Below are positions 1-64,000 of a stretch of DNA of 64,000 nt, piece by piece. A program made the translations under genes and the position numbers. The stretch's first letter is position 1. Each line of letters opens with the position of its first letter. The notes below the pieces were generated by a model that saw nothing but the letters and a program-made list of their open reading frames with translations, ran no database searches and was not told the DNA's origin. This DNA comes from Siphonodentalium dalli (lineage: Eukaryota > Mollusca > Scaphopoda > Gadilida > Siphonodentaliidae): positions 39,249,503 through 39,313,502 of the forward strand of contig CP136065.1 in NCBI GenBank assembly GCA_032622095.1. The letters run 5' to 3'.

Positions 1-77
1 CTTGTATATTATTGTATGGTATTACCTCAACTCATTCGAAATCACAGGGTGTGTTATTAGCTGCCATATAACACTAA

Positions 78-986
78 TATGAAAGTGTCAATGACACTGT
101 AGCTCAACTTAGGTAGGGGAATAATTTAATGGTTGACAGTAAATGGAGGAATAGGAAAGGTGCTAATTGAAATGTCTAAGTAAGACTAGATGTACATGTC
201 AATATCAACATTCATGACAGGTTTCATAATGATCGGATCAGGGAGGTGGAGATTATGGTGTGCCAAAGGATTTATTGATGCAAAGAGTAAATTCTAAAAT
301 AGTCACCGGCAGCCATGTTTTTTTTCCGAATTACCCAAAATAACCTGTTCCCATCTACAGCCTTTACAAATCTTATAATGATCTGATCAATGGTACGACC
401 TGTAGCCCATGCCAAAGGATTTAGTCATGCAAAGAGTAAAATCCAAGATGGCTGCTGGCGGCCATGTTTTTTGGTCGAACGACCCCAAAATTACTCGATC
501 CCATCTACATGTCATTGTTAACATCCATGACAAATTTCATGAAGTTCTGACCAAAGCTACAACCTGTAGCCCGCGCCAAAGAATTTAGTCATGCAAAGAG
601 TAAAATCCAAAATGGCTGCTGGCGGCCATGTTTTTTGGCTGAACGATCCCAAAATCACTCATTCCCATCTAAATGTCAATATTAACATCCATGACAAATT
701 TCATGATGATCAGACGAACAGTACGACCTGTATCCCGCGCCAATGGATTGAATTTTGAAATCCAAGATGGCCACCAGTGGCCATGTTTTTTGACCGAATG
801 ACCCCAAAATGACTCGTTCCCTCTACATGTCAATGTCAACATTCATGACAAATTTCATAAAGATCAGACCAAAGGTACGACCTGTAGCCCGCGCCAAAGG
901 AAATTGTTGACGGACACACGGACACACGGACGACGGACGCCAAACCATGGCAATAGCTCAAACTTACAAAGTAAGTTGAGCTAACT
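78..986. mobile_element. 'AAGATGGC' module element with 12-bp inverted ends (unit A)
   Basis: Perfect inverted repeats TAGCTCAACTTA (100-111) and TAAGTTGAGCTA (972-983) bound about 130-160 bp modules, each with ATCCAAGATGGC, GGCGGCCATGTTTTT and CGACCTGTAGCC motifs. A ggacacacgga run precedes the right end. The third unit lacks it at the same site. No coding capacity is seen, so it is non-autonomous. Confidence 0.7.
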
Positions 987-1125
987 AGGGGATGTAGAAT
1001 TCATTTATTCACAAAACTAGAAACCAACCCATATAGAAAGCACCATGGTTGTAGTGCCATTTTTATTCATTCTGCACACATCATAACATATTAAACAGTT
1101 AGATGTATATTAAATTATTAGATTT

Positions 1126-3130
1126 GATTTTAAGACAACATGTTAACCTGAACGTTTACAGAAGACATCGTCCACTCAAATGAATTATTCCCCTTTATAT
1201 ATTATCGATATTAGATCGTGATTATTACCGGGAATTTATTGAAATTGGCGTACAGTGTGACTTTAAAGGCTGTAGATCGGTATATCATCTATGTACCGGT
1301 ATCTTAAGGCTGTAGATCGGTATATCATCTCTGTATCGGTATCTTAATGCTGTAGATCGGTATATCATCTCTGTACCGGTATCTTAATGTTGTAGATCGG
1401 TATATCATCTCTGTACCGGTATCTTAAGGCTGCAGATCGGTATGTCATCTCTGTACCGGTATCTTAAGGCTGCAGATCGGTATATCATCTCTGTACCGGT
1501 ATCTTAAGGCTGTATGTCGGTATATCATCTCTGTACCGGTAACTTAAGGCTGTATGTCGGTATATCATCTCTTTACCGGTATCTTAAGGCTGTATATCGG
1601 TATATCACCTCTGTGCCGGTATCTTAAGGCTGTATATCGTTATATCATCTCTGTACCGGTATCTTAAGGCTGCAGTTCGGTATATCATCTCTGTACCGGT
1701 ATCTTAAGGCTGTATATCGGTATATCATCTCTGTACCGGTATCTTAAGGCTGTATATCGGTATATCATCTCTGTACCGGTATCTTAAGGCTGTATATCGT
1801 TATATCATATCTGTACCGGTATCTTAAGGCTGTATATCGTTATATCATCTCTGTACCGGTATCTTAAGGCTGTAGATCGGTATATCATCTCTGTACCGGT
1901 ATCTTATATTAGCTCTTATCCATCCTTCCAATAATTTAACCTTAAACGATCATTGACCATTAAGAAAGTATATATTTCAACAACATGTACAGCATGTTTG
2001 AGACAAAAAACGTTTCTCCGAATAACCATTAAATATATATATGACAGTCACACGAGTCATACCTAAATATAGAGTCATGCCTAAATATAGAGTCGCACGA
2101 CGACGAAACGAACCCGAAACAGATTGTGGAGCAGCTTGTCGGGAAATTACCCATAATCTATTTTGTACTTCCGTAAATACGTTGCATATTCTACGCCGTT
2201 ATGTCTATACATGTACGCCTGATATCGCAGGTGGATATATACATTTATATTAAATGTATATGAATAGTAATCGACCGCCAAATATACACAACACACTCAA
2301 TTCATCGCCATCAAAGTCGTTCTGTTATATAAACCTTAGTGAGATTATGCATTAATGTTTACAAAGCGAATTAAATATAATGTACGCTGACCTTATTTTG
2401 TACTCGATGCCAATTGTACAATTTTATTTGCTCTCTAAATGACCGATGCACATCAAATACCTCGTAAACATGCATTCCAAGTACCCCTGATACGGATGGA
2501 ACTCTCTGAAATAGATTTTATTGTCTGATACTTACGTGTTTTCGTTTTATGCTTGAAAGTATTCACAGAAGGTTTACACTCAGTTGATCTAAGTATAATA
2601 GCTATAAGAGATAACTCTACCTGGAGTTTGGGTATGAGTATTCACATCAATCGATTGTATAACACAATGAGTATTCAGATAAAAATACTTTAAAACTTTA
2701 TGGATCCGGTGATGGAACGCTCGTACTATTTTCCGGTAAACTTAATCGGATTGATGCGATGAACAGTTTTGACTGGTTAAGTCCATGTATTCTCGATGGA
2801 TGGCTAAGCTCTCCCCACCATGCAGGAATCGCTGTCGGATGAACTAAACAGATCAATTTCATAAAACAAATTTGTGTACGGCTATATAAACACCAATAGA
2901 TTATCATCACATTTTATTGGAAAATTGGCGCAGGATTTTATGTTTTATCATTTATATACTGCATTGTTTTATCATTTATATACTGCATGTGCCCCATTCA
3001 GTGACAAAACCGTCCTATATATACACGAATGCATGCATTGTGCTAAGTTGAAGAAATATATGCATCAGTACAATGTAATAGGTGTAAATAAACAGTGATC
3101 ATTCAAGTGTTTGTATATTTGTCGCCTGCA
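1126..3130. other. About 1.9-kb shared block, no gene recognised
   Basis: AT-rich sequence present four times: here, 17340-18760, 22470-25000 and 40525-41850. Small open frames in it (for example at 2041-2253) are not kept between copies, so it is treated as non-coding. Confidence 0.75.
1268..1907. repeat. 40-bp minisatellite, about 16 copies
   Basis: The unit begins ggctgtagatcggtatatca and ends taccggtatcttaa. It is head-to-tail with no spacers. Each unit is an imperfect dyad (agatcggta against taccggtatct), so single strands can fold. Variants such as gcagatcgg and gtatgtcgg alternate, indicating higher-order structure. Confidence 0.93.
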
Positions 3131-3227
3131 TGGCTATATGGGTATATATGTATATAAAGAAAGTTATGGACAAGTTATTTCAAGTGAAGCTAGTTCATAC
3201 AAAAGTACAACAAGTGATGTCCCTAAT

Positions 3228-3695
3228 TGTGCCCAAGGATGCTATAATCTATACATGCATATGATATTATAGTAATACACAACACATATTAATGTAGTAT
3301 GAACTTTAATATAACCCTAAGTTATAATGTTACATGGTGCTCAAGGATGCTATAATTTACATGCATGTGGTATAATAGTAATATAAAACAAATATTAATG
3401 TAGTATGAACTTTAATATAACCCTAAGTTATAATGTTATATGGTTATCATGGGACTAGTGATGTCTCTAATGGTGCTCAATGATGCTATAATCTACACGC
3501 ATGTGATATAATAGTAATATACAACACATATTAATGTAGTATGACCTTTAATATAACCCTAAGTTATAATGTTATATGGTTATCATGGGACTAGTGATGT
3601 CTGTTATGGTGCTCAAGGATGCTATAATCTACACGCATGTGATATAATAGTAATATACAACACATATTAATGTAGTATGAACTTTAATATAACAC
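3228..3695. repeat. Tandem repeat of about 107-137 bp, four copies
   Basis: Each copy carries ggatgctataat, gtaatatacaacacatatta and gaactttaatataac. Copy starts are near 3238, 3345, 3481 and 3618. The same set recurs at 25115-25575 in unit B. Confidence 0.85.
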
Positions 3696-3775
3696 CATAG
3701 TATCTTATGCGCCACAGGCGCTGGAGACTAATGCTACTGGCCACATAAATAATATGTATAAGGTATCTATTTTAG

Positions 3776-4957
3776 TATGGAGCGGGTTAATAATGGTAAT
3801 AATAACAGTCGATCTATTTTACTATAAAGCGGGTTAATAATGGTAATACGAACAGTCGATATATTTTACTATAGAGCGGGTTAATAATGGTAATAAAAAA
3901 CAGTCGATCTATTTTACTATGGAGCGGGTTAATAATGGAAATAAGAACACTCGATATATTTTACTATAGAGCAGGTTAATAATAGTAATAAGAAACAGTC
4001 GATCTATTTTACTATGGAGCGGGTTAATAATGGTAATAAGAACAGTCGATCTATTTTACTATAGAGTGGGTTAATAATGGTAATAAGAACAGTCGATATA
4101 TTTTACATGGAGCGGGTTAATAATGGTAATAAGAACAGTCGATATATTTTACTATAGAGCGGGTTAATAATGGTAATAAGAACAATCGATCTATTTTACT
4201 ATAGAGTGGGTTAATAATGGTAATAAGAACAGTCGATATATTTTACTATAGAGTGGGTTAATAATGGTAATATGAAACAGTCGATCTATTTTACTATGGA
4301 GCGGGTTAATAATGGTAATAAAAACAGTCGATCTATTTTACTATAGAGTGGGTTAATAATGGTAATAAGAACAGTCGATATATTTTACTATAGAGCGGGT
4401 TAATAATGGTAATAAGAACAGTCGATCTATTTTACTATAGAGCGGGTTAATAATGGTAATAAGAACAGTCGATCTATTTTACTATAGAGTGGGTTAATAA
4501 TGGAAATAAGAACAGTCGATATATTTTACTATAGAGCGGGTTAATAATGGTAATAAGAACAGTCGATCTATTTTACTATGGAGCGGGTTAATAATGGTAA
4601 TAAGAACAGTCGATATATTTTACTATAGAGCGGGTTAATAATGGTAATAAGAACAGTCGATCTATTTTACTATAGAGCGGGTTAATAATGGTAATAAGAA
4701 CAGTCGATCTATTTTACTATAGAGTGGGTTAATAATGGAAATAAGAACAGTCGATATATTTTACTATTGAGTGGGTTAATAATGGTAATAAGAAACAGTC
4801 GATCTATTTTACTATAGAGCGGGTTAATAATGGTAATAAGAACAGCCGATCTATTTTACTATGGAGCGGGTTAATAATGGTAATAAGAACAGTCGATCTA
4901 TTTTACTATAGAGTGGGTTAATAATGGTAATAAGAACATTCGATCTATTTTACATGG
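3776..4957. repeat. 47-bp minisatellite downstream of gene 1, about 25 copies
   Basis: The unit begins gcgggttaataatggtaata, continues with agaacagtcgatctatttta and ends ctatagag. Variants have one extra A (gaaacagtc), gatata for gatcta, or ctatgg for ctatag. It ends about 490 bp past the gene 1 stop codon. Confidence 0.93.
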
Positions 4958-5449
4958 ACCTGCTGTTCATAGTTGTTTTACAAATGGTGTAGCGTGCATT
5001 CCTTTTCACATGTATCCAATGCAAATGCATTGATTCCCTTCAATGGCCTAAAATATATTAAACCAGTGCATCGTATGCCCCCCTCGCCCGGTCGTGATAT
5101 TTATGCGAGGCCGCACGTGGAATATCAAAATGAAAGGACGCTATGTTATTCAGAGCCACATCGATGAGTTCAGTAGGCAGTACTGTAGTCCGTATATAGG
5201 TATTGATACCTCTCCCCAAAAAAACGACGTATAAACATAATATAAACGAGCCACAACATCTCACTTAGGATAGGACCATCACACACATTCCGCGTGCTTG
5301 TTTACTTTGTTTGAATGAATTATCGAGTTCTTGATGTTCACAATGTGTCCTACATCCATCGAACAAGAACCACCACACGGTAAAGTTCTGAGATGTGTTG
5401 CGAGATCCGGGGACTTTTCGTCTAATGTACGGGAAGTTCCCTCGACATG
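4958..5449 (-). other. 3' flank of gene 1
   Basis: Probable 3' untranslated and flanking DNA, almost identical to 29745-30239. No clear AATAAA on the minus strand was seen. It contains the propeller fragment at 5354-5420. Confidence 0.5.
5354..5420 (-). pseudogene. Propeller-coding fragment in the 3' flank of gene 1
   Basis: This stretch resembles gene 1 coding DNA at about 5654-5712, sharing gagatgtg and cgcgagatccgggga-type segments in the same orientation, but it lies past the stop codon. It is read as the tail end of a duplicated last-blade segment. The equivalent fragment is present downstream of genes 2 and 3. Confidence 0.6.
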
Positions 5450-6943
5450 TTACAGCTGACTCACATATGATGTGATAGAGTCGTTCGCCCTATTTGAAAC
5501 CATGAAGCACATCCTGGCAGGGTTGACACATATTCCGACGGGACCGGTTACTGATATTACGGAGCGACTGCGTTGTCCGTCACGGCTCAGTTCCATCACT
5601 TGACCACTGCTTCTATTGCAGACGTAAATGTTGTCGCCGAACACACACACGCCAATCGGATAAGACCCGCCACATGATATCGTGCTGAGATGTGACGCGA
5701 GATCCGGGGACAAAACTACCACCTGATGTGCGTCATAATCCGTCACAAACACGGCGTCGAACTCTGGAGATACAGCCACGCCATATGGATACGTGAAGGC
5801 GTATGCGGACTGAGCAATGACGTCACCACTCGTTGTTAGAGCGCGCACGCAACGGTCGATGGGACATGCAACAACTAATCTGTCCCCGACAGATCCGATA
5901 CCTCTACACCCTCCGGATACAGGAAACGATGTTTGATGACTGAGATCTGATGTTTGATACACCGATATCTGAGATTTATGCTTGTGTGATACGTAGATAC
6001 GATCATTAAGATGATAGATACCGGTCGGTTGAGAATTGATCGTGAGAGCGACAGACTTGGTGATTGTACCTTTATGGGTGACCAACATGAGCTTGTTCGG
6101 TTTGAAGGATGCAATTATCATATCCGACTGCGGACTTTTGTTGAGGAACGCCATCACCGACCAAGTTCCTCCGCATGAAAAGTCGAACTCCTTTACTAAT
6201 TGACCGATAGGCTTCTGACAAATAGCAATGCTACACGAATCATTCAAAATCTGCTGTACAGATTCCAAAACGTCTTTATTGATGACGGCCTCGTAATCTA
6301 TCGGCGATAGTATTTCGAAATCGCTGAGCAGACTCTCTGAATTGGATATAGTTTGATGCAGCTTGATCGAACGCTTGTTAAGAACCTCAGCCCTTTTTTG
6401 AGCAGACACTTCTGAAGTAGCCTGTGCGTCTACAGGAACGTCCTCTCCCCCCGGGTTTATTGCCGCCCCTTCACATGAATGTGATTCCGCTTCTTTTTCT
6501 GGTAACAGTTTTACTTGTCTCTCTTTCTTCAGTTCGGACAGAACTTTTACTATCTTATCTACGCTCTTTGCTGATAACTTGTGCTTTGACATTGTATCTC
6601 TAACGCGGTTGAGCGTTTTCTGCTCACAGTCATCCACGATCCGTCGAATCTCAGAAAATAATTTCTGAACCTCCGTCATCATATCCTTCTCTTTTCCGTC
6701 TTGTTTGGTCAGCCAACCGGGAACAGATTCCTGCTTCTTGTTTGCTTCCGAAAATAATTGATCAAGATCTGATTCGAATAGTTGGACATCCGCTTCCATT
6801 TTTGCTATCGCCTTCGACAGATCTTCGAGTTGACATTTTGGATATGCAACTGCATGGCACGAGGCACAGCATGGTACAGCATGGGTGCCACAGAATGAAT
6901 CAATGGGTTGGGGGTGCAGCTCGCAAAATTCGGCGGCTGACAT
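5450..6943 (-). CDS. TRIM-like protein 1: B-box, coiled coil, NHL-type propeller, no RING (497 aa)
   Basis: Seen: an uninterrupted reading frame. Residues 7-37 hold a B-box-like zinc pattern (C7, H10, C18, H21, C26, C29, C37; Tyr34 where a His ligand is usual). Residues about 40-135 are helical and charged (coiled coil). A Gly/Pro/acidic linker (about 150-185) and a second helical stretch (about 190-235) follow. Residues about 245-497 form repeated blades with P-x-G and NDRIYVSH/DNIYVCN-like strands typical of NHL propellers. Known: TRIM-NHL proteins are cytoplasmic; many are RING ubiquitin ligases, others RNA or ligand binders. No RING precedes the B-box, so ligase activity is not supported. 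The Met is chosen because an acceptor (ttttattttcag) ends 7 bases before it, and because the paralogues share this start. Function (innate immune or RNA regulation) is unknown. Downstream lies a 47-bp minisatellite. Confidence 0.88.
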   Translation of the reverse strand: MSAAEFCELHPQPIDSFCGTHAVPCCASCHAVAYPKCQLEDLSKAIAKMEADVQLFESDLDQLFSEANKKQESVPGWLTKQDGKEKDMMTEVQKLFSEIRRIVDDCEQKTLNRVRDTMSKHKLSAKSVDKIVKVLSELKKERQVKLLPEKEAESHSCEGAAINPGGEDVPVDAQATSEVSAQKRAEVLNKRSIKLHQTISNSESLLSDFEILSPIDYEAVINKDVLESVQQILNDSCSIAICQKPIGQLVKEFDFSCGGTWSVMAFLNKSPQSDMIIASFKPNKLMLVTHKGTITKSVALTINSQPTGIYHLNDRIYVSHKHKSQISVYQTSDLSHQTSFPVSGGCRGIGSVGDRLVVACPIDRCVRALTTSGDVIAQSAYAFTYPYGVAVSPEFDAVFVTDYDAHQVVVLSPDLASHLSTISCGGSYPIGVCVFGDNIYVCNRSSGQVMELSRDGQRSRSVISVTGPVGICVNPARMCFMVSNRANDSITSYVSQL

Positions 6944-6949
6944 GATTTA

Positions 6950-6970
6950 TCTGAAAATAAAATCGTTCTA
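6950..6970 (-). promoter_or_regulatory. Splice acceptor of gene 1 leader intron
   Basis: On the minus strand a T-rich tract ends in CAG (complement of 6951-6953). The coding exon begins at about 6950, 7 bases before the ATG. The same site is present at gene 2. The upstream leader exon and its donor were not identified. Confidence 0.7.
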
Positions 6971-7033
6971 TTATTATGTTCTTGTCCAGTTACCATTTCA
7001 CCCACATGCACAAAGTAAGATATATATAGAATC

Positions 7034-7165
7034 TCCAAGGAGTTATGTTGGAATATAAGATTGATGAAACGAGTTTCATAAATTTGATACACAACGAATC
7101 GTAGACGAGTTGTGAACCAAATTTTATCAAAAGAGTTTTATTAAATCTTATATCCCAACAAATCG
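7034..7165. mobile_element. Small foldback (MITE-like) element upstream of gene 1
   Basis: The left arm (ttatgttggaatataaga) and right arm (tcttatatcccaacaaat) are inverted copies about 50 bp long, with inner parts tttgatacacaac and gttgtgaaccaaa also pairing. Its paralogue upstream of gene 2 shows it predates the duplication. Confidence 0.6.
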
Positions 7166-8090
7166 ACATCTTTAATTTACTTTAAACGAAGTTGAATAAT
7201 GCATGCAAAATACATACATACAAGGCGTTGGCTGAGACGCTTCAAAACCGTATACGACAGTATTTCGCGCTCTGACTGGCGACGAAAAATATAGTCCACC
7301 AATTTGCCTCTTTGTTTTTGTGGCTATTTTCATTAGTGCTACGAATAATTTAACTTTAATGAACAAAACATTTTGCAATGTCGGGTGTTGATCTCATGCG
7401 CCGCTTTTCTAAATAGTATTAATCCGCGCGGCAATTTTGTTGGCGCGATGCCAAGTATCCCGCGAAGCACGCGCCTATTCATCAATATACCATATGAGAT
7501 ATGAAAATATAAGGAAATATGTAATGGCTTTTTAAATGATATAATAGGGGTTTCATGTGATATATCAGAGAAACTGACCTGTCCATATTCATTTGGAAAT
7601 TGGCCCGCTCAAATCAAAATGAATTGTAACCGATAACAGTCTTGAATACAATATAGTGATCTCTGACTTGCAGTTTGCTGGATTCAGGTTCACATCTCAG
7701 ACAAATTTGATAACAAATAATATCGAATTTTGTTCAAATCCACGAACGTTTTTTAAACAACAATAAACTCTTGACAACTTGAACAATGGGGAGTGGAGAA
7801 CGGATGTGATCAGAGGGTCTATAGTTGAAGGATGTCTAGCTTAGAATTTCCAACTGAATCCCGGTCGTCTTCAAGACGATCGAAATTTCCACCTCAACGA
7901 AATTCTATTTCCAACCCCTTGTAATTATCGAACTGCAACCTTAACCTTTCCAACTGTTGGATAGTTCCAACAATACCCCTCGCTGGAATCAGATCAACTG
8001 CAAATGCTATTTCAGTCTTAACAAGTGCACAACAGAACAATTTTCAATATAAATACACTCATCATTTGCGCGGAATGAATTACATAGGCA
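7166..8090. other. Intergenic, no gene recognised
   Basis: Holds one copy of a 44-bp sequence (caactgttggatagttccaa, near 7950) that is tandemly tripled in unit B. Otherwise nothing recognised. Confidence 0.5.
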
Positions 8091-8516
8091 TAAAAAGTTA
8101 TTTGGGAACAATCCGAATCCAAAATCAACTGTACAACAGTTAAAAAGTCCAACAAGAGCTATAACTCAGATAATATATGTCGGACCGACCACATATTCGG
8201 ACTTAACATGACTGTGTTTCTTGTTGTTAAACCACGTACCAAGTTTTGAGTCGTTCGATAAACTTATACTAAGGTTATCATCCATGCAGAAACCAATACA
8301 TCGACATATTCTAATACAAACAATGTTTATAACTCTACTAAACAAAACGACATATTCTACTACAAACAAGGCCTATAACTCATGCAAAATTTGACTGACC
8401 CCACATTCAAACTGGGCCTGTGTTTGCTAGTAATTAAACCACATATATCATGTTTTGAGTCGACCGAAAATCTAATAGTAAAGTCCTGAATCCAAACTAT
8501 TGAGGGACGGACGAAC

Positions 8517-9385
8517 TAAAAGACTAAATAATAAAAGGCCGTCCGGCCACAGTGTCCCCGGAAAAAAGTGGCTTCATCGGGGGCATCAGCTTTTCTGAAG
8601 AAAAAAATAACAAGGACTCTAAATCCGATACTAAATTTCAGAACAATCCAACCACTGTCCCCTGAAATGGTACACGGTAAACTCTATATATTTATTTGTT
8701 AATTTTACCTTCATTAATGCTGGCTGTGTTATTTGTTACTCATATACCAAATTTGATTCAGATACATATATGATCACACAGACTAAAGTTATCATCCGGA
8801 AACCAGAAATTGACAGGATTCTAAGTCGTAAAAGGGCCATAACTCTCACAAAAATTGGCAGAGCAAACCCATATACGAACCTGATCTGTATTTTGGGCTG
8901 ATTAACTATCATACTAAATTTAATTAACATATGATAACACAAACTAAAGTTATCATCCGGAAACCAGAAATTGACAGGATTCTTAGTCGAAAAAGGGCCA
9001 TAACTATAGCAAAAATTGGCTGAGTGTACCCATATTCGAACTTGACCTGTATTGCGAGCTGATAAACGCATATTCCAAATTTGATAGGATATGATCACAC
9101 AAACTGAAGTTATCATCCGGAAACCAGAAAATTACATGATATTAAGTTAAAAAAAAGGGCCATAACTCTCGCAAAAATGGGCGGAGCAAACCCATATTCG
9201 AACTTAACCTGTATTTTGATCTGATAAACTCACCTATGAAACTTGCTTTTGATCAAATAACCGAAACTAAAGTTATCGTCCGGAAACCATTTCCGGACGG
9301 ACGGATGGACGTCATCGCGGACGGACGGACACCGGCTATTTTAATAGTCCCCCGAAAAAAAAAATTCGGGGAACAACTAAACAAG
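8517..9385. mobile_element. Tandem-module element with terminal hairpin, absent from unit B
   Basis: About 160-bp modules (ttatcatccggaaaccag at 8789, 8950, 9110 and, as a variant, 9273) each carry gggccataactct and acccatattcgaac. A ggacggacgga run follows, then a short hairpin (ccccgaa ... ttcgggg, about 9351-9372). The paralogous stretch near 36510 lacks it. No coding sequence. Possibly a non-autonomous Helitron-like element. Confidence 0.55.
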
Positions 9386-9389
9386 TTTT

Positions 9390-10805
9390 TTTTCAGCGGG
9401 ATTATACAATTTGACCGGAAGTTGGAAAATATTCGCCATTGGGCATGAAACATTTCACTTCAGTTAGTGGTTGAAACATTAAACTTATATACGTTTGGCT
9501 TCAAATTTCCAATATGTATTGCGTTAATGATGAAATTTCCAACTGCGGATAATTTAGGCCACAGTTGGGACGGGGGGGGGGGTCACAGAAACGTCAATCT
9601 CCACATCTGTGGATTTTAAGAGTGTTGCTGCACTTAGGACTGTATGGAAGATTGATAACATAAGTAAAATAGATTCGGCTTTGGTAGGTTTTTATAGTTT
9701 TTAAATGGATACTGTACTCAAATATTGTTGTTGGTTTCTACTCTTCTCCGTATAATAAGATAACCAGATTTCCATTATTTGACTGTCGGCTGAGTACGAA
9801 GTAATCATGGTACAGATGGCTGATAAGCCGGAATGCAAAAAATAGTACGCTTGTAGTCGATGTATTTTGTACAGTTTTCAGGCATATGTATCAAATAAAT
9901 ATTATTTCACTCAAATGTGATATTAATCTTGTGAAACTTCATTTGTTAGCTTACCAACCAGCTTCTAGGGGATATTCGGTTAACCAAAATGAGTAAACAT
10001 TAGTCCAAAAATACATGTCAAGTTAATGATGGTTTTGTTGCTTATTCGATAGTAATCATACGGAATTGCATCAAACCAGCCCAAACATATTGATATGTGC
10101 CAAGGGTCCACCATATGTCGATAAATAATTGAGGGATATCAATAAAAACCAAGCACAGTGGAATGGAAGGGAATGTGCGACGTATTGTGTATTTAGGTGT
10201 GTGTTGATGTGTAGATGAATGAAATTAACTATTTTAATATGATTTGGCCGACATATTTCAATAGATATTAGGACCGGACGTGGATTGATGACCAGATTTC
10301 TGACTTTTATGGTCAAAGTATTGCTTGGTAATTGTTAGAGTTGCTTGGTATATAGTTTAGCAATCAATTCCTTATATGGACGTTGATTTGCATTGCACAT
10401 GTGCAGAATTCATATATTTATTTTGTTAATCCAAACAAAGCTTATATTGTTTTCCTTCAATTTTCACATTTAAATATCGCAGATATATTTTTCTTTCGAC
10501 ATTTTGTTAATCCAAACAAAGCTTTTATTCCTTCATTAATTTAATTTAGAATGGCAATGTGATGTTATTGTAATTGTGCAAATAGTACAAGAAAATGCAA
10601 TTTCTTCGCTTATTATACGTCTCTGTTTTGTCTTGGTTTCAGTGTTTACATGCATTTCCATCTCGAATGTTGTTGCTTCTTTATTGATAACTAGTTCATT
10701 TTTACATTTCGTTGATTTAATGTCTGTGGTTTTTTTATTTCGGAGATGTACCTCATTGCAAGTTGAAGTTATAATGCAACGACTTCACGGTTCACGCGTT
10801 GACTC
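9390..10805. other. Shared intergenic block, no gene recognised
   Basis: Similar to 36550-38100. Contains a poly(G) run near 9571-9580. Open frames such as 10576-10905 are not conserved in the second copy. Confidence 0.6.
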
Positions 10806-10822
10806 TTTTGTATATACTATAG

Positions 10823-13800
10823 CAGGGCCACCAAACTCGGTCACGTGGTTACTATTTTTAGTGTACAAATGGCCGACGGATTTATCACCTCAAAGTAAGT
10901 ACTGAGTTCTGTATAACTGTGTTGTTCAATTGACCACTAGTAGACCCACCGGAGAGAAGGCGGAGTAAAAAATTAAAATGGAAGGATTAGATAAATTTCC
11001 ATTAGATGTTTCGAGTTCTTCGTGATGCCTTCCCAACTAGTTAAACTTGCCTATTGTCGACGTATAGCAAGTTGCGATAGCGCTCAAACAATTTCACTTT
11101 AATCGTCAATACAGTCGCTAAACGGAGCTAAACTATTCATTTAAATAGTGCACGAGAAACAAAATGTCTCTGGAATATTTTTAATGTGCACTTGTTGGCA
11201 AATTGTTAACAATTGCTTGTCATAAACCTAGTTATATAAAAAAGGTAACAATATAATAGCAGATATAATGAGTTGACTATTTTCTTACTTGAGAATGATT
11301 TTTATATCTTCCACAGGTTATATATGTCGCAATGACAGAGTCATCACTACCAAATTCTCAAAAGAAGTGTGCATATGGTGTCCTACGAACAATCTACTCA
11401 GGAAAGTGTGGGGAAGCGAATAAATGGAACGAAACGTTGCCAGTTTCATACTCATGCAGGATATCAAACGATCGACAGTTCTTTACTCAACTGATTAAAG
11501 TATCTTATTAAGTTACACAATCATTATTTATTATAATTTCTAGATTATATGCACAGGGATGTGTTTATTATTAACAACACGCATAACTATTTATATGCGT
11601 CTGAAAGAACCCAAATGTGTGCATATAGTCATACCCATTTAATGTATTGCATGGGGACTATTTTTTATATATTTTGATGTACACATGCGTGCACATCTGA
11701 TGAAAGCTTCATTCCAATTCTAATACCGATACTATCCAAGTGATAATCAAATGTCAGAAGACTGAAATATCAGTACATTATTGATGTACATATAATACAC
11801 TTATCCGTGCAAATGCGATGCTTGTCCATCAGCGACTATTAAGAGGATATTACTTGGTTGGTTTGATATTAGGCCCCATATCATCCCGAGGTAACCTCAT
11901 ATTAGCCTGAGACCGAAGGCCGAAGACTGAAACGAGGTTATCGATGGTTGATATCAGGACTATACTATCAAACCAACCAATTAATATCCTAATTATTAAT
12001 TAGATTGCCTCTTAGTGCCTTAGTAACTGACAACTCTTTCATATGAGTGACGTCACCAAATCGATATCTACACGTTATTTAGTAGTGTAGTAGATAAATT
12101 ATCGCATGTCGTGAAAACTATATTACTCGGATGTGTGATAAAATGATATTACTCGGTTTAAGGGCAAATTGAAGCGATATTCACATAGTTCGATAACAGG
12201 CCGTTCTGGACAAAAATGTCATATCTAATTAATAAGGCAAAGTATTATCAGGTTTGGCGAATCCTACGTTCAACTATTATAGTTATATTCAAGTGGTATT
12301 GTTAAATTTGTACATCGAATGCACCTCCAGAACTTTGACCTGTAGCACCTAAACCGCGGAATGGGGAGGGGCTGCACGAATTCAATATAGCCGCGACTCA
12401 GTGATCTCGCTTATACACAGTCATGTTGCAATCTCAACAATACGGCAGCAAATGAACGTTATCCATATACAATTCTGTTCAGCCTTTTGCGCAAGCTTTT
12501 TTATTCAATAATCGCACAACTAAGCCTTTCTAAGTGACATTACAGATGGTCTATCTCTGTGTAAACATGTGTTATATAGTCACCGGGGTATAAAATATTA
12601 GATATGATCAAAGATCCCTGTCAAGAAATTCTTCTATCGATTAATATTGATTATATTTCGAATATGTTCTGGACTAAAAACGTGTGGTCGTTTAGCTAAC
12701 GAACAACAGTGGTTATACTGTTAACAGAGATCAGAAATTTTATTGTGTAATTTTGTCACAAATAAACGTTAATTAGACTGATTATCGCTTATAACTATGC
12801 AATAAAACAATACAAACATTAAATCTGGGTCAGTTGACGTTCGGAGCATAGCTATGGGAACACCCTAAATATATCTATCGATATGCGGTATCACCCGGTA
12901 TGGCCTGAATGGTCCGTTCTAAAATAGAACAATAAAGTGTCCCATCAAATCATCTCATTTTATAATAAATTATTCGAAATAAAATCAATATTAATTGATA
13001 GAAGCGTTTTCGGACACTGGTCTTCAATTAATATATATTATTTTATACCAATACAATTGCAATATCTATACCAATGCGAGTGCTAATTGACTAAATGCTA
13101 AATGCTAAATGACATTTGGCACCATGATTAATCATTCAAATGCACGGAGAAACAAACATGCATGGTACCGGTACCATCTTCTGCGACGCTGTTTGGTTCA
13201 TTTTTGTAAAATACGTTATGTTCGTTATGCACCTTCTATCAAATTCACGAAACGGCGATATCCACATTCAACTCTTATCGATAATTATAACTATACTTAT
13301 TCATTTCAGGATGTGCCAGACCTGGTTACAGAGTTTCGAAATATAAATTCATTTGGTCCAAAATTATATCAAAGTTCTGATATACTTACGAATACCCGAA
13401 TGCCAAATAGTTAGAATGATATCATTGAACAAGTTTCCCCCTAACTTTGACTTAGTTGGCTTTTTTAGGAGTCCGCAGATATCTTTGACGGTGTAGACAA
13501 TATATTCGTCATATTAACAATAACATCTATCCCTTGCCTCTTTCTTTTTTTTAGGACGTCAGTGTTTTTCTGCGTTATCGGTGTAGGGTGCGGTGAAATT
13601 ATACACGCCCTTAATCTCTTTCTGCGAGGTGTGCATATGGCAGTCCTGATCTTTATGCATACTAGTTTACATCTTTTAGTTCTGTTGAGCGACAGGTTTG
13701 ACTGTATGTTCCTTGGATGCATTTCAGACTATATTCTAGAGGAAATTTTCGCCTAAGAGGCCCGAAATGTCAATTATTACCGCCACCATCGGACGGTTTT

Positions 13801-15072
13801 CGTTTGCCCGACTTTTCGCCTTGGATTACAGGAATTGAATTTATCATTGGTGGGAAATGTTCAGATACCAAGTTCAACAAACGACCTATGGTAATTTTGT
13901 TATTGAATAAAATGGTGTGGAATGTATATGTGAACGAACGTGCAACAATTGTAACGCTGATCTGTGGTGAGGAGTCAAATGTACCGTTGGGTCGTGGTGA
14001 TATAAGAGGCAGCAGCAGCCAGATACTTCAGACCGAATATGTGTTGATATTGCACCGATAGTTTGAGTTTCCGCCATTCTTTATAGTATAATATAATTAT
14101 TTCGTTTGAGATATATAGATTAGAATATGTTCTTAAAGTTTCGATTGTGACGTGGACTTTTCCACCTATTGGGAAACGTGGGGTATTAGGTGGATAACTA
14201 CAACTAGAGGGGTACAATTGGAGTATTTACACTTGTGAATTATTATCTGCGAGGTGAAATTGGAAATTACAACTTTGACCATCTCCCCTTGCCGAAAAAA
14301 GACCAACAATCAGTGCCTCGAAAAACAAGTATCGGTCTCGATTGTGCTCCATAACAATTAAGTTTTTTCTGGACACAATAAGGTTTGGATTGCATGATAA
14401 TACTGTTTCACAAATTATTTTTGTATATAACGGGGAATTCGTTCCTTTGTTTCTATTGTAAGTAGATATAATAGATCGTAAAAATGTATCTGTTCCATTT
14501 GTAGGCTATCCCTGTTATATTGTCCGATAGTAGAATCGTGCATTGCTCGTAGGCGTTCTCGGCTTTGTTCCAAATGAATAAAGCTAGTTGATATTATATT
14601 ACTGTGTGGGCGTTATCATGCCTCGTATGTTGGCCGAGCGTTACCAATAGTGCATTTGAAGGCACAGAGAGGGGATAGATGCGCAAATTTGCAAGCTATA
14701 TTTAGAAAATAATGCAGGAATGTTTCTCAATTTTTGTCTATTATACCAGATGGACAAATGCTCTAAATAAAGCTCAGATGCTTCTTACTGGTGAAATTGG
14801 GATAAATGTGTTGGCGTTATCAATAAAAGCCCCAGCGCGAAAATGGGTGAAAAGTAAGAGATTGAAATTTGTGCGAGGCATCAGCTTTATACGGGACTAT
14901 ATTTCTATAAGCGGCTTTGTTCAATGGACTCAAGAAATATATAGTTCTTCTTTCGCTATTATGGCACAACAAGAATATTTGTTGCTTTCGAGAAATAAGC
15001 ATCGGAAGCGAGAATTAGCTATTTGTTATGAGTGTTTCGTTACCCATCACGTGACCGAGTTTAGTGGCCCTG
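10823..15072. mobile_element. 4.25-kb DNA element with 25-bp terminal inverted repeats
   Basis: The left end CAGGGCCACCAAACTCGG and the right end, read inverted as CAGGGCCACTAAACTCGG, match over 25 bases with one mismatch. The flanks show tatag on both sides (10818-10822, 15073-15077), a possible 5-bp target duplication. The corresponding place in unit B (about 38100-38270) lacks it. Internal frames (13109-13414, 13717-14061, 14712-15077) show no transposase motif that I recognise, so it is probably non-autonomous or decayed. Confidence 0.75.
11844..11990. mobile_element. Foldback MITE nested in the 4.25-kb element
   Basis: The arms ttggttggtttgata (about 11854-11868) and tatcaaaccaaccaa (about 11966-11980) pair over about 25 bases including the outer ggatatta/taatatcc. 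The interior has a second inverted pair, gaggtaacctc and gaggttatc. Confidence 0.6.
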
Positions 15073-15079
15073 TATAGAC

Positions 15080-17250
15080 AGTCAAAATACAAAAAAGTTA
15101 AAACGAAAATAGGCCTATTTAGCTGTAACATGTACAGCGGACAGCACACTTTTGTATTTGAGCGTGTGAATCGGCCATTTATTCTATATCCAGACATTGT
15201 ATGCTGGTGAAATGTGCTAACGTTATACATCTTACCAACTGAGCCACCATGGGTTCCAATCGGTCATATAGTCTATATTAGGTGAGGGGGTTGATTTCCA
15301 TGCCCTTCAACCTCAACAACTGAGTACTGGCCTTATATATGAAGTCAACACTGTCTGTGTGGATCTATTCAATTTGCGATGTGACTGGTGTGTGAACTGG
15401 GATAGCGTCCTGATTTTGATTGTGCCATGTGTTTTAAATTCTTGTTCCCCACTCAAGTCAGAAAGACTCTGCGCCGCATTACAGATCATATTATTGACAA
15501 TATGCAAATTTCAAAAAAACTCAACTCTCATAAGAATTTGAATTATCTTTGTGTTGGAATTATCCAGGTGAGTCATGGCAGGACAAAACTCCAGGATACA
15601 AGGTTGGAATTGTTGGTTTTTAAATTTTTGGGAGACACCACCCCGGGAATGCATATATATTGTCCATTCAGATTTCGGACACTCACCCCTCCAACCCACG
15701 TTTGTTTTCCTATGGCAATTTGGGGACCCCCCCCCCCCCCCCCCCACAAGTTTTATGAAAAGCCGTGAAAATAGCAGGATAAGACAGACGGAGGGTGTGA
15801 AATGTTTTAAATGACCATCCGGTAAGCTTAATGAAAAGTACCAGACATCTCAGTAAATCATAAAACACTCATTAACTAAACTTGTCAATAAGATGCAGAA
15901 TCCATACAAGATCTGATTCTAATTGTTCGTCCATTGAAAGTCTTAGCGACTATTTAGATATAAATATAGGATTAAGAAAAAGATATACCATTGAACCTCA
16001 GTCATGTGGTCTTATGTGCTCCCACATTAAAAGCTTCCCAAAATATTAATGATCTCACAATTCATTCACTATTGCATATCAAAGTTTCAATATATCTAGA
16101 TTATGCTGAATTGGGAGAAAAAACCATTAGCTGAAGCACAAACATTCTTGTTAGATATCCACACACTATTGAGAGATTAAATTAGGATAGTTGCATGGTG
16201 ATAAAATGTTCACTACTATCAGTAGACGAATTTCCTCTTTTAAGAGAAACAACAATCCATTTGGGGGGGGGGGGGGGGGTGGGGGGGGTTGAATGTCATT
16301 GTCGTTGGTGACCTATTCCAGTTACCGTCTGTTTAATCTAATTTGGTTTTACAAATACTATTCTTTGGGAATTATTCACGCCATTGTTTTTCACAACAAA
16401 TAGGAGGCAATCTGAAGATATTTTTGTTGCCAGTATTCTCAATAGAGCAGGCTATGGCCTCTTGCTGGACCTCAATTTTAAAGTCAAGAACGCTCCACAA
16501 CCATGGTAACATCACTATTATTCTTATCAATCCAAATTTTCAAATACATGATCACAAATCTTTATGTCAACAGTACAAACCACCACAGGCTAAAACCAAA
16601 GCACATTTATAACCATATAGTTCTGAAATTTTAGAACCTTAATTCCAATAACGTCTAGAAGGAACATATCACATTTTAACTTCAAATTAGTTCGTTCTCC
16701 AACCAAATGTTAAACGTAAAATTAACATACAGGCTATACAGTGTCATTATAACTGCCATTATATTGATAGAGGGTCGTTATTAACAACAGTACCCATTCC
16801 TCAGTTAACTATAACATGGACCCCATTAACATACCGTTCTATCTATGTGTATCAATATATCACCCCTATGACCATGGGCATGATTGTGTCAATTTTGTCT
16901 TTGCAAAATGTAACTTTGATTTAAATTTACCAAACACAATAAAATATAGCTCAATAATTCTATGTCAAATAGTTCATGGGTGATCTGACGCATGCATCTT
17001 AGTTTTCTTGTATTAAATGTTGTATTATTATGCATAACAGTCCCAGATGCACATTAATTTTATTATATATATTATATTTTATTATATATATATTCTACTT
17101 TATTATATATATATTCTATTTTATTATATAGCCAGTGAGTGGCTTGAGTTCACGACCGGTATCAACTTAGTTTGTTTACACCAGGTGTGCTACGCGTCAC
17201 GTGGGAGTTGTGCAATCCGCTTATGTCAATTAAATTGATTACGTCTTGTA
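15080..17250. other. Shared intergenic block, no gene recognised
   Basis: Similar to 38270-40480. Includes homopolymer runs: poly(C) near 15727-15745 and poly(G) near 16262-16288. A TA-rich microsatellite (about 17055-17140) is unique to this copy. Confidence 0.6.
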
Positions 17251-17339
17251 CATGAAATTTCGTAATTTAATTTCGTAACTCAACTTAAGGCTGAAGCCAT
17301 AAATTAAATTTATAACTTAAATGGAGTCATAAATTATAT

Positions 17340-18760
17340 TTATATTAAATAATTACATTTGATTTTAAGATAACCTGTTAACCTGAACGTTTACAGAAGA
17401 CATCTTCAAGTTCGACTCAAATGAATTATTTCCCTTTATATATTATCGATATGATATCGTTATTATTACTAGGAATTTATTGAAATTAGCATACAGTGTC
17501 CCTTTAAAGGCTGTATATCGGTATGTCATCTCTGTATCGGTATATTAAATTAACTCTCATCCATCCTTCCAATTGTTTACTTTAAACGCGCATTGTCCGT
17601 TAAGATAGTGTATATTTCAACTGTCCTCAATGTATGAGACACAAAACGTGTCATCTAAATGAATAACCATAAAATATATATACCATATATATCTATGACA
17701 GGCACGCGAGTCACAAATCTGAGTCATACCTAAATATAGAGTCGCGCGATGACGAAACGAAACCGAAACAGATTGGGAAGCAGCTTGTCGGGGAATTACC
17801 CAGAATTGATTTTGTTCTTCCGTAAATACGTTGCATATTCTACGCGGTCATGTCCATACATGTACGCCTGATGTCGCGGGTGGATATAGTAAATGTACAT
17901 GAATAGTAATCGACCGCCAAATATACACAGCAAACTCAATTAATCGTCATCAAAATCGTGCTGTTATACAAACCTTAGTCAGCTGTTAGTGAGGTCATGC
18001 ATTAATGTTTACAAAGCGAAGTACAATCTAACGTACGCTGACCGTATTTCGTACTCGACCAGTGTGTCGACGGCCAATTGTGCAATATATATATACTGTT
18101 ATCTCTAAATGACCGATGCACATCAAATACCTTGTAAACATGCATTCCAAGTATCCCCTAATAGGGATGGAACTCTCTGAAATAGATTTTATTGCTCGAT
18201 ACTTACGTGTTTTAGTTTTATGCTTGAAAGTATTCACAGAAGGTATGAGCTCAGTGCAGCTATGAGAGATAACTCTACCTGGAGTTTAGGTATGAGCATT
18301 CAGATAAAAATACTTTAAAATTTTATGGATCCGGGGATGGAACGCTCGTGCTATTTGCCGGTAAACTCAATCGCATTGACGTCACGCGCACATTGGGTTA
18401 AGTCCATATATTCCCGAGCGCTTAACTCTCCCCACCACGCAGAAATCGCTGGCTGTTGAACCAAACAGAGCAATTTCATAAAACAAATTTCTGTAAGGCT
18501 ATACCAAATAAACATCAATAGATTACCATCACATTTTCTTAGAAAATTGGGGCGGCGAATTTTATGTTTTATCTTTAAATTACTGCGCCACATTCAGTGA
18601 TAAAACAGTCCTATATTCACGAATGCACACATTGTGCTAAACTGTATACGCATCAGTAAAATGTAATATGTGTAAATAAACATTGATAAATTATAATACA
18701 ACTATTTGTATTTTTGTTATCTACATTGATGTATGTGTTTATATTATGAAGAACGTAATG
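17340..18760. other. Older copy of the 1.9-kb shared block, unit A
   Basis: Aligns with 1126-3130 and 22470-25000 but with more differences and a single 40-bp unit. No gene recognised. Confidence 0.7.
17508..17551. repeat. Single-copy version of the 40-bp unit, unit A older block
   Basis: One unit (ggctgtatatcggtatgtca onward) sits in the same flanking context as the arrays but is not repeated. This is the presumed unexpanded state. Confidence 0.85.
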
Positions 18761-19760
18761 GATAAGTTACGCAAGTGAAACTGGTTCATACCAAACCACA
18801 ATATTGTTATGTATAAGACTATAATTATTCCAAATATCTCTATATTTGGTATGTGTGTAAACTGTAAACGTGCTTGAACAGACTTCAGCATTTCACACAC
18901 ATCCCATGCAAGCATCACTGACATTTGCTAAATAGGGGTAGACTCATCCATGTGGATCGTTATACGTAGCTATACTTTTTTTGGAATGACGATGAATGTA
19001 TTACTGGCCTTCAACATAGTGTCATTATCGTCTATATCATCTTTGTGATAAAGGTATACCCACATTCCACAGTTTATTGTTTTAAAGCGGGTATTAGGGA
19101 CCGTTCATAGGGTAGCCAAAACATCGGGGACCGAGGCTGGTGATAATTTACGCATTATTACAGGTCTACCATTAAATACTGGTCAATTTATAAATCATGT
19201 AGTCATTCTAGACAGGTATTGTCATCCGTTCCAATATTTGCACAACCCCCAACACCAGACAATAATAACAATGAAGACACAATGTAGCTATCGATATCTG
19301 TCTCAAATATTATCAACAATTATTTGATTACTGTTAGACAAGTATTGTATTCATAATCAAATACACCAACTGGGAAACATATTTATATTGTATTCGTAAG
19401 CATCACATTTAAAAGTATTTGAATCGCTCCTCCCTGCACATAGTCGAAATAATAACAAAACATTCCACACAAATTACTGGCTGGAAAATAAAAATACGTG
19501 AACAATTTCCGCATGACGGGGGACGTCCACTTTAGTATTTACTCAGATCTCATTAAGAATTGGAAAACGGTGGGGACTAACTCCATGCACACATGTTTTC
19601 TTTGTGACTACTCATACGTCTCAAGGGGTCGATATATTTCACCCCCACCCCTTGTGAACATTTTCAGCAAATGAAAATCTCATGCCGAGGGACCTGGTAA
19701 TAGGGGTTGTGTCTCAGCCCCCCACCACACACAATGTAGTCTCATGCCAACTTTGGTTGG
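18761..19760. other. Intergenic, shared with 41850-42950
   Basis: Paralogous non-coding sequence in both units. No coding signal or other structure seen. Confidence 0.5.
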
Positions 19761-19764
19761 CTAA

Positions 19765-20055
19765 CATCGGTTAGAAGTTAAAAACACCTGACCCAACGTC
19801 GGTTGAAAATTAAATGCCTGACACATCATCTGTTAGAAATTAAACGCCTGACACATCATCGGTTAGAAATTAAACGCCTGACACATCATCGGTTAGAAAT
19901 TAAATGCCTGACACATCATCTGTTAGAAATTAAACGCCTGACACATCATCGGTTAGAAATTAAACACCTGACCCAGCGTTGGTTGGAAATCAAACGCCTG
20001 GCACAACATATGTTAGAAATTAAACGCCTGAGACAACATCTTTGGAAATTAAACG
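19765..20055. repeat. 30-bp minisatellite, about 9-10 copies
   Basis: The unit contains gttagaaattaaacgcctga and cacatcatc. Because 30 is a multiple of 3, open frames run through it on both strands; these are not taken as genes. Confidence 0.9.
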
Positions 20056-21345
20056 CTCCGTTTTATGTTATCGAGGTCATGTAAATCTCTCACAAACGTC
20101 CCATCACCTGTGAGAAATCAACAGTAATCTATCGTTGTTCATTGTTAAATGATTAGTGATTGGTTAACTCATCATTTCATAGCACCGGCGATATTGTCGT
20201 TGTCACTAATCACAAAAAGATAGCAAACATTGTAACTTTTCAATATTAATTATGTGTCAACAAAGTTAACTACGACGTGACGTCCTACTTTGAACTATGT
20301 TGTTTGATAACTAACAGTCATTCAAACAACACTGATAACGGATGAATGGCGGCAGACGCTTGATCATTTTGTCAGGTATTTTTTTTGGTAGGTTTTACCC
20401 CACATCCCGTCTAATGTATAATACCCCCGACACTCGTGTAACATCGGGTGCACTTGGAAGTTTGGACGTGGACACTCTCCCTTAAAATGAAAAAGTACCT
20501 TTATAAAAACACTCAGGTAAACCATGGTGAAAAACACTCTGCTATTTCATCTGGTGATTGGAAGAGGTAAAATTATATAATTTTATCAGGTTGTTACTCT
20601 GGCAAAATATGTCAAGTGCATCGCCACCATATTATACGCACACATGTAGACCTACCAATGTTTTTTTTTACTTTACTGAAGTGGACCCATTTCACGAATG
20701 TACTATAGTAGTATATTACTGGGATTTAAGCGTGTGTGTGATGGTTCTATAGTAATTCTACTAGGTTAATTTACCTCGATATTAATTACCACGGTATAGC
20801 ACTTTGGTACTTTTTTGGTAGCATTAAAATTTGCTATTGTGAAATAGAGTTATCGCTCATGTCCGTGTGACAATACTCTGGTAAAAACCAGGTAAACCAC
20901 GCTTTACATGGCTCTACTCTGGTAAAATTTCGACTGTCGGATAAACAATGGTATGCTCTGGTAAAAGCCATGTAAAGTCCATGTAAAATGACATAACTTT
21001 GTAAATTCCAATTAAAGGCACGATGTACCCCACTTAAATTATACTCTGGTAACTCATGGCGTATTACCATTACATACACAACATTAACAACATGGGAGAC
21101 TATGTACCATCAATTTTTAAATTGATTGGAATCCACCTATCAGGGTTATTTCTAGTGTGGACTTAAATATACAAAACAACAATAAACACAACCCTACCCA
21201 TCTAAATTATTGTCGCTGCATTGTTGAAATACGTTTTTCAGTATCAGTGTAGACTTGAATCAAGTCTGAACTGCACCAAAGACAACATACCAGACTTTAG
21301 TCTAGAAATAACACAAACACTCATACTATCATTCCCCTGGTATTA
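20056..21345. other. Intergenic, no gene recognised
   Basis: Between about 20870 and 21060 a short motif (actctggtaaa) recurs irregularly. The remainder is AT-rich and unremarkable. Confidence 0.5.
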
Positions 21346-21423
21346 CTTGTATATTATTGTATGGTATTACCTCAACTCATTCGAAATCACAGGGTGTGTT
21401 ATTAGCTGCCATATAACATTAAT

Positions 21424-22339
21424 ATGAAAGTGTCAATGACACTGTAGCTCAACTTAGGTATGGGAATAATTTAATGGTTGACAGTAAATGGAGGAATAGG
21501 AAAGGTGCTAATTGAATTGTCTAAGTAAGACTAGATGTACATGTCAATATCAACATTCATGACAGGTTTCATAATGATCGGATCAGGGATGTGGTGATTA
21601 TGGTGTGCCAAAGGATTTATTGATGCAAAGAGAAAATTCTAAAATAGTCACCGGCAGCCATGTTTTTTTTCCGAATTACCCCAAAATGACCTGTTCCCAT
21701 CTACAGCCTTTACAAATCTCATAATGATCTGATCAAATGTACGACCTGTAGCCCATGCCAAAGGATTTAGTCATGCAAAGAGTAAAATCCAAGATGGCTG
21801 CTGGCGGCCATATTTTTTGGCCGAACGACCCCAAAATTACTCAATCCCATCTACATGTCATTGTTAACATCCATGACAAATTTCATGAAGTTCTGACCAA
21901 GGCTACAACCTGTAGCCCGCGCCAAAGAATTTAGTCATGCAAAGAGTAAAATCCAAGACGGCTGCTGGCGGCCATGTTTTTTGGCTGAACGATCCCGAAA
22001 TCACTCATTCCCATCTAAGTGTCAATATTAACATCCATGACAAATTTCATGATGATCAGACGAACAGTACGACCTGTAGCCCGCGCCAATGGATTGAATT
22101 TTGAAATCCAAGATGGCCACCAGTGGCCATGTTTTTTGGCCGAATGACCCCAAAATGACTCGTTCCCTCTACATGTCAATGTCAACATTCATGACAAATT
22201 TCATAAAGATCAGACCAAAGGTACGACCTGTAGCCCGTGCCAAAGGAAATTGTTGACGGACACACGACACACGCACACACGGACGACGGACGCCAAACCA
22301 TGGCAATAGCTCAAACTTACAAAGTAAGTTGAGCTAACT
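21424..22339. mobile_element. 'AAGATGGC' module element with 12-bp inverted ends (unit B)
   Basis: Same element at the paralogous site: inverted ends at 21445-21456 and 22325-22336. It was carried along by the segmental duplication. Confidence 0.7.
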
Positions 22340-22469
22340 AGGGGATGTAGAATTCATTTATTCACAAAACTAGAAACCAACCCATATAGAAAGCACCATG
22401 GTTGTAGTGCCATTTTTATTCATTCTGCGCACAGCATAACATATTAAACAGTTAGATGTATATTAAATT

Positions 22470-25000
22470 ATTAGATTTGATTTTAAGATAACATGTTAAC
22501 CTGAACGTTTACAGAAGACATCGTCCACTCAAATGAATTATTCCCCTTTATATATTATCGATATTAGATCGTGATTATTACCGGGAATTTATTGAAATTG
22601 GCGTACAGTGTGACTTTAAAGGCTGTAGATCGGTATATCATCTATGTACCGGTATCTTAAGGCGGTAGATCGGTATATCATCTCTGTATCGGTATCTTAA
22701 TGCTGTAGATCGGTATATCATCTCTGTATCGGTATCTTAATGCTGTAGATCGGTATATCATCTCTGTATCGGTATCTTAAGGCTGTAGATCGGTATGTCA
22801 TCTCTGTACCGGTATCTTAAGGCTGCAGATCGGTATATCATCTCTGTACCGGTATCTTAAGGCTGTATATCGGTATATCATATCTGTAGCGGTATCTTAA
22901 GGCTGTAGATCGGTATATCATATCTGTACCATATCTTAAGGCTGCAGATCGGTATGTCATCTCTGTACCGGTATCTTAAGGCTGCAGATCGGTATATCAT
23001 CTCTGTACCGGTATCTTAAGGCTGTATGTCGGTATATCATCTCTTTACCGGTATCTTAAGGCTGTATTTCGGTATATCATCTCTGTACCGGTATCTTAAG
23101 GCTGTAGATCGGTATGCCATCTCTGTACCGGTATCTTAAGGCTGCAGATCGGTATATCATCTCTGTACCGGTATCTTAAGGCTGTATGTCGGTATATCAT
23201 CTCTGTACCGGTATCTTAAGGCTGTATGTCGGTATATCATCTCTGTACCGATATCTTAAGCTATATGTCGGTATATCATCTCTGTACCGAGAGCTTAAGG
23301 CTATATGTCGGTATATCATCTATTTACCGGTATCTTAAGGTTGTATATCGGTATGTCATCTCTGTACCGGTATCTTAAGGCTGCAGATCGGTATATAATC
23401 TCTGTACCGGTATCTTAAGGCTGTATGTCGGTATATCATCTCTGTACCGGTATATTAAGGCTGTATGTCGGTATATCATCTCTTTACCGGTATCTTAAGG
23501 CTGTATATCGGTATATCATCTCTGTACCGGTATCTTAAGGCTGTATATCGTTATATCATCTCTGTACCGGTATCTTAAGGCTGCAGATCGGTATATCATC
23601 TCTGTACCGGTATCTTAAGGCTGTAGATCGGTATATCATCTCTGTACCGGTATCTTAAGGCTGTAGATCGGTATATCATCTCTGTACCGATATCTTAAGG
23701 CTGTATATCGTTATATCATATCTGTACCGGTATCTTAAGGCGGTATATCGTTATATCATCTCTGTACCGGTATCTTAAGGCTGTAGATCGGTTAATCATC
23801 TCTGTACCGGTATCTTATATTAGCTCTTATCCATCCTTCCAATAATTTAACCTTAAACGATCATTGACCATTAAGAAAGTATATATTTCAACAACATGTA
23901 CTGCGTGTTTGAGACAAAAAACGTTTCTCCGAATAACCATTAAATATATATATGACAGTCACACGAGTCATACCTAAATATAGAGTCATGCCTAAATATA
24001 GAGTCGCACGATGACGAAACGAACCCGAAACAGATTGTGGAGCAGCTTGTCGGGGAATTACCCAGAATCTATTTTGTACTTCCGTAAATACGTTGCATAT
24101 TCTACGCCGTTATGTCTATACATGTACGCCTGATATCGCGGGTGGATATATACATGTATATTAAATGTATATGAATAGTAATCGACCGCCAAATATACAC
24201 AACACACTCAATTCATCGCCATCAAAGTCGTGCTGTTATATAAACCTTAGTGAGGACAAAGCGAATTACAATATAACGTACGCTGACCTTATTGCGTACT
24301 CGAATGGCTAATTGTGCAATATAATTTTCTCTCTAAACGACAGCTGCGCATCAAATACCTCGTAAACATGCATTCCAAGTATCCCCTAATAGGGATGGAA
24401 CTCTCTGAAATAGATTTTATTGTCTGACACTTACGTGTTTTAGTTTTATGTTTGAAAGTATTCACAGAAGGTATACACTCAGTTGATCTAAGTATAATAG
24501 CTATATGAGATAACTCTACCTGGAGTTTGGGTATGAGTATTCACACCAATCGATTGTATAACACAATGAGTATTCAGATAAAAATACTTTAAAACTTTAT
24601 GGATCCGGGGATGGAACGCTCGTACCTTTTTCCGGTAAACTTAATCGGATTGATGCGATGAACAGTTTTGACTGGTTAAAGTCCATGTATTCCCGAGGGA
24701 TGGCTAAGCTCTCCCCACCATGCAGTAATCGCTGTCGGCTGAACTAAACAGATCAATTTCATAAAACAAATTTGTGTACGGCTATACCAAATAAACACCA
24801 ATAGATTATCATCACATTTTATTGGAAAATTGAGGCGCAGGATTTTATGTTTTATCATTTATATACTGCATGTGCCCCATTCAGTTTCCGTCCTACATAT
24901 AAACGAATACATACATTGTGCTAAGTTGAAGAAATATATGCATCAGTACAATGTAATAGTGTGTAAATAAACAGGGATCATTCAAGTGTTTGTATATTTG
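22470..25000. other. Shared block, unit B, containing the 30-copy array
   Basis: Nearly identical to 1126-3130 outside the minisatellite. No gene recognised. Confidence 0.75.
22621..23818. repeat. 40-bp minisatellite, about 30 copies
   Basis: Same unit as at 1268-1907 but nearly twice as long, at the same place in unit B. A few 38-39 bp units occur, for example near 22930 and 23262. Confidence 0.93.
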
Positions 25001-25084
25001 TCGCCTGCGTGGCTATATGGGTATATATATGTATATAAAGAAAGTTATGGACAAGTTATTTCAGGTGAAGCTAGTTCATACAAA

Positions 25085-25575
25085 AGTACAACAAGTAATG
25101 TCCCTAATTGTGCCCAAGGATGCTATAATATATACATGCATATGATATTATAGTAATACACAACACATATTAATGTAGTATGAACTTTAATATAACCCTA
25201 AGTTATAATGTTATATGGTGCTCAAGGATGCTATAATTTACATGCATGTGGTATAATAGTAATATAAAACAAATATTAATGTAGTATGAACTTTAATATA
25301 ACCCTAAGTTATAATGTTATAAGGTTATCATGGGACTAGTGATGTCTCTAATGGTGCTCAATGATGCTATAATCTACACGCATGTGATATAATAGTAATA
25401 TACAACACATATTAATGTAGTATGACCTTTAATATAACCCTATGTTATAATGTTATAAGGTTATCATGGGACTAGTGATGTCTGTTATGGTGCTCAAGGA
25501 TGCTATAATCTACACGCATGTGATATAATAGTAATATACAACACATATTAATGTAGTATGAACTTTAATATAACA
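25085..25575. repeat. Tandem repeat of about 107-137 bp, unit B
   Basis: Same four-copy structure as 3228-3695 with few differences. Confidence 0.85.
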
Positions 25576-25652
25576 CCATAGTATCTTATGCGCCACAGGC
25601 GCTGGAGACTAATGCTACTGCCCACATAAATAATATGTATAAGGTATCTATT

Positions 25653-27098
25653 TTACTATGGAGCGGGTTAATAATGGTAATAAGAACTGTCGATCTATTT
25701 TACTATAAAGCGGGTTAATAATGGTAATAAGAAACAGTCGATCTATTTTACTATAGAGCGGGTTAATAATGGTAATAAGAACAGTCGATCTATCTTACTA
25801 TAGAGCGGGTTAATAATGGTAATAAGAACAGTCGATATATTTTACTATAGAGCGGGTTAATAATGGTAATAAGAAACAGTCGATCTATTTTACTATAGAG
25901 CGGGTTAATAATGGTAATAAGAACAGTCGATCTATTTTACTATAGAGCGGGTTAATAATGGTAATAAGAAACAGTCGATCTATTTTACTTGAAGCGGGTT
26001 AATAATGGTAATAAGAACAGTCGATCTATTTTACTATTGAGCGGGTTAATAATGGTAATAAGAACAGTCGATCTATTTTACTATATAGCGGGTTAATAAT
26101 GGTAATAAGAAATGGTAATAAGAAACAGTCGATCTATTTTACATTAGAGCGGGTTAATAATGGTAATAAGAACAATCGATCTATTTTACTATAGAGCGGG
26201 TTAATAATGGTAATAAGAACAGTCGATCTATTTTACTATAGAGCGGGTTAATAATGGTAATAAGAACAGTCGATCTATTTTACTATAGAGCGGGTTAATA
26301 ATGGTAATAAGAACAGTCGATATATTTTACTATAGAGCGGGTTAATAATGGTAATAAGAAACAGTCGATATATTTTACTATAGAGCGGGTTAATAATGGT
26401 AATAAGAACAGTCGATCTATTTTACTATAGAGCGGGTTAATAATGGTAATAAGAACAGTCGATCTATTTTACTATAGAGCGGGTTAATAATGGTAATAAG
26501 AACTGTCTATCTATTTTACTATAGAGCGGGTTAATAACGGTAATAAGAACAGTCGATATATTTTACTATAGAGCGGGTAAATAATGGTAATAAGAACAGT
26601 CGATCTATTTTACTATGGAGCGGGTTAATAATGGTAATAAGAAACAGTCGATCTATTTTACTATATAGAGCGGGTTAATAATGGTAATAAGAACAGTCGA
26701 TATATTTTACTATAGAGCGGGTTAATAATGGTAATAAGAACAGTCGATCTATTTTACTATAGAGCGGGTTAATAATGGTAACAATAATCAGTCGATCTGT
26801 TTTACTATAGAGCGGGTTAATAATGGTAATAAGAACAGTCGATCTATTTTACTATGCAGCGGGTTAATAATGGTAATAATAAACAGTCGATCTATTTTAC
26901 TATAGAGCGGGTTAATAATGGTAACAATAATCAGTCGATCTGTTTTACTATAGAGCGGGTTAATAATGGTAATAAGAACAGTCGATATATTTTACTATAG
27001 AGCGGGTTAATAATGGTAATAAGAACAGTCGATCTATTTTACTATGCAGCGGGTTAATAATGGTAATAATAAACAGTCGATCTATTTTACTATAGAGC
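25653..27098. repeat. 47-bp minisatellite, left part, about 31 copies
   Basis: Same unit as at 3776-4957. One irregular unit near 26105 has an internal duplication (aatggtaataagaa twice). It is interrupted at 27099 by a transposon. Confidence 0.93.
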
Positions 27099-28652
27099 CA
27101 GGGGGGGGGGTCGGAAAAAAATTCCAGGCACGTATGATGGGGTGGGTGGGTGTCTCTTGGGTCCAAAAAACAGTTTTTTCCATATGCCAAAATGTTTTTC
27201 CGTTCCTGCTATTGAGTCTTATTTTGATGTATTTTGCACAGAAACAGGTCATATATAGTTAATACTAATGCTATACTACATATAGAGCTTATCAGAAGTT
27301 GGATCAGTTGCACAATGGCCAACAATAACCCAAATTCAACTTGATAGAACTAGACACTGCGCTATTGGAAAAATAAAATTTAATCAGGATTCCATCTACT
27401 GATACAGCAAAATAAGATTAACTATGCAGAACTCAGCTGAAAATAAGCAATAAAATGAAAGCACACTTGACCATATGTGACTTGGAAATAAAGATATAAT
27501 AAATAATGGAATAAAATAGACTTTTGACAACGTAAAACAAAATCTTAACAAATAAATTGAAGGCCAGCCGGGCCAGCTTGAACAATTTCACATTGTTTTC
27601 CATGTTAATGTGGATCAGCTTGTAATGTTAATCACAGTAACGAAGATTTTATCGTCACTGATATCGTGAGCAAAAAAGAAGTGAAATTGGGCTATCCATC
27701 CATATTATTCCCAATTATTACGAAGCCTATTACTTCAGGCAGTGGCTACCAGCCTGCCATTACACGCTATAACATGTTTCCTTAGTTCTGGTTTCTGAGA
27801 TGCCCCAAGAAGAGTCACGCATGTATATCATGGTTATGTTTGGTATTAGCATTATTCTTCAAACTGGGATGAACTGGGATGAACAGTTGTATTTCCACAT
27901 GTTTTGATAAACAATTTTATTCCAGCAATACAGTAATGCCCTAATTAAATGACTACATAACCACAGCAGAATAATGGGTAATTTTTCAGGATTTAGTCGG
28001 AAATTAAAATTAAATTACCCATTATTCTGCTGTGGTTATGGAGTCGATTAATTAGGGCATTACTGTATATCACATAGCAAATATCAAAATATCAAATAAT
28101 CTGAAATTTTTTGTACCGGTACCATGTAAATGCGACTAAATCCTGAAAAATTACCCATTATTCTGCTGTGGTTATGGAGTCGTTTAATTAGGGCATTACT
28201 GTATTGCTGGAATCAAATTGTTTAGCAAAACATGTGGAAATACAATGGTAAATGAATGTTAATAAAAACCTTGGCACTCTGCCTATATATCCCTAGAAAT
28301 GTGATTATGTTGACACATTTCTTGATTAATGACACTTATATGATAAATTCAAATAGTATAGTTATCTCATTATGCACTGTTCTATTCAAATATAGCGCAA
28401 TAAATTATGATAATGCAGGATAATCAGCTATTTGGTTGCTCAATTGATAATTTTTCTCAAATTTAAGGGGGGTGGGTGTCCAAAACTGACCGGAAAAAAC
28501 TTCCTGAAACGGAAAAAAGGGTGGGTGTCCACAATTGACTGGAAAAAAAGGCCGGAAACGGAAGAAATTGGGTGGGTGGGTCCCCTGTGGCCGGAAAAAA
28601 TTAAAATGATCATACGTGCCTGGAAATTTTTCCGACCCCCCCCCCCCCCCTG
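27099..28652. mobile_element. 1.55-kb hAT-like non-autonomous transposon inserted in the 47-bp array
   Basis: The ends are inverted copies: CAGGGGGGGGGG, TCGGAAAAA and TTCCAGGCACGTATGAT on the left; ATCATACGTGCCTGGAA ... CCCCCCTG on the right. The 7-bp sequence atagagc lies on both sides (27092-27098, 28653-28659), although an uninterrupted repeat would have it once, so it is a target duplication. CAGGG ends and a 7-8 bp duplication suggest the hAT superfamily. No transposase frame is seen. Subterminal ggtgggtgtc repeats are present. Confidence 0.75.
27887..28247. mobile_element. Foldback element nested in the hAT-like element
   Basis: The arms at 27887-27999 and 28136-28247 are inverted near-copies (tattccagcaatacagtaat; ttactgtattgctgg). 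A third partial arm at 28011-28067 (attattctgctgtggttatg) has the same orientation as the right arm. Confidence 0.75.
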
Positions 28653-29743
28653 ATAGAGCGGGTTAATAATGGTAATAAGAAACAGTCGATCTATTTTACT
28701 ATAGAGCGAGTTAATAATGGTAATAAGAAACAGTCGATCTATTTTACTATGGAGCGGGTTAATACTGGTAATAAGAACAGTCGATCTATTTTACTATATA
28801 GCGAGTTACTAATGGTAATAAGAAACAGTCGATCTATTTTACTATAGAGCGAGTTAATAATGGTAATAAGAAACAGTCGATATATGTTACTATAGAGCGG
28901 GTTAATAATCGTAATAAGAACAGTCGATCTATTTTACTATGGAGCGGGTTAATAATGTTAATATGAAACAGTCGATATATTTTATATTAGAGCGGGTTAA
29001 TAATGGTAATAAGAAACAGTCGATCTATTTTACATTAGAGCGGGTTAATAACGGTAATAAGAACAGTCGATCTATTTAACATGGAGCGGGTTAATAATGG
29101 TAATAAGAACAGTCGATCTATTTTACTACAGAGCGGGTTAGTAATGGTAATAAGAAACAGTCGATATATTTTACATGGAGCGGGTTAATAATGGTAATAA
29201 GAAACAGTCGATCTATTTTACATTAGAGCGGGTTAATAATGGTAATAAGAACAGTCGATCTATTTTACCATGGAGCGGGTTAATAATGGTAATAAGAACA
29301 GTCGATCTATTTTACTATAGAGCGGGTTAATAATGGTAATAAGAACAGTCGATATATTTTACTATAGAGCGGGTTAATAATGGTAATAAGAACAGTCGAT
29401 CTATTTTACTATGGAGCGGGTTATTAATGGTAATACGAACAGTCGATCTATTTTACTATAGAGCGGGTTAATAATGGTAATAAGAACAGTCGATCTATTT
29501 TACTATAGAGCGGGTTAATAATGGTAATAAGAACAGTCGATCTATTTTACTATAGAGCGGGTTAATAATGGTAATAAGAACAGTCGATCTATTGTACTAT
29601 GGAGCGGGTTAATAATGGTAATAAGAAACAGTCGATCTATTTTACTATAGAGCGGGTTAATAATGGTAATAAGAAACAGTCGATCTATTTTACTATGGAG
29701 CGGGTTAATAATGGTAATAAGAACAGTCGATCTATTTTACATG
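28653..29743. repeat. 47-bp minisatellite, right part, about 23 copies
   Basis: Continuation of 25653-27098 beyond the transposon. Units here more often carry the extra A (gaaacagtc) and gagcgagtt variants near the insertion. Confidence 0.93.
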
Positions 29744-30239
29744 GACCTGCTGGTCATAGTTGTTTTACAAATGTTGTAGCGTGCATTCCTTTTCACATGT
29801 AACCAATGCAAATGCATTAATTCCCTTCAATGGCCTAAAATATATTAAACCAGTGCATCGTATAATATGCCCCCTCGCCCGGTCGTGATATTTATGCGAG
29901 GCCGCACGTGGAATATCAAAATGAAAGGACGCTATGTTATTCAGAGCCACATCGATGAGTTCAGTAGGCAGTACTGTAGTCCGTATATAGGTATTGATAC
30001 CTCTCCCCAAAAAAACGACGTATAAACATAATATAAACGAGCCACAACATCTCACTTAGGATAGGACCATCACACACATTCCGCGTGCTTGTTTACTTTG
30101 TTTGAATGAATTATCGAGTTCTTGATGTTCATAATGTGTCCTACATCCATCGAACAAGAACCACCACACGGTAAAGTTCTGAGATGTGTTGCGAGATCCG
30201 GGGATTTTCGTCTAATGTACAGGAAGTTCCCTCGACATG
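29744..30239 (-). other. 3' flank of gene 2
   Basis: Almost identical to 4958-5449 (only a few differences over the last 200 bases), while the neighbouring coding exon differs much more. Confidence 0.5.
30144..30208 (-). pseudogene. Propeller-coding fragment in the 3' flank of gene 2
   Basis: Nearly identical to the fragment downstream of gene 1 and similar to coding DNA around 30435-30500. It sits outside the reading frame, after the stop codon, and is a remnant of a partial tail duplication. Confidence 0.6.
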
Positions 30240-31730
30240 TTACAGCTGACCCACGTATGATGTGATAGAGTCTTTCGCCCTATTTGAAACCATGAAGCAC
30301 ATCCTGGCAGGGTTGATACATATTCCGAGGGGTCTGGTTACTGATATTACTGAGCGACTACGTTGTCCATCACGGCTCAGTTCCATCACTTGACCACTGT
30401 CGTTGCAGACGTAAATGCTGTCGCCGAACACACACACGCCCCTCGGATGAGACCCGCAACACGGTATCGTGCTGAGATGAGTCGCGAGATCCGGTGACAA
30501 CATTACCACATTATATGCGTTATAATCCGTAACAAACACGGCGTCGGCCTCCGGAGATACAGCCACGCCCCATGGATTATTGAAGGCGTATGTCGACTGA
30601 GCAATGACGTCACCACTCGTCGTTAGAGTACGCACGCAATGATCACCGGGACATGTAACGACTAATCTGTCCCCGACGGATCCGATACCTCTACACCCTC
30701 CGGATACAGTGAACGATGTTTGATGACTGAGATCTGATGTTTGATAAACCGATATCTGAGATTTTAGATTGTGTGATACGTAGATACGATCATTAAGATG
30801 ATAGATACCATACGGCCAAGAATTGATCGTGAGAGCGACAGACTTGGTGATTGTACCTTTATGGGTGACCAACATGAGCTTGTTCGGTTTGTGGGATGCA
30901 ATAATCATATCCGACTGCGGACTTTTGTTGAGGAACGCCATCACCGACCAAGATCCTCCGCATGAAAAGTCGAATTCCTTTACTAATTGAACGATAGGCT
31001 TCTGACAAATAGCAATACGACACGAATCATTCAAAATTGTCTCTACAGAATCAAAAACTCCTTTGTTGATGACGGCCTTGTAATCTATCGGTGATAACTT
31101 TTCGAAATCTCTGAGCAGACTCTTTGAATTGGATATAGTTTGATGGAGCTTGACTGAGCGCTCATTCAAAGATTTAACCCTTTGTGCAGCAGATACTTCT
31201 GAAGTAGCCTGTGCGTCGACAGGAACGTCCTCTCCTCCCGGGGTTATTGCCGCCCCTTCACATGAACGTGATTCCGCCTCTTTTTCTGATAACAATTCTA
31301 CTTGTCTCTCTTTCTTAAGTTCGGACAGAACGTTTACTATCTTATCCACGCTCTTTGCTGATAACTTGTGCTCTGACATTGCATCTCTAACGCGATTGAG
31401 CGTTTTCTGCTCGCAATCATCAACGATCCGTCGAATCTCAGAAAATAAATTCTGAACCTCCGTCACCATATCCATCTCTCTTCCGTCCTGTTTGGTCAGC
31501 CAACCGGGAACAGATTCCTGCTTCTTGTTTGCTTCCGAGAATAATTTATCAAGATCTGATTCGAATTGTTGGACATCCGCTTCCATCTTTGCTATCACTT
31601 TTGACAGATCTTCGAGTTGACATTTTGGATATGCAACTGCATGGCATGAGGCACAGCAAGGTATAATGTGGGTGTCACAGAATGAGTCAATGGGTTGGGG
31701 GTGCAGTTCACAAAATTCTGCAGCCGACAT
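30240..31730 (-). CDS. TRIM-like protein 2: B-box, coiled coil, NHL-type propeller, no RING (496 aa)
   Basis: This is a paralogue of the gene at 5450-6943, in the same orientation and with the same domain order. A hand alignment gives about 68 differences over 497 positions (about 86% identical) and one single-residue deletion in the last blades (CNRSSG versus CNDSG). The zinc ligands are kept (C7, H10, C18, H21, C26, C29, C37), with Tyr34 again. Differences in the propeller fall beside the P-x-G motifs and in strand-connecting loops: QPTG/WPYG, YPYG/NPWG, YPIG/HPRG, DYDAHQ/DYNAYN, SHKHKSQ/SHNLKSQ. The coiled-coil half changes less. The frame is open throughout and begins 7 bases after the same acceptor, so the copy looks functional. 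The downstream 47-bp array is about twice as long as at gene 1 and is split by a transposon. Confidence 0.88.
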   Translation of the reverse strand: MSAAEFCELHPQPIDSFCDTHIIPCCASCHAVAYPKCQLEDLSKVIAKMEADVQQFESDLDKLFSEANKKQESVPGWLTKQDGREMDMVTEVQNLFSEIRRIVDDCEQKTLNRVRDAMSEHKLSAKSVDKIVNVLSELKKERQVELLSEKEAESRSCEGAAITPGGEDVPVDAQATSEVSAAQRVKSLNERSVKLHQTISNSKSLLRDFEKLSPIDYKAVINKGVFDSVETILNDSCRIAICQKPIVQLVKEFDFSCGGSWSVMAFLNKSPQSDMIIASHKPNKLMLVTHKGTITKSVALTINSWPYGIYHLNDRIYVSHNLKSQISVYQTSDLSHQTSFTVSGGCRGIGSVGDRLVVTCPGDHCVRTLTTSGDVIAQSTYAFNNPWGVAVSPEADAVFVTDYNAYNVVMLSPDLATHLSTIPCCGSHPRGVCVFGDSIYVCNDSGQVMELSRDGQRSRSVISVTRPLGICINPARMCFMVSNRAKDSITSYVGQL

Positions 31731-31736
31731 GATTTA

Positions 31737-31757
31737 TCTGAAAATAAAATCGTTCTA
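31737..31757 (-). promoter_or_regulatory. Splice acceptor of gene 2 leader intron
   Basis: Same polypyrimidine tract and CAG (complement of 31738-31740) as at gene 1, followed by ATAAATC and the ATG. Conservation between paralogues and the canonical form support an intron just 5' of the coding exon. Confidence 0.7.
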
Positions 31758-31825
31758 TAATTATGTTCTTGTCAACAGTTACCATTTCACCCACATGGAC
31801 AAAGTAAGATATATAGTGGATCTCC

Positions 31826-31985
31826 AACGAGTTATGTTGGGATATCAGATTTATGAAACGAGTTATGTTGGGATATAGAATTTATGAAACGAGTATCGTA
31901 AATGTTATAAACAGCTAGTCGTAAACGAGTTGTGAATCAATTTTATCAGACGAGTTTTATCAAATCGTATATCCCAACAAATCAA
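31826..31985. mobile_element. Small foldback (MITE-like) element upstream of gene 2
   Basis: Counterpart of 7034-7165, with the left arm partially duplicated in tandem (gagttatgttgggata twice, at about 31830 and 31860). Confidence 0.6.
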
Positions 31986-32239
31986 TATCATTAAAAGAAG
32001 CTGATAAATGCATTCAAGTACGCCTTTGACTGAGAAAACTTTAGCGACGAAAAATATAGTCCGCCAATTTGCATCGTTGTTTTTTTGCCTATTTTCGTTA
32101 GTTGGACGATATTTTAACTTGAATGAACAAAGCAATCGTTTTGCAATGTCTGGTCTTAGTCTCATGTGCGGCTTTTCGAAAAAGTATTAATCCGCGCGGT
32201 ACTTTTGTTGTTAAAACAATATCCATGGCTGAAATTCGA

Positions 32240-32370
32240 TCAACTGTTGGATAGTTCCAACAATACCCCTGGCTGGAATTAGATCAACTGTTGGATAGTT
32301 ACAAGAATACCCCTGGCTGGAATTAGATAAACTGTTTGATAGTTCCAACAATACCACTGGCTGGAATTAT
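32240..32370. repeat. 44-bp tandem repeat, three copies
   Basis: The unit includes caactgttggatagttccaa and ccctggctggaatta. Unit A has one copy near 7950-7995. Confidence 0.85.
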
Positions 32371-32419
32371 TTTCATTTCAAACATTTCACCAATAAATGT
32401 GGGCTTCATGGTGTGAATA

Positions 32420-32860
32420 TTGATTCAAATTTGAAATTCAAGATGAATGTTGGCAGCCACGTTTTATAACGAATTTCGGCAATAATCTACGGCTCGAGTC
32501 TAGAGGTCTCCCCGAAGATCCATATACAGTTTGGTGACCATAGGATGAGGGATGTGGCCATAGGGTGTGCCGAAGTATTTGGTCATACAAAGAGTAAAAT
32601 CCAAGATGGCCGCTGGCAGCCATGTTTTTCTACCGATTTCGGAAAAAAATTATGGTTCCCATCTAGAAGTCACCATGAAGATGCGTATACAGTTTGGTGT
32701 TGATTGGAATCCAAGATGGCTACTTGATTGATCCTAAACATGCCTGCAAATTTTAAAACCAATTCTCCAATAAATGCGGACTGCATGCTGTGTCGATGGA
32801 TTAAAATTTGAAATCCAAGATGGCTGCTGGCGGCCATGTCTTTTTAACAAATTTGAGAAC
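32420..32860. repeat. 'AAGATGGC' modules
   Basis: Repeats of ATCCAAGATGG, CTGGCGGCCATG and catctagaagtcacc-type motifs, as in the element at 78-986 but diverged and without clear ends. Confidence 0.7.
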
Positions 32861-32989
32861 GAGAGGCCGATCACGATCGGCAGATGTTTAACCCTTACCT
32901 TGGCGACAGCGATGAGCTATTTTCATAAATCCTTACCCCATCCTTTTCATGAGTGCAAAACTTTAAACAATTAAGTTCACAAGTGGAAT

Positions 32990-34440
32990 CACACTTATTG
33001 GGCACCTTGCTCACATTAACACAATGTTAACACAGACGTGGCTTTGATTTCAACCTATTAGTGACTCCAACACAGATATGTCTCATAGAGTGATAAAGCT
33101 AATTAAGCTCAATCCATAGTGGGAGAGAAGCACCATAGCTGTTAAATATAAAATAGTTAAGAAATTAAGTAGATGAACATCATAGCAACTCAATTTATCT
33201 ATTTATTACATTGGAACATGAGACATAACATATTGTGTGTTTTTCTTTTATTATCATTTCTATTTTTTTGTTTATTATATTTTATGTCAGCTGCATATTA
33301 AAAATTCATAGCAACTTATTAATATTTCACCACAAAAAAAAATCAACACCTGATCAACTATACAAGTGAGGGATGTATAGACTTGGATATAAAATATGAT
33401 TGCTAATGATTGGATATAAATGTTAATTTTCTTCTAAGTTGATCATTCTTCTGTTTGTGAACAGTTTAAATATAATTAATGTTAAGGTTAATATTTTCAA
33501 AACCATTCGATCAATACAAAAATATATACAGGTGAAGAATATGTCATGATTATCACAGATGTGATTATTTATAGAGTGATCATGCAAAAAATATTTAGCT
33601 ATCAAATTGTGTCAACAGGATTGGTGAAGGATGTTACTATATTTAAGCAAATAAACCAAATGACCCTCACTATGCAGGTTAGAGGTGTGTTATCATAAAC
33701 GGTGCCAGAACTATAAACATAATCAATGGAAATATTTGAGTTATCAAATCGGATAGTAAGGGATTAATCTTACCCAAACTAATGAACTGATAAACACAGA
33801 AAAGTCAACAAAAAGCATGTCATTGGATTTAGAAACCCATACAATAAGTCAGTCTCAAGAATGCAAGCACTGTTAATATTATCCTGCAGCCCAAATGCAA
33901 TTGAGGGAATTTCAAAAAAATACATTTCCTCTAATGATGAATATTCAATTGGTCATTTCTTGAAACACTGACTGAACCTGGCTCAAAGTTAAATATATGT
34001 CTATCGGATAATATGTGTCTATCAAATGGGTTAATTTTAATCCCAAATCCATGCAAGTTAAAAGTGGATCACCATCAACATGGACATAGAATAGGAGAAT
34101 GATCAAATAAAAAACATAAGTTCTAAGACCATATGATGTGTGCAGAGGGTTAATCATTTTCAATGACATCATATGATGGAACTAAGGAATGCCTGTATTA
34201 ATTATTTTCTAAGATATGACAACGGTGTCTCTGTAAACAATAGTGCCATGAACTGCATGATTTCAACACAGAGAACAGAACTGGAATAAAGAGTCTGACA
34301 TCAATCAAAGTTTGACAGATGTTTATAAGTCTGCAGCCACGGTGAGCCACCAGTGGTACTCAGGTGTCCAAAGCAATAAATTATCTCATTCCAATAACAC
34401 AGGCATGTGTTGTGTCTTGTTCTATTCAAATTTAATAGTG
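32990..34440. other. AT-rich intergenic, nothing recognised
   Basis: No repeat structure, conserved frame or RNA gene seen. Confidence 0.4.
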
Positions 34441-35220
34441 TATGGAAAAGAGGTATGAATTATAAAGGGCCCATAACTCTGTTAAAATATACCGGATCAA
34501 ACCCATATTCGCACCTGATATGTATTTAGGGGTCAGAAATTCATATACCAAAATTGGTGTCGATCATATGAAAAATGTTTGAGTCATCCTGGCTTGGATG
34601 AATTCTATTTAAAAACAAGAGTGGAAAGGGTTAACTAAACAATACCAAAATCCATACAGATGAAGAACGTGCTAAGAAAGACCTAGATAAGAAATATGAG
34701 GCAGATCAGAAGAAAATTGTTTGACTTTGATGCATCAGATAGCATTTGTAAGCAGGGGTAATTATTTTCTAAACCGATCAACCAACCGATACCAACAACT
34801 ATACAGGTGAGCCATATAAAATATGAACACAATGAGTAAAACAAGGAGCTAAATCTTTTGGAAATCTTTTGGAAAAAGGGTCATAACTCCTTTAAAATTA
34901 ATCGGATCAAACCCATATTCGAACTCGATCTGTATTTTGGGCGGTGAAACTCACATAACAAATATGTTGGAGTTGGAGTTATGGCAGAATGCGTGGATTC
35001 TAAGTTGAAAAAGGGCCATAACTCTGTAACAAAATCTCGGATCAAACCCAAATTCGAACTACAAAATTTGGTTTCGATCGGATAGAAAATGTTTGAGTTA
35101 TCGCATTACTCGTAAAGTGTCTACGGACAGACGGACAGACGGACAGACAGACGGACGAACGACGAATGGTCAATCCGGGCAACGACACTATGTTTACCAT
35201 ACTATGGTATGGGTAAACAT
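34440..35220. mobile_element. 'GGGCCATAACTC' module element with terminal hairpin
   Basis: Modules with gggccataactctg and caaacccatattcg near 34468, 34867 (variant) and 35003 are followed by a ggacagacgga run and a hairpin (atgtttaccatac / ggtatgggtaaacat, 35190-35220). Same architecture as 8517-9385 with different stem bases. Confidence 0.5.
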
Positions 35221-35221
35221 G

Positions 35222-36117
35222 AAAAATTGATGGCTCCCATCTAGATATCACCCAGAAGATTCATATGAAGTTTGGTGATGGTTAGATGAGAGTTGTGGCC
35301 AGTAGGGCGTGCCAAATGATTTAGTCATACAAAGAGTAAAATCCAAGATGGCTACTGGATGCCATGTGTTTCAACGAAAAGTGTTCAAATTCGATGGCTC
35401 CCATCTAGAGGCGATGCTAAACATGCCTGCAAACTTTCAAAACAATTATCCAATAAATGCGGGCTGCAGGCTGTGACGATAGATTCAAATTTTAAATACA
35501 AGATGGATGCTGAGGCCATGTTTTTGACACATTTCTGAAAAAATGGTAAGCTACCATCTAGAGAACACTCCGAAGATCCATATGCAGTTTGGTGATGATC
35601 AGTGGAGAGCTGAGACCTGAAGGGTGTGCCAAAGCATTTAGTCATACAAAGAGTAAAATCCAAGATGGCTGCTGGCGCCCATGTTCTTTATCTAATTTCG
35701 GAAATAATAGGTGTGATCTGTACGGTGTGCCAAAGGATTTAGTCATGCAAAATTCTAGATGGCTGCCGGCGGCCATGTTTTTCACCGAAAATGATAAAAT
35801 TCGATAGCTTCCATCTAAAGGTGATCCTAAACATGGCTGTACATTTTGAAACATTTCTCCAGTAAATGCGGGATGCAGGGTGTGCCGATGGATTCAAATT
35901 TGAAATCCAAAATGGCTGCTGGCGGTCATTTTTTAAATGAATTTCGAAAACAAATCGATGGCTCTCTTCTAGATACCACCCTGAAGATCCATATGAAGTT
36001 TGGTGATGATCGGATGAGGTATGTGGCCTGTAGATTGAGCCAAAGGAAATTGTTGACGGACGCACGGACACCAACCAACGGCAATAACTCAAACTTTACA
36101 AAGTAATCTTGAGCTAA
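35222..36117. repeat. 'AAGATGGC' module block
   Basis: Several modules with ATCCAAGATGGCTG and GGCGGCCATGTTTTT, ending in ggacgcacgga and a taatcttgagcta sequence resembling the inverted end of the 78-986 element. A matching left end was not located with confidence. Confidence 0.6.
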
Positions 36118-38100
36118 AAATGTTATCTGGAAGCAATCTGAATCCAAAATCAACTGTTCAGAACTCCAACAATGGCTATAACTCACATAATATATGTCGG
36201 ACAGACCACATATTCGGACTTAACATGACTGTGTTTCTTGTTGTTAAACCACGTACCAAGTTTCGAGTCGTTCGATAAACGAATACCAGGGTTATCTTCC
36301 ATGCAGAAACCAAACAATCGACGTATTCTAATACAAACAGGGTGTATAACTCTACTCAACAAATCGACATATTCTAATACAAACAAGGTCTGACCGACCC
36401 CATATTCAAATGGGTCTGTGTTTCCTAGTAATTCAACCACATATATCATGTTTTGAGTCGACCGAAAATCATGTAGTAAAGTTATCATCCTAAATCCAAA
36501 CTATTGAGGGTCGGGCAAACTGAAAGACAAAACAACACGACACCGTTTTTAGCGGGCTGACAAAACAACACGACACCGTTTTTAGCGGGCTTATAAACAA
36601 AAACGACCGTTTAGCGTGCTTATACACAACACGACCGTTTTTAGCGGGCTTATACAATTTGACCGCAAGTCTCGGTATGAAATATTTCACGTTAATAACT
36701 AGTCGGAACATCAGACTTACGTTTGCCTAAAATTTCTAATTAATGTTGCGCCAAGGATGAATTTCAAACTGTTGAAAATTTAGGCCACAGTTGGGAGGGG
36801 CATCTCCGAAACCTAGATCCCCGAATGTATGGATTGTAAGAGTGTTTGCTATAATTAAAACTCTATGGAACATTGATAACATATGTTAAGTAGATTCTGC
36901 TTTGGTAGGTTTTTATAGTTTTTAAATGGGTACTGTATACTCAAATATTGTTGCTGGTTTCTATATTCTCTCCATCGTAGAATAAGGTAACCAGATTTCG
37001 ATTATTTTACTGTCGGCTGACTACGAAGAAATGGTACAGATGGTAGATAAGCCGGAATGCAAAAATATAACTTTTGTCATCGATGTATTTGTGTACAGTT
37101 TTCAGGCATATGAATCAATAAATGTTATTGCACTCAAAGGTGATACTAATCTTCTGAAACTTGATTGTTAACGTACCAACCAAAAGCTTACGAGGGATAC
37201 GGTTAACCAAAATTAGTAAACGTTAGCCCAAAATTACATGCAAGTTAATGATGGTTTTGTTGCTTATTCGATAATAATCATACCGAAATGCAACAAACCA
37301 GCCCAAACATATTGTCAGGTGTCAGGTCCACTGTATGCCGATCAATAATCGAGGGATATCGTATCAATCAAAACCAAGCACAATGGAATAAAAGGGAATG
37401 GGCGACGTATTGTGTATTTAAGTGTGTGTTGATGTGTAAATGAATGAAACAACAATTCAGAAATGATTTGGCCGACATATTTCAATAAATTTCAGGGGTG
37501 GATAGAAGAAATTATTTCTTACTTTTATGGTCAAAGTACTGCTTGAAGTGTGTCAGAGTTGCTTGGTATATAGTGTGACCATCAATTCCTTATATGGAAG
37601 TTTATTTGCATTGCACGTGTAGATTTATATTTTATTTGAAATTTTGTTAATCCAAACAAAGCTTTTATGGTTTTCATTCATTTATTTCATTTAAAATGGC
37701 AATGTGATGTTGTTGTAATTGTCTGAGTTTTTGCAATGTGATGTTGTAATTGTTGAGTTTCTATTGCTATCACAATGGTAAGATTAGTGAGGGCAACTTG
37801 TCTGTATTGTTTTAGGAAACCGTCTGGTACCTGCTTTGTACTTCCGGATACCGTGCGAGTTCTTGCCATTCAAATAATACAAAAATGCATTTTTATTCGC
37901 TAATTATACGCTGTTTTGTCTTGGGGCCAGTATTGTTTACATGTATCCATCTCGAATGTTGTTATTTCGTTATTGACGACTAGTGTTTTTGTACAGTTCG
38001 TTGGTATAAAGTTTGTTTTTGCTGTTTTAAACAAATCGTAAATGCGCCTCATGTCAAATTGAAGTTACAACGCTACGGCTTCACGGTTCACGTGTTGACT
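36117..38100. other. Shared intergenic block, unit B
   Basis: Counterpart of 8091-8516 and 9390-10805. Includes a local four-fold short repeat (tttttagcgggct, 36545-36650) that unit A has once. No gene recognised. Confidence 0.6.
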
Positions 38101-38269
38101 TATTGAAAAATAATATAGGCCAATGGCATCTATTATTATTATTATTTTATTTCAGACATGAATGTCCATATGTGTGTTTGGAATTATCATTTACAAGTAT
38201 AGTAAATCCGTCCACTCCTTATTCAAGGGAGATTGATACATAATATCTAAAGCGGATAACGGGCACTTT

Positions 38270-40480
38270 TATATTCGAGCTTGTGATTTAGCCATTTATT
38301 ATATATCCAGATATTGTATGCTGGTGTAATGTGCTAGCATTATGCATATTACCAACTGAGCCACCATGGTTCCAATCGGTCATTTATTCTATATTATTAT
38401 GTTTTCATTCATAACGTGGAAAACTTTGCCAGTATGTCACTCATAATACAAGCTCTTACTTTGGTTCTGACTGTATTTTGAATGACAATTGCATGTGAGG
38501 GGGGGGGGGGCTGATTTTAAGATCCCTTCAACCTCAACGATTGAGTACGGCCTTATATCGAGTCAACTCTTGGGGGATCTATTCAATTTACTATGTATGT
38601 GATGTTAAACGAATAGTAGTGTGAACTGGGAGAGCGCCCTGATTTTGAATGTGCCATGTGTTGTAAATTCTTGTTCCCCAATCAAGTCAAAAAAGACTGC
38701 GCCGCATTACAGACAATATTGTTGACAATGTGCAAATTGCAACAAAACAAAAAAAACTCTTATGTGGGTTGCATAATTAAGCTACAGATTGTGTACAAAT
38801 GAAATACGAATATTAATTAAGAATTTGAATTTTCTTCGTGTTGGAATAATCCCAGGTGAGTCAAGGGGCAGGGAACAACTCGGGGATAAAAGGTTGATTC
38901 TTTTGTTTTTAATTTGTGGTACCCACCACCCCAGGAACGCTATTTATTTCCATTCAGATTTCGAACATCCACCCCCCCCCCCACCACACACGTTTCCCCA
39001 AGGGCAATTGGGGACCCACCCCAAGGTTTGATGATAAACGGTGAAAATAGTAGGATACGGCAGCAGAGGGTGTGAAATGTTTTAAATGAGCATCCGGATG
39101 AAATGACAATCAGGTAAGCTTAATGAAAGGTACCAAACATATCAGTATATCATAAAACCCTTATTAACTAAACTTGTCAAAAAAGGTTTAGAATCCATAC
39201 CCATAGGTTACCCGCAGAATATATGTGACAGAGATGTGATGCACTAATGCGTGCTCTCTCATGTTGTGACTAACCCCGGCTATATTACTAAATGGTCGCC
39301 CAATCTCTGTATTAATAAGGACATTATCCATATTCAGTCTGTTCCATTAAGCGTCCCAAAATATTAATCATCTCACAATTCATACAGTATTGCATATCAA
39401 AGTTTCAAAATATCTAGATTATGCTGAATTGGGAGCAAAACCCGTTAGCTGAAGCAGAACATTTCTCTTTGAATGTCCACACGCTATTGATCGATGAAAT
39501 TAGCATGTTTGTATGGTGATAAAGTGTTTACTGTTATCAGTAGATGACTTTCATCCTTTAAGAGAAACAACGCATTTGGCGGGGCACTCTGGGCCACCCC
39601 CTCGCTGTCTGCCACTCTGGCCCATGGGTTGAATGTCATTGCCGTTGGTGACCTATTCCAGTTACCTCCTGTTTAATCTAATTTTGTTTTGACAAATACT
39701 ATTCTTTCCAATCTTTGGCATTTATTCAAGCCAATGATTTTCTCAACAAATTTGAGGCAATATGAAGATATTTTTGAGGCCAGTATTCTGAATAGAGCAG
39801 GATATGGCCTCTTGACTGGATAAGATACCTCAGTTTTAAATCCAAGACTTTAGAACGCTCCACAACCTGTAACATTACTAGTATTCTTATCAATCCAAAT
39901 TTCCAAATACATGATCACAAATCTTAAATGTCAACATTACAAACCATCACAGGCTACAACCCATGCAAATTTATAACCCTATAGTTCGGACAATTTATAA
40001 CCTTAATTGCAATAACGTCTAGAAGGAACATATCAAATTTTAACTTCAAATTAGTTCCCTCTTCAACCAAATGTTAAATGTAAAATACAGTGCCATTACA
40101 ACTTTCATTATATTGATAGAACATCGATATTACCAACAGTACCTATTCCCCAGTTAACATGGACCACATTAACAGACAATTATATATATTGTCAATATAT
40201 CACTATTGCCTTAGTCATGGTTGTGGCAATGTTTTCTTTGCACAATATAACTTCAAATTAAATTTAACCAAAAAAATAAAATATAGCTCAATACTTCAAT
40301 TTCAAATACATGTAGTTCATGGGTGATCTGATGCATACATCTTAATTTTCTTGTATAATAATAATGCTGTAGTATATGCATAATAGTCCCAGATAAACAT
40401 TAATTGCATTAATTCACGTGTGGGTGGCTTGAGCTCACTCCCCGAACCAACATATTTTGTTTACACGATGTGTACAACAC
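38270..40480. other. Shared intergenic block, unit B
   Basis: Counterpart of 15080-17250. Poly(G) near 38499-38510. No gene recognised. Confidence 0.6.
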
Positions 40481-40524
40481 GTTATTAATTTATGGCTGGA
40501 GCCATGAATTAAATTTACAACTTA

Positions 40525-42955
40525 ATTTGATTTTAAGATAACATGTTAAACTGACTCAAATGAATTATTTATTTCCCTTTATATATTATCGATATTAGAT
40601 CGTTATTATTACTGGGAATTTATTTATATTGGCGTACAGTGTCCCTTTGAAAAGGCTCTAGATCGGTATATCATATCTGTACCGGTATGTTAAATTAGCT
40701 CTTATACATCCTTCCAATTATTTACAATAAACGAGCATTGTCCGTTAAGATAGTGTAGAGTTCAACAACCTGTTTTGAGACACAAAACGTTTCACCGAAA
40801 CGAATAACCATAAAATATATATATGACAGTCACAAGATTTAGAAATCTAAGTCATACCTAAATATAGAGTCGCGCGATGACGAAACGAAACCGAAACAGA
40901 TTGGGAAGCAGGTTGTCGGGGAATTACCCAGAATCTATTTTGCACTTCCGTAAATACGTTGATTATTCTACGCGGTCATGTCTATACATGTACGCCTGAT
41001 GTCGCGGGTGAATACGGTGAATGTGCATGAATAGTAATTGACCGCCAAATATACACAACACAACCTATTCATCGCCATCAAAGTCGTGCTGTTACATGTA
41101 TATAAACCTTTGTGAGGTCATGCAATAATGTTTACAAAGCGAAGTACAATATAATGTACGCTGACCTTATTTCGTACTCGACGGCCAATTGTTCAATATA
41201 ATTGTCTCTCTAAATGACCGATGTACATCAAATACCTCGTAAATCATGCATTCTAATTATCCCCTAACACTCTGAACATGATACTTACGTGTTTTAGTGT
41301 TATGCTTGAAAGTATTCACAGAAGGTATACGCCCAGTTGATTTTAGTATAATAGCTATGATAGATAACTCTACCTGGAGTTTGGGTATGAGCATTCAGAT
41401 AAAAATACTTTAAAACTGTATGGATTCGGGGATGGAACGCTTGTACTATTTTCCGGTAAACTCAATCGCATTGACGCCATGAGCACTTATGACTGGTTAA
41501 GTCCATATATTCCCGTGGGACGGCTAAGCTCTCCTCACCACGCACTAATCGTTGTCTTCTGAACGACACAGATAACTTTAATAAAACAAATTATGTAAGG
41601 CTATACCAAATAAACACCAATAGATTATCATCACATTTTCTTGGAAAATTGGGGCGGAGGATTTTATGTTTTATTATTTAATTACTGCGCCACATTCAGT
41701 GACAAAACCGTCCTATATACACGAATGCATACATTGTGCAGCACTATATACGCATCAGTAAAATGTAATATTGTGTAAATAAACATTGATCAATTATAAT
41801 ACAACTATTTGTATTTTTATCGTCTACGTTGATGTATGGGTCTACAATATGAAGAACGTTATGGATAAGTTACACAGGTGAAGCTGGTTCATACCAAACT
41901 ACAATATTGTTATGTTTAAGAGAATAATTATTCCCAATATCTCTATATTTGGTATTTGTAAAAGATTTTAAACGTGTTTGAGCAGACTTCAGCATTTCAC
42001 ACACAGCCCATGCAAGAATCACTGACATTTGCTAAATAGGGGTAGACCCATCACTGTGGTTCGTTATACCTGTATAGCTACTTTTTTGGAATTTATTACT
42101 GGCCTCAGACATGTCATTGTCATGTCGAGCAGTTTTGTGAGAATGGTTATATCCACATTCCACAGTCTATTGTTTTTGAGTATGAGGGGATCCTATGGTG
42201 GCCCAAAATAACGGGACGGGGGCTGGTGATAATCTAGACATAATGACAGACCTACCATTAAATTATGGTCAATTTATAAATAAAGTAGTCATTCTGGACA
42301 AGTATTGACATCTGTTCCTATTTTTATTTGCTCGTTATTGACATGTTGTTCAACCCAAGCACCAGACAGGAAAAACGACGAAGACTCAATGTAACTAGCG
42401 ATATCTGTCTAAAATATTACAAACAATTATTTTATCACTGTTAGAAAAGTATTGTATTTATAATCAAATACACCAAGTGGAAATAAATATTTATATTGTA
42501 TTCGTAAGCATCAAATTTAAAAGTATTTGAATCGACCCTCCCTGCACATAGTCGAAATAATAACAAAACATTTCACACAAAACACTAATAACTGGCTGGA
42601 AAATACAATTACGTGAACAATTTCAGTCTGATGCTGGTGTGACGGGGGATGTCCACATTAGTATTTACTGAGATCTCTCTGCGCATTAGTAAACGGTGGG
42701 GACTAACTCCATGCATACATGCGTTCTTTGTGAATAGTCATATTTCCCAATCACAAAGAATATTCAAGTACTATGAAAGTTTAAGGAAAACAAACATTTC
42801 TGTAAATCGGTATAATTGTGTGGCGAGAAGGGGTCGGTTGTTTCCCCACCCCTTGTGAACATTGTAAGTAACTGAAATCTCATGCCGATGGAATTGACAA
42901 TAAGGGTGGTGTCTCAGTCCCCTCCCCACACATAATGTAGTCTCATTTTTGCCAA
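40525..42955. other. Older copy of the shared block plus downstream intergenic, unit B
   Basis: Aligns with 17340-19765. No gene recognised. Confidence 0.65.
40652..40693. repeat. Single-copy version of the 40-bp unit, unit B older block
   Basis: One unit (ggctctagatcggtatatca onward) in the same flanking context as 17508-17551. Confidence 0.85.
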
Positions 42956-42959
42956 CTTT

Positions 42960-43430
42960 GGTTGGCTAACATCGGTGGGAAATTAAATGCTGACACAACA
43001 TCGGTTGGAAATTAAACGCCTGACACAACGTCGGTTGGAAATTAAATGTCTGACACATCATCTGTTGGAAATTAAACGCCTGACACAACATGGGATTGAC
43101 ATTAAACGACTGACACAACATCAGTTATAAATTAAACGACTGACACAACGTCGGTTGGAAATTAAACGCCTGACACAACATGGGATTGACATTAAACGAC
43201 TGACACATGGGTTAGAAATTAAACGTCTGACACAATGTCGATTGGAAATTAAACGCCTGACACAACATAGGTCGGAAATTAAACGCCTGACACAACATAG
43301 GTTGGAAATTAAACGCCTGACACAACATAGGTTGGAAATTAAACGTCTGACACAAGGTCGGTTGGAAATTAAACGCCTGACACAACATAGGTCGGAAATT
43401 AAACGCCTGACACAATATCGGTTGGATATT
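42960..43430. repeat. 30-bp minisatellite, about 16 copies
   Basis: The unit contains gttggaaattaaacgcctga and cacaacat. Larger than its counterpart at 19765-20055. Open on both strands because of its length, not because it is coding. Confidence 0.9.
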
Positions 43431-44804
43431 TCAGACCAAAAGGAGATTAAAATTATGATGGTATCGTTCAACGGTGCAATTGGAAATTATAGGGTGGACA
43501 CCCCGCCACCAAACGGAGTATCTATAGCCACATCCCTACCACGATCGTATATAATAAGAAGGGCCGGTGACGTTAGAATACAATATGGTAAAAGTTATGG
43601 TATATAGTACTCTCAATATAAAAATGTTATTCACAAATTAAATGTCTATAATTTGTGGAAACAAAGAACACCAAAGCGACATAGATTTGTACTCAAACAC
43701 AAACTCTACAATCAAATAGTATAATGCTTAAAGTTGCACGTGTAAAGTGCTTATCAATTTAGCACATCGAGTACTGATGGGATAGCTCTGATCGACCTCC
43801 AAGTTACGATTGGTTAATCGCTTTTATGTTAGCTTTGCCATGTTACAATTAATTGTAAATCGTTCACAAAAGTCCCACCACCTGTGAGAAAGCAGCAGTA
43901 ATCTATCGTTGATCTTTGTTAAATTTATATTGATTTGTTAGCTCTTTATTTCATAGTACCGGTGATATTATCGTTGACACTAACATATGACAGACATGGC
44001 ACACATTGTAACTTTCCAATATTAATTTTATGCCAGTAAATTTAAATTCGACTTGTCGTCCTACTTTGAACTATTCATTCCGACAACACTGATAACTTGT
44101 GAATAGCGGCATAATCATGAAGGTTTTTGGGTTTCACCCCCATGTCGCGTCTTAGGCATTAATACCCCAACACTCGTATCACATCGGGTGTACTCGGAAA
44201 TTGGACACTCATCCCCTCAAATTAAATAAAATGTAACATATTCGGACGCAGGAACGTGACTAGAAGGAATGCAGGTGAATTTTTACCTTGTTTTTTTCCG
44301 ACTTGAACACCCCCTAAAACCAGACCAAACTCCAAATTTGCACCCACCCTCCATGTGATGGGACTTTCCATCTGGAACCTCCAGCTTTCCAACTGTTAGA
44401 AATTATTAACCTGATACACCCCAGGTTTAGATAATTTGCAACTGATGGCCATTTAGAACTTATTTTTGACCAAAAGTAGAAAAATATGCTACAGATACAG
44501 ACAGTATAGACAGGTTGGTTAAGCAAACTGTCCGCTTATTACTGGTTGTGAAATGAAATAATGAGAACAATTTCAGTCAAAATTTTGTCTAAAATATCCA
44601 ACTAATGTTGTATCACGTACGAAATTTCCAACTGTTAAATATTTTGACCAAAGTTGGAGAGACACCCCACCTTTAATATATATATATATAATATACATAC
44701 CCTCGTCATAAATTCTAAATTTATATTGACATATAGGATGAATTGAATTATTAAAAGATGACATTCGTTGTCGATAACCCCCACGTGACTCGTGTGCAGT
44801 CCTT
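43431..44804. other. Intergenic, no gene recognised
   Basis: Counterpart of about 20056-21340 in its first half. A short TA microsatellite lies near 44675-44697. Confidence 0.5.
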
Positions 44805-44916
44805 ATCTTACGGTCGTGTAACACGAGGTCGCTCGTCAAATATTAAACAATGAAAGGACGTTTTTATCAGCGCCATATCGATGAGTTCAGTCGGAAGTAT
44901 TCAATATTATATGTTA
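44805..44916 (-). pseudogene. Relic of the TRIM gene 3' flank, cut by a repeat block
   Basis: The segment containing atcgatgagttcagtcgg matches the gene 3' flank at about 5093-5185 and 29882-29975 (ggtcgtg, aatgaaaggacg, atcgatgagttcagtagg) in the same order and orientation. No coding sequence follows; the 'aaggtcaag' repeats begin immediately. It looks like what remains of another, lost gene copy or of an aborted duplication. Confidence 0.6.
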
Positions 44917-46235
44917 CTAGAAGGTGACCCGACTTCGTCCGGGCTTTGACCTTGAATTGTCCATTTTGAAGGTCAAGTGGGTTCACGATTTGACCAGTCC
45001 AAAACACTGCCCGGACAAAAGTACCCGACAAACGTGCCCGTCGAAATCCATCCGGTTTTACCCGATTTGACCTTGAATTGATAATTTTGAAGGTCAAGGT
45101 CAGGTCGGGGTCACGATTTGACCCGCCCAAAACACCCAGTGGACAAAGGTAACCCTATGTATAAACTTTCGTCGAAATCCCATCAAAATTGGCGATTTGA
45201 CCTTGAATTGGTCCGATTTCAAGGTCAATGTCACGTCGCACGGTCAAATGAATATGCTTATGAGACCCCCCGGTCGAAAATACACCCACATACCAAGTTT
45301 CATCGAAATTCCGTGATATTCGGGCGTTTGACCTTGAAATGACCAGATTTCAAGGTCAAGGTCACGTTGCACGGGCAAATCAATAGGCCTATTTCACCCC
45401 CCGGCCGAAATACCCCCACATACCAAGTTTCATCGAAATTGGCTGGGCCGTTTTCGAGTCCATCTATTACAGACACACAGACACACACACACACAGACAT
45501 ATCTTCCAAAATATATAATAGACTAGAAGGTGACCCGACTTCGTCCGGGCTTTGACCTTGAATTGTCCATTTGAAGGTCAAGGTCAAGTGGGGTCACGAT
45601 TTGACCAGTCCAAAACACTGCCCGGACAAAAGTACCCGACAAAAGTACCCGTTGAAATCCATCCGGTTTTACCCGATTTGACCTTGAATTGATCATTTTG
45701 AAGGTCAAGGTCAGGTCGGGGTCACGACTCGACACGCCCAAAACACTCAGTGGACAAAAGTAACCCCACGTATCAAATTTCGTCGAAATCCCATCAAAAT
45801 TCGCGATTTGACCTTGAATTGACCCGATTTCAAGGTCAAGTCCACGTTGCACGGGCAAATGAATAGGCGTATGAGACTCCCCGAAAGTACCCACACATAC
45901 CAAGTTTCATCGAAATCCCGTGATATTCGGGCGTTTGACCTTGAAATGACCCGATTTCAAGGTCAAGGTCACGTCGCACGTGCAAATTAATAAGTTTATG
46001 CCACTCCCCGGCCGAGGGTATCCCCACATACCAAGTTTCAACGAAATCCCCCGATATTCGGGCGTTTGACCTTGAAATTACCCGATGTCAAGGTCAAGGT
46101 CACGTCGCACGGATAAATTAATAGGCCTATGTCACTCCCCGGCCGAAAATACCCCCACATACCAAGTTTCATCGAAATCGGCTGGGCCGTTTTCGAGTCC
46201 ATCGATTACAGACACACACACACACACAGACAGAC
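44917..46235. repeat. 'aaggtcaaggtcacgt' modules, two tandem sets
   Basis: Two sets (44932-45527 and 45532-46230), each opening with agaaggtgacccgacttcgt and closing with gggccgttttcgagtccatc plus an acacacag tail. Inside, roughly 120-bp modules carry tttgaccttgaaatgacc, caaggtcaaggtcacg and ccaagtttcatcgaaat. Some ORFs run through them but none is conserved. Confidence 0.8.
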
Positions 46236-47287
46236 AGATCTAGCCGATGAGCCCGACGTTGTCCGGGCTATTCAAAAACCAAATTTCAAGTCGATAGCTC
46301 CACCCGTTTCCGAGATCTGGTCTGCGCATGCGCGAAGCTGGCGTCGCACGGGCTCGGCGACACGATAAAATTCGTATCCGGGGCAAGATACATTCACATA
46401 CCAAATTTAAAGTCGATAGCTCTACCCGTTTCCGAGATCTGGTCTGCGCATGCGCGAAGCTGGCGTCGCACGGGCTCGGCGACCCGATAAAATTCGCATC
46501 CGGGGCAAGATACATTCACATAGCAAATTTCAAGTCGATAGCTCCACCCGTTTCCGAGATCTCGTCTGCGCATGCGCCAAGCGGGCGCCGCACGTGCTCG
46601 CCAATACGACAACGTCCACCGCCTGGTCAAACTACACACACGTACCAAGTTTCGTCCCGATCGGTGGAGAATCGTAGATTTGTATCAATGACAGACAAAC
46701 ATACAGACAGACAGACAAACAGAGGTCATCAAAATATATATGAGACTAGCCGATGAGCCCGACGTTGTCCGGGCTATTCGACCCGATAAAATTCGTATCC
46801 GGGGCAAGATACATTCACACCCCAAATTTCAAGTCGATAGCTCCACCCGTTTCCGAGATCTGGTCTGCGCATGCGCGAAGCTGGCGTCGCACGGGCTCGG
46901 CGACCCGTAAAATTCGTATCCGGGGCAAGATACATTCACACCCCAAATTTCAAGTCGATAGCTCCACCCGTTTCCGAGATCTGGTCTGCGCATGCGCGAA
47001 GCTGGCGTCGCACGGGCTCGGCGACCCGATACAATTTGTACCCGGCGCAAGATACATTCACATAGCAAATTTCAAGTCGATAGCTCCACCCGTTCCCGAG
47101 ATCTCGTCTGCGCATGCGCGAAGCGGGCGCCGCACGGGCTCGCCGATACGACAACGTCCACCGCCTGGTCAAACTACACACACGTACCAAGTTTCGTCCC
47201 GATCGGTCGAGAATCGTAGATTTGTATTAATGACAGCCAAACAAACAAACAAACATACATACAGACAGAGGTCTTAAAAATATATAT
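46236..47287. repeat. 'agccgatgagcccgac' modules, two sets with 121-bp units
   Basis: Each set opens with gccgatgagcccgacgttgt. The 120-121-bp units carry ggggcaagatacattcac, gatagctccacccgtttcc and tgcgcatgcgcg. Each set ends with cagacagacaaacag-type runs and aaatatatatgag. Confidence 0.8.
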
Positions 47288-47689
47288 GAGATAATATCGT
47301 TCCTCTCAGGGTATACATAACCGATCATTCGAACGTCTTTGGTCGGTACGTCAGCCTCATGGCTCATACGTCCGCTTCTGTGGCTGAATTGTGTTGGGAT
47401 CCTATGGTTATGTACAACACAACGAGCCTACATATGGGTATATGGTGTATAATAATATTATTGCATTTACAATCTGCTGTGCGTACATGATTTCCCGCCT
47501 ATATACTAGGGAGGCACGGGATTAGTACACCCAATGTGGTTCTACCGAGAAATAATTATAACAAAATTGGTTTAAACTGTTTTGTATCTGATAAAGTGTT
47601 GGTTTCAAGACCAAATTTGGAATAGGACGCGTTCATAATAATAAATGATATAGAGCTGCCATCTAGCTTAAAATAAGTGCTTTGTTTAT

Positions 47690-48255
47690 ATGGGTTCTAA
47701 TGGCATAGGTGCGAGACCTGGTGGAATGATACAATGCACCAAACTCTGCGTTCAAACCGATATTTCCAGTGTACATGCAACACATTGGAGATGATTGACT
47801 AATATGTCTATATATGGTCACAATATGGAGAGTGACATCAAATATACTCAGTTAAGATATATCAGGGACGTTTGGGTCGGGGACAGCATGACATGCCCAA
47901 CTGCACACCCCTTATACAAATTCCTGAAACGCCATTTGCACTGGAATTTAATCCATTTCAGCAAAATAATCGACTTTTTATTTTAATAAAAACAACAAAT
48001 TTCACAATAAATACTTGTTGGAAAAGGCATTAAATTTCCAAATATCGTAAAATTTTGGTCAAAAAGTTGGTGGGAGTTCATCACCCCCTGGGCATCCTGG
48101 ATACAGTACAGTGATTCATTTTGCGAACGACAACATGGTATATTCAGAGATATTCGTGAGCAACATATCCGAAGATATCCAACGCAATATATAAGTCTCT
48201 TTAAACGAATTATGTAAAAATATTCAACTGAAATTAGCCTTCAGAAAGTTTATTT
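47690..48255. repeat. Local duplicate of 50580-51115
   Basis: The two segments share gagacctggtggaa, cactcagttaagatat-type and agagatattcgtgagca-type sequences with rearranged order and gaps. No gene recognised. Confidence 0.6.
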
Positions 48256-48437
48256 CAGATAAAATACATATATGAATATTAATATACATGCATATTGTCA
48301 AACCTCGAAATGCAATATATGAATATAATAAACTATATCATTCCACATTCTGAAAGTAGTTGACAAAAACACTGATATATACACGTAATGATACTATTCG
48401 GCAATTTGCTCACTCGTTCACTAAGGGGACATGTCTA

Positions 48438-49880
48438 TATTCCGAAGTTTCACTATTCCGAAAGTTCTCAATTATAAAGGTTTGCTATTCCGAAGGTTAA
48501 CTATTTCGAAGGTTAGCTATTCCGAAGGTTCTCTATTCCGAAGGTTCGCTATTCAGAAGGTGTTTGTTATTTTAAAGATTAATTCTATATTCTAAAGTAT
48601 TTTGAGAGGGTTCTTTATCACGAAGACTCTTTTTATGAAGGAAATATCTTAAAACATTAAAACAATAAATGTGATTTTTGTTTTGTTTTCGCGGGTTTCC
48701 TTGAGATGTAATGTCATTACATTATGACATTATTTCTCAATACATATTCACGTCACGTAGCCCATACAATTGATATGATTCCATACGATTTAATGTCATT
48801 ACGTATAACCTTATATCTCAATAATCTTAGAGGCAAGAATATGCCAGATAAAGGCGGGTTATAACAGTGGGGCTATATAATGAATACTGGGGCGCCATAA
48901 CATACTCCGTAGCAGAATATCGCCGAATAGACGGGTATGAGATTAACCTAACTGCAATTGTGACATTGTATTGACTTTAAAGGCCCATTTAATTTTCGAG
49001 CCACCGATTATTTTTTATAGAGCCTTGATATACGGTTTTACTAACAATCTATCCCATAAAATATGATGAAAATACTATAATTCATCACCATTTGAAACGT
49101 CTGTATCTCAGAAGATGCCCATAGAAAAATAGAAAACAGCTGAAATCATAAAAAGACCCCCCCCCCCCCCCGTTATGGCTCACAGAATGCAACAGAATTC
49201 AAACTGAAAATGTATTTTCAATGGAAGTCGAATAAAATATAGAGTTATTCCCCCTCCATTGAAAATAATACACATCGCGCAACAAAACCAGATGAAACTT
49301 AAGCACAAAAACACGTCGGTAACTCACAAAAAACAACATGTTCACAGTTTATTACACCGTATAAGTTGAAATTACAATGTTAGGGAGCTTCCTATTTCAA
49401 ATTGTATATAATAGGGCATATATTTTTTATATGTGATCTGGGGGTTCGAAAATTACGTGGGCCTTTAATGTTGATATTTCTTTCAAATACAGATTGCCAG
49501 TTCGGACAGACTGTATCTCTTACACGTAGTTTGTTTCAGTCATGCATTACTCGTGTTTTCAACTTTCCATAATAAACGATAAACTTATACTGTCTTCTTC
49601 TATTAATAACCGACATTTGGGACAATTTGGGCATTATAATGGGGTGTATAAATGTACTATATGTGACTACTAGCGTAATAGTATTTTTCGTTCCTCGTGT
49701 GGTTTTTGTGGGGGGTGCAAATTTTGATTCATTTCTGGTTAAATACGGCCATAATAGAAAACCTTCAGAATGGCGAACCTTCGGAATAGCGAACCTTCGG
49801 AATAATGAATATTCGGAATAGGGAACCTTCGGAATAATGAACCTTCGGAATAGCGAACCTTCGGAATAATGAACCTTCGG
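48438..49880. mobile_element. Foldback element with tandem-repeat arms
   Basis: The left arm (48438-48562) repeats gctattccgaaggtt. The right arm (49759-49880) repeats the inverse, aaccttcggaatagc. The 1.2-kb middle has a poly(C) run (near 49157-49171) and no conserved frame. Tandem repeats within the inverted ends are typical of Foldback-type elements. Confidence 0.7.
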
Positions 49881-49974
49881 CACAGAGAAATCTATCCATC
49901 CCTAAATCTGTACACATTCTTGAGTCTAATCATACCAAACGATAATATACAAATATACCACTCGCGCTACATCT

Positions 49975-50393
49975 CATGTCATACCCCTGTGGACTTAAAT
50001 ATACAAAACAACAATAAACACAACCCTACCCATCTAAAGTATTGTCCCTGCATGATTGAAATGCGTTTTGCAGAATTGAGGCTCAACTGCACCAAAGACA
50101 ACATACCAGTCTAGAAATAAAACAAACATTCATACTACCATTCCCCTGGTATTACTTGTATATTATTGTATGGTATTACCTCAACTCATTCGAAATCACA
50201 GGGTGTGTTATTAGCTGCCATATAACATTAATAATAGGGAATGTAGAATTCATTTATTCACAAAATCCATCTCTAACTAGAAACCAACCCATATAAAAAG
50301 CACCATGGTTGTAGTGCCATGTTTATTCATTCTGCGCACAGCATAACATATTAAACACTTAAATTTAAATAAAATTATTAGATTTGATTTTAT
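49975..50393. other. Left edge of a third duplication unit without the 'AAGATGGC' element
   Basis: Matches 21155-21430 and then 22340-22490 (and 1-77 then 987-1135), skipping the intervening roughly 0.9 kb. It therefore serves as an empty-site allele for that element. Confidence 0.8.
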
Positions 50394-50399
50394 CACATA

Positions 50400-51160
50400 A
50401 TTTGCCCATAAAAGCAGTTTCATAATTATTGGTAAGACACACGTTTAATATCAGCGCGTGCTATGACGTCACCCCGTTCTTCAAATGACTTGCGATCGCT
50501 GCAGTTTATGATTGTTGTTTTCGATGAATATTTCGCGTTGCTTCGCGCTTATTTGATCATGTGATAAAAGGTATCACAATATATAGAGTAACATCAAATA
50601 CACTCAGTTAAGATATCGTCAGGGACTGGCTATACGGTTTATGTTGGGGGTGGGTCAACAGCTTATGTGTGAGACCTGGTGGAACGATGCACTACACCAA
50701 AATCTGTGTTCAAACTGATAATTTCAGTTTACATGCCACACTCACGACAATATTCCTGAATCAGAGTGTTGTGTGACTCCCCGTGTGTCTTCATCATTTT
50801 TCCAACTTGTCACTAATGACTCAGCAGTCTCCAATTGATAAATATTTCCATTCCCATACTGCTTGGAAATTCATACTATCAGAACAATTTCAACCCATTA
50901 AATTTCCAAATACTGTGGTGTCAGGCACGAGATTCCAAACTGTGATAGCAGAGAAACACCCCACCCCTATTTTCGCGACCATTTATATCCCCGATATCGT
51001 GCTTTCATTTCCGTTTTTCAGTTTTCGGACGACAACAGTTCGTGGTGAATTAAGAGATATTCATGAGCATCATATTCAAAATACTATTTGTTATATATCC
51101 AACGCAAGACATGTCTCCGGAAACATACATGTCTTAAATGTGCCTTCCTAAATTTGCGGC
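50400..51160. other. Intergenic, partly duplicated from 47690-48255
   Basis: No gene recognised. The 50580-51115 part matches the earlier segment. Confidence 0.5.
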
Positions 51161-51164
51161 AGCA

Positions 51165-51335
51165 TATTTAAGGATTAAATGTCATGTGGACTGTTTTTTT
51201 ATGGAGATGTAACCGTGAGGTAAGTGGTCATAACTTGTGTAAAACTCGAAGAATTTTACATACAAGTTATGACCGCTTACCTCACGGTTACATCTCCATA
51301 AAAACAGTCCACATGACAGTTAATCCTTATATGTA
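51165..51335. repeat. Near-perfect long hairpin (foldback)
   Basis: The arms of about 78 bases (atggagatgtaaccgtgagg on the left; cctcacggttacatctccat on the right) pair almost without mismatch around a loop of about 9 bases (51246-51254). Confidence 0.85.
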
Positions 51336-51767
51336 TATACATTTAGCGAAAAAGCCACCTTTGTAAATGTATTTAAATCGAAAAGTGTATCGTGACAAAA
51401 CCAGCCCAAAATATCCCATAGCACCCGACCAGAAACCAGCTGAGAACAATTTTAAAACGAGGCTCTTTATATTGAAACCTGATGATTTATTAAGTCAATC
51501 CTGCGCGAGTGCAAACGCGCCCAAAACATTACGCGTTCTTCTTCTCCAAAATCAATGACGCGTCGATGTAATTATGGTTGCAATCATGACCCTTTTGACC
51601 GAGAAATAATTACAACTAGTCACGTGGGCGCCGACCAATCGGAATGCTGGATTTAGTGATAATCACACTCAGTATGTATATATATATACGGTTATACCAT
51701 GCTATAATTGTGATCCGGTAATGACAGTATACTGAGCAACCATATGAATGAGATGTATTTCAATTAA

Positions 51768-54700
51768 AGTCCAGAAGCAAAGGGCCAATTTTAGGGGTAA
51801 GTGAAAATTCTCTGTTAAAGTTTTTTCTCAGCGGATTGCGATTCTGGATGGCATGTGCTTCAATTTATGGGTGGGTGTGTGGAGTTCACACCCTTGAGCA
51901 TTTCCTGGAATCCAAGATGGCGTCCAACATGACCGACGTGTTACAAAATATGAACTAAGTCAGGTTTAATCCATTTTGTTTGGAGACAATGTCAATCCCT
52001 AAACAAATTTATCTTGGTATAACTTCGTGTATCTAGCCATATTGCAATGTGAAATGAACCCGAACTGAGTGAGTTAAGCACAGGCTATTATGACCTATAC
52101 AATTCATTCTCATTGGTGCATGAAAATTTGCGATTGTCAATATAATCAATCATTAGGTTGTAATGGTGGCAAATGTATCAACAGTGTTAGATTGGCGACA
52201 CACACTTGAACACATTTTTAGTAGCTACAGTATCGTTCAAAAGGCCTGCCAAAATCAGTATTTAGCCTCACACGATTAAGACATCATTTATGTTTATAAG
52301 CAGTGAGGCACATGTTGACATTTCACCATAGCAACAATGCAGTTCTAATTGCCACTGATCGGTAATTACATCATCACCGAATAGCTCAAATATCCGGAAA
52401 TAAAAAAAACATGGTCAAAGTTCAACATAATCTGGCTACGGGAATGGTGTAGTATTAGTCGTGATATGGTCTATCGACTGAAACAACCAAGCAAATAATC
52501 AACAGTCAATTAACTTTTTCTAGTAACATTTTTGATTATGCTATATATTTCATAGCAAGCAATGCTATGTGGATGATTATTGCTCACATTTGAGCGTTTT
52601 CAGATTAAGATAGTACCAAACATAATCACACATATCACAAGTAAATATCACTAACCCCCGAAGTAGAACCGACCGAACTCACGCTTCAATCGAAGGACGT
52701 ACGATTTGAGATTTTGTCATGAATCTGCGGTCAAGTCTTCTTGGGTCTGATATGTCCCACCAAATGCATAAATTTGTTGAGTTCTGAGAAGAGTTATTTG
52801 CATATCTACGCAGTACGCATTCGTCTACGCCAAGTGTGGAGTACTGGTGTGAAATATAATTTACCATAACCATGGTATACATTATATATAGTGGAGTCTG
52901 GGTACAGCTGTGGTGATGCTTGCTTCGACAGGCCATATAGCATTATATACAATGGTTTTCAAAATCCTGTATATTTATGTTCATGTCGAATCTTCGAAGT
53001 TGCCAGCTTTCTCCTGGTAATTATGTCCATTATATCTACCGCGATTATTGATAACCGGACGTGCAATACAATTAACTACCATCATTTAGTCAGGAACATG
53101 TATATTTCACAAAGATCATGGACAGAGGTTCAGACATGAAACAACGAACGTTGTTATAGGCATATACTTAGAATAAAAAAAATAAGTCATAACAGTGCAT
53201 TCGCTCCTAAATCCAAAGTGATATTCCGGAAATGTTTTCCATCACTACTTGTCGTTGAGTATCGCAATATTGCTTGTCATTTGGTGCCAGTGTCATAAAT
53301 AATATGCTCTGTGTTGTAATCACAATTGATTGAGTTCACCCCAAATTGGGATGTGCAATGGGCGAACAACTGATTCAGTGATTCAGAGAAACTGGTACCC
53401 TAGCCTATCCCAGTGTATCTTCAAGTTTATTCCACCGTGACCCGATTTTCTCCGCAAATATTGTTTACAAGCAACAATTGTTTTGGGCATAGAACCGCTC
53501 GCCATCGGGAGTAGTCTCCATAGTGTGACTATATTTCACTGAATAGTCCAAATTTGCACACTTCTATGGCTAGAGCTAGCCTATATTCAACAAGCTGTGT
53601 GCTACGCTTCAGTCAGCCGGTTGAGAATTAACCAGTTGCCAGTTGACCATGTTCACTTTGGGATCGGGTTATATGTGTTGTAATCATTGGAAAACTTTCG
53701 TCTTCCAACTATCGCTGACATACATTGTATTCAGGCGCTTGTTCTATGTCAGCTCACAAGGTATATATACTATAAAAATGGTGACGTGGCTCGAGGGCAA
53801 CGTTGCGGATTGTCTCCCGGAGGAACCAATGTCTTCGAGGCGGAGCAGAGGGAGACATTGGTTCCAATGGGGACTATCCGCAATGTTGCCCTCGAGCCAC
53901 GTCACCATTGTTTTTATTATACCGAGTAACCATGTCATATCATCGGGTGAAATAACCGCGAATCGCTTATATTTGACACCGGCATCCATGATGTTTACTT
54001 TGAAGAATGCGGAATTCGTCTGAATCGTGACAATTGGGGTTTCCGGTTTGAATGTCACGGTCAAAATACGTCATAAAATTTCATTCGGGTGCTTCCGTGA
54101 ACATGTTCGGGCTCTTTCGATCGGAGCGGTAAACATTGCAAAAATGGTGACCGGCAATGTTTCATGGGCGGGAAACATTGCAAATTGTAAAATCACGCCT
54201 TGTGGGAAATTAACATAGGCTTTTAATATGAGGTATAATAATGGTACATGTGAAACTATGATTCGTGACATCCCCTATAATCGTATTGCCACGGAAATAA
54301 CAGTGTTCTTCATGCATGAAGAGGCTGTTGAATAAATGTTAGTTCAGGGTCATACGATCAACTATACCCGGTATATGCTGATATCTAAACTCATACAAGT
54401 TCGATATTGTCATATGTACTTGTGTGGGTGATAATTGAATGTCATGATAACCCCGTTTACATTGTACCAACAGCCAAATGTATCATCTTTTGACGATACT
54501 GTGATCAAATTATCTCCCTGATCTTCTAGGGCATGACAGCATTCTGTGTTGTACAGCTTTTAGAACTCTGGAAATATCCAATTCAATTGTTGTGAGACTT
54601 ACTCATATCATTGCCGACAAGACCAGTATGACAAAATTACCGTGTACATCAGTATGCACCAATCATATTATCGCCATACACTGAGTGTGTATTCTCCACA

Positions 54701-55616
54701 TAGTAGAGGTCACGGTACTATATTATACAAGGTTGTATCTTGAATAATTGAAATATTGCGCGAGGGCCTCTGGTTTTCTAAAATATATCTCATATCGTAT
54801 GTGCATGTTATTTCCCATTTTCATATTGTCCTATATTGTGCCCTATTTAAATTGTTTCATTTTAATGTATATAATGCAGATTATCTAACTCCATGCATAT
54901 ATCAGTCACGACAAGCAAGCGCATAAGGATAAAATATATAATTTTCTATACATTTTCTGCCATTTTGACTGCCATCATAAACCGTTTCGTGCCCTAATGA
55001 AACTGTATTTTATAGGCAATACTCACACACGCTTATTAATTCCTTCTAGTATGTTCATTTAACATTAAAATATGGCCAGGTACCAATATTGAGTTTTCTG
55101 GAAAATTTAATATCACGTTCTATAACATCAACTTTGTTAGGGATTGGAAGTGGCTGATACGAAAGGAACAAGATGTAGTACTGAGCAAATGATCATTCCA
55201 TTTAATAAGAAAACAATACACAATTTGCAACCTGTCCAAAGTAATAGGTACGAATATACGAGATACGAGTGAAACAAATTATATTTTTCACATTCCGGTC
55301 GCCATTTTGGTAGCCACCTTTCTAATGGAGTGCCAATTTTCCTACAAACAGTAGAATAATGTAATAGCATCCACATAATATATAAATTCGAGTACATTTC
55401 ATGAGATATAGTTTCCAACAAAACAGATTAAAATTACTTAGTTCATATTCTATACTACGGCGGCCATCTTGGACGCCATCTTGGATAATAGGAAATGCTC
55501 AACGATGAGAACTGCACACCCACGTAGAAATTTATGTACACACCACCAGAATCACAATCCATAGAGAAAAAAACTTTAACAGATAATTTTTACTTCACCC
55601 CTATTGCTCCCGGACT
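51768..55616. mobile_element. 3.85-kb element with inverted ends of about 200 bp
   Basis: The left arm 51768-51991 and right arm 55411-55616 are inverted near-copies. Shared segments include ctgttaaagtttttt, ttgagcatttcct, atccaagatggcgtcca and atatgaactaagt. The interior encodes no recognised transposase; frames at 53643-54023 and 55137-55421 look like chance. It lies between the third unit's left edge and gene 3. Confidence 0.75.
53766..53922. mobile_element. GC-rich foldback MITE inside the 3.85-kb element
   Basis: The left arm (atggtgacgtggctcgaggg) and right arm (ccctcgagccacgtcaccat) pair over about 70 bases around an 18-base loop. The base composition contrasts with the AT-rich surroundings. 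Confidence 0.8.
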
Positions 55617-55726
55617 GTGCGTCGATGTATGATTGGGATTTATAATGTTATTTTATAACGCATGTGTTATTTTAAAAATATAATGTGAAACTAAGACGTC
55701 TTTTTGAATTATCTCATGTACATAGC

Positions 55727-55925
55727 ATGCAGGGTTGGCGCATATTACGACGGGACTGTTTACTGATATTAGTGAGCGACATCGTTGTCAGTCACAACTC
55801 AGTTCCATCAGTTGATTACTGTTGTAGTTGGAGACGTAAATGTTAGCTCCAAATATACATGCGTCCGTCGCATAACACCCACGTACCACACAGTATCGAT
55901 CTAAGATGTGTCGCGAGATCCGGGG
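55727..55925 (-). pseudogene. Degenerate copy of the last propeller blades, 3' of gene 3
   Basis: Minus-strand translation gives FGANIYVSNYNSNQLMELS, matching FGANIYVCNSGSNNVMELS of gene 3, with frame damage on both sides. It covers roughly the region equivalent to residues 405-480. This longer version shows that the short fragments downstream of genes 1 and 2 derive from the same ancestral partial duplication. Confidence 0.75.
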
Positions 55926-55962
55926 TCTGTTCGTGTAATGTACGTGAAGTTCCCTCGACATT

Positions 55963-57465
55963 TTACAGTTGACCCAAATATGATGTGATTGAGTCGTTAT
56001 TCCCAGTTGAAACCATGAAACACAGCCTTGCAGGGTTGACACATATTCCGACACATCCCGACCTTAGTATAACGGAGCGACGACGTTGTCCGTCACGGCT
56101 CAGTTCCATCACGTTGTTACTGCCGCTGTTGCAGACGTAAATGTTGGCTCCAAACACACACACGCCCATCGGACTAAACCCACCACATGGTATCGTTTTG
56201 ATATGTGTCGCGAGATTTGGGGACAACAGTACCACCTCACGGGCATTCGTATCCGTAACAACCAGGGCGTCTGCCGCCGGAGATGTATGTACAGCCACGT
56301 CCCATGGTTGCTGGAAGGCGTGTGACGACTGAGCAATGACATTACCACTCGTTGTTAGTGCACGCACGCAACGATCGTCGGGAGAGGCAACGATTAATCT
56401 TTCACCAACAAAAACGATACCAACACACCCTCCGGATACAGGAAACGATGCTTGATAACTGAGATCTGAGGTTTGATACACCGATATCTGATTTTGTGTG
56501 TGGTGCGTTACGTAGATGCGATCATTCAGATGGCATACACCATGTGGCTGGTAATTGTTCTCGAGATCGACAAACTTGGTGGTTGTACCGCTTTGAGTTA
56601 CCACCCGGAGCCTGTTTCGATTGTAGGATGCAACAATCATATCAGACGTCGCACTCTTGTTGAGGAATGTCATGACCGATCGAGTTCCATCGCAGGACAA
56701 TTCTAACTCCTTTTTAAATTCACTGATAGGTTTCTGACAAATAGCAATATCACACGAATCATTCAAAATTTTCTCTACAGAATCCAAAACTCCTTTATTG
56801 ATGACGGCCTCGTAATCTATCGGCGATAAGTCTTCGAAATCTCTTAGCAGGCTTTTTGAATTGGAAACAGCTTGGTGGAGCTTGATCGCGTGTTTGTTCA
56901 GAGATTCACCGCTTTGTGCAGCAGTTACATGATAAGTAGCCTGTGAGTCGACAGGAGTGTCCTCTCCTCCAGGGTTTATTGCCGCCCCTTCACATGTACG
57001 TGATTCCGCCTCTTGTGATGACAATTCTGGCCTCTCTTTCTTCAGTTCGGATAGAACGTTTACTATTTTATCCATGCTCCTTCCTGCCAATGTGTGCTTT
57101 GATATAACATCTCTAAAGCGATTGAGTATTTTCTGTTCGCAGTCATCAACTACTCGGCGTACCTCAGAAAATAGGTTTTGTACCTCCGTCATCATATCCT
57201 TCTGTCTTCCGTCATGTTTGGTTAGCCAATCGGGAACAGATTCTTGCTTGTCTTTTGCTTCTGATATTAATATATCAAGACCCGATTCGTATTCTTTGAT
57301 TTCCGCTTTAAATTGCGCTATCGCTTTTGACAGTTCTGCGTGTTTACATTCCGGGTATGCAAGTGAATGGCACGACGCGCAACATGGCATGACGTGTGTC
57401 CCACAGAATGAGTTGATAGGCTGAGAGTGCAGATCACAAAATCCGGCGGTGGACATGGTCGACAT
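55963..57465 (-). CDS. TRIM-like protein 3: diverged B-box, coiled coil, NHL-type paralogue (500 aa)
   Basis: Third intact paralogue, clearly more diverged. The B-box again has C-x2-H, C-x2-H, C-x2-C and a final Cys, with Tyr (SLAYPEC) in the usual His position. The coiled coil contains the conserved EVQNLFSEVRR and DDCEQK segments. The linker keeps CEGAAINPGGED. The propeller ends NDSITSYLGQL as in the other two. Two candidate starts exist: the first ATG (57465) and an in-frame ATG three codons later, the latter closer to the N-terminus of the paralogues (MSTAGF versus MSAAEF). An acceptor (gtttttcag) ends 7 bases before the first ATG and is immediately followed by GTAAGT, a consensus donor. 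The flanks lack the 40-bp and 47-bp arrays. Just 3' lies a degenerate copy of the last blades. Confidence 0.88.
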   Translation of the reverse strand: MSTMSTAGFCDLHSQPINSFCGTHVMPCCASCHSLAYPECKHAELSKAIAQFKAEIKEYESGLDILISEAKDKQESVPDWLTKHDGRQKDMMTEVQNLFSEVRRVVDDCEQKILNRFRDVISKHTLAGRSMDKIVNVLSELKKERPELSSQEAESRTCEGAAINPGGEDTPVDSQATYHVTAAQSGESLNKHAIKLHQAVSNSKSLLRDFEDLSPIDYEAVINKGVLDSVEKILNDSCDIAICQKPISEFKKELELSCDGTRSVMTFLNKSATSDMIVASYNRNRLRVVTQSGTTTKFVDLENNYQPHGVCHLNDRIYVTHHTQNQISVYQTSDLSYQASFPVSGGCVGIVFVGERLIVASPDDRCVRALTTSGNVIAQSSHAFQQPWDVAVHTSPAADALVVTDTNAREVVLLSPNLATHIKTIPCGGFSPMGVCVFGANIYVCNSGSNNVMELSRDGQRRRSVILRSGCVGICVNPARLCFMVSTGNNDSITSYLGQL

Positions 57466-57490
57466 GACTTACCTGAAAAACAAAATCGTT
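57466..57490 (-). promoter_or_regulatory. Acceptor abutting a donor consensus at gene 3 start
   Basis: Minus strand reads gtttttcag directly followed by GTAAGTC and the ATG. The acceptor AG is the complement of 57473-57474. In genes 1 and 2 the bases after CAG are ATAAATC, so only gene 3 has the juxtaposed acceptor-donor arrangement. It may serve only as an acceptor, or as a recursive or alternative splice point. Confidence 0.6.
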
Positions 57491-57559
57491 AAATCATTAA
57501 GTTCTTGTTAACAGTTAGTTACCCGGGACAAATTAATGTCAGAATCTCCTTAATGCGAA

Positions 57560-58500
57560 CCGAAAATTTATTAATTGATTGGGGTTTACTGTCGCTTAAG
57601 GACACGTTAAGCAAGGACATATCACGACATTACCAGTTTTAGTGGTGGAAGAAATCCCAACAATTACAGCTAATAAAACAGTGATTTCAATGCCTGCTAA
57701 ACGGAAACATGTTAATCTGAATCCTTATCGCCAGCACTGGGGGGCTTGGAGTCGCTTGGAGTTGTTCCCTTTATCTCACCAACCGAACCACAGATGCCCC
57801 CAGTGCGAACAGAAAAATATAGCGACGCTATCTTGGGGAATTGGACTAATAAGTCATACAAAAATCCGAATATTCGAATATGCAACCAGGTTATAATTTT
57901 GAGTTCTAAGGATAAATAAATTATTTGATATGACATGTGCATTTTGTAGATATCTAATACAGTTTATGCTTGTCAGCATTAGTAACTTAAATGGGATATC
58001 TCTCCTCTCTATATTGAAAGACTATGAATGTACATTTCCACTTGTCAATAAAGTGAGAATGTGCTGCATTTGTACCAGGACATCACAGCGTGCTCTCTCT
58101 ATATAGCTGCATAATATACCACTTTCCAGAACAAGTGATGGGGGTGTGTTGGGAGTTTGATATGGTTTCACAAACTGCAAGCTGAGAGTTAAGTCCCCTC
58201 GCTTCCCTGATCTGACTTCTGCCACCCCATAATAATAATAATAATAACTAGAATGAAACTGTAATTGCACAGCAATTTCGATACTTCCATGTTCGCCAAT
58301 GACGGTAAATTGTGTCACCTGATAAAGCGTCAGTTTTCAGGAGACACATATCAGTATGGTGATACTGTAGCTCATAGTAATACTCGGCAACAACAGATTA
58401 TATCCACCAAATTTCATCAATATCTGCACCAAAAACAATTTGAGATATATACCAGCACGCCCGTGCTCCCAAACCGGAAGAGAAATCTGTAAACTGTATA
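57560..58500. other. Upstream of gene 3, nothing recognised
   Basis: The first about 80 bases before the acceptor resemble the upstream of genes 1 and 2. A short taa microsatellite lies at about 58229-58247. No leader exon could be assigned. Confidence 0.45.
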
Positions 58501-58663
58501 TATCATTATAGAGCGCAGACGCTGATGCACAAAGTCCCAACTAAATATCTCAAGCCTTCTGGATTCCGTATAAAGAGCGTTGTTTTATTCTTCGACCAGA
58601 AGCAAACTTTTTAACCGGAAGTGCGACCCCTATCGAAAAGGGTTAATAACTCCATAAAAAAAA

Positions 58664-59346
58664 ATATTAGCTATATAGATGTTGCAAATCACCAACATGT
58701 TAGGAACAATATCCCAAAGTTTCAAATCTCTACATTTAAAACTGTAGGAGGAGTTGATTACACCATGAAGGTACCCAATCTCATCCAAAAGGCAAAAATG
58801 TTCCAAATTTTCTAAGTCGAAAACCCCCCAAAAATAAGGAAAAAATGATATTTTTTATTAGCTATATAGATGTTGCAAATCACCAACATGTTAGGAACAA
58901 TATCCAAGAGTTTCAAATCTCTACATTTAAAACTGTAGGAGGAGTTGATTACACCATGAAGGTACCCAATCTCATCCAAAAGGCAAAAATGTTCCAAATT
59001 TTCTAAGTCGAAAACCCCCCAAAAATATGGAAAAAATGATATTTTGTATTAGCTATACATATGTTGCAAATCACCAACATGTTAGGAACAATATCCCAGA
59101 GTTTCAAATCTCTACATTTAAAACTGTAGGAGGAGTTGATTACACCATGAAGGTACCCAATCTCATCCAAAAGGCAAAAATGTTCCAAATTTTCTAAGTC
59201 GAAAACCCCCCAAAAATATGGAAAAATTGATATGTTTGATTAGCTATATAGATGTTGCAAATCACCAACATGTTAGGAACAATATCCCAGAGTTTCAAAT
59301 CTCTACGTTTAAAACTGTAGGAGGAGTTGATTACACCATGAAGGTA
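58664..59346. repeat. 191-bp tandem repeat, four copies
   Basis: gttgcaaatcaccaacatgt recurs at 58681, 58872, 59063 and 59254, an exact 191-bp spacing. The fourth copy runs into a ggacggac microsatellite (59356-59429). Confidence 0.93.
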
Positions 59347-59470
59347 CCCGATCTCGGACGCACGGACGCACGGACACACGGACGGACGGACGGACGGACA
59401 CACGGACGGACGGACGGACGGACGGACGAGGGTCATTTCTATAGTCCTCCGACGGAAACGTCGGGGGACA
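59347..59470. repeat. GGAC run and terminal hairpin
   Basis: A (ggac)n tract is followed by a hairpin (gtcctccgac / gtcgggggac, about 59442-59468), closing the 191-bp tandem element. Confidence 0.65.
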
Positions 59471-61125
59471 AAAAAACGGAACCCGATATGTCAAGCCATT
59501 TCGGAGAAGATACGCTAACAACAATAAAACAGATAAAGAGCGTTGTTTCCTACGGTCAAGGTCATACAACATTTCCTGCGTGTGCTCATGGCTATGCAGG
59601 TACGAAAATTCAAATGCGCAGGCGTTCGTATATAGGTAGTACCCACCCACCACCCCATCCCGTCAGCCATAGTATCTTATGCGCCGCAGGCGTTCGTATA
59701 TAGGTAGTACACACCCACCACTCCATCCCGCCACCCATAGTATCTTATGCGCCGAAGGCGCTCGTATATAGCTAGTATATCATTATAGAGCGCAGACGCT
59801 GATGCACATAATGCAAAAAGTCCCAACTCAATATCTTAAACCCTTCTGGATTCCGTATAAAGAGCGTTCTTTTATCCTTCGACCAGTAGCATACTGATTA
59901 ACCGGAAGTGCGACCCCTATCATTTTTCAGTATTTTATAACACAAATACACGCGCAAATAATGAAGAGCAACCCCAATCATTTTTCGGTGGTTTATAACA
60001 CATGTACATGCGCAAATAACGAAAAATGTCAGAACCCGATATATCAAGCCGTTTAGGAGCAGATACGTTAACAACAATAAAACAGATAAAGAGCGTTGTT
60101 TCCAAAGGTCAAGGTCAGAAGAAATTTCGTATTTGTGCATCGACTGCGTCTGCTCAATGGCTATGTAGGTACAAAATTTCAAATCAATTGGCCACGCCGT
60201 TTCGATGATATAAGAAACTAAACATCGATTTTGCAATTTTGAAATTCATTCTAGGGGTCCGAAAACCCCATAAAAATCAGGTTTTAAGCATCCATAACTC
60301 GAGAAGTTTAAGTCCGATTTTAAAAATTTGAGTGGTATAGTGGTCAGCGACCACTACAGATTATGTCTACCAAATTTCATTAAAATCTGCGCCAAAATAG
60401 TTTTGAGATACATACTCACACGCCCGCTCTCCCGAACCGGAAGTGAAATCCGTTAACTATATATATCGTTCGAGAGCGCAGAATTTGCGGCACATAATGC
60501 AAAAAGTCCAACTCAATATCTCAAGCCGTTCTAGATTCCCTATAAAGAGCGTTATTTTATCCTTCGACCAGTAGCGAACTTTTAAACCGGAAGTGCGAAC
60601 CCTATAATTTTTCGGTGGTTCATAACACACATACATGCGCAAATAACGAAAAAAGTCCGAAATCCATATCTCAAGCCGTTTCGTAAGAGATACGTTCACA
60701 ACAATAAAACAGATAGAGAGCGTAGTTTCCAATGTTCAAGGTCAAACGAAATTCCCTATTTGTGCCTCGACTTCGTATACGCAATGGCTATGCAGGTACC
60801 AAATTTCAAATCAATCGGTCAAGCTGTTTCGACGATATAAGAATTCAAACCTCGATTTCGCAAGTTACTTTTGTGTCGCGAAAAACCCCCAAAAATCAAC
60901 AAAATGGCGATAACTCCGATGGTCAAGGTCGGACGAAATTCTCAATAGGCTATTTAGCGAGATCTTCCAAGGTTTTATTCTGAAGAAAAAAAACGCAGGT
61001 GAATCGGTTCAGCCGTTCCCGAGATATAAGGGTGTTATTGGAATAATAAAAAAAAAACAAATAATAATAAAAGCCAGAAGAATTACAATATACTTCCATG
61101 TTAAAACATGGAAGTATAATAAGAA
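59471..61125. repeat. Dispersed module repeats ending in a hairpin
   Basis: Modules with ggaagtgcgacccctat, ataaagagcgtt and acatgcgcaaataacgaaaa recur near 58509-58635, 59776-59990 and 60470-60650. The last block ends in a hairpin atacttccatg/catggaagtat (61090-61117). Confidence 0.65.
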
Positions 61126-61259
61126 CTAGAGGTCAGATTCCATGGAATCAGATATACTTCCATGGTACTCCATCCCATCCCATGTGAGTGTTATGCGTAT
61201 ATGTGTGTTCCTCTTCGTGCGAGTGCATATTGGTGCCTTACGATCCGATGGTGGACTTG

Positions 61260-61690
61260 CATTGACATTTCTAAATTTAATATATATTTTGGTACTTCTG
61301 TTTGTCTGTTTGTTTGTCTGTCAGCTATGGCCGGGAAAACTGCTGGACGGATTTTGACGAAATCTGATAATTGTGGGTACTTATGTCCAGGGAGTGTTTT
61401 GGACGAGTCGAATCGTGACCCCCGACCTAACATTCAATTTGGTCTTCAAAAAGGTCAATCGAAGATCAAATCGGGTAAAACAGACGGATTTCCACGAAAT
61501 TCGATACCTAGGGGTACGTTTGTCCCGGGGGGTCTTTTGTGCGGGTCAAGTCGTGACCCCAACCTGACACTAACCTTCGAAATGGTCAGTTCAAGGTCAA
61601 ATCGAGTAAAACGAACGGATTTCGACGAAATTTGATACCTAGGAAAACTTTTGTCCGGGGAGTGTTTTGGACAGGTCAAATCGCGACAAT
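61260..61690. repeat. Inverted copy of the 'aaggtcaag' modules
   Basis: Complement of motifs found at 44917-46235 (for example ttcgacgaaatttgatac, agtgttttggac, caaatcgggtaaaac). Open frames here are repeat-derived. Confidence 0.7.
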
Positions 61691-62560
61691 AGGTCACTTT
61701 TACAGTAGAGCGGACATACATATATAGTATATCGGTGAGCATATTTCATGCATTTGCCTTGCTTCTTGATAAGTCCGTTTGAATTTGCGTCATGAAGAGA
61801 GGATTTGAATTTGAGTAATATATATAACCCGTTACAACGTTATACGCTACCAGGGTTAAACCTTTCAATATAAATCATTAAAAAGTGTACTAATCTTGCG
61901 TTTAGATATTACTTATCACAACCACTCATCGAAAAGTTTTTATCTCAATATATGATTTTCGGAGTAATTTTCCCCATTTGATCTTCGGTGGAATTTTCCA
62001 AATCTGAACCCACCCGACACAAACACTCCCTTGAGCAGGTTGCGTTTATATTAGAGAGGTCAAATTTTGGAGGCATACCTACAGTATACCGGCTGACGTA
62101 CCACCGTATTAAACTCGCTCCTACATCAGCCCGTTTGGATTTGGGGCTAAAAATCGGCTAGTGGTAGACTACAGAAGTATACATATTTATGATATATAGC
62201 GTTGTCACGAGTAAACCGTTCCATCTGAAAATTAGAAAATCGCCCTCTGGATGCGCGTGAACACTGCCCATCAGATGTACTCGTCAAAAACAAGTATCTC
62301 GATGTTTGAATTTTCCCCCCTTTGCAATTTTCGTAGAATTTTCCTAAAGTCTCAACCCACACTGACACGCATTCTCCGTTGGGCATGTTACATTTATAGT
62401 ATAGCCGTCAAACGTCTGGGACGTACATAACGTATGACAATGTACATGCTACGACATTATCTTGCTCTTTAATCACCAGGTTTGAATTTGGCGGGAAACA
62501 TAGTTGCAATATATAACGTACCCTGTAACGCGGAAAGTCCTAGGTAAAATATGTTTAGGC
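61690..62560. repeat. Diverged tandem repeat of about 350 bp, about three copies
   Basis: Shared cues in each copy: gtttgaatttg or gtttggatttgg, a thymine-rich aattttcc segment, caacccac(a/c)ctgacac-like text and a tatagta-like end. Strongly diverged. Confidence 0.45.
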
Positions 62561-62689
62561 GGTATATTCGAGTTAGAATAACTCGTCCAGTTCGGAATAT
62601 GCAATAAAAAATTTAGAGCTCTGTACTTATAAAAAAAAACAAAACAAAAAAAAACAAAAAACTCGGTTTACTCATTCTGGTGTATGTTG

Positions 62690-63210
62690 TGTCTCTATTT
62701 ATGGGCGGTAACTCCTGAGGGAAAGCGCGGACATAAGTTTTTATGCCCGTGGGCAGTAGGGCATATCGAGGTGTGCATACAGTCCAAGTTTCGATGCTCT
62801 GCTCCTTATAATTTCCGAGATAATAACATTACATTTTTTTAGATAAAGGGAGATAACTCCGCAGGGGAAACGCGGACAATATTCATTATACGTCGATAGG
62901 TTAGAACTCGTTGACCACAACATACGTACAAAATTTGAGATTGATACTCCTTATACTTTCAGATATTAGGGAGTTGTAAAAGTGTCGAGTATAATAATAA
63001 TGAAAAATAGTCGAAAAAGGGCGATAACTCCGTCAAAATCCATTGGGCCGAGTTTCGGATACAATTATACTTAGTAAACCGTGGATGCCTACAATCGCTA
63101 GAGATTTCACGTTCCTAGTGCCATTAGTTTCTGAGTATTTCAAAATAAACGGAAAACGGCACCACTACAAAAACAATATACTTCCTTGGTTACACCATGG
63201 AAGTATAATA
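62690..63210. repeat. 'ggcgataactcc' modules ending in a hairpin
   Basis: ggtaactcctgaggg, gataactccgcagggg and gataactccgtc recur. The block ends in the hairpin atacttccttgg/ccatggaagtat (63178-63206), nearly the same stem as at 61090. Confidence 0.6.
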
Positions 63211-63359
63211 ATAGGGAAAATCATGATCTGAAAGAATCGGATTTTTGGGACGGAAACACGAAGTATGTTGATTATATGTTGTTCTTAACATGTGTGTGTT
63301 TATCTTATATGTTTGTAAGTGACCTCACCCCTACTTCTAAATTGGGTAACGGGATTGGG

Positions 63360-64000
63360 AAATTCCAAACCCGGCTCAAAATGCGAAGTTTGAGGGCCCG
63401 TAACTCAGTTATTTCCCAATGGATTTTAAAATTGTTTTCAGTATTATGATTAGTTCCTCGCGTAGACTGTTTGTTATAAATTTTGTCTGACTCGGAGACG
63501 GACAACATTTTGATTATTGGAAAGAATACGGGTCCAGATTCAAATTTTGAGAGCACAAATCTCGGCCATTTGTTAACGGATTTACGATCTGTTTTGAGTT
63601 TTGTGATCACCGTGTATGGTAGATGTTATATTCTAAGTTTCATATAATTCGAAGACGAAATACATTTTGGTACCTCGGACCACCCCTCCCCTGACCCACA
63701 ACACTGAACCGACACTGGCAAAATTCGGCACACCACGTGCTCTTTTCAGACCGCACGCACTGGGATATCAGATGACATCCTAAGTTCGACATCTTCGGAG
63801 GAGATGTGTACACAAACACATGGGCCCAAATATGCATAGTTTGAAGGCACGCAACTCTGTCATTTTTCAATGGATTTTCGAAATTCTTTCAGTTTCTAGA
63901 TCAGTTGGCGGTATAGATGTTATATTTCAAGTTTCATCTGATTCGGAAAAGAATACAAAATTGGTACCCCGGGCCGCCCCTCCCCTGACCCACAACACTG
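63360..64000. repeat. Tandem module of about 294 bp, cut by the window edge
   Basis: cccctcccctgacccacaac recurs about 294 bases apart, near 63684 and 63978, with similar sequence before each. No gene recognised. Confidence 0.6.

Follow-up and report, generated by a model that had tools for sequence, protein, structure and literature searches.

Variation concentrated on one propeller face in three tandem TRIM-NHL-like genes of the scaphopod Siphonodentalium dalli

Introduction

TRIM proteins of class VII (subfamily C), the TRIM-NHL proteins such as LIN41/TRIM71, Brat, TRIM2 and TRIM3, belong to TRIM group 1. In excerpts of one comparison, group 1 TRIMs are conserved between human and mouse, with a mean Ka/Ks of 0.13 vs 0.29 for the SPRY group (PMC2533329); taken together with excerpts of two further papers (PMC2657112, PMC3137616), the TRIM families that diversify are B30.2/SPRY forms, and other TRIM classes are generally conserved in vertebrates. 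The selected sites described for bat TRIM56, at residues 1, 6 and 10, lie outside its NHL-like part (PMC10145180, in excerpt). No selection within NHL domains is reported in the excerpts of PMC10145180, PMC3137616 and PMC10445537, and those of PMC8382680, PMC13093298, PMC4759782 and PMC4346834 contain nothing relevant on TRIM or NHL; among titles and opening abstract lines of the top-ranked open-licence papers on NHL and selection or on invertebrate TRIM expansion, no report of diversifying selection in NHL propellers was found.

As described in part of PMC1805685, selection in the het-d and het-e genes of the fungus Podospora anserina acts strongly on four codons of each WD40 repeat, of which the D-A loop and the b-c turn hold two apiece. 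These positions are all located on the upper platform, and the D-A pair flanks a conserved residue. In oyster, according to excerpts of PMC9892467, a parasite-tolerance module includes 79 TRIM transcripts, those of them that are also differentially expressed being mainly TRIM2- or TRIM3-like.

Results

Three tandem open reading frames with TRIM-NHL-like architecture

The window, that is, the whole 64,000-nucleotide stretch of S. dalli DNA analysed, contains three intact tandem open reading frames, which like all features described below are on the minus strand: gene 1 (5450–6943, 497 aa), gene 2 (30240–31730, 496 aa) and gene 3 (55963–57465, 500 aa). The genes and peptides quoted by the first-pass annotation are correct. 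Each frame combines a B-box-like finger, a helical region and an NHL propeller, an architecture based on Pfam and AF2 for gene 1, on Pfam and alignment for gene 2, and on alignment and an AF2 model for gene 3. At the protein level gene 1 is 86% identical to gene 2, whose blade 5 B-C turn is one residue shorter, and 68% identical to gene 3; dS between genes 1 and 2 is about 0.2 (NG86). The window has no tRNA or Rfam match, and one scan each of viral contigs and genome contigs, with two peptide patterns each, revealed no relatives.

The B-box-like zinc finger of gene 1 (aa 7–37; 6833–6925), recognized by alignment and a sub-threshold Pfam match, contains C7, H10, C18, H21, C26, C29 and C37, which are invariant across the three genes and, judging from sequence, are presumably zinc ligands. 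Its zf-B_box score is 17.1 bits in gene 1 and 15.3 bits in gene 2, both under the cut-off of 24.1, and the family is not listed for gene 3. Pfam detects neither RING, a defining element of RBCC-type TRIMs, nor NACHT in any of the three frames. A splice-acceptor-like TTTTATTTTCAG (6951–6962), which may be used as an acceptor, ends 7 nt upstream of the ATG of gene 1, and similar sequences also precede genes 2 and 3; since all three genes have an in-frame TAA at codon −2, an upstream exon could not supply a RING in the same reading frame, provided that the ATG exon starts at the acceptor-like site.

The finger is followed by a helical, coiled-coil-like region and linker (aa 38–237 of gene 1; 6233–6832), for which AF2 predicts long helices with either gene 1 or gene 3 as query, at a pLDDT mostly below 50. 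The propeller of gene 1 (aa 250–494; 5462–6196), modelled with a pLDDT mostly of 80–95 that decreases at both ends, consists of six blades of four strands each; with gene 3 as query (about aa 251–497; 55975–56715), AF2 again yields six four-stranded blades, the 24 strands following the same order, and the gene 2 propeller (aa 250–493; 30252–30983) was delimited by alignment to gene 1 and its model. Within each propeller the blades are unlike one another. The Pfam NHL cut-off of 20 is passed by genes 1 (23.9 bits) and 2 but missed by gene 3 (13.4 bits); further Pfam families, for example Vgb_lyase, appear below their own cut-offs. Foldseek ranks the NHL domains of TRIM2, LIN41 and TRIM71 first to third, TRIM3 sixth and Brat ninth, other propellers also being listed.

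Partial propeller copies are found 3' of every gene. Those flanking gene 1 (5366–5413; 16 aa, part of a longer tblastn match running across the gene as well, E 4e-4) and gene 2 (30157–30204; 16–21 aa, E 0.001–0.006) are short, and the one flanking gene 3 (55683–55925; E 4e-10 to 1e-13) is longer but broken, spanning the end of blade 4 to blade 6 with an internal stop.

Differences cluster in the loops of one face

The first-pass annotation placed the propeller differences between genes 1 and 2 next to P-x-G motifs and in connecting loops. Using a hand mask of 60 residues that comprises the D-A and B-C loops of one propeller face, this distribution was confirmed, with differences at 20/59 loop positions vs 12/187 others (Fisher 5.7e-7); the corresponding counts are 34/60 vs 46/187 for genes 1 and 3, and 37/59 vs 48/187 for genes 2 and 3. 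As had been proposed, these loops are also where gene 3 varies: 12 of the 14 propeller positions that differ among all three genes (gaps excluded) belong to the mask. With loops assigned by DSSP on the AF2 model, genes 1 and 2 differ at 17/56 residues of the top loops and 2/48 of the bottom loops (p=0.00063); the strands, described in the first-pass annotation as unchanged, are nearly so, with 12 of 140 strand residues differing.

By NG86 counts for genes 1 and 2, positions 5931–6240 are, as stated previously, mostly amino-acid-altering (11.5 of 18 differences nonsynonymous) and positions 6700–6940, the first 82 codons, mostly silent (14 of 21 synonymous). The contrast in omega (0.49 vs 0.11, neither above 1 by itself) arises partly because dS in the B-box part is high (0.47), and a plain region-wide dN/dS claim for 5931–6240 was rejected on its value of 0.49.

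The most variable positions correspond to LIN41 RNA contacts

A second mask was derived outside these genes: in each blade it takes the four residues that are homologous to RNA contacts in zebrafish LIN41, 24 in all; like all masks used here, it was applied only once the variation had been seen. Fourteen contact residues of DrLIN41 named in section 8 of PMC5908797 all agree with the 6fpt sequence; 13 fall into classes P-1 and P+1 (the residues flanking the P of P-x-G) or D+1 and D+2 (the first and second residues of the B-C turn), and one is at P-2. Genes 1 and 2 differ at 14/23 contact positions vs 18/224 elsewhere (Fisher 7.8e-9), genes 1 and 3 at 18/24 vs 63/224, and genes 2 and 3 at 18/23 vs 68/224. 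Whichever pair is compared, none of 247 slid masks attains the observed number of contact differences, and P-1, P+1, D+1 and D+2 are the most variable between genes 1 and 2 among 30 blade-register columns, some residues of which occur in two columns.

Codon-model tests at the contact positions

In codon models of the three paralogues, to which all selection tests refer, maximum likelihood with a shared dS gives an omega of 3.01 at contact codons vs 0.42 in the rest (LRT against 1, p=1.1e-6), a value that becomes 4.17 (p=6e-6) for genes 1 and 2 alone; the observed statistic is attained in none of 400 simulations at omega=1. Taken singly, classes P+1 and D+2 are significant, and P-1 (p=0.063) and D+1 (p=0.065) miss the 5% level. 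The hand loop mask has an omega of 1.51 (p=0.012) with shared dS and 1.24 (p=0.48) with free dS; the AF2-defined loops reach 1.35 (p=0.083) with shared dS, or 1.14 (p=0.39) when widened by one residue, and with free dS the two p values are 0.50 and 0.81. Omega is neutral-looking at D+3 to D+5 (0.96) and at P-3 and P-2 (0.93), so that drift may explain the rim of the variable surface.

Whether omega formally exceeds 1 hinges on the treatment of dS and on codons with multi-nucleotide changes, which carry the contact-site signal. If the 24 contact codons are allowed a free dS, omega falls to 1.73, a value indistinguishable from 1 (p=0.28); when codons with multi-nucleotide differences are dropped, 7 of the 24 remain, with an omega of 0.88. 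These two results and the widened AF2 loops favour a relaxation of constraint, whereby the upper face would be functionless in these copies and drift neutrally while the fold is retained. Against this, the nonsynonymous p-distance at contact sites between genes 1 and 2 (0.43) is roughly threefold higher than the p-distance of 0.145 measured over 5298 aligned intergenic bases of the same duplication, and the difference persists when codons instead of bases are counted (p=0.0017); in addition, omega stays near 3 under a shared or local dS. On balance we regard relaxed constraint as unlikely.

Clustered change could also have entered the loops through gene conversion, or because they lie in a local hotspot of mutation. 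The duplication of genes 1 and 2 is a mosaic, with about 3% divergence in the 3' flank vs about 10% in the gene bodies, and the partial propeller copies directly 3' of every gene point in the same direction, as does the raised synonymous change within the contact codons themselves (NG86: 4/13.2, 7.4/14.5 and 5.9/13.8 sites in the three pairs), which brings the omega counted at these codons to 1.65, 1.17 and 1.34. The immediate surroundings argue otherwise: codons within two residues of a contact have a pS of only 0.06 between genes 1 and 2, and in the other pairs of 0.36 and 0.31 vs 0.28 and 0.30 farther off. Moreover, a local rate common to codons within two residues was fitted at 0.96 around the contacts and leaves omega at 3.14 (p=0.00027), and in a GENECONV-like test no run of shared silent sites is unusually long (p 0.08, 0.96 and 0.59), making conversion or a hotspot quite improbable.

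The diversifying recognition surface suggested by the first-pass annotation is supported by the confinement of change to a single face and by an omega of about 3 at contact codons under shared dS, but site models without a prior mask miss the 5% level (M2a vs M1a: p=0.072 for the propeller, p=0.50 for the whole gene). Neither of the outcomes it considered contrary, a dN/dS well below 1 at the loops or an even spread of differences, was found.

Discussion

The three genes encode tandemly duplicated RING-less TRIM-NHL-like proteins with a propeller fold, in which amino-acid change is in excess at four LIN41-contact positions per blade on a single face and omega is well below 1 elsewhere. The reading that we favour, with a probability of roughly 0.6, is that the upper propeller face is a recognition surface diversifying by selection while the remaining propeller is steadier. 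A rather unlikely, but stronger, competitor than those weighed above is ordinary functional divergence, in which a few duplicates neo- or subfunctionalise in a developmental or RNA-regulatory role and form no recognition repertoire. LIN41 and Brat regulate by binding RNA, and excerpts of PMC5908797 (section 10) and PMC9634614 describe upper faces that differ strongly among NHL subfamilies; however, those differences lie between old subfamilies and the present ones between tandem copies with a dS of about 0.2 (genes 1 and 2), at positions that differ in all three genes and not in one.

If the upper face is indeed diversifying, the B-box and helical region may oligomerise, gathering several propeller faces, and the face of each copy would bind a ligand that is distinct or changes fast, in all likelihood a pathogen or non-self protein or RNA; the RING-less proteins might then serve as adaptors or decoys, or might team up with RING-bearing TRIMs. 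Non-self recognition is our best guess for the putative function of the face, and any immune role of the three proteins would be equally putative. More tentatively, at somewhat less than even odds, an animal lineage may have converted the propeller of TRIM-NHL proteins, which in other settings is conserved and RNA-regulatory, into a recognition repertoire encoded in the germline by many genes, where a few positions in two loops per blade diversify convergently with fungal HET-D/HET-E to give a programmable propeller face. An NHL propeller diversifying at LIN41 RNA-contact positions would, if true, represent a second evolving TRIM recognition module and provide a defined residue set ready for testing ligand choice.

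Among known systems, the TRIM-NHL proteins share the fold of the three genes by Foldseek. Like them, genes 1 and 2 pass the Pfam NHL threshold and a B-box-like finger and predicted helices precede the propeller, the most varied residues occupying LIN41 RNA-contact positions; they differ in that the three frames lack a RING, the B-box stays under the Pfam cut-off and so does the NHL domain of gene 3. The oyster TRIM2/3-like transcripts, as excerpted, are likened to the three genes by description. With finTRIMs and TRIM5alpha, as presented in excerpts of PMC2657112, they share being duplicated TRIMs whose C-terminal domain diversifies in its loops while the N-terminal part remains similar, but those are vertebrate proteins with B30.2/SPRY instead of NHL, and their RING/B-box region is present and carries some selected sites. 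HET-D and HET-E, according to the excerpted account, are fungal NACHT-WD40 proteins with near-identical repeats under concerted evolution and additional, weaker selected sites, whereas the three genes combine an NHL propeller with mutually unlike blades and no NACHT; furthermore, the fungal b-c pair flanks a conserved residue and D+1 and D+2 are adjacent. Compared at the level of loops, WD40 against NHL, D-A and b-c positions vary in both, and, if the proposed reading is true, fungi and animals would have converged on one and the same pair of loops in each blade.

Three TRIM-NHL-like paralogues

The sole open reading frames of at least 200 amino acids in the whole window are three on the minus strand, g1 (5450-6943), g2 (30240-31730) and g3 (55963-57465), of 497, 496 and 500 codons; read from their sequences they are paralogues, with alignment identities of 86% for g1/g2 and 68% for g1/g3. 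NHL repeats score over the Pfam cut-off in g1 and g2 and under it in g3, and a B-box match in g1 and g2 falls under the cut-off in both. AlphaFold2, supplied with an alignment of the three sequences, models residues 1-249 mostly at low confidence, followed by a clear propeller of six four-stranded blades (g1 model, repeated for g3) whose best three Foldseek matches in the PDB are the NHL domains of TRIM2, LIN41 and TRIM71; TRIM3 (rank 6) and Brat (rank 9) come further down, other propellers lying between. Because no RING is encoded in the g1, g2 or g3 frames, the products are TRIM-NHL-like and not full TRIM proteins by definition. A conserved splice-acceptor-like sequence (6951-6962 for g1, 57473-57484 for g3 and the equivalent place before g2), with its CAG 7 nt upstream of each ATG, suggests a putative 5' untranslated exon; TAA occupies codon -2 in 3/3 genes, so that any possible upstream exon would contribute no coding sequence in that frame.

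Duplication history

The layout of the window resembles a row of three tandem units that share an orientation. An older duplication of units relates 8092-20056 to 36117-43430 through blocks about 75-82% identical (BLAST with gaps), with matching blocks spread over 8092-19624 and 36117-42750, and the 5' flank of g1 and g2 is one of its six measured blocks; the g1-g2 gene dS of 0.205 is of the same order as the intergenic distance (JC 0.162). The 3' flanks of g1 (1-5488) and g2 (21346-30240) were compared in 30 steps of about 150 bases, with part of the tandem arrays omitted; 26 of these steps reach 95% identity or more. These flanks average about 3% divergence, against about 10% for the gene bodies, and were therefore copied or converted more recently, in an event that stops near the gene's 3' end; runs of silent sites within g1, g2 and g3 give no clear conversion signal.

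Partial minus-strand propeller copies begin 35-37 nt past each stop codon, at 5366-5413 and 30157-30204 (both with weak tblastn E-values) and, in a longer, broken form also found by tblastn, at 55683-55925 beside g3; by hand alignment, three of the four blade-5 positions of the last that correspond to LIN41 RNA contacts are unlike all three genes. Long intergenic tandem repeats fill the window and give it a eukaryotic look, among them satellite-like arrays of a 40-mer (1266-1906, 22619-23817), a 47-mer (3765-4953, 25646-27098, 28653-29740) and a 191-mer (58665-59355), two of which are common to the duplicated units.

Variation is concentrated on one propeller face

The first-pass annotation had proposed diversification of propeller loops, quoting peptides that differ between copies, and its peptides and coordinates are borne out for the three frames; codon counts agree with its contrast between mostly replacement changes at 5931-6240 and mostly silent ones at 6700-6940. 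Omega computed over whole regions stays under 1 for each of the seven regions and three pairs examined, with g1-g2 values of 0.10 in the B-box, 0.22 in the helical part and 0.53 in the propeller, and a signal emerges only once the propeller is split by face. Within a hand mask of the D-A and B-C loops of the upper face, drawn after the alignment had been seen, 20/59 positions differ between g1 and g2, versus 12/187 outside. Loops defined from AlphaFold2 strands differ at 17/56 positions on the upper face and 2/48 on the lower (strands, 12/140); the varying part is therefore the loops of one face, not loops in general. Upper-face charge also differs between copies (K+R/D+E of 8/3, 8/3 and 5/6 in the 60-residue mask).

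A mask from outside these genes was derived from the LIN41 residues that the part of Kumari et al. 2018 consulted (PMC5908797) names as contacting RNA, located on the 6fpt sequence found by PDB search. All 14 contacts could be placed relative to P, the P-x-G proline, and D, the residue that ends strand b: P-1 (4), P+1 (2), D+1 (3), D+2 (4) and P-2 (1). The first four classes over six blades give 24 contact positions. Between g1 and g2, 14/23 of these differ (15/24 including a missing residue) versus 18/224 elsewhere, and all 247 slid copies of the mask fall short of the real one, whichever of the three pairs is taken. When the blades are aligned in register, variability between g1 and g2 is highest, among 30 columns, in these four classes, which differ in 3 or 4 of 6 blades versus at most 2 for the rest; the proline and following glycine of P-x-G hardly vary. 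Under our own residue classes, 11 of the 15 g1-g2 contact changes (missing residue included) switch class.

Tests of selection

In a three-taxon, GY94-type codon model written for this analysis (F3x4, neutral-scaled branches), a shared dS gives omega 3.01 at contact codons (likelihood-ratio test against 1, p=1.1e-6, n=3 sequences), 0.42 elsewhere in the propeller and 0.44 N-terminal to it; the g1-g2 pair alone gives 4.17 at contacts, and 400 simulations run with omega=1 never match the observed contact statistic. By class, omega is 2.20 at P-1 (p=0.063), 4.07 at P+1 (0.0014), 2.22 at D+1 (0.065) and 4.13 at D+2 (0.00076); neighbouring positions give 0.96 (D+3 to D+5), 0.93 (P-3 and P-2) and 0.38 (P and P+2). 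A local rate common to contact codons and those within two residues (rate 0.96) leaves omega at 3.14 (p=0.00027). Intergenic sequence belonging to the g1-g2 tandem duplication (six blocks, 5298 aligned bases), chosen as an independent neutral yardstick over the far more similar 3' flank and hence a milder test, has a p-distance of 0.145 (blocks 0.116 to 0.169), versus 0.43 at nonsynonymous sites of contact codons (g1-g2). Counting each codon as one event, the contact excess has p=0.0017, or 0.028 with a neutral rate of 0.2.

Other results weigh against selection. With dS free at contact codons, omega is 1.73 (p=0.28); synonymous change is raised there (4/13.2, 7.4/14.5 and 5.9/13.8 sites in the three pairs), and counted omega is 1.65, 1.17 and 1.34. 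Loop masks under shared dS give 1.51 (hand, p=0.012), 1.35 (AlphaFold2, p=0.083) and 1.14 (AlphaFold2 widened, p=0.39), none of the three being significant with dS free, and site models without a mask are not significant for propeller (p=0.072) or gene (p=0.50). Mutations that change several nucleotides at once could inflate omega: g1 and g2 have 24 codons with multi-nucleotide differences, 11 of them inside the 60-residue mask, and dropping all such codons leaves 7 of 24 contact codons with omega 0.88 (n=3 sequences). Such mutations, however, would not account for the placement of the changes.

A changing face on a conserved scaffold

The three genes thus combine a conserved scaffold with one changing face. 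The helical part and B-box-like finger may make oligomers, and the changing upper face would bind a ligand, RNA or protein, differing from copy to copy. In the portions of the sources consulted, LIN41 and Brat bind RNA on the corresponding propeller face (PMC5908797), and part of the NHL-like domain of TRIM56 is required for viral RNA binding (PMC6623546). Within the retrieved text of open-licence PMC literature on NHL selection and invertebrate TRIM expansion, no description of an NHL propeller with a diversifying face was found; diversifying TRIMs are already known with B30.2 domains (PMC2657112, PMC3137616, in excerpt), as are diversifying propellers in fungi. The closest evolutionary precedent in the literature excerpts is one of the latter, the Podospora NWD family, in which the consulted sections of PMC1805685 place strongly selected codons at 7 and 9 in the D-A loop, flanking a conserved residue, and at 25 and 27 in the b-c turn, flanking another.
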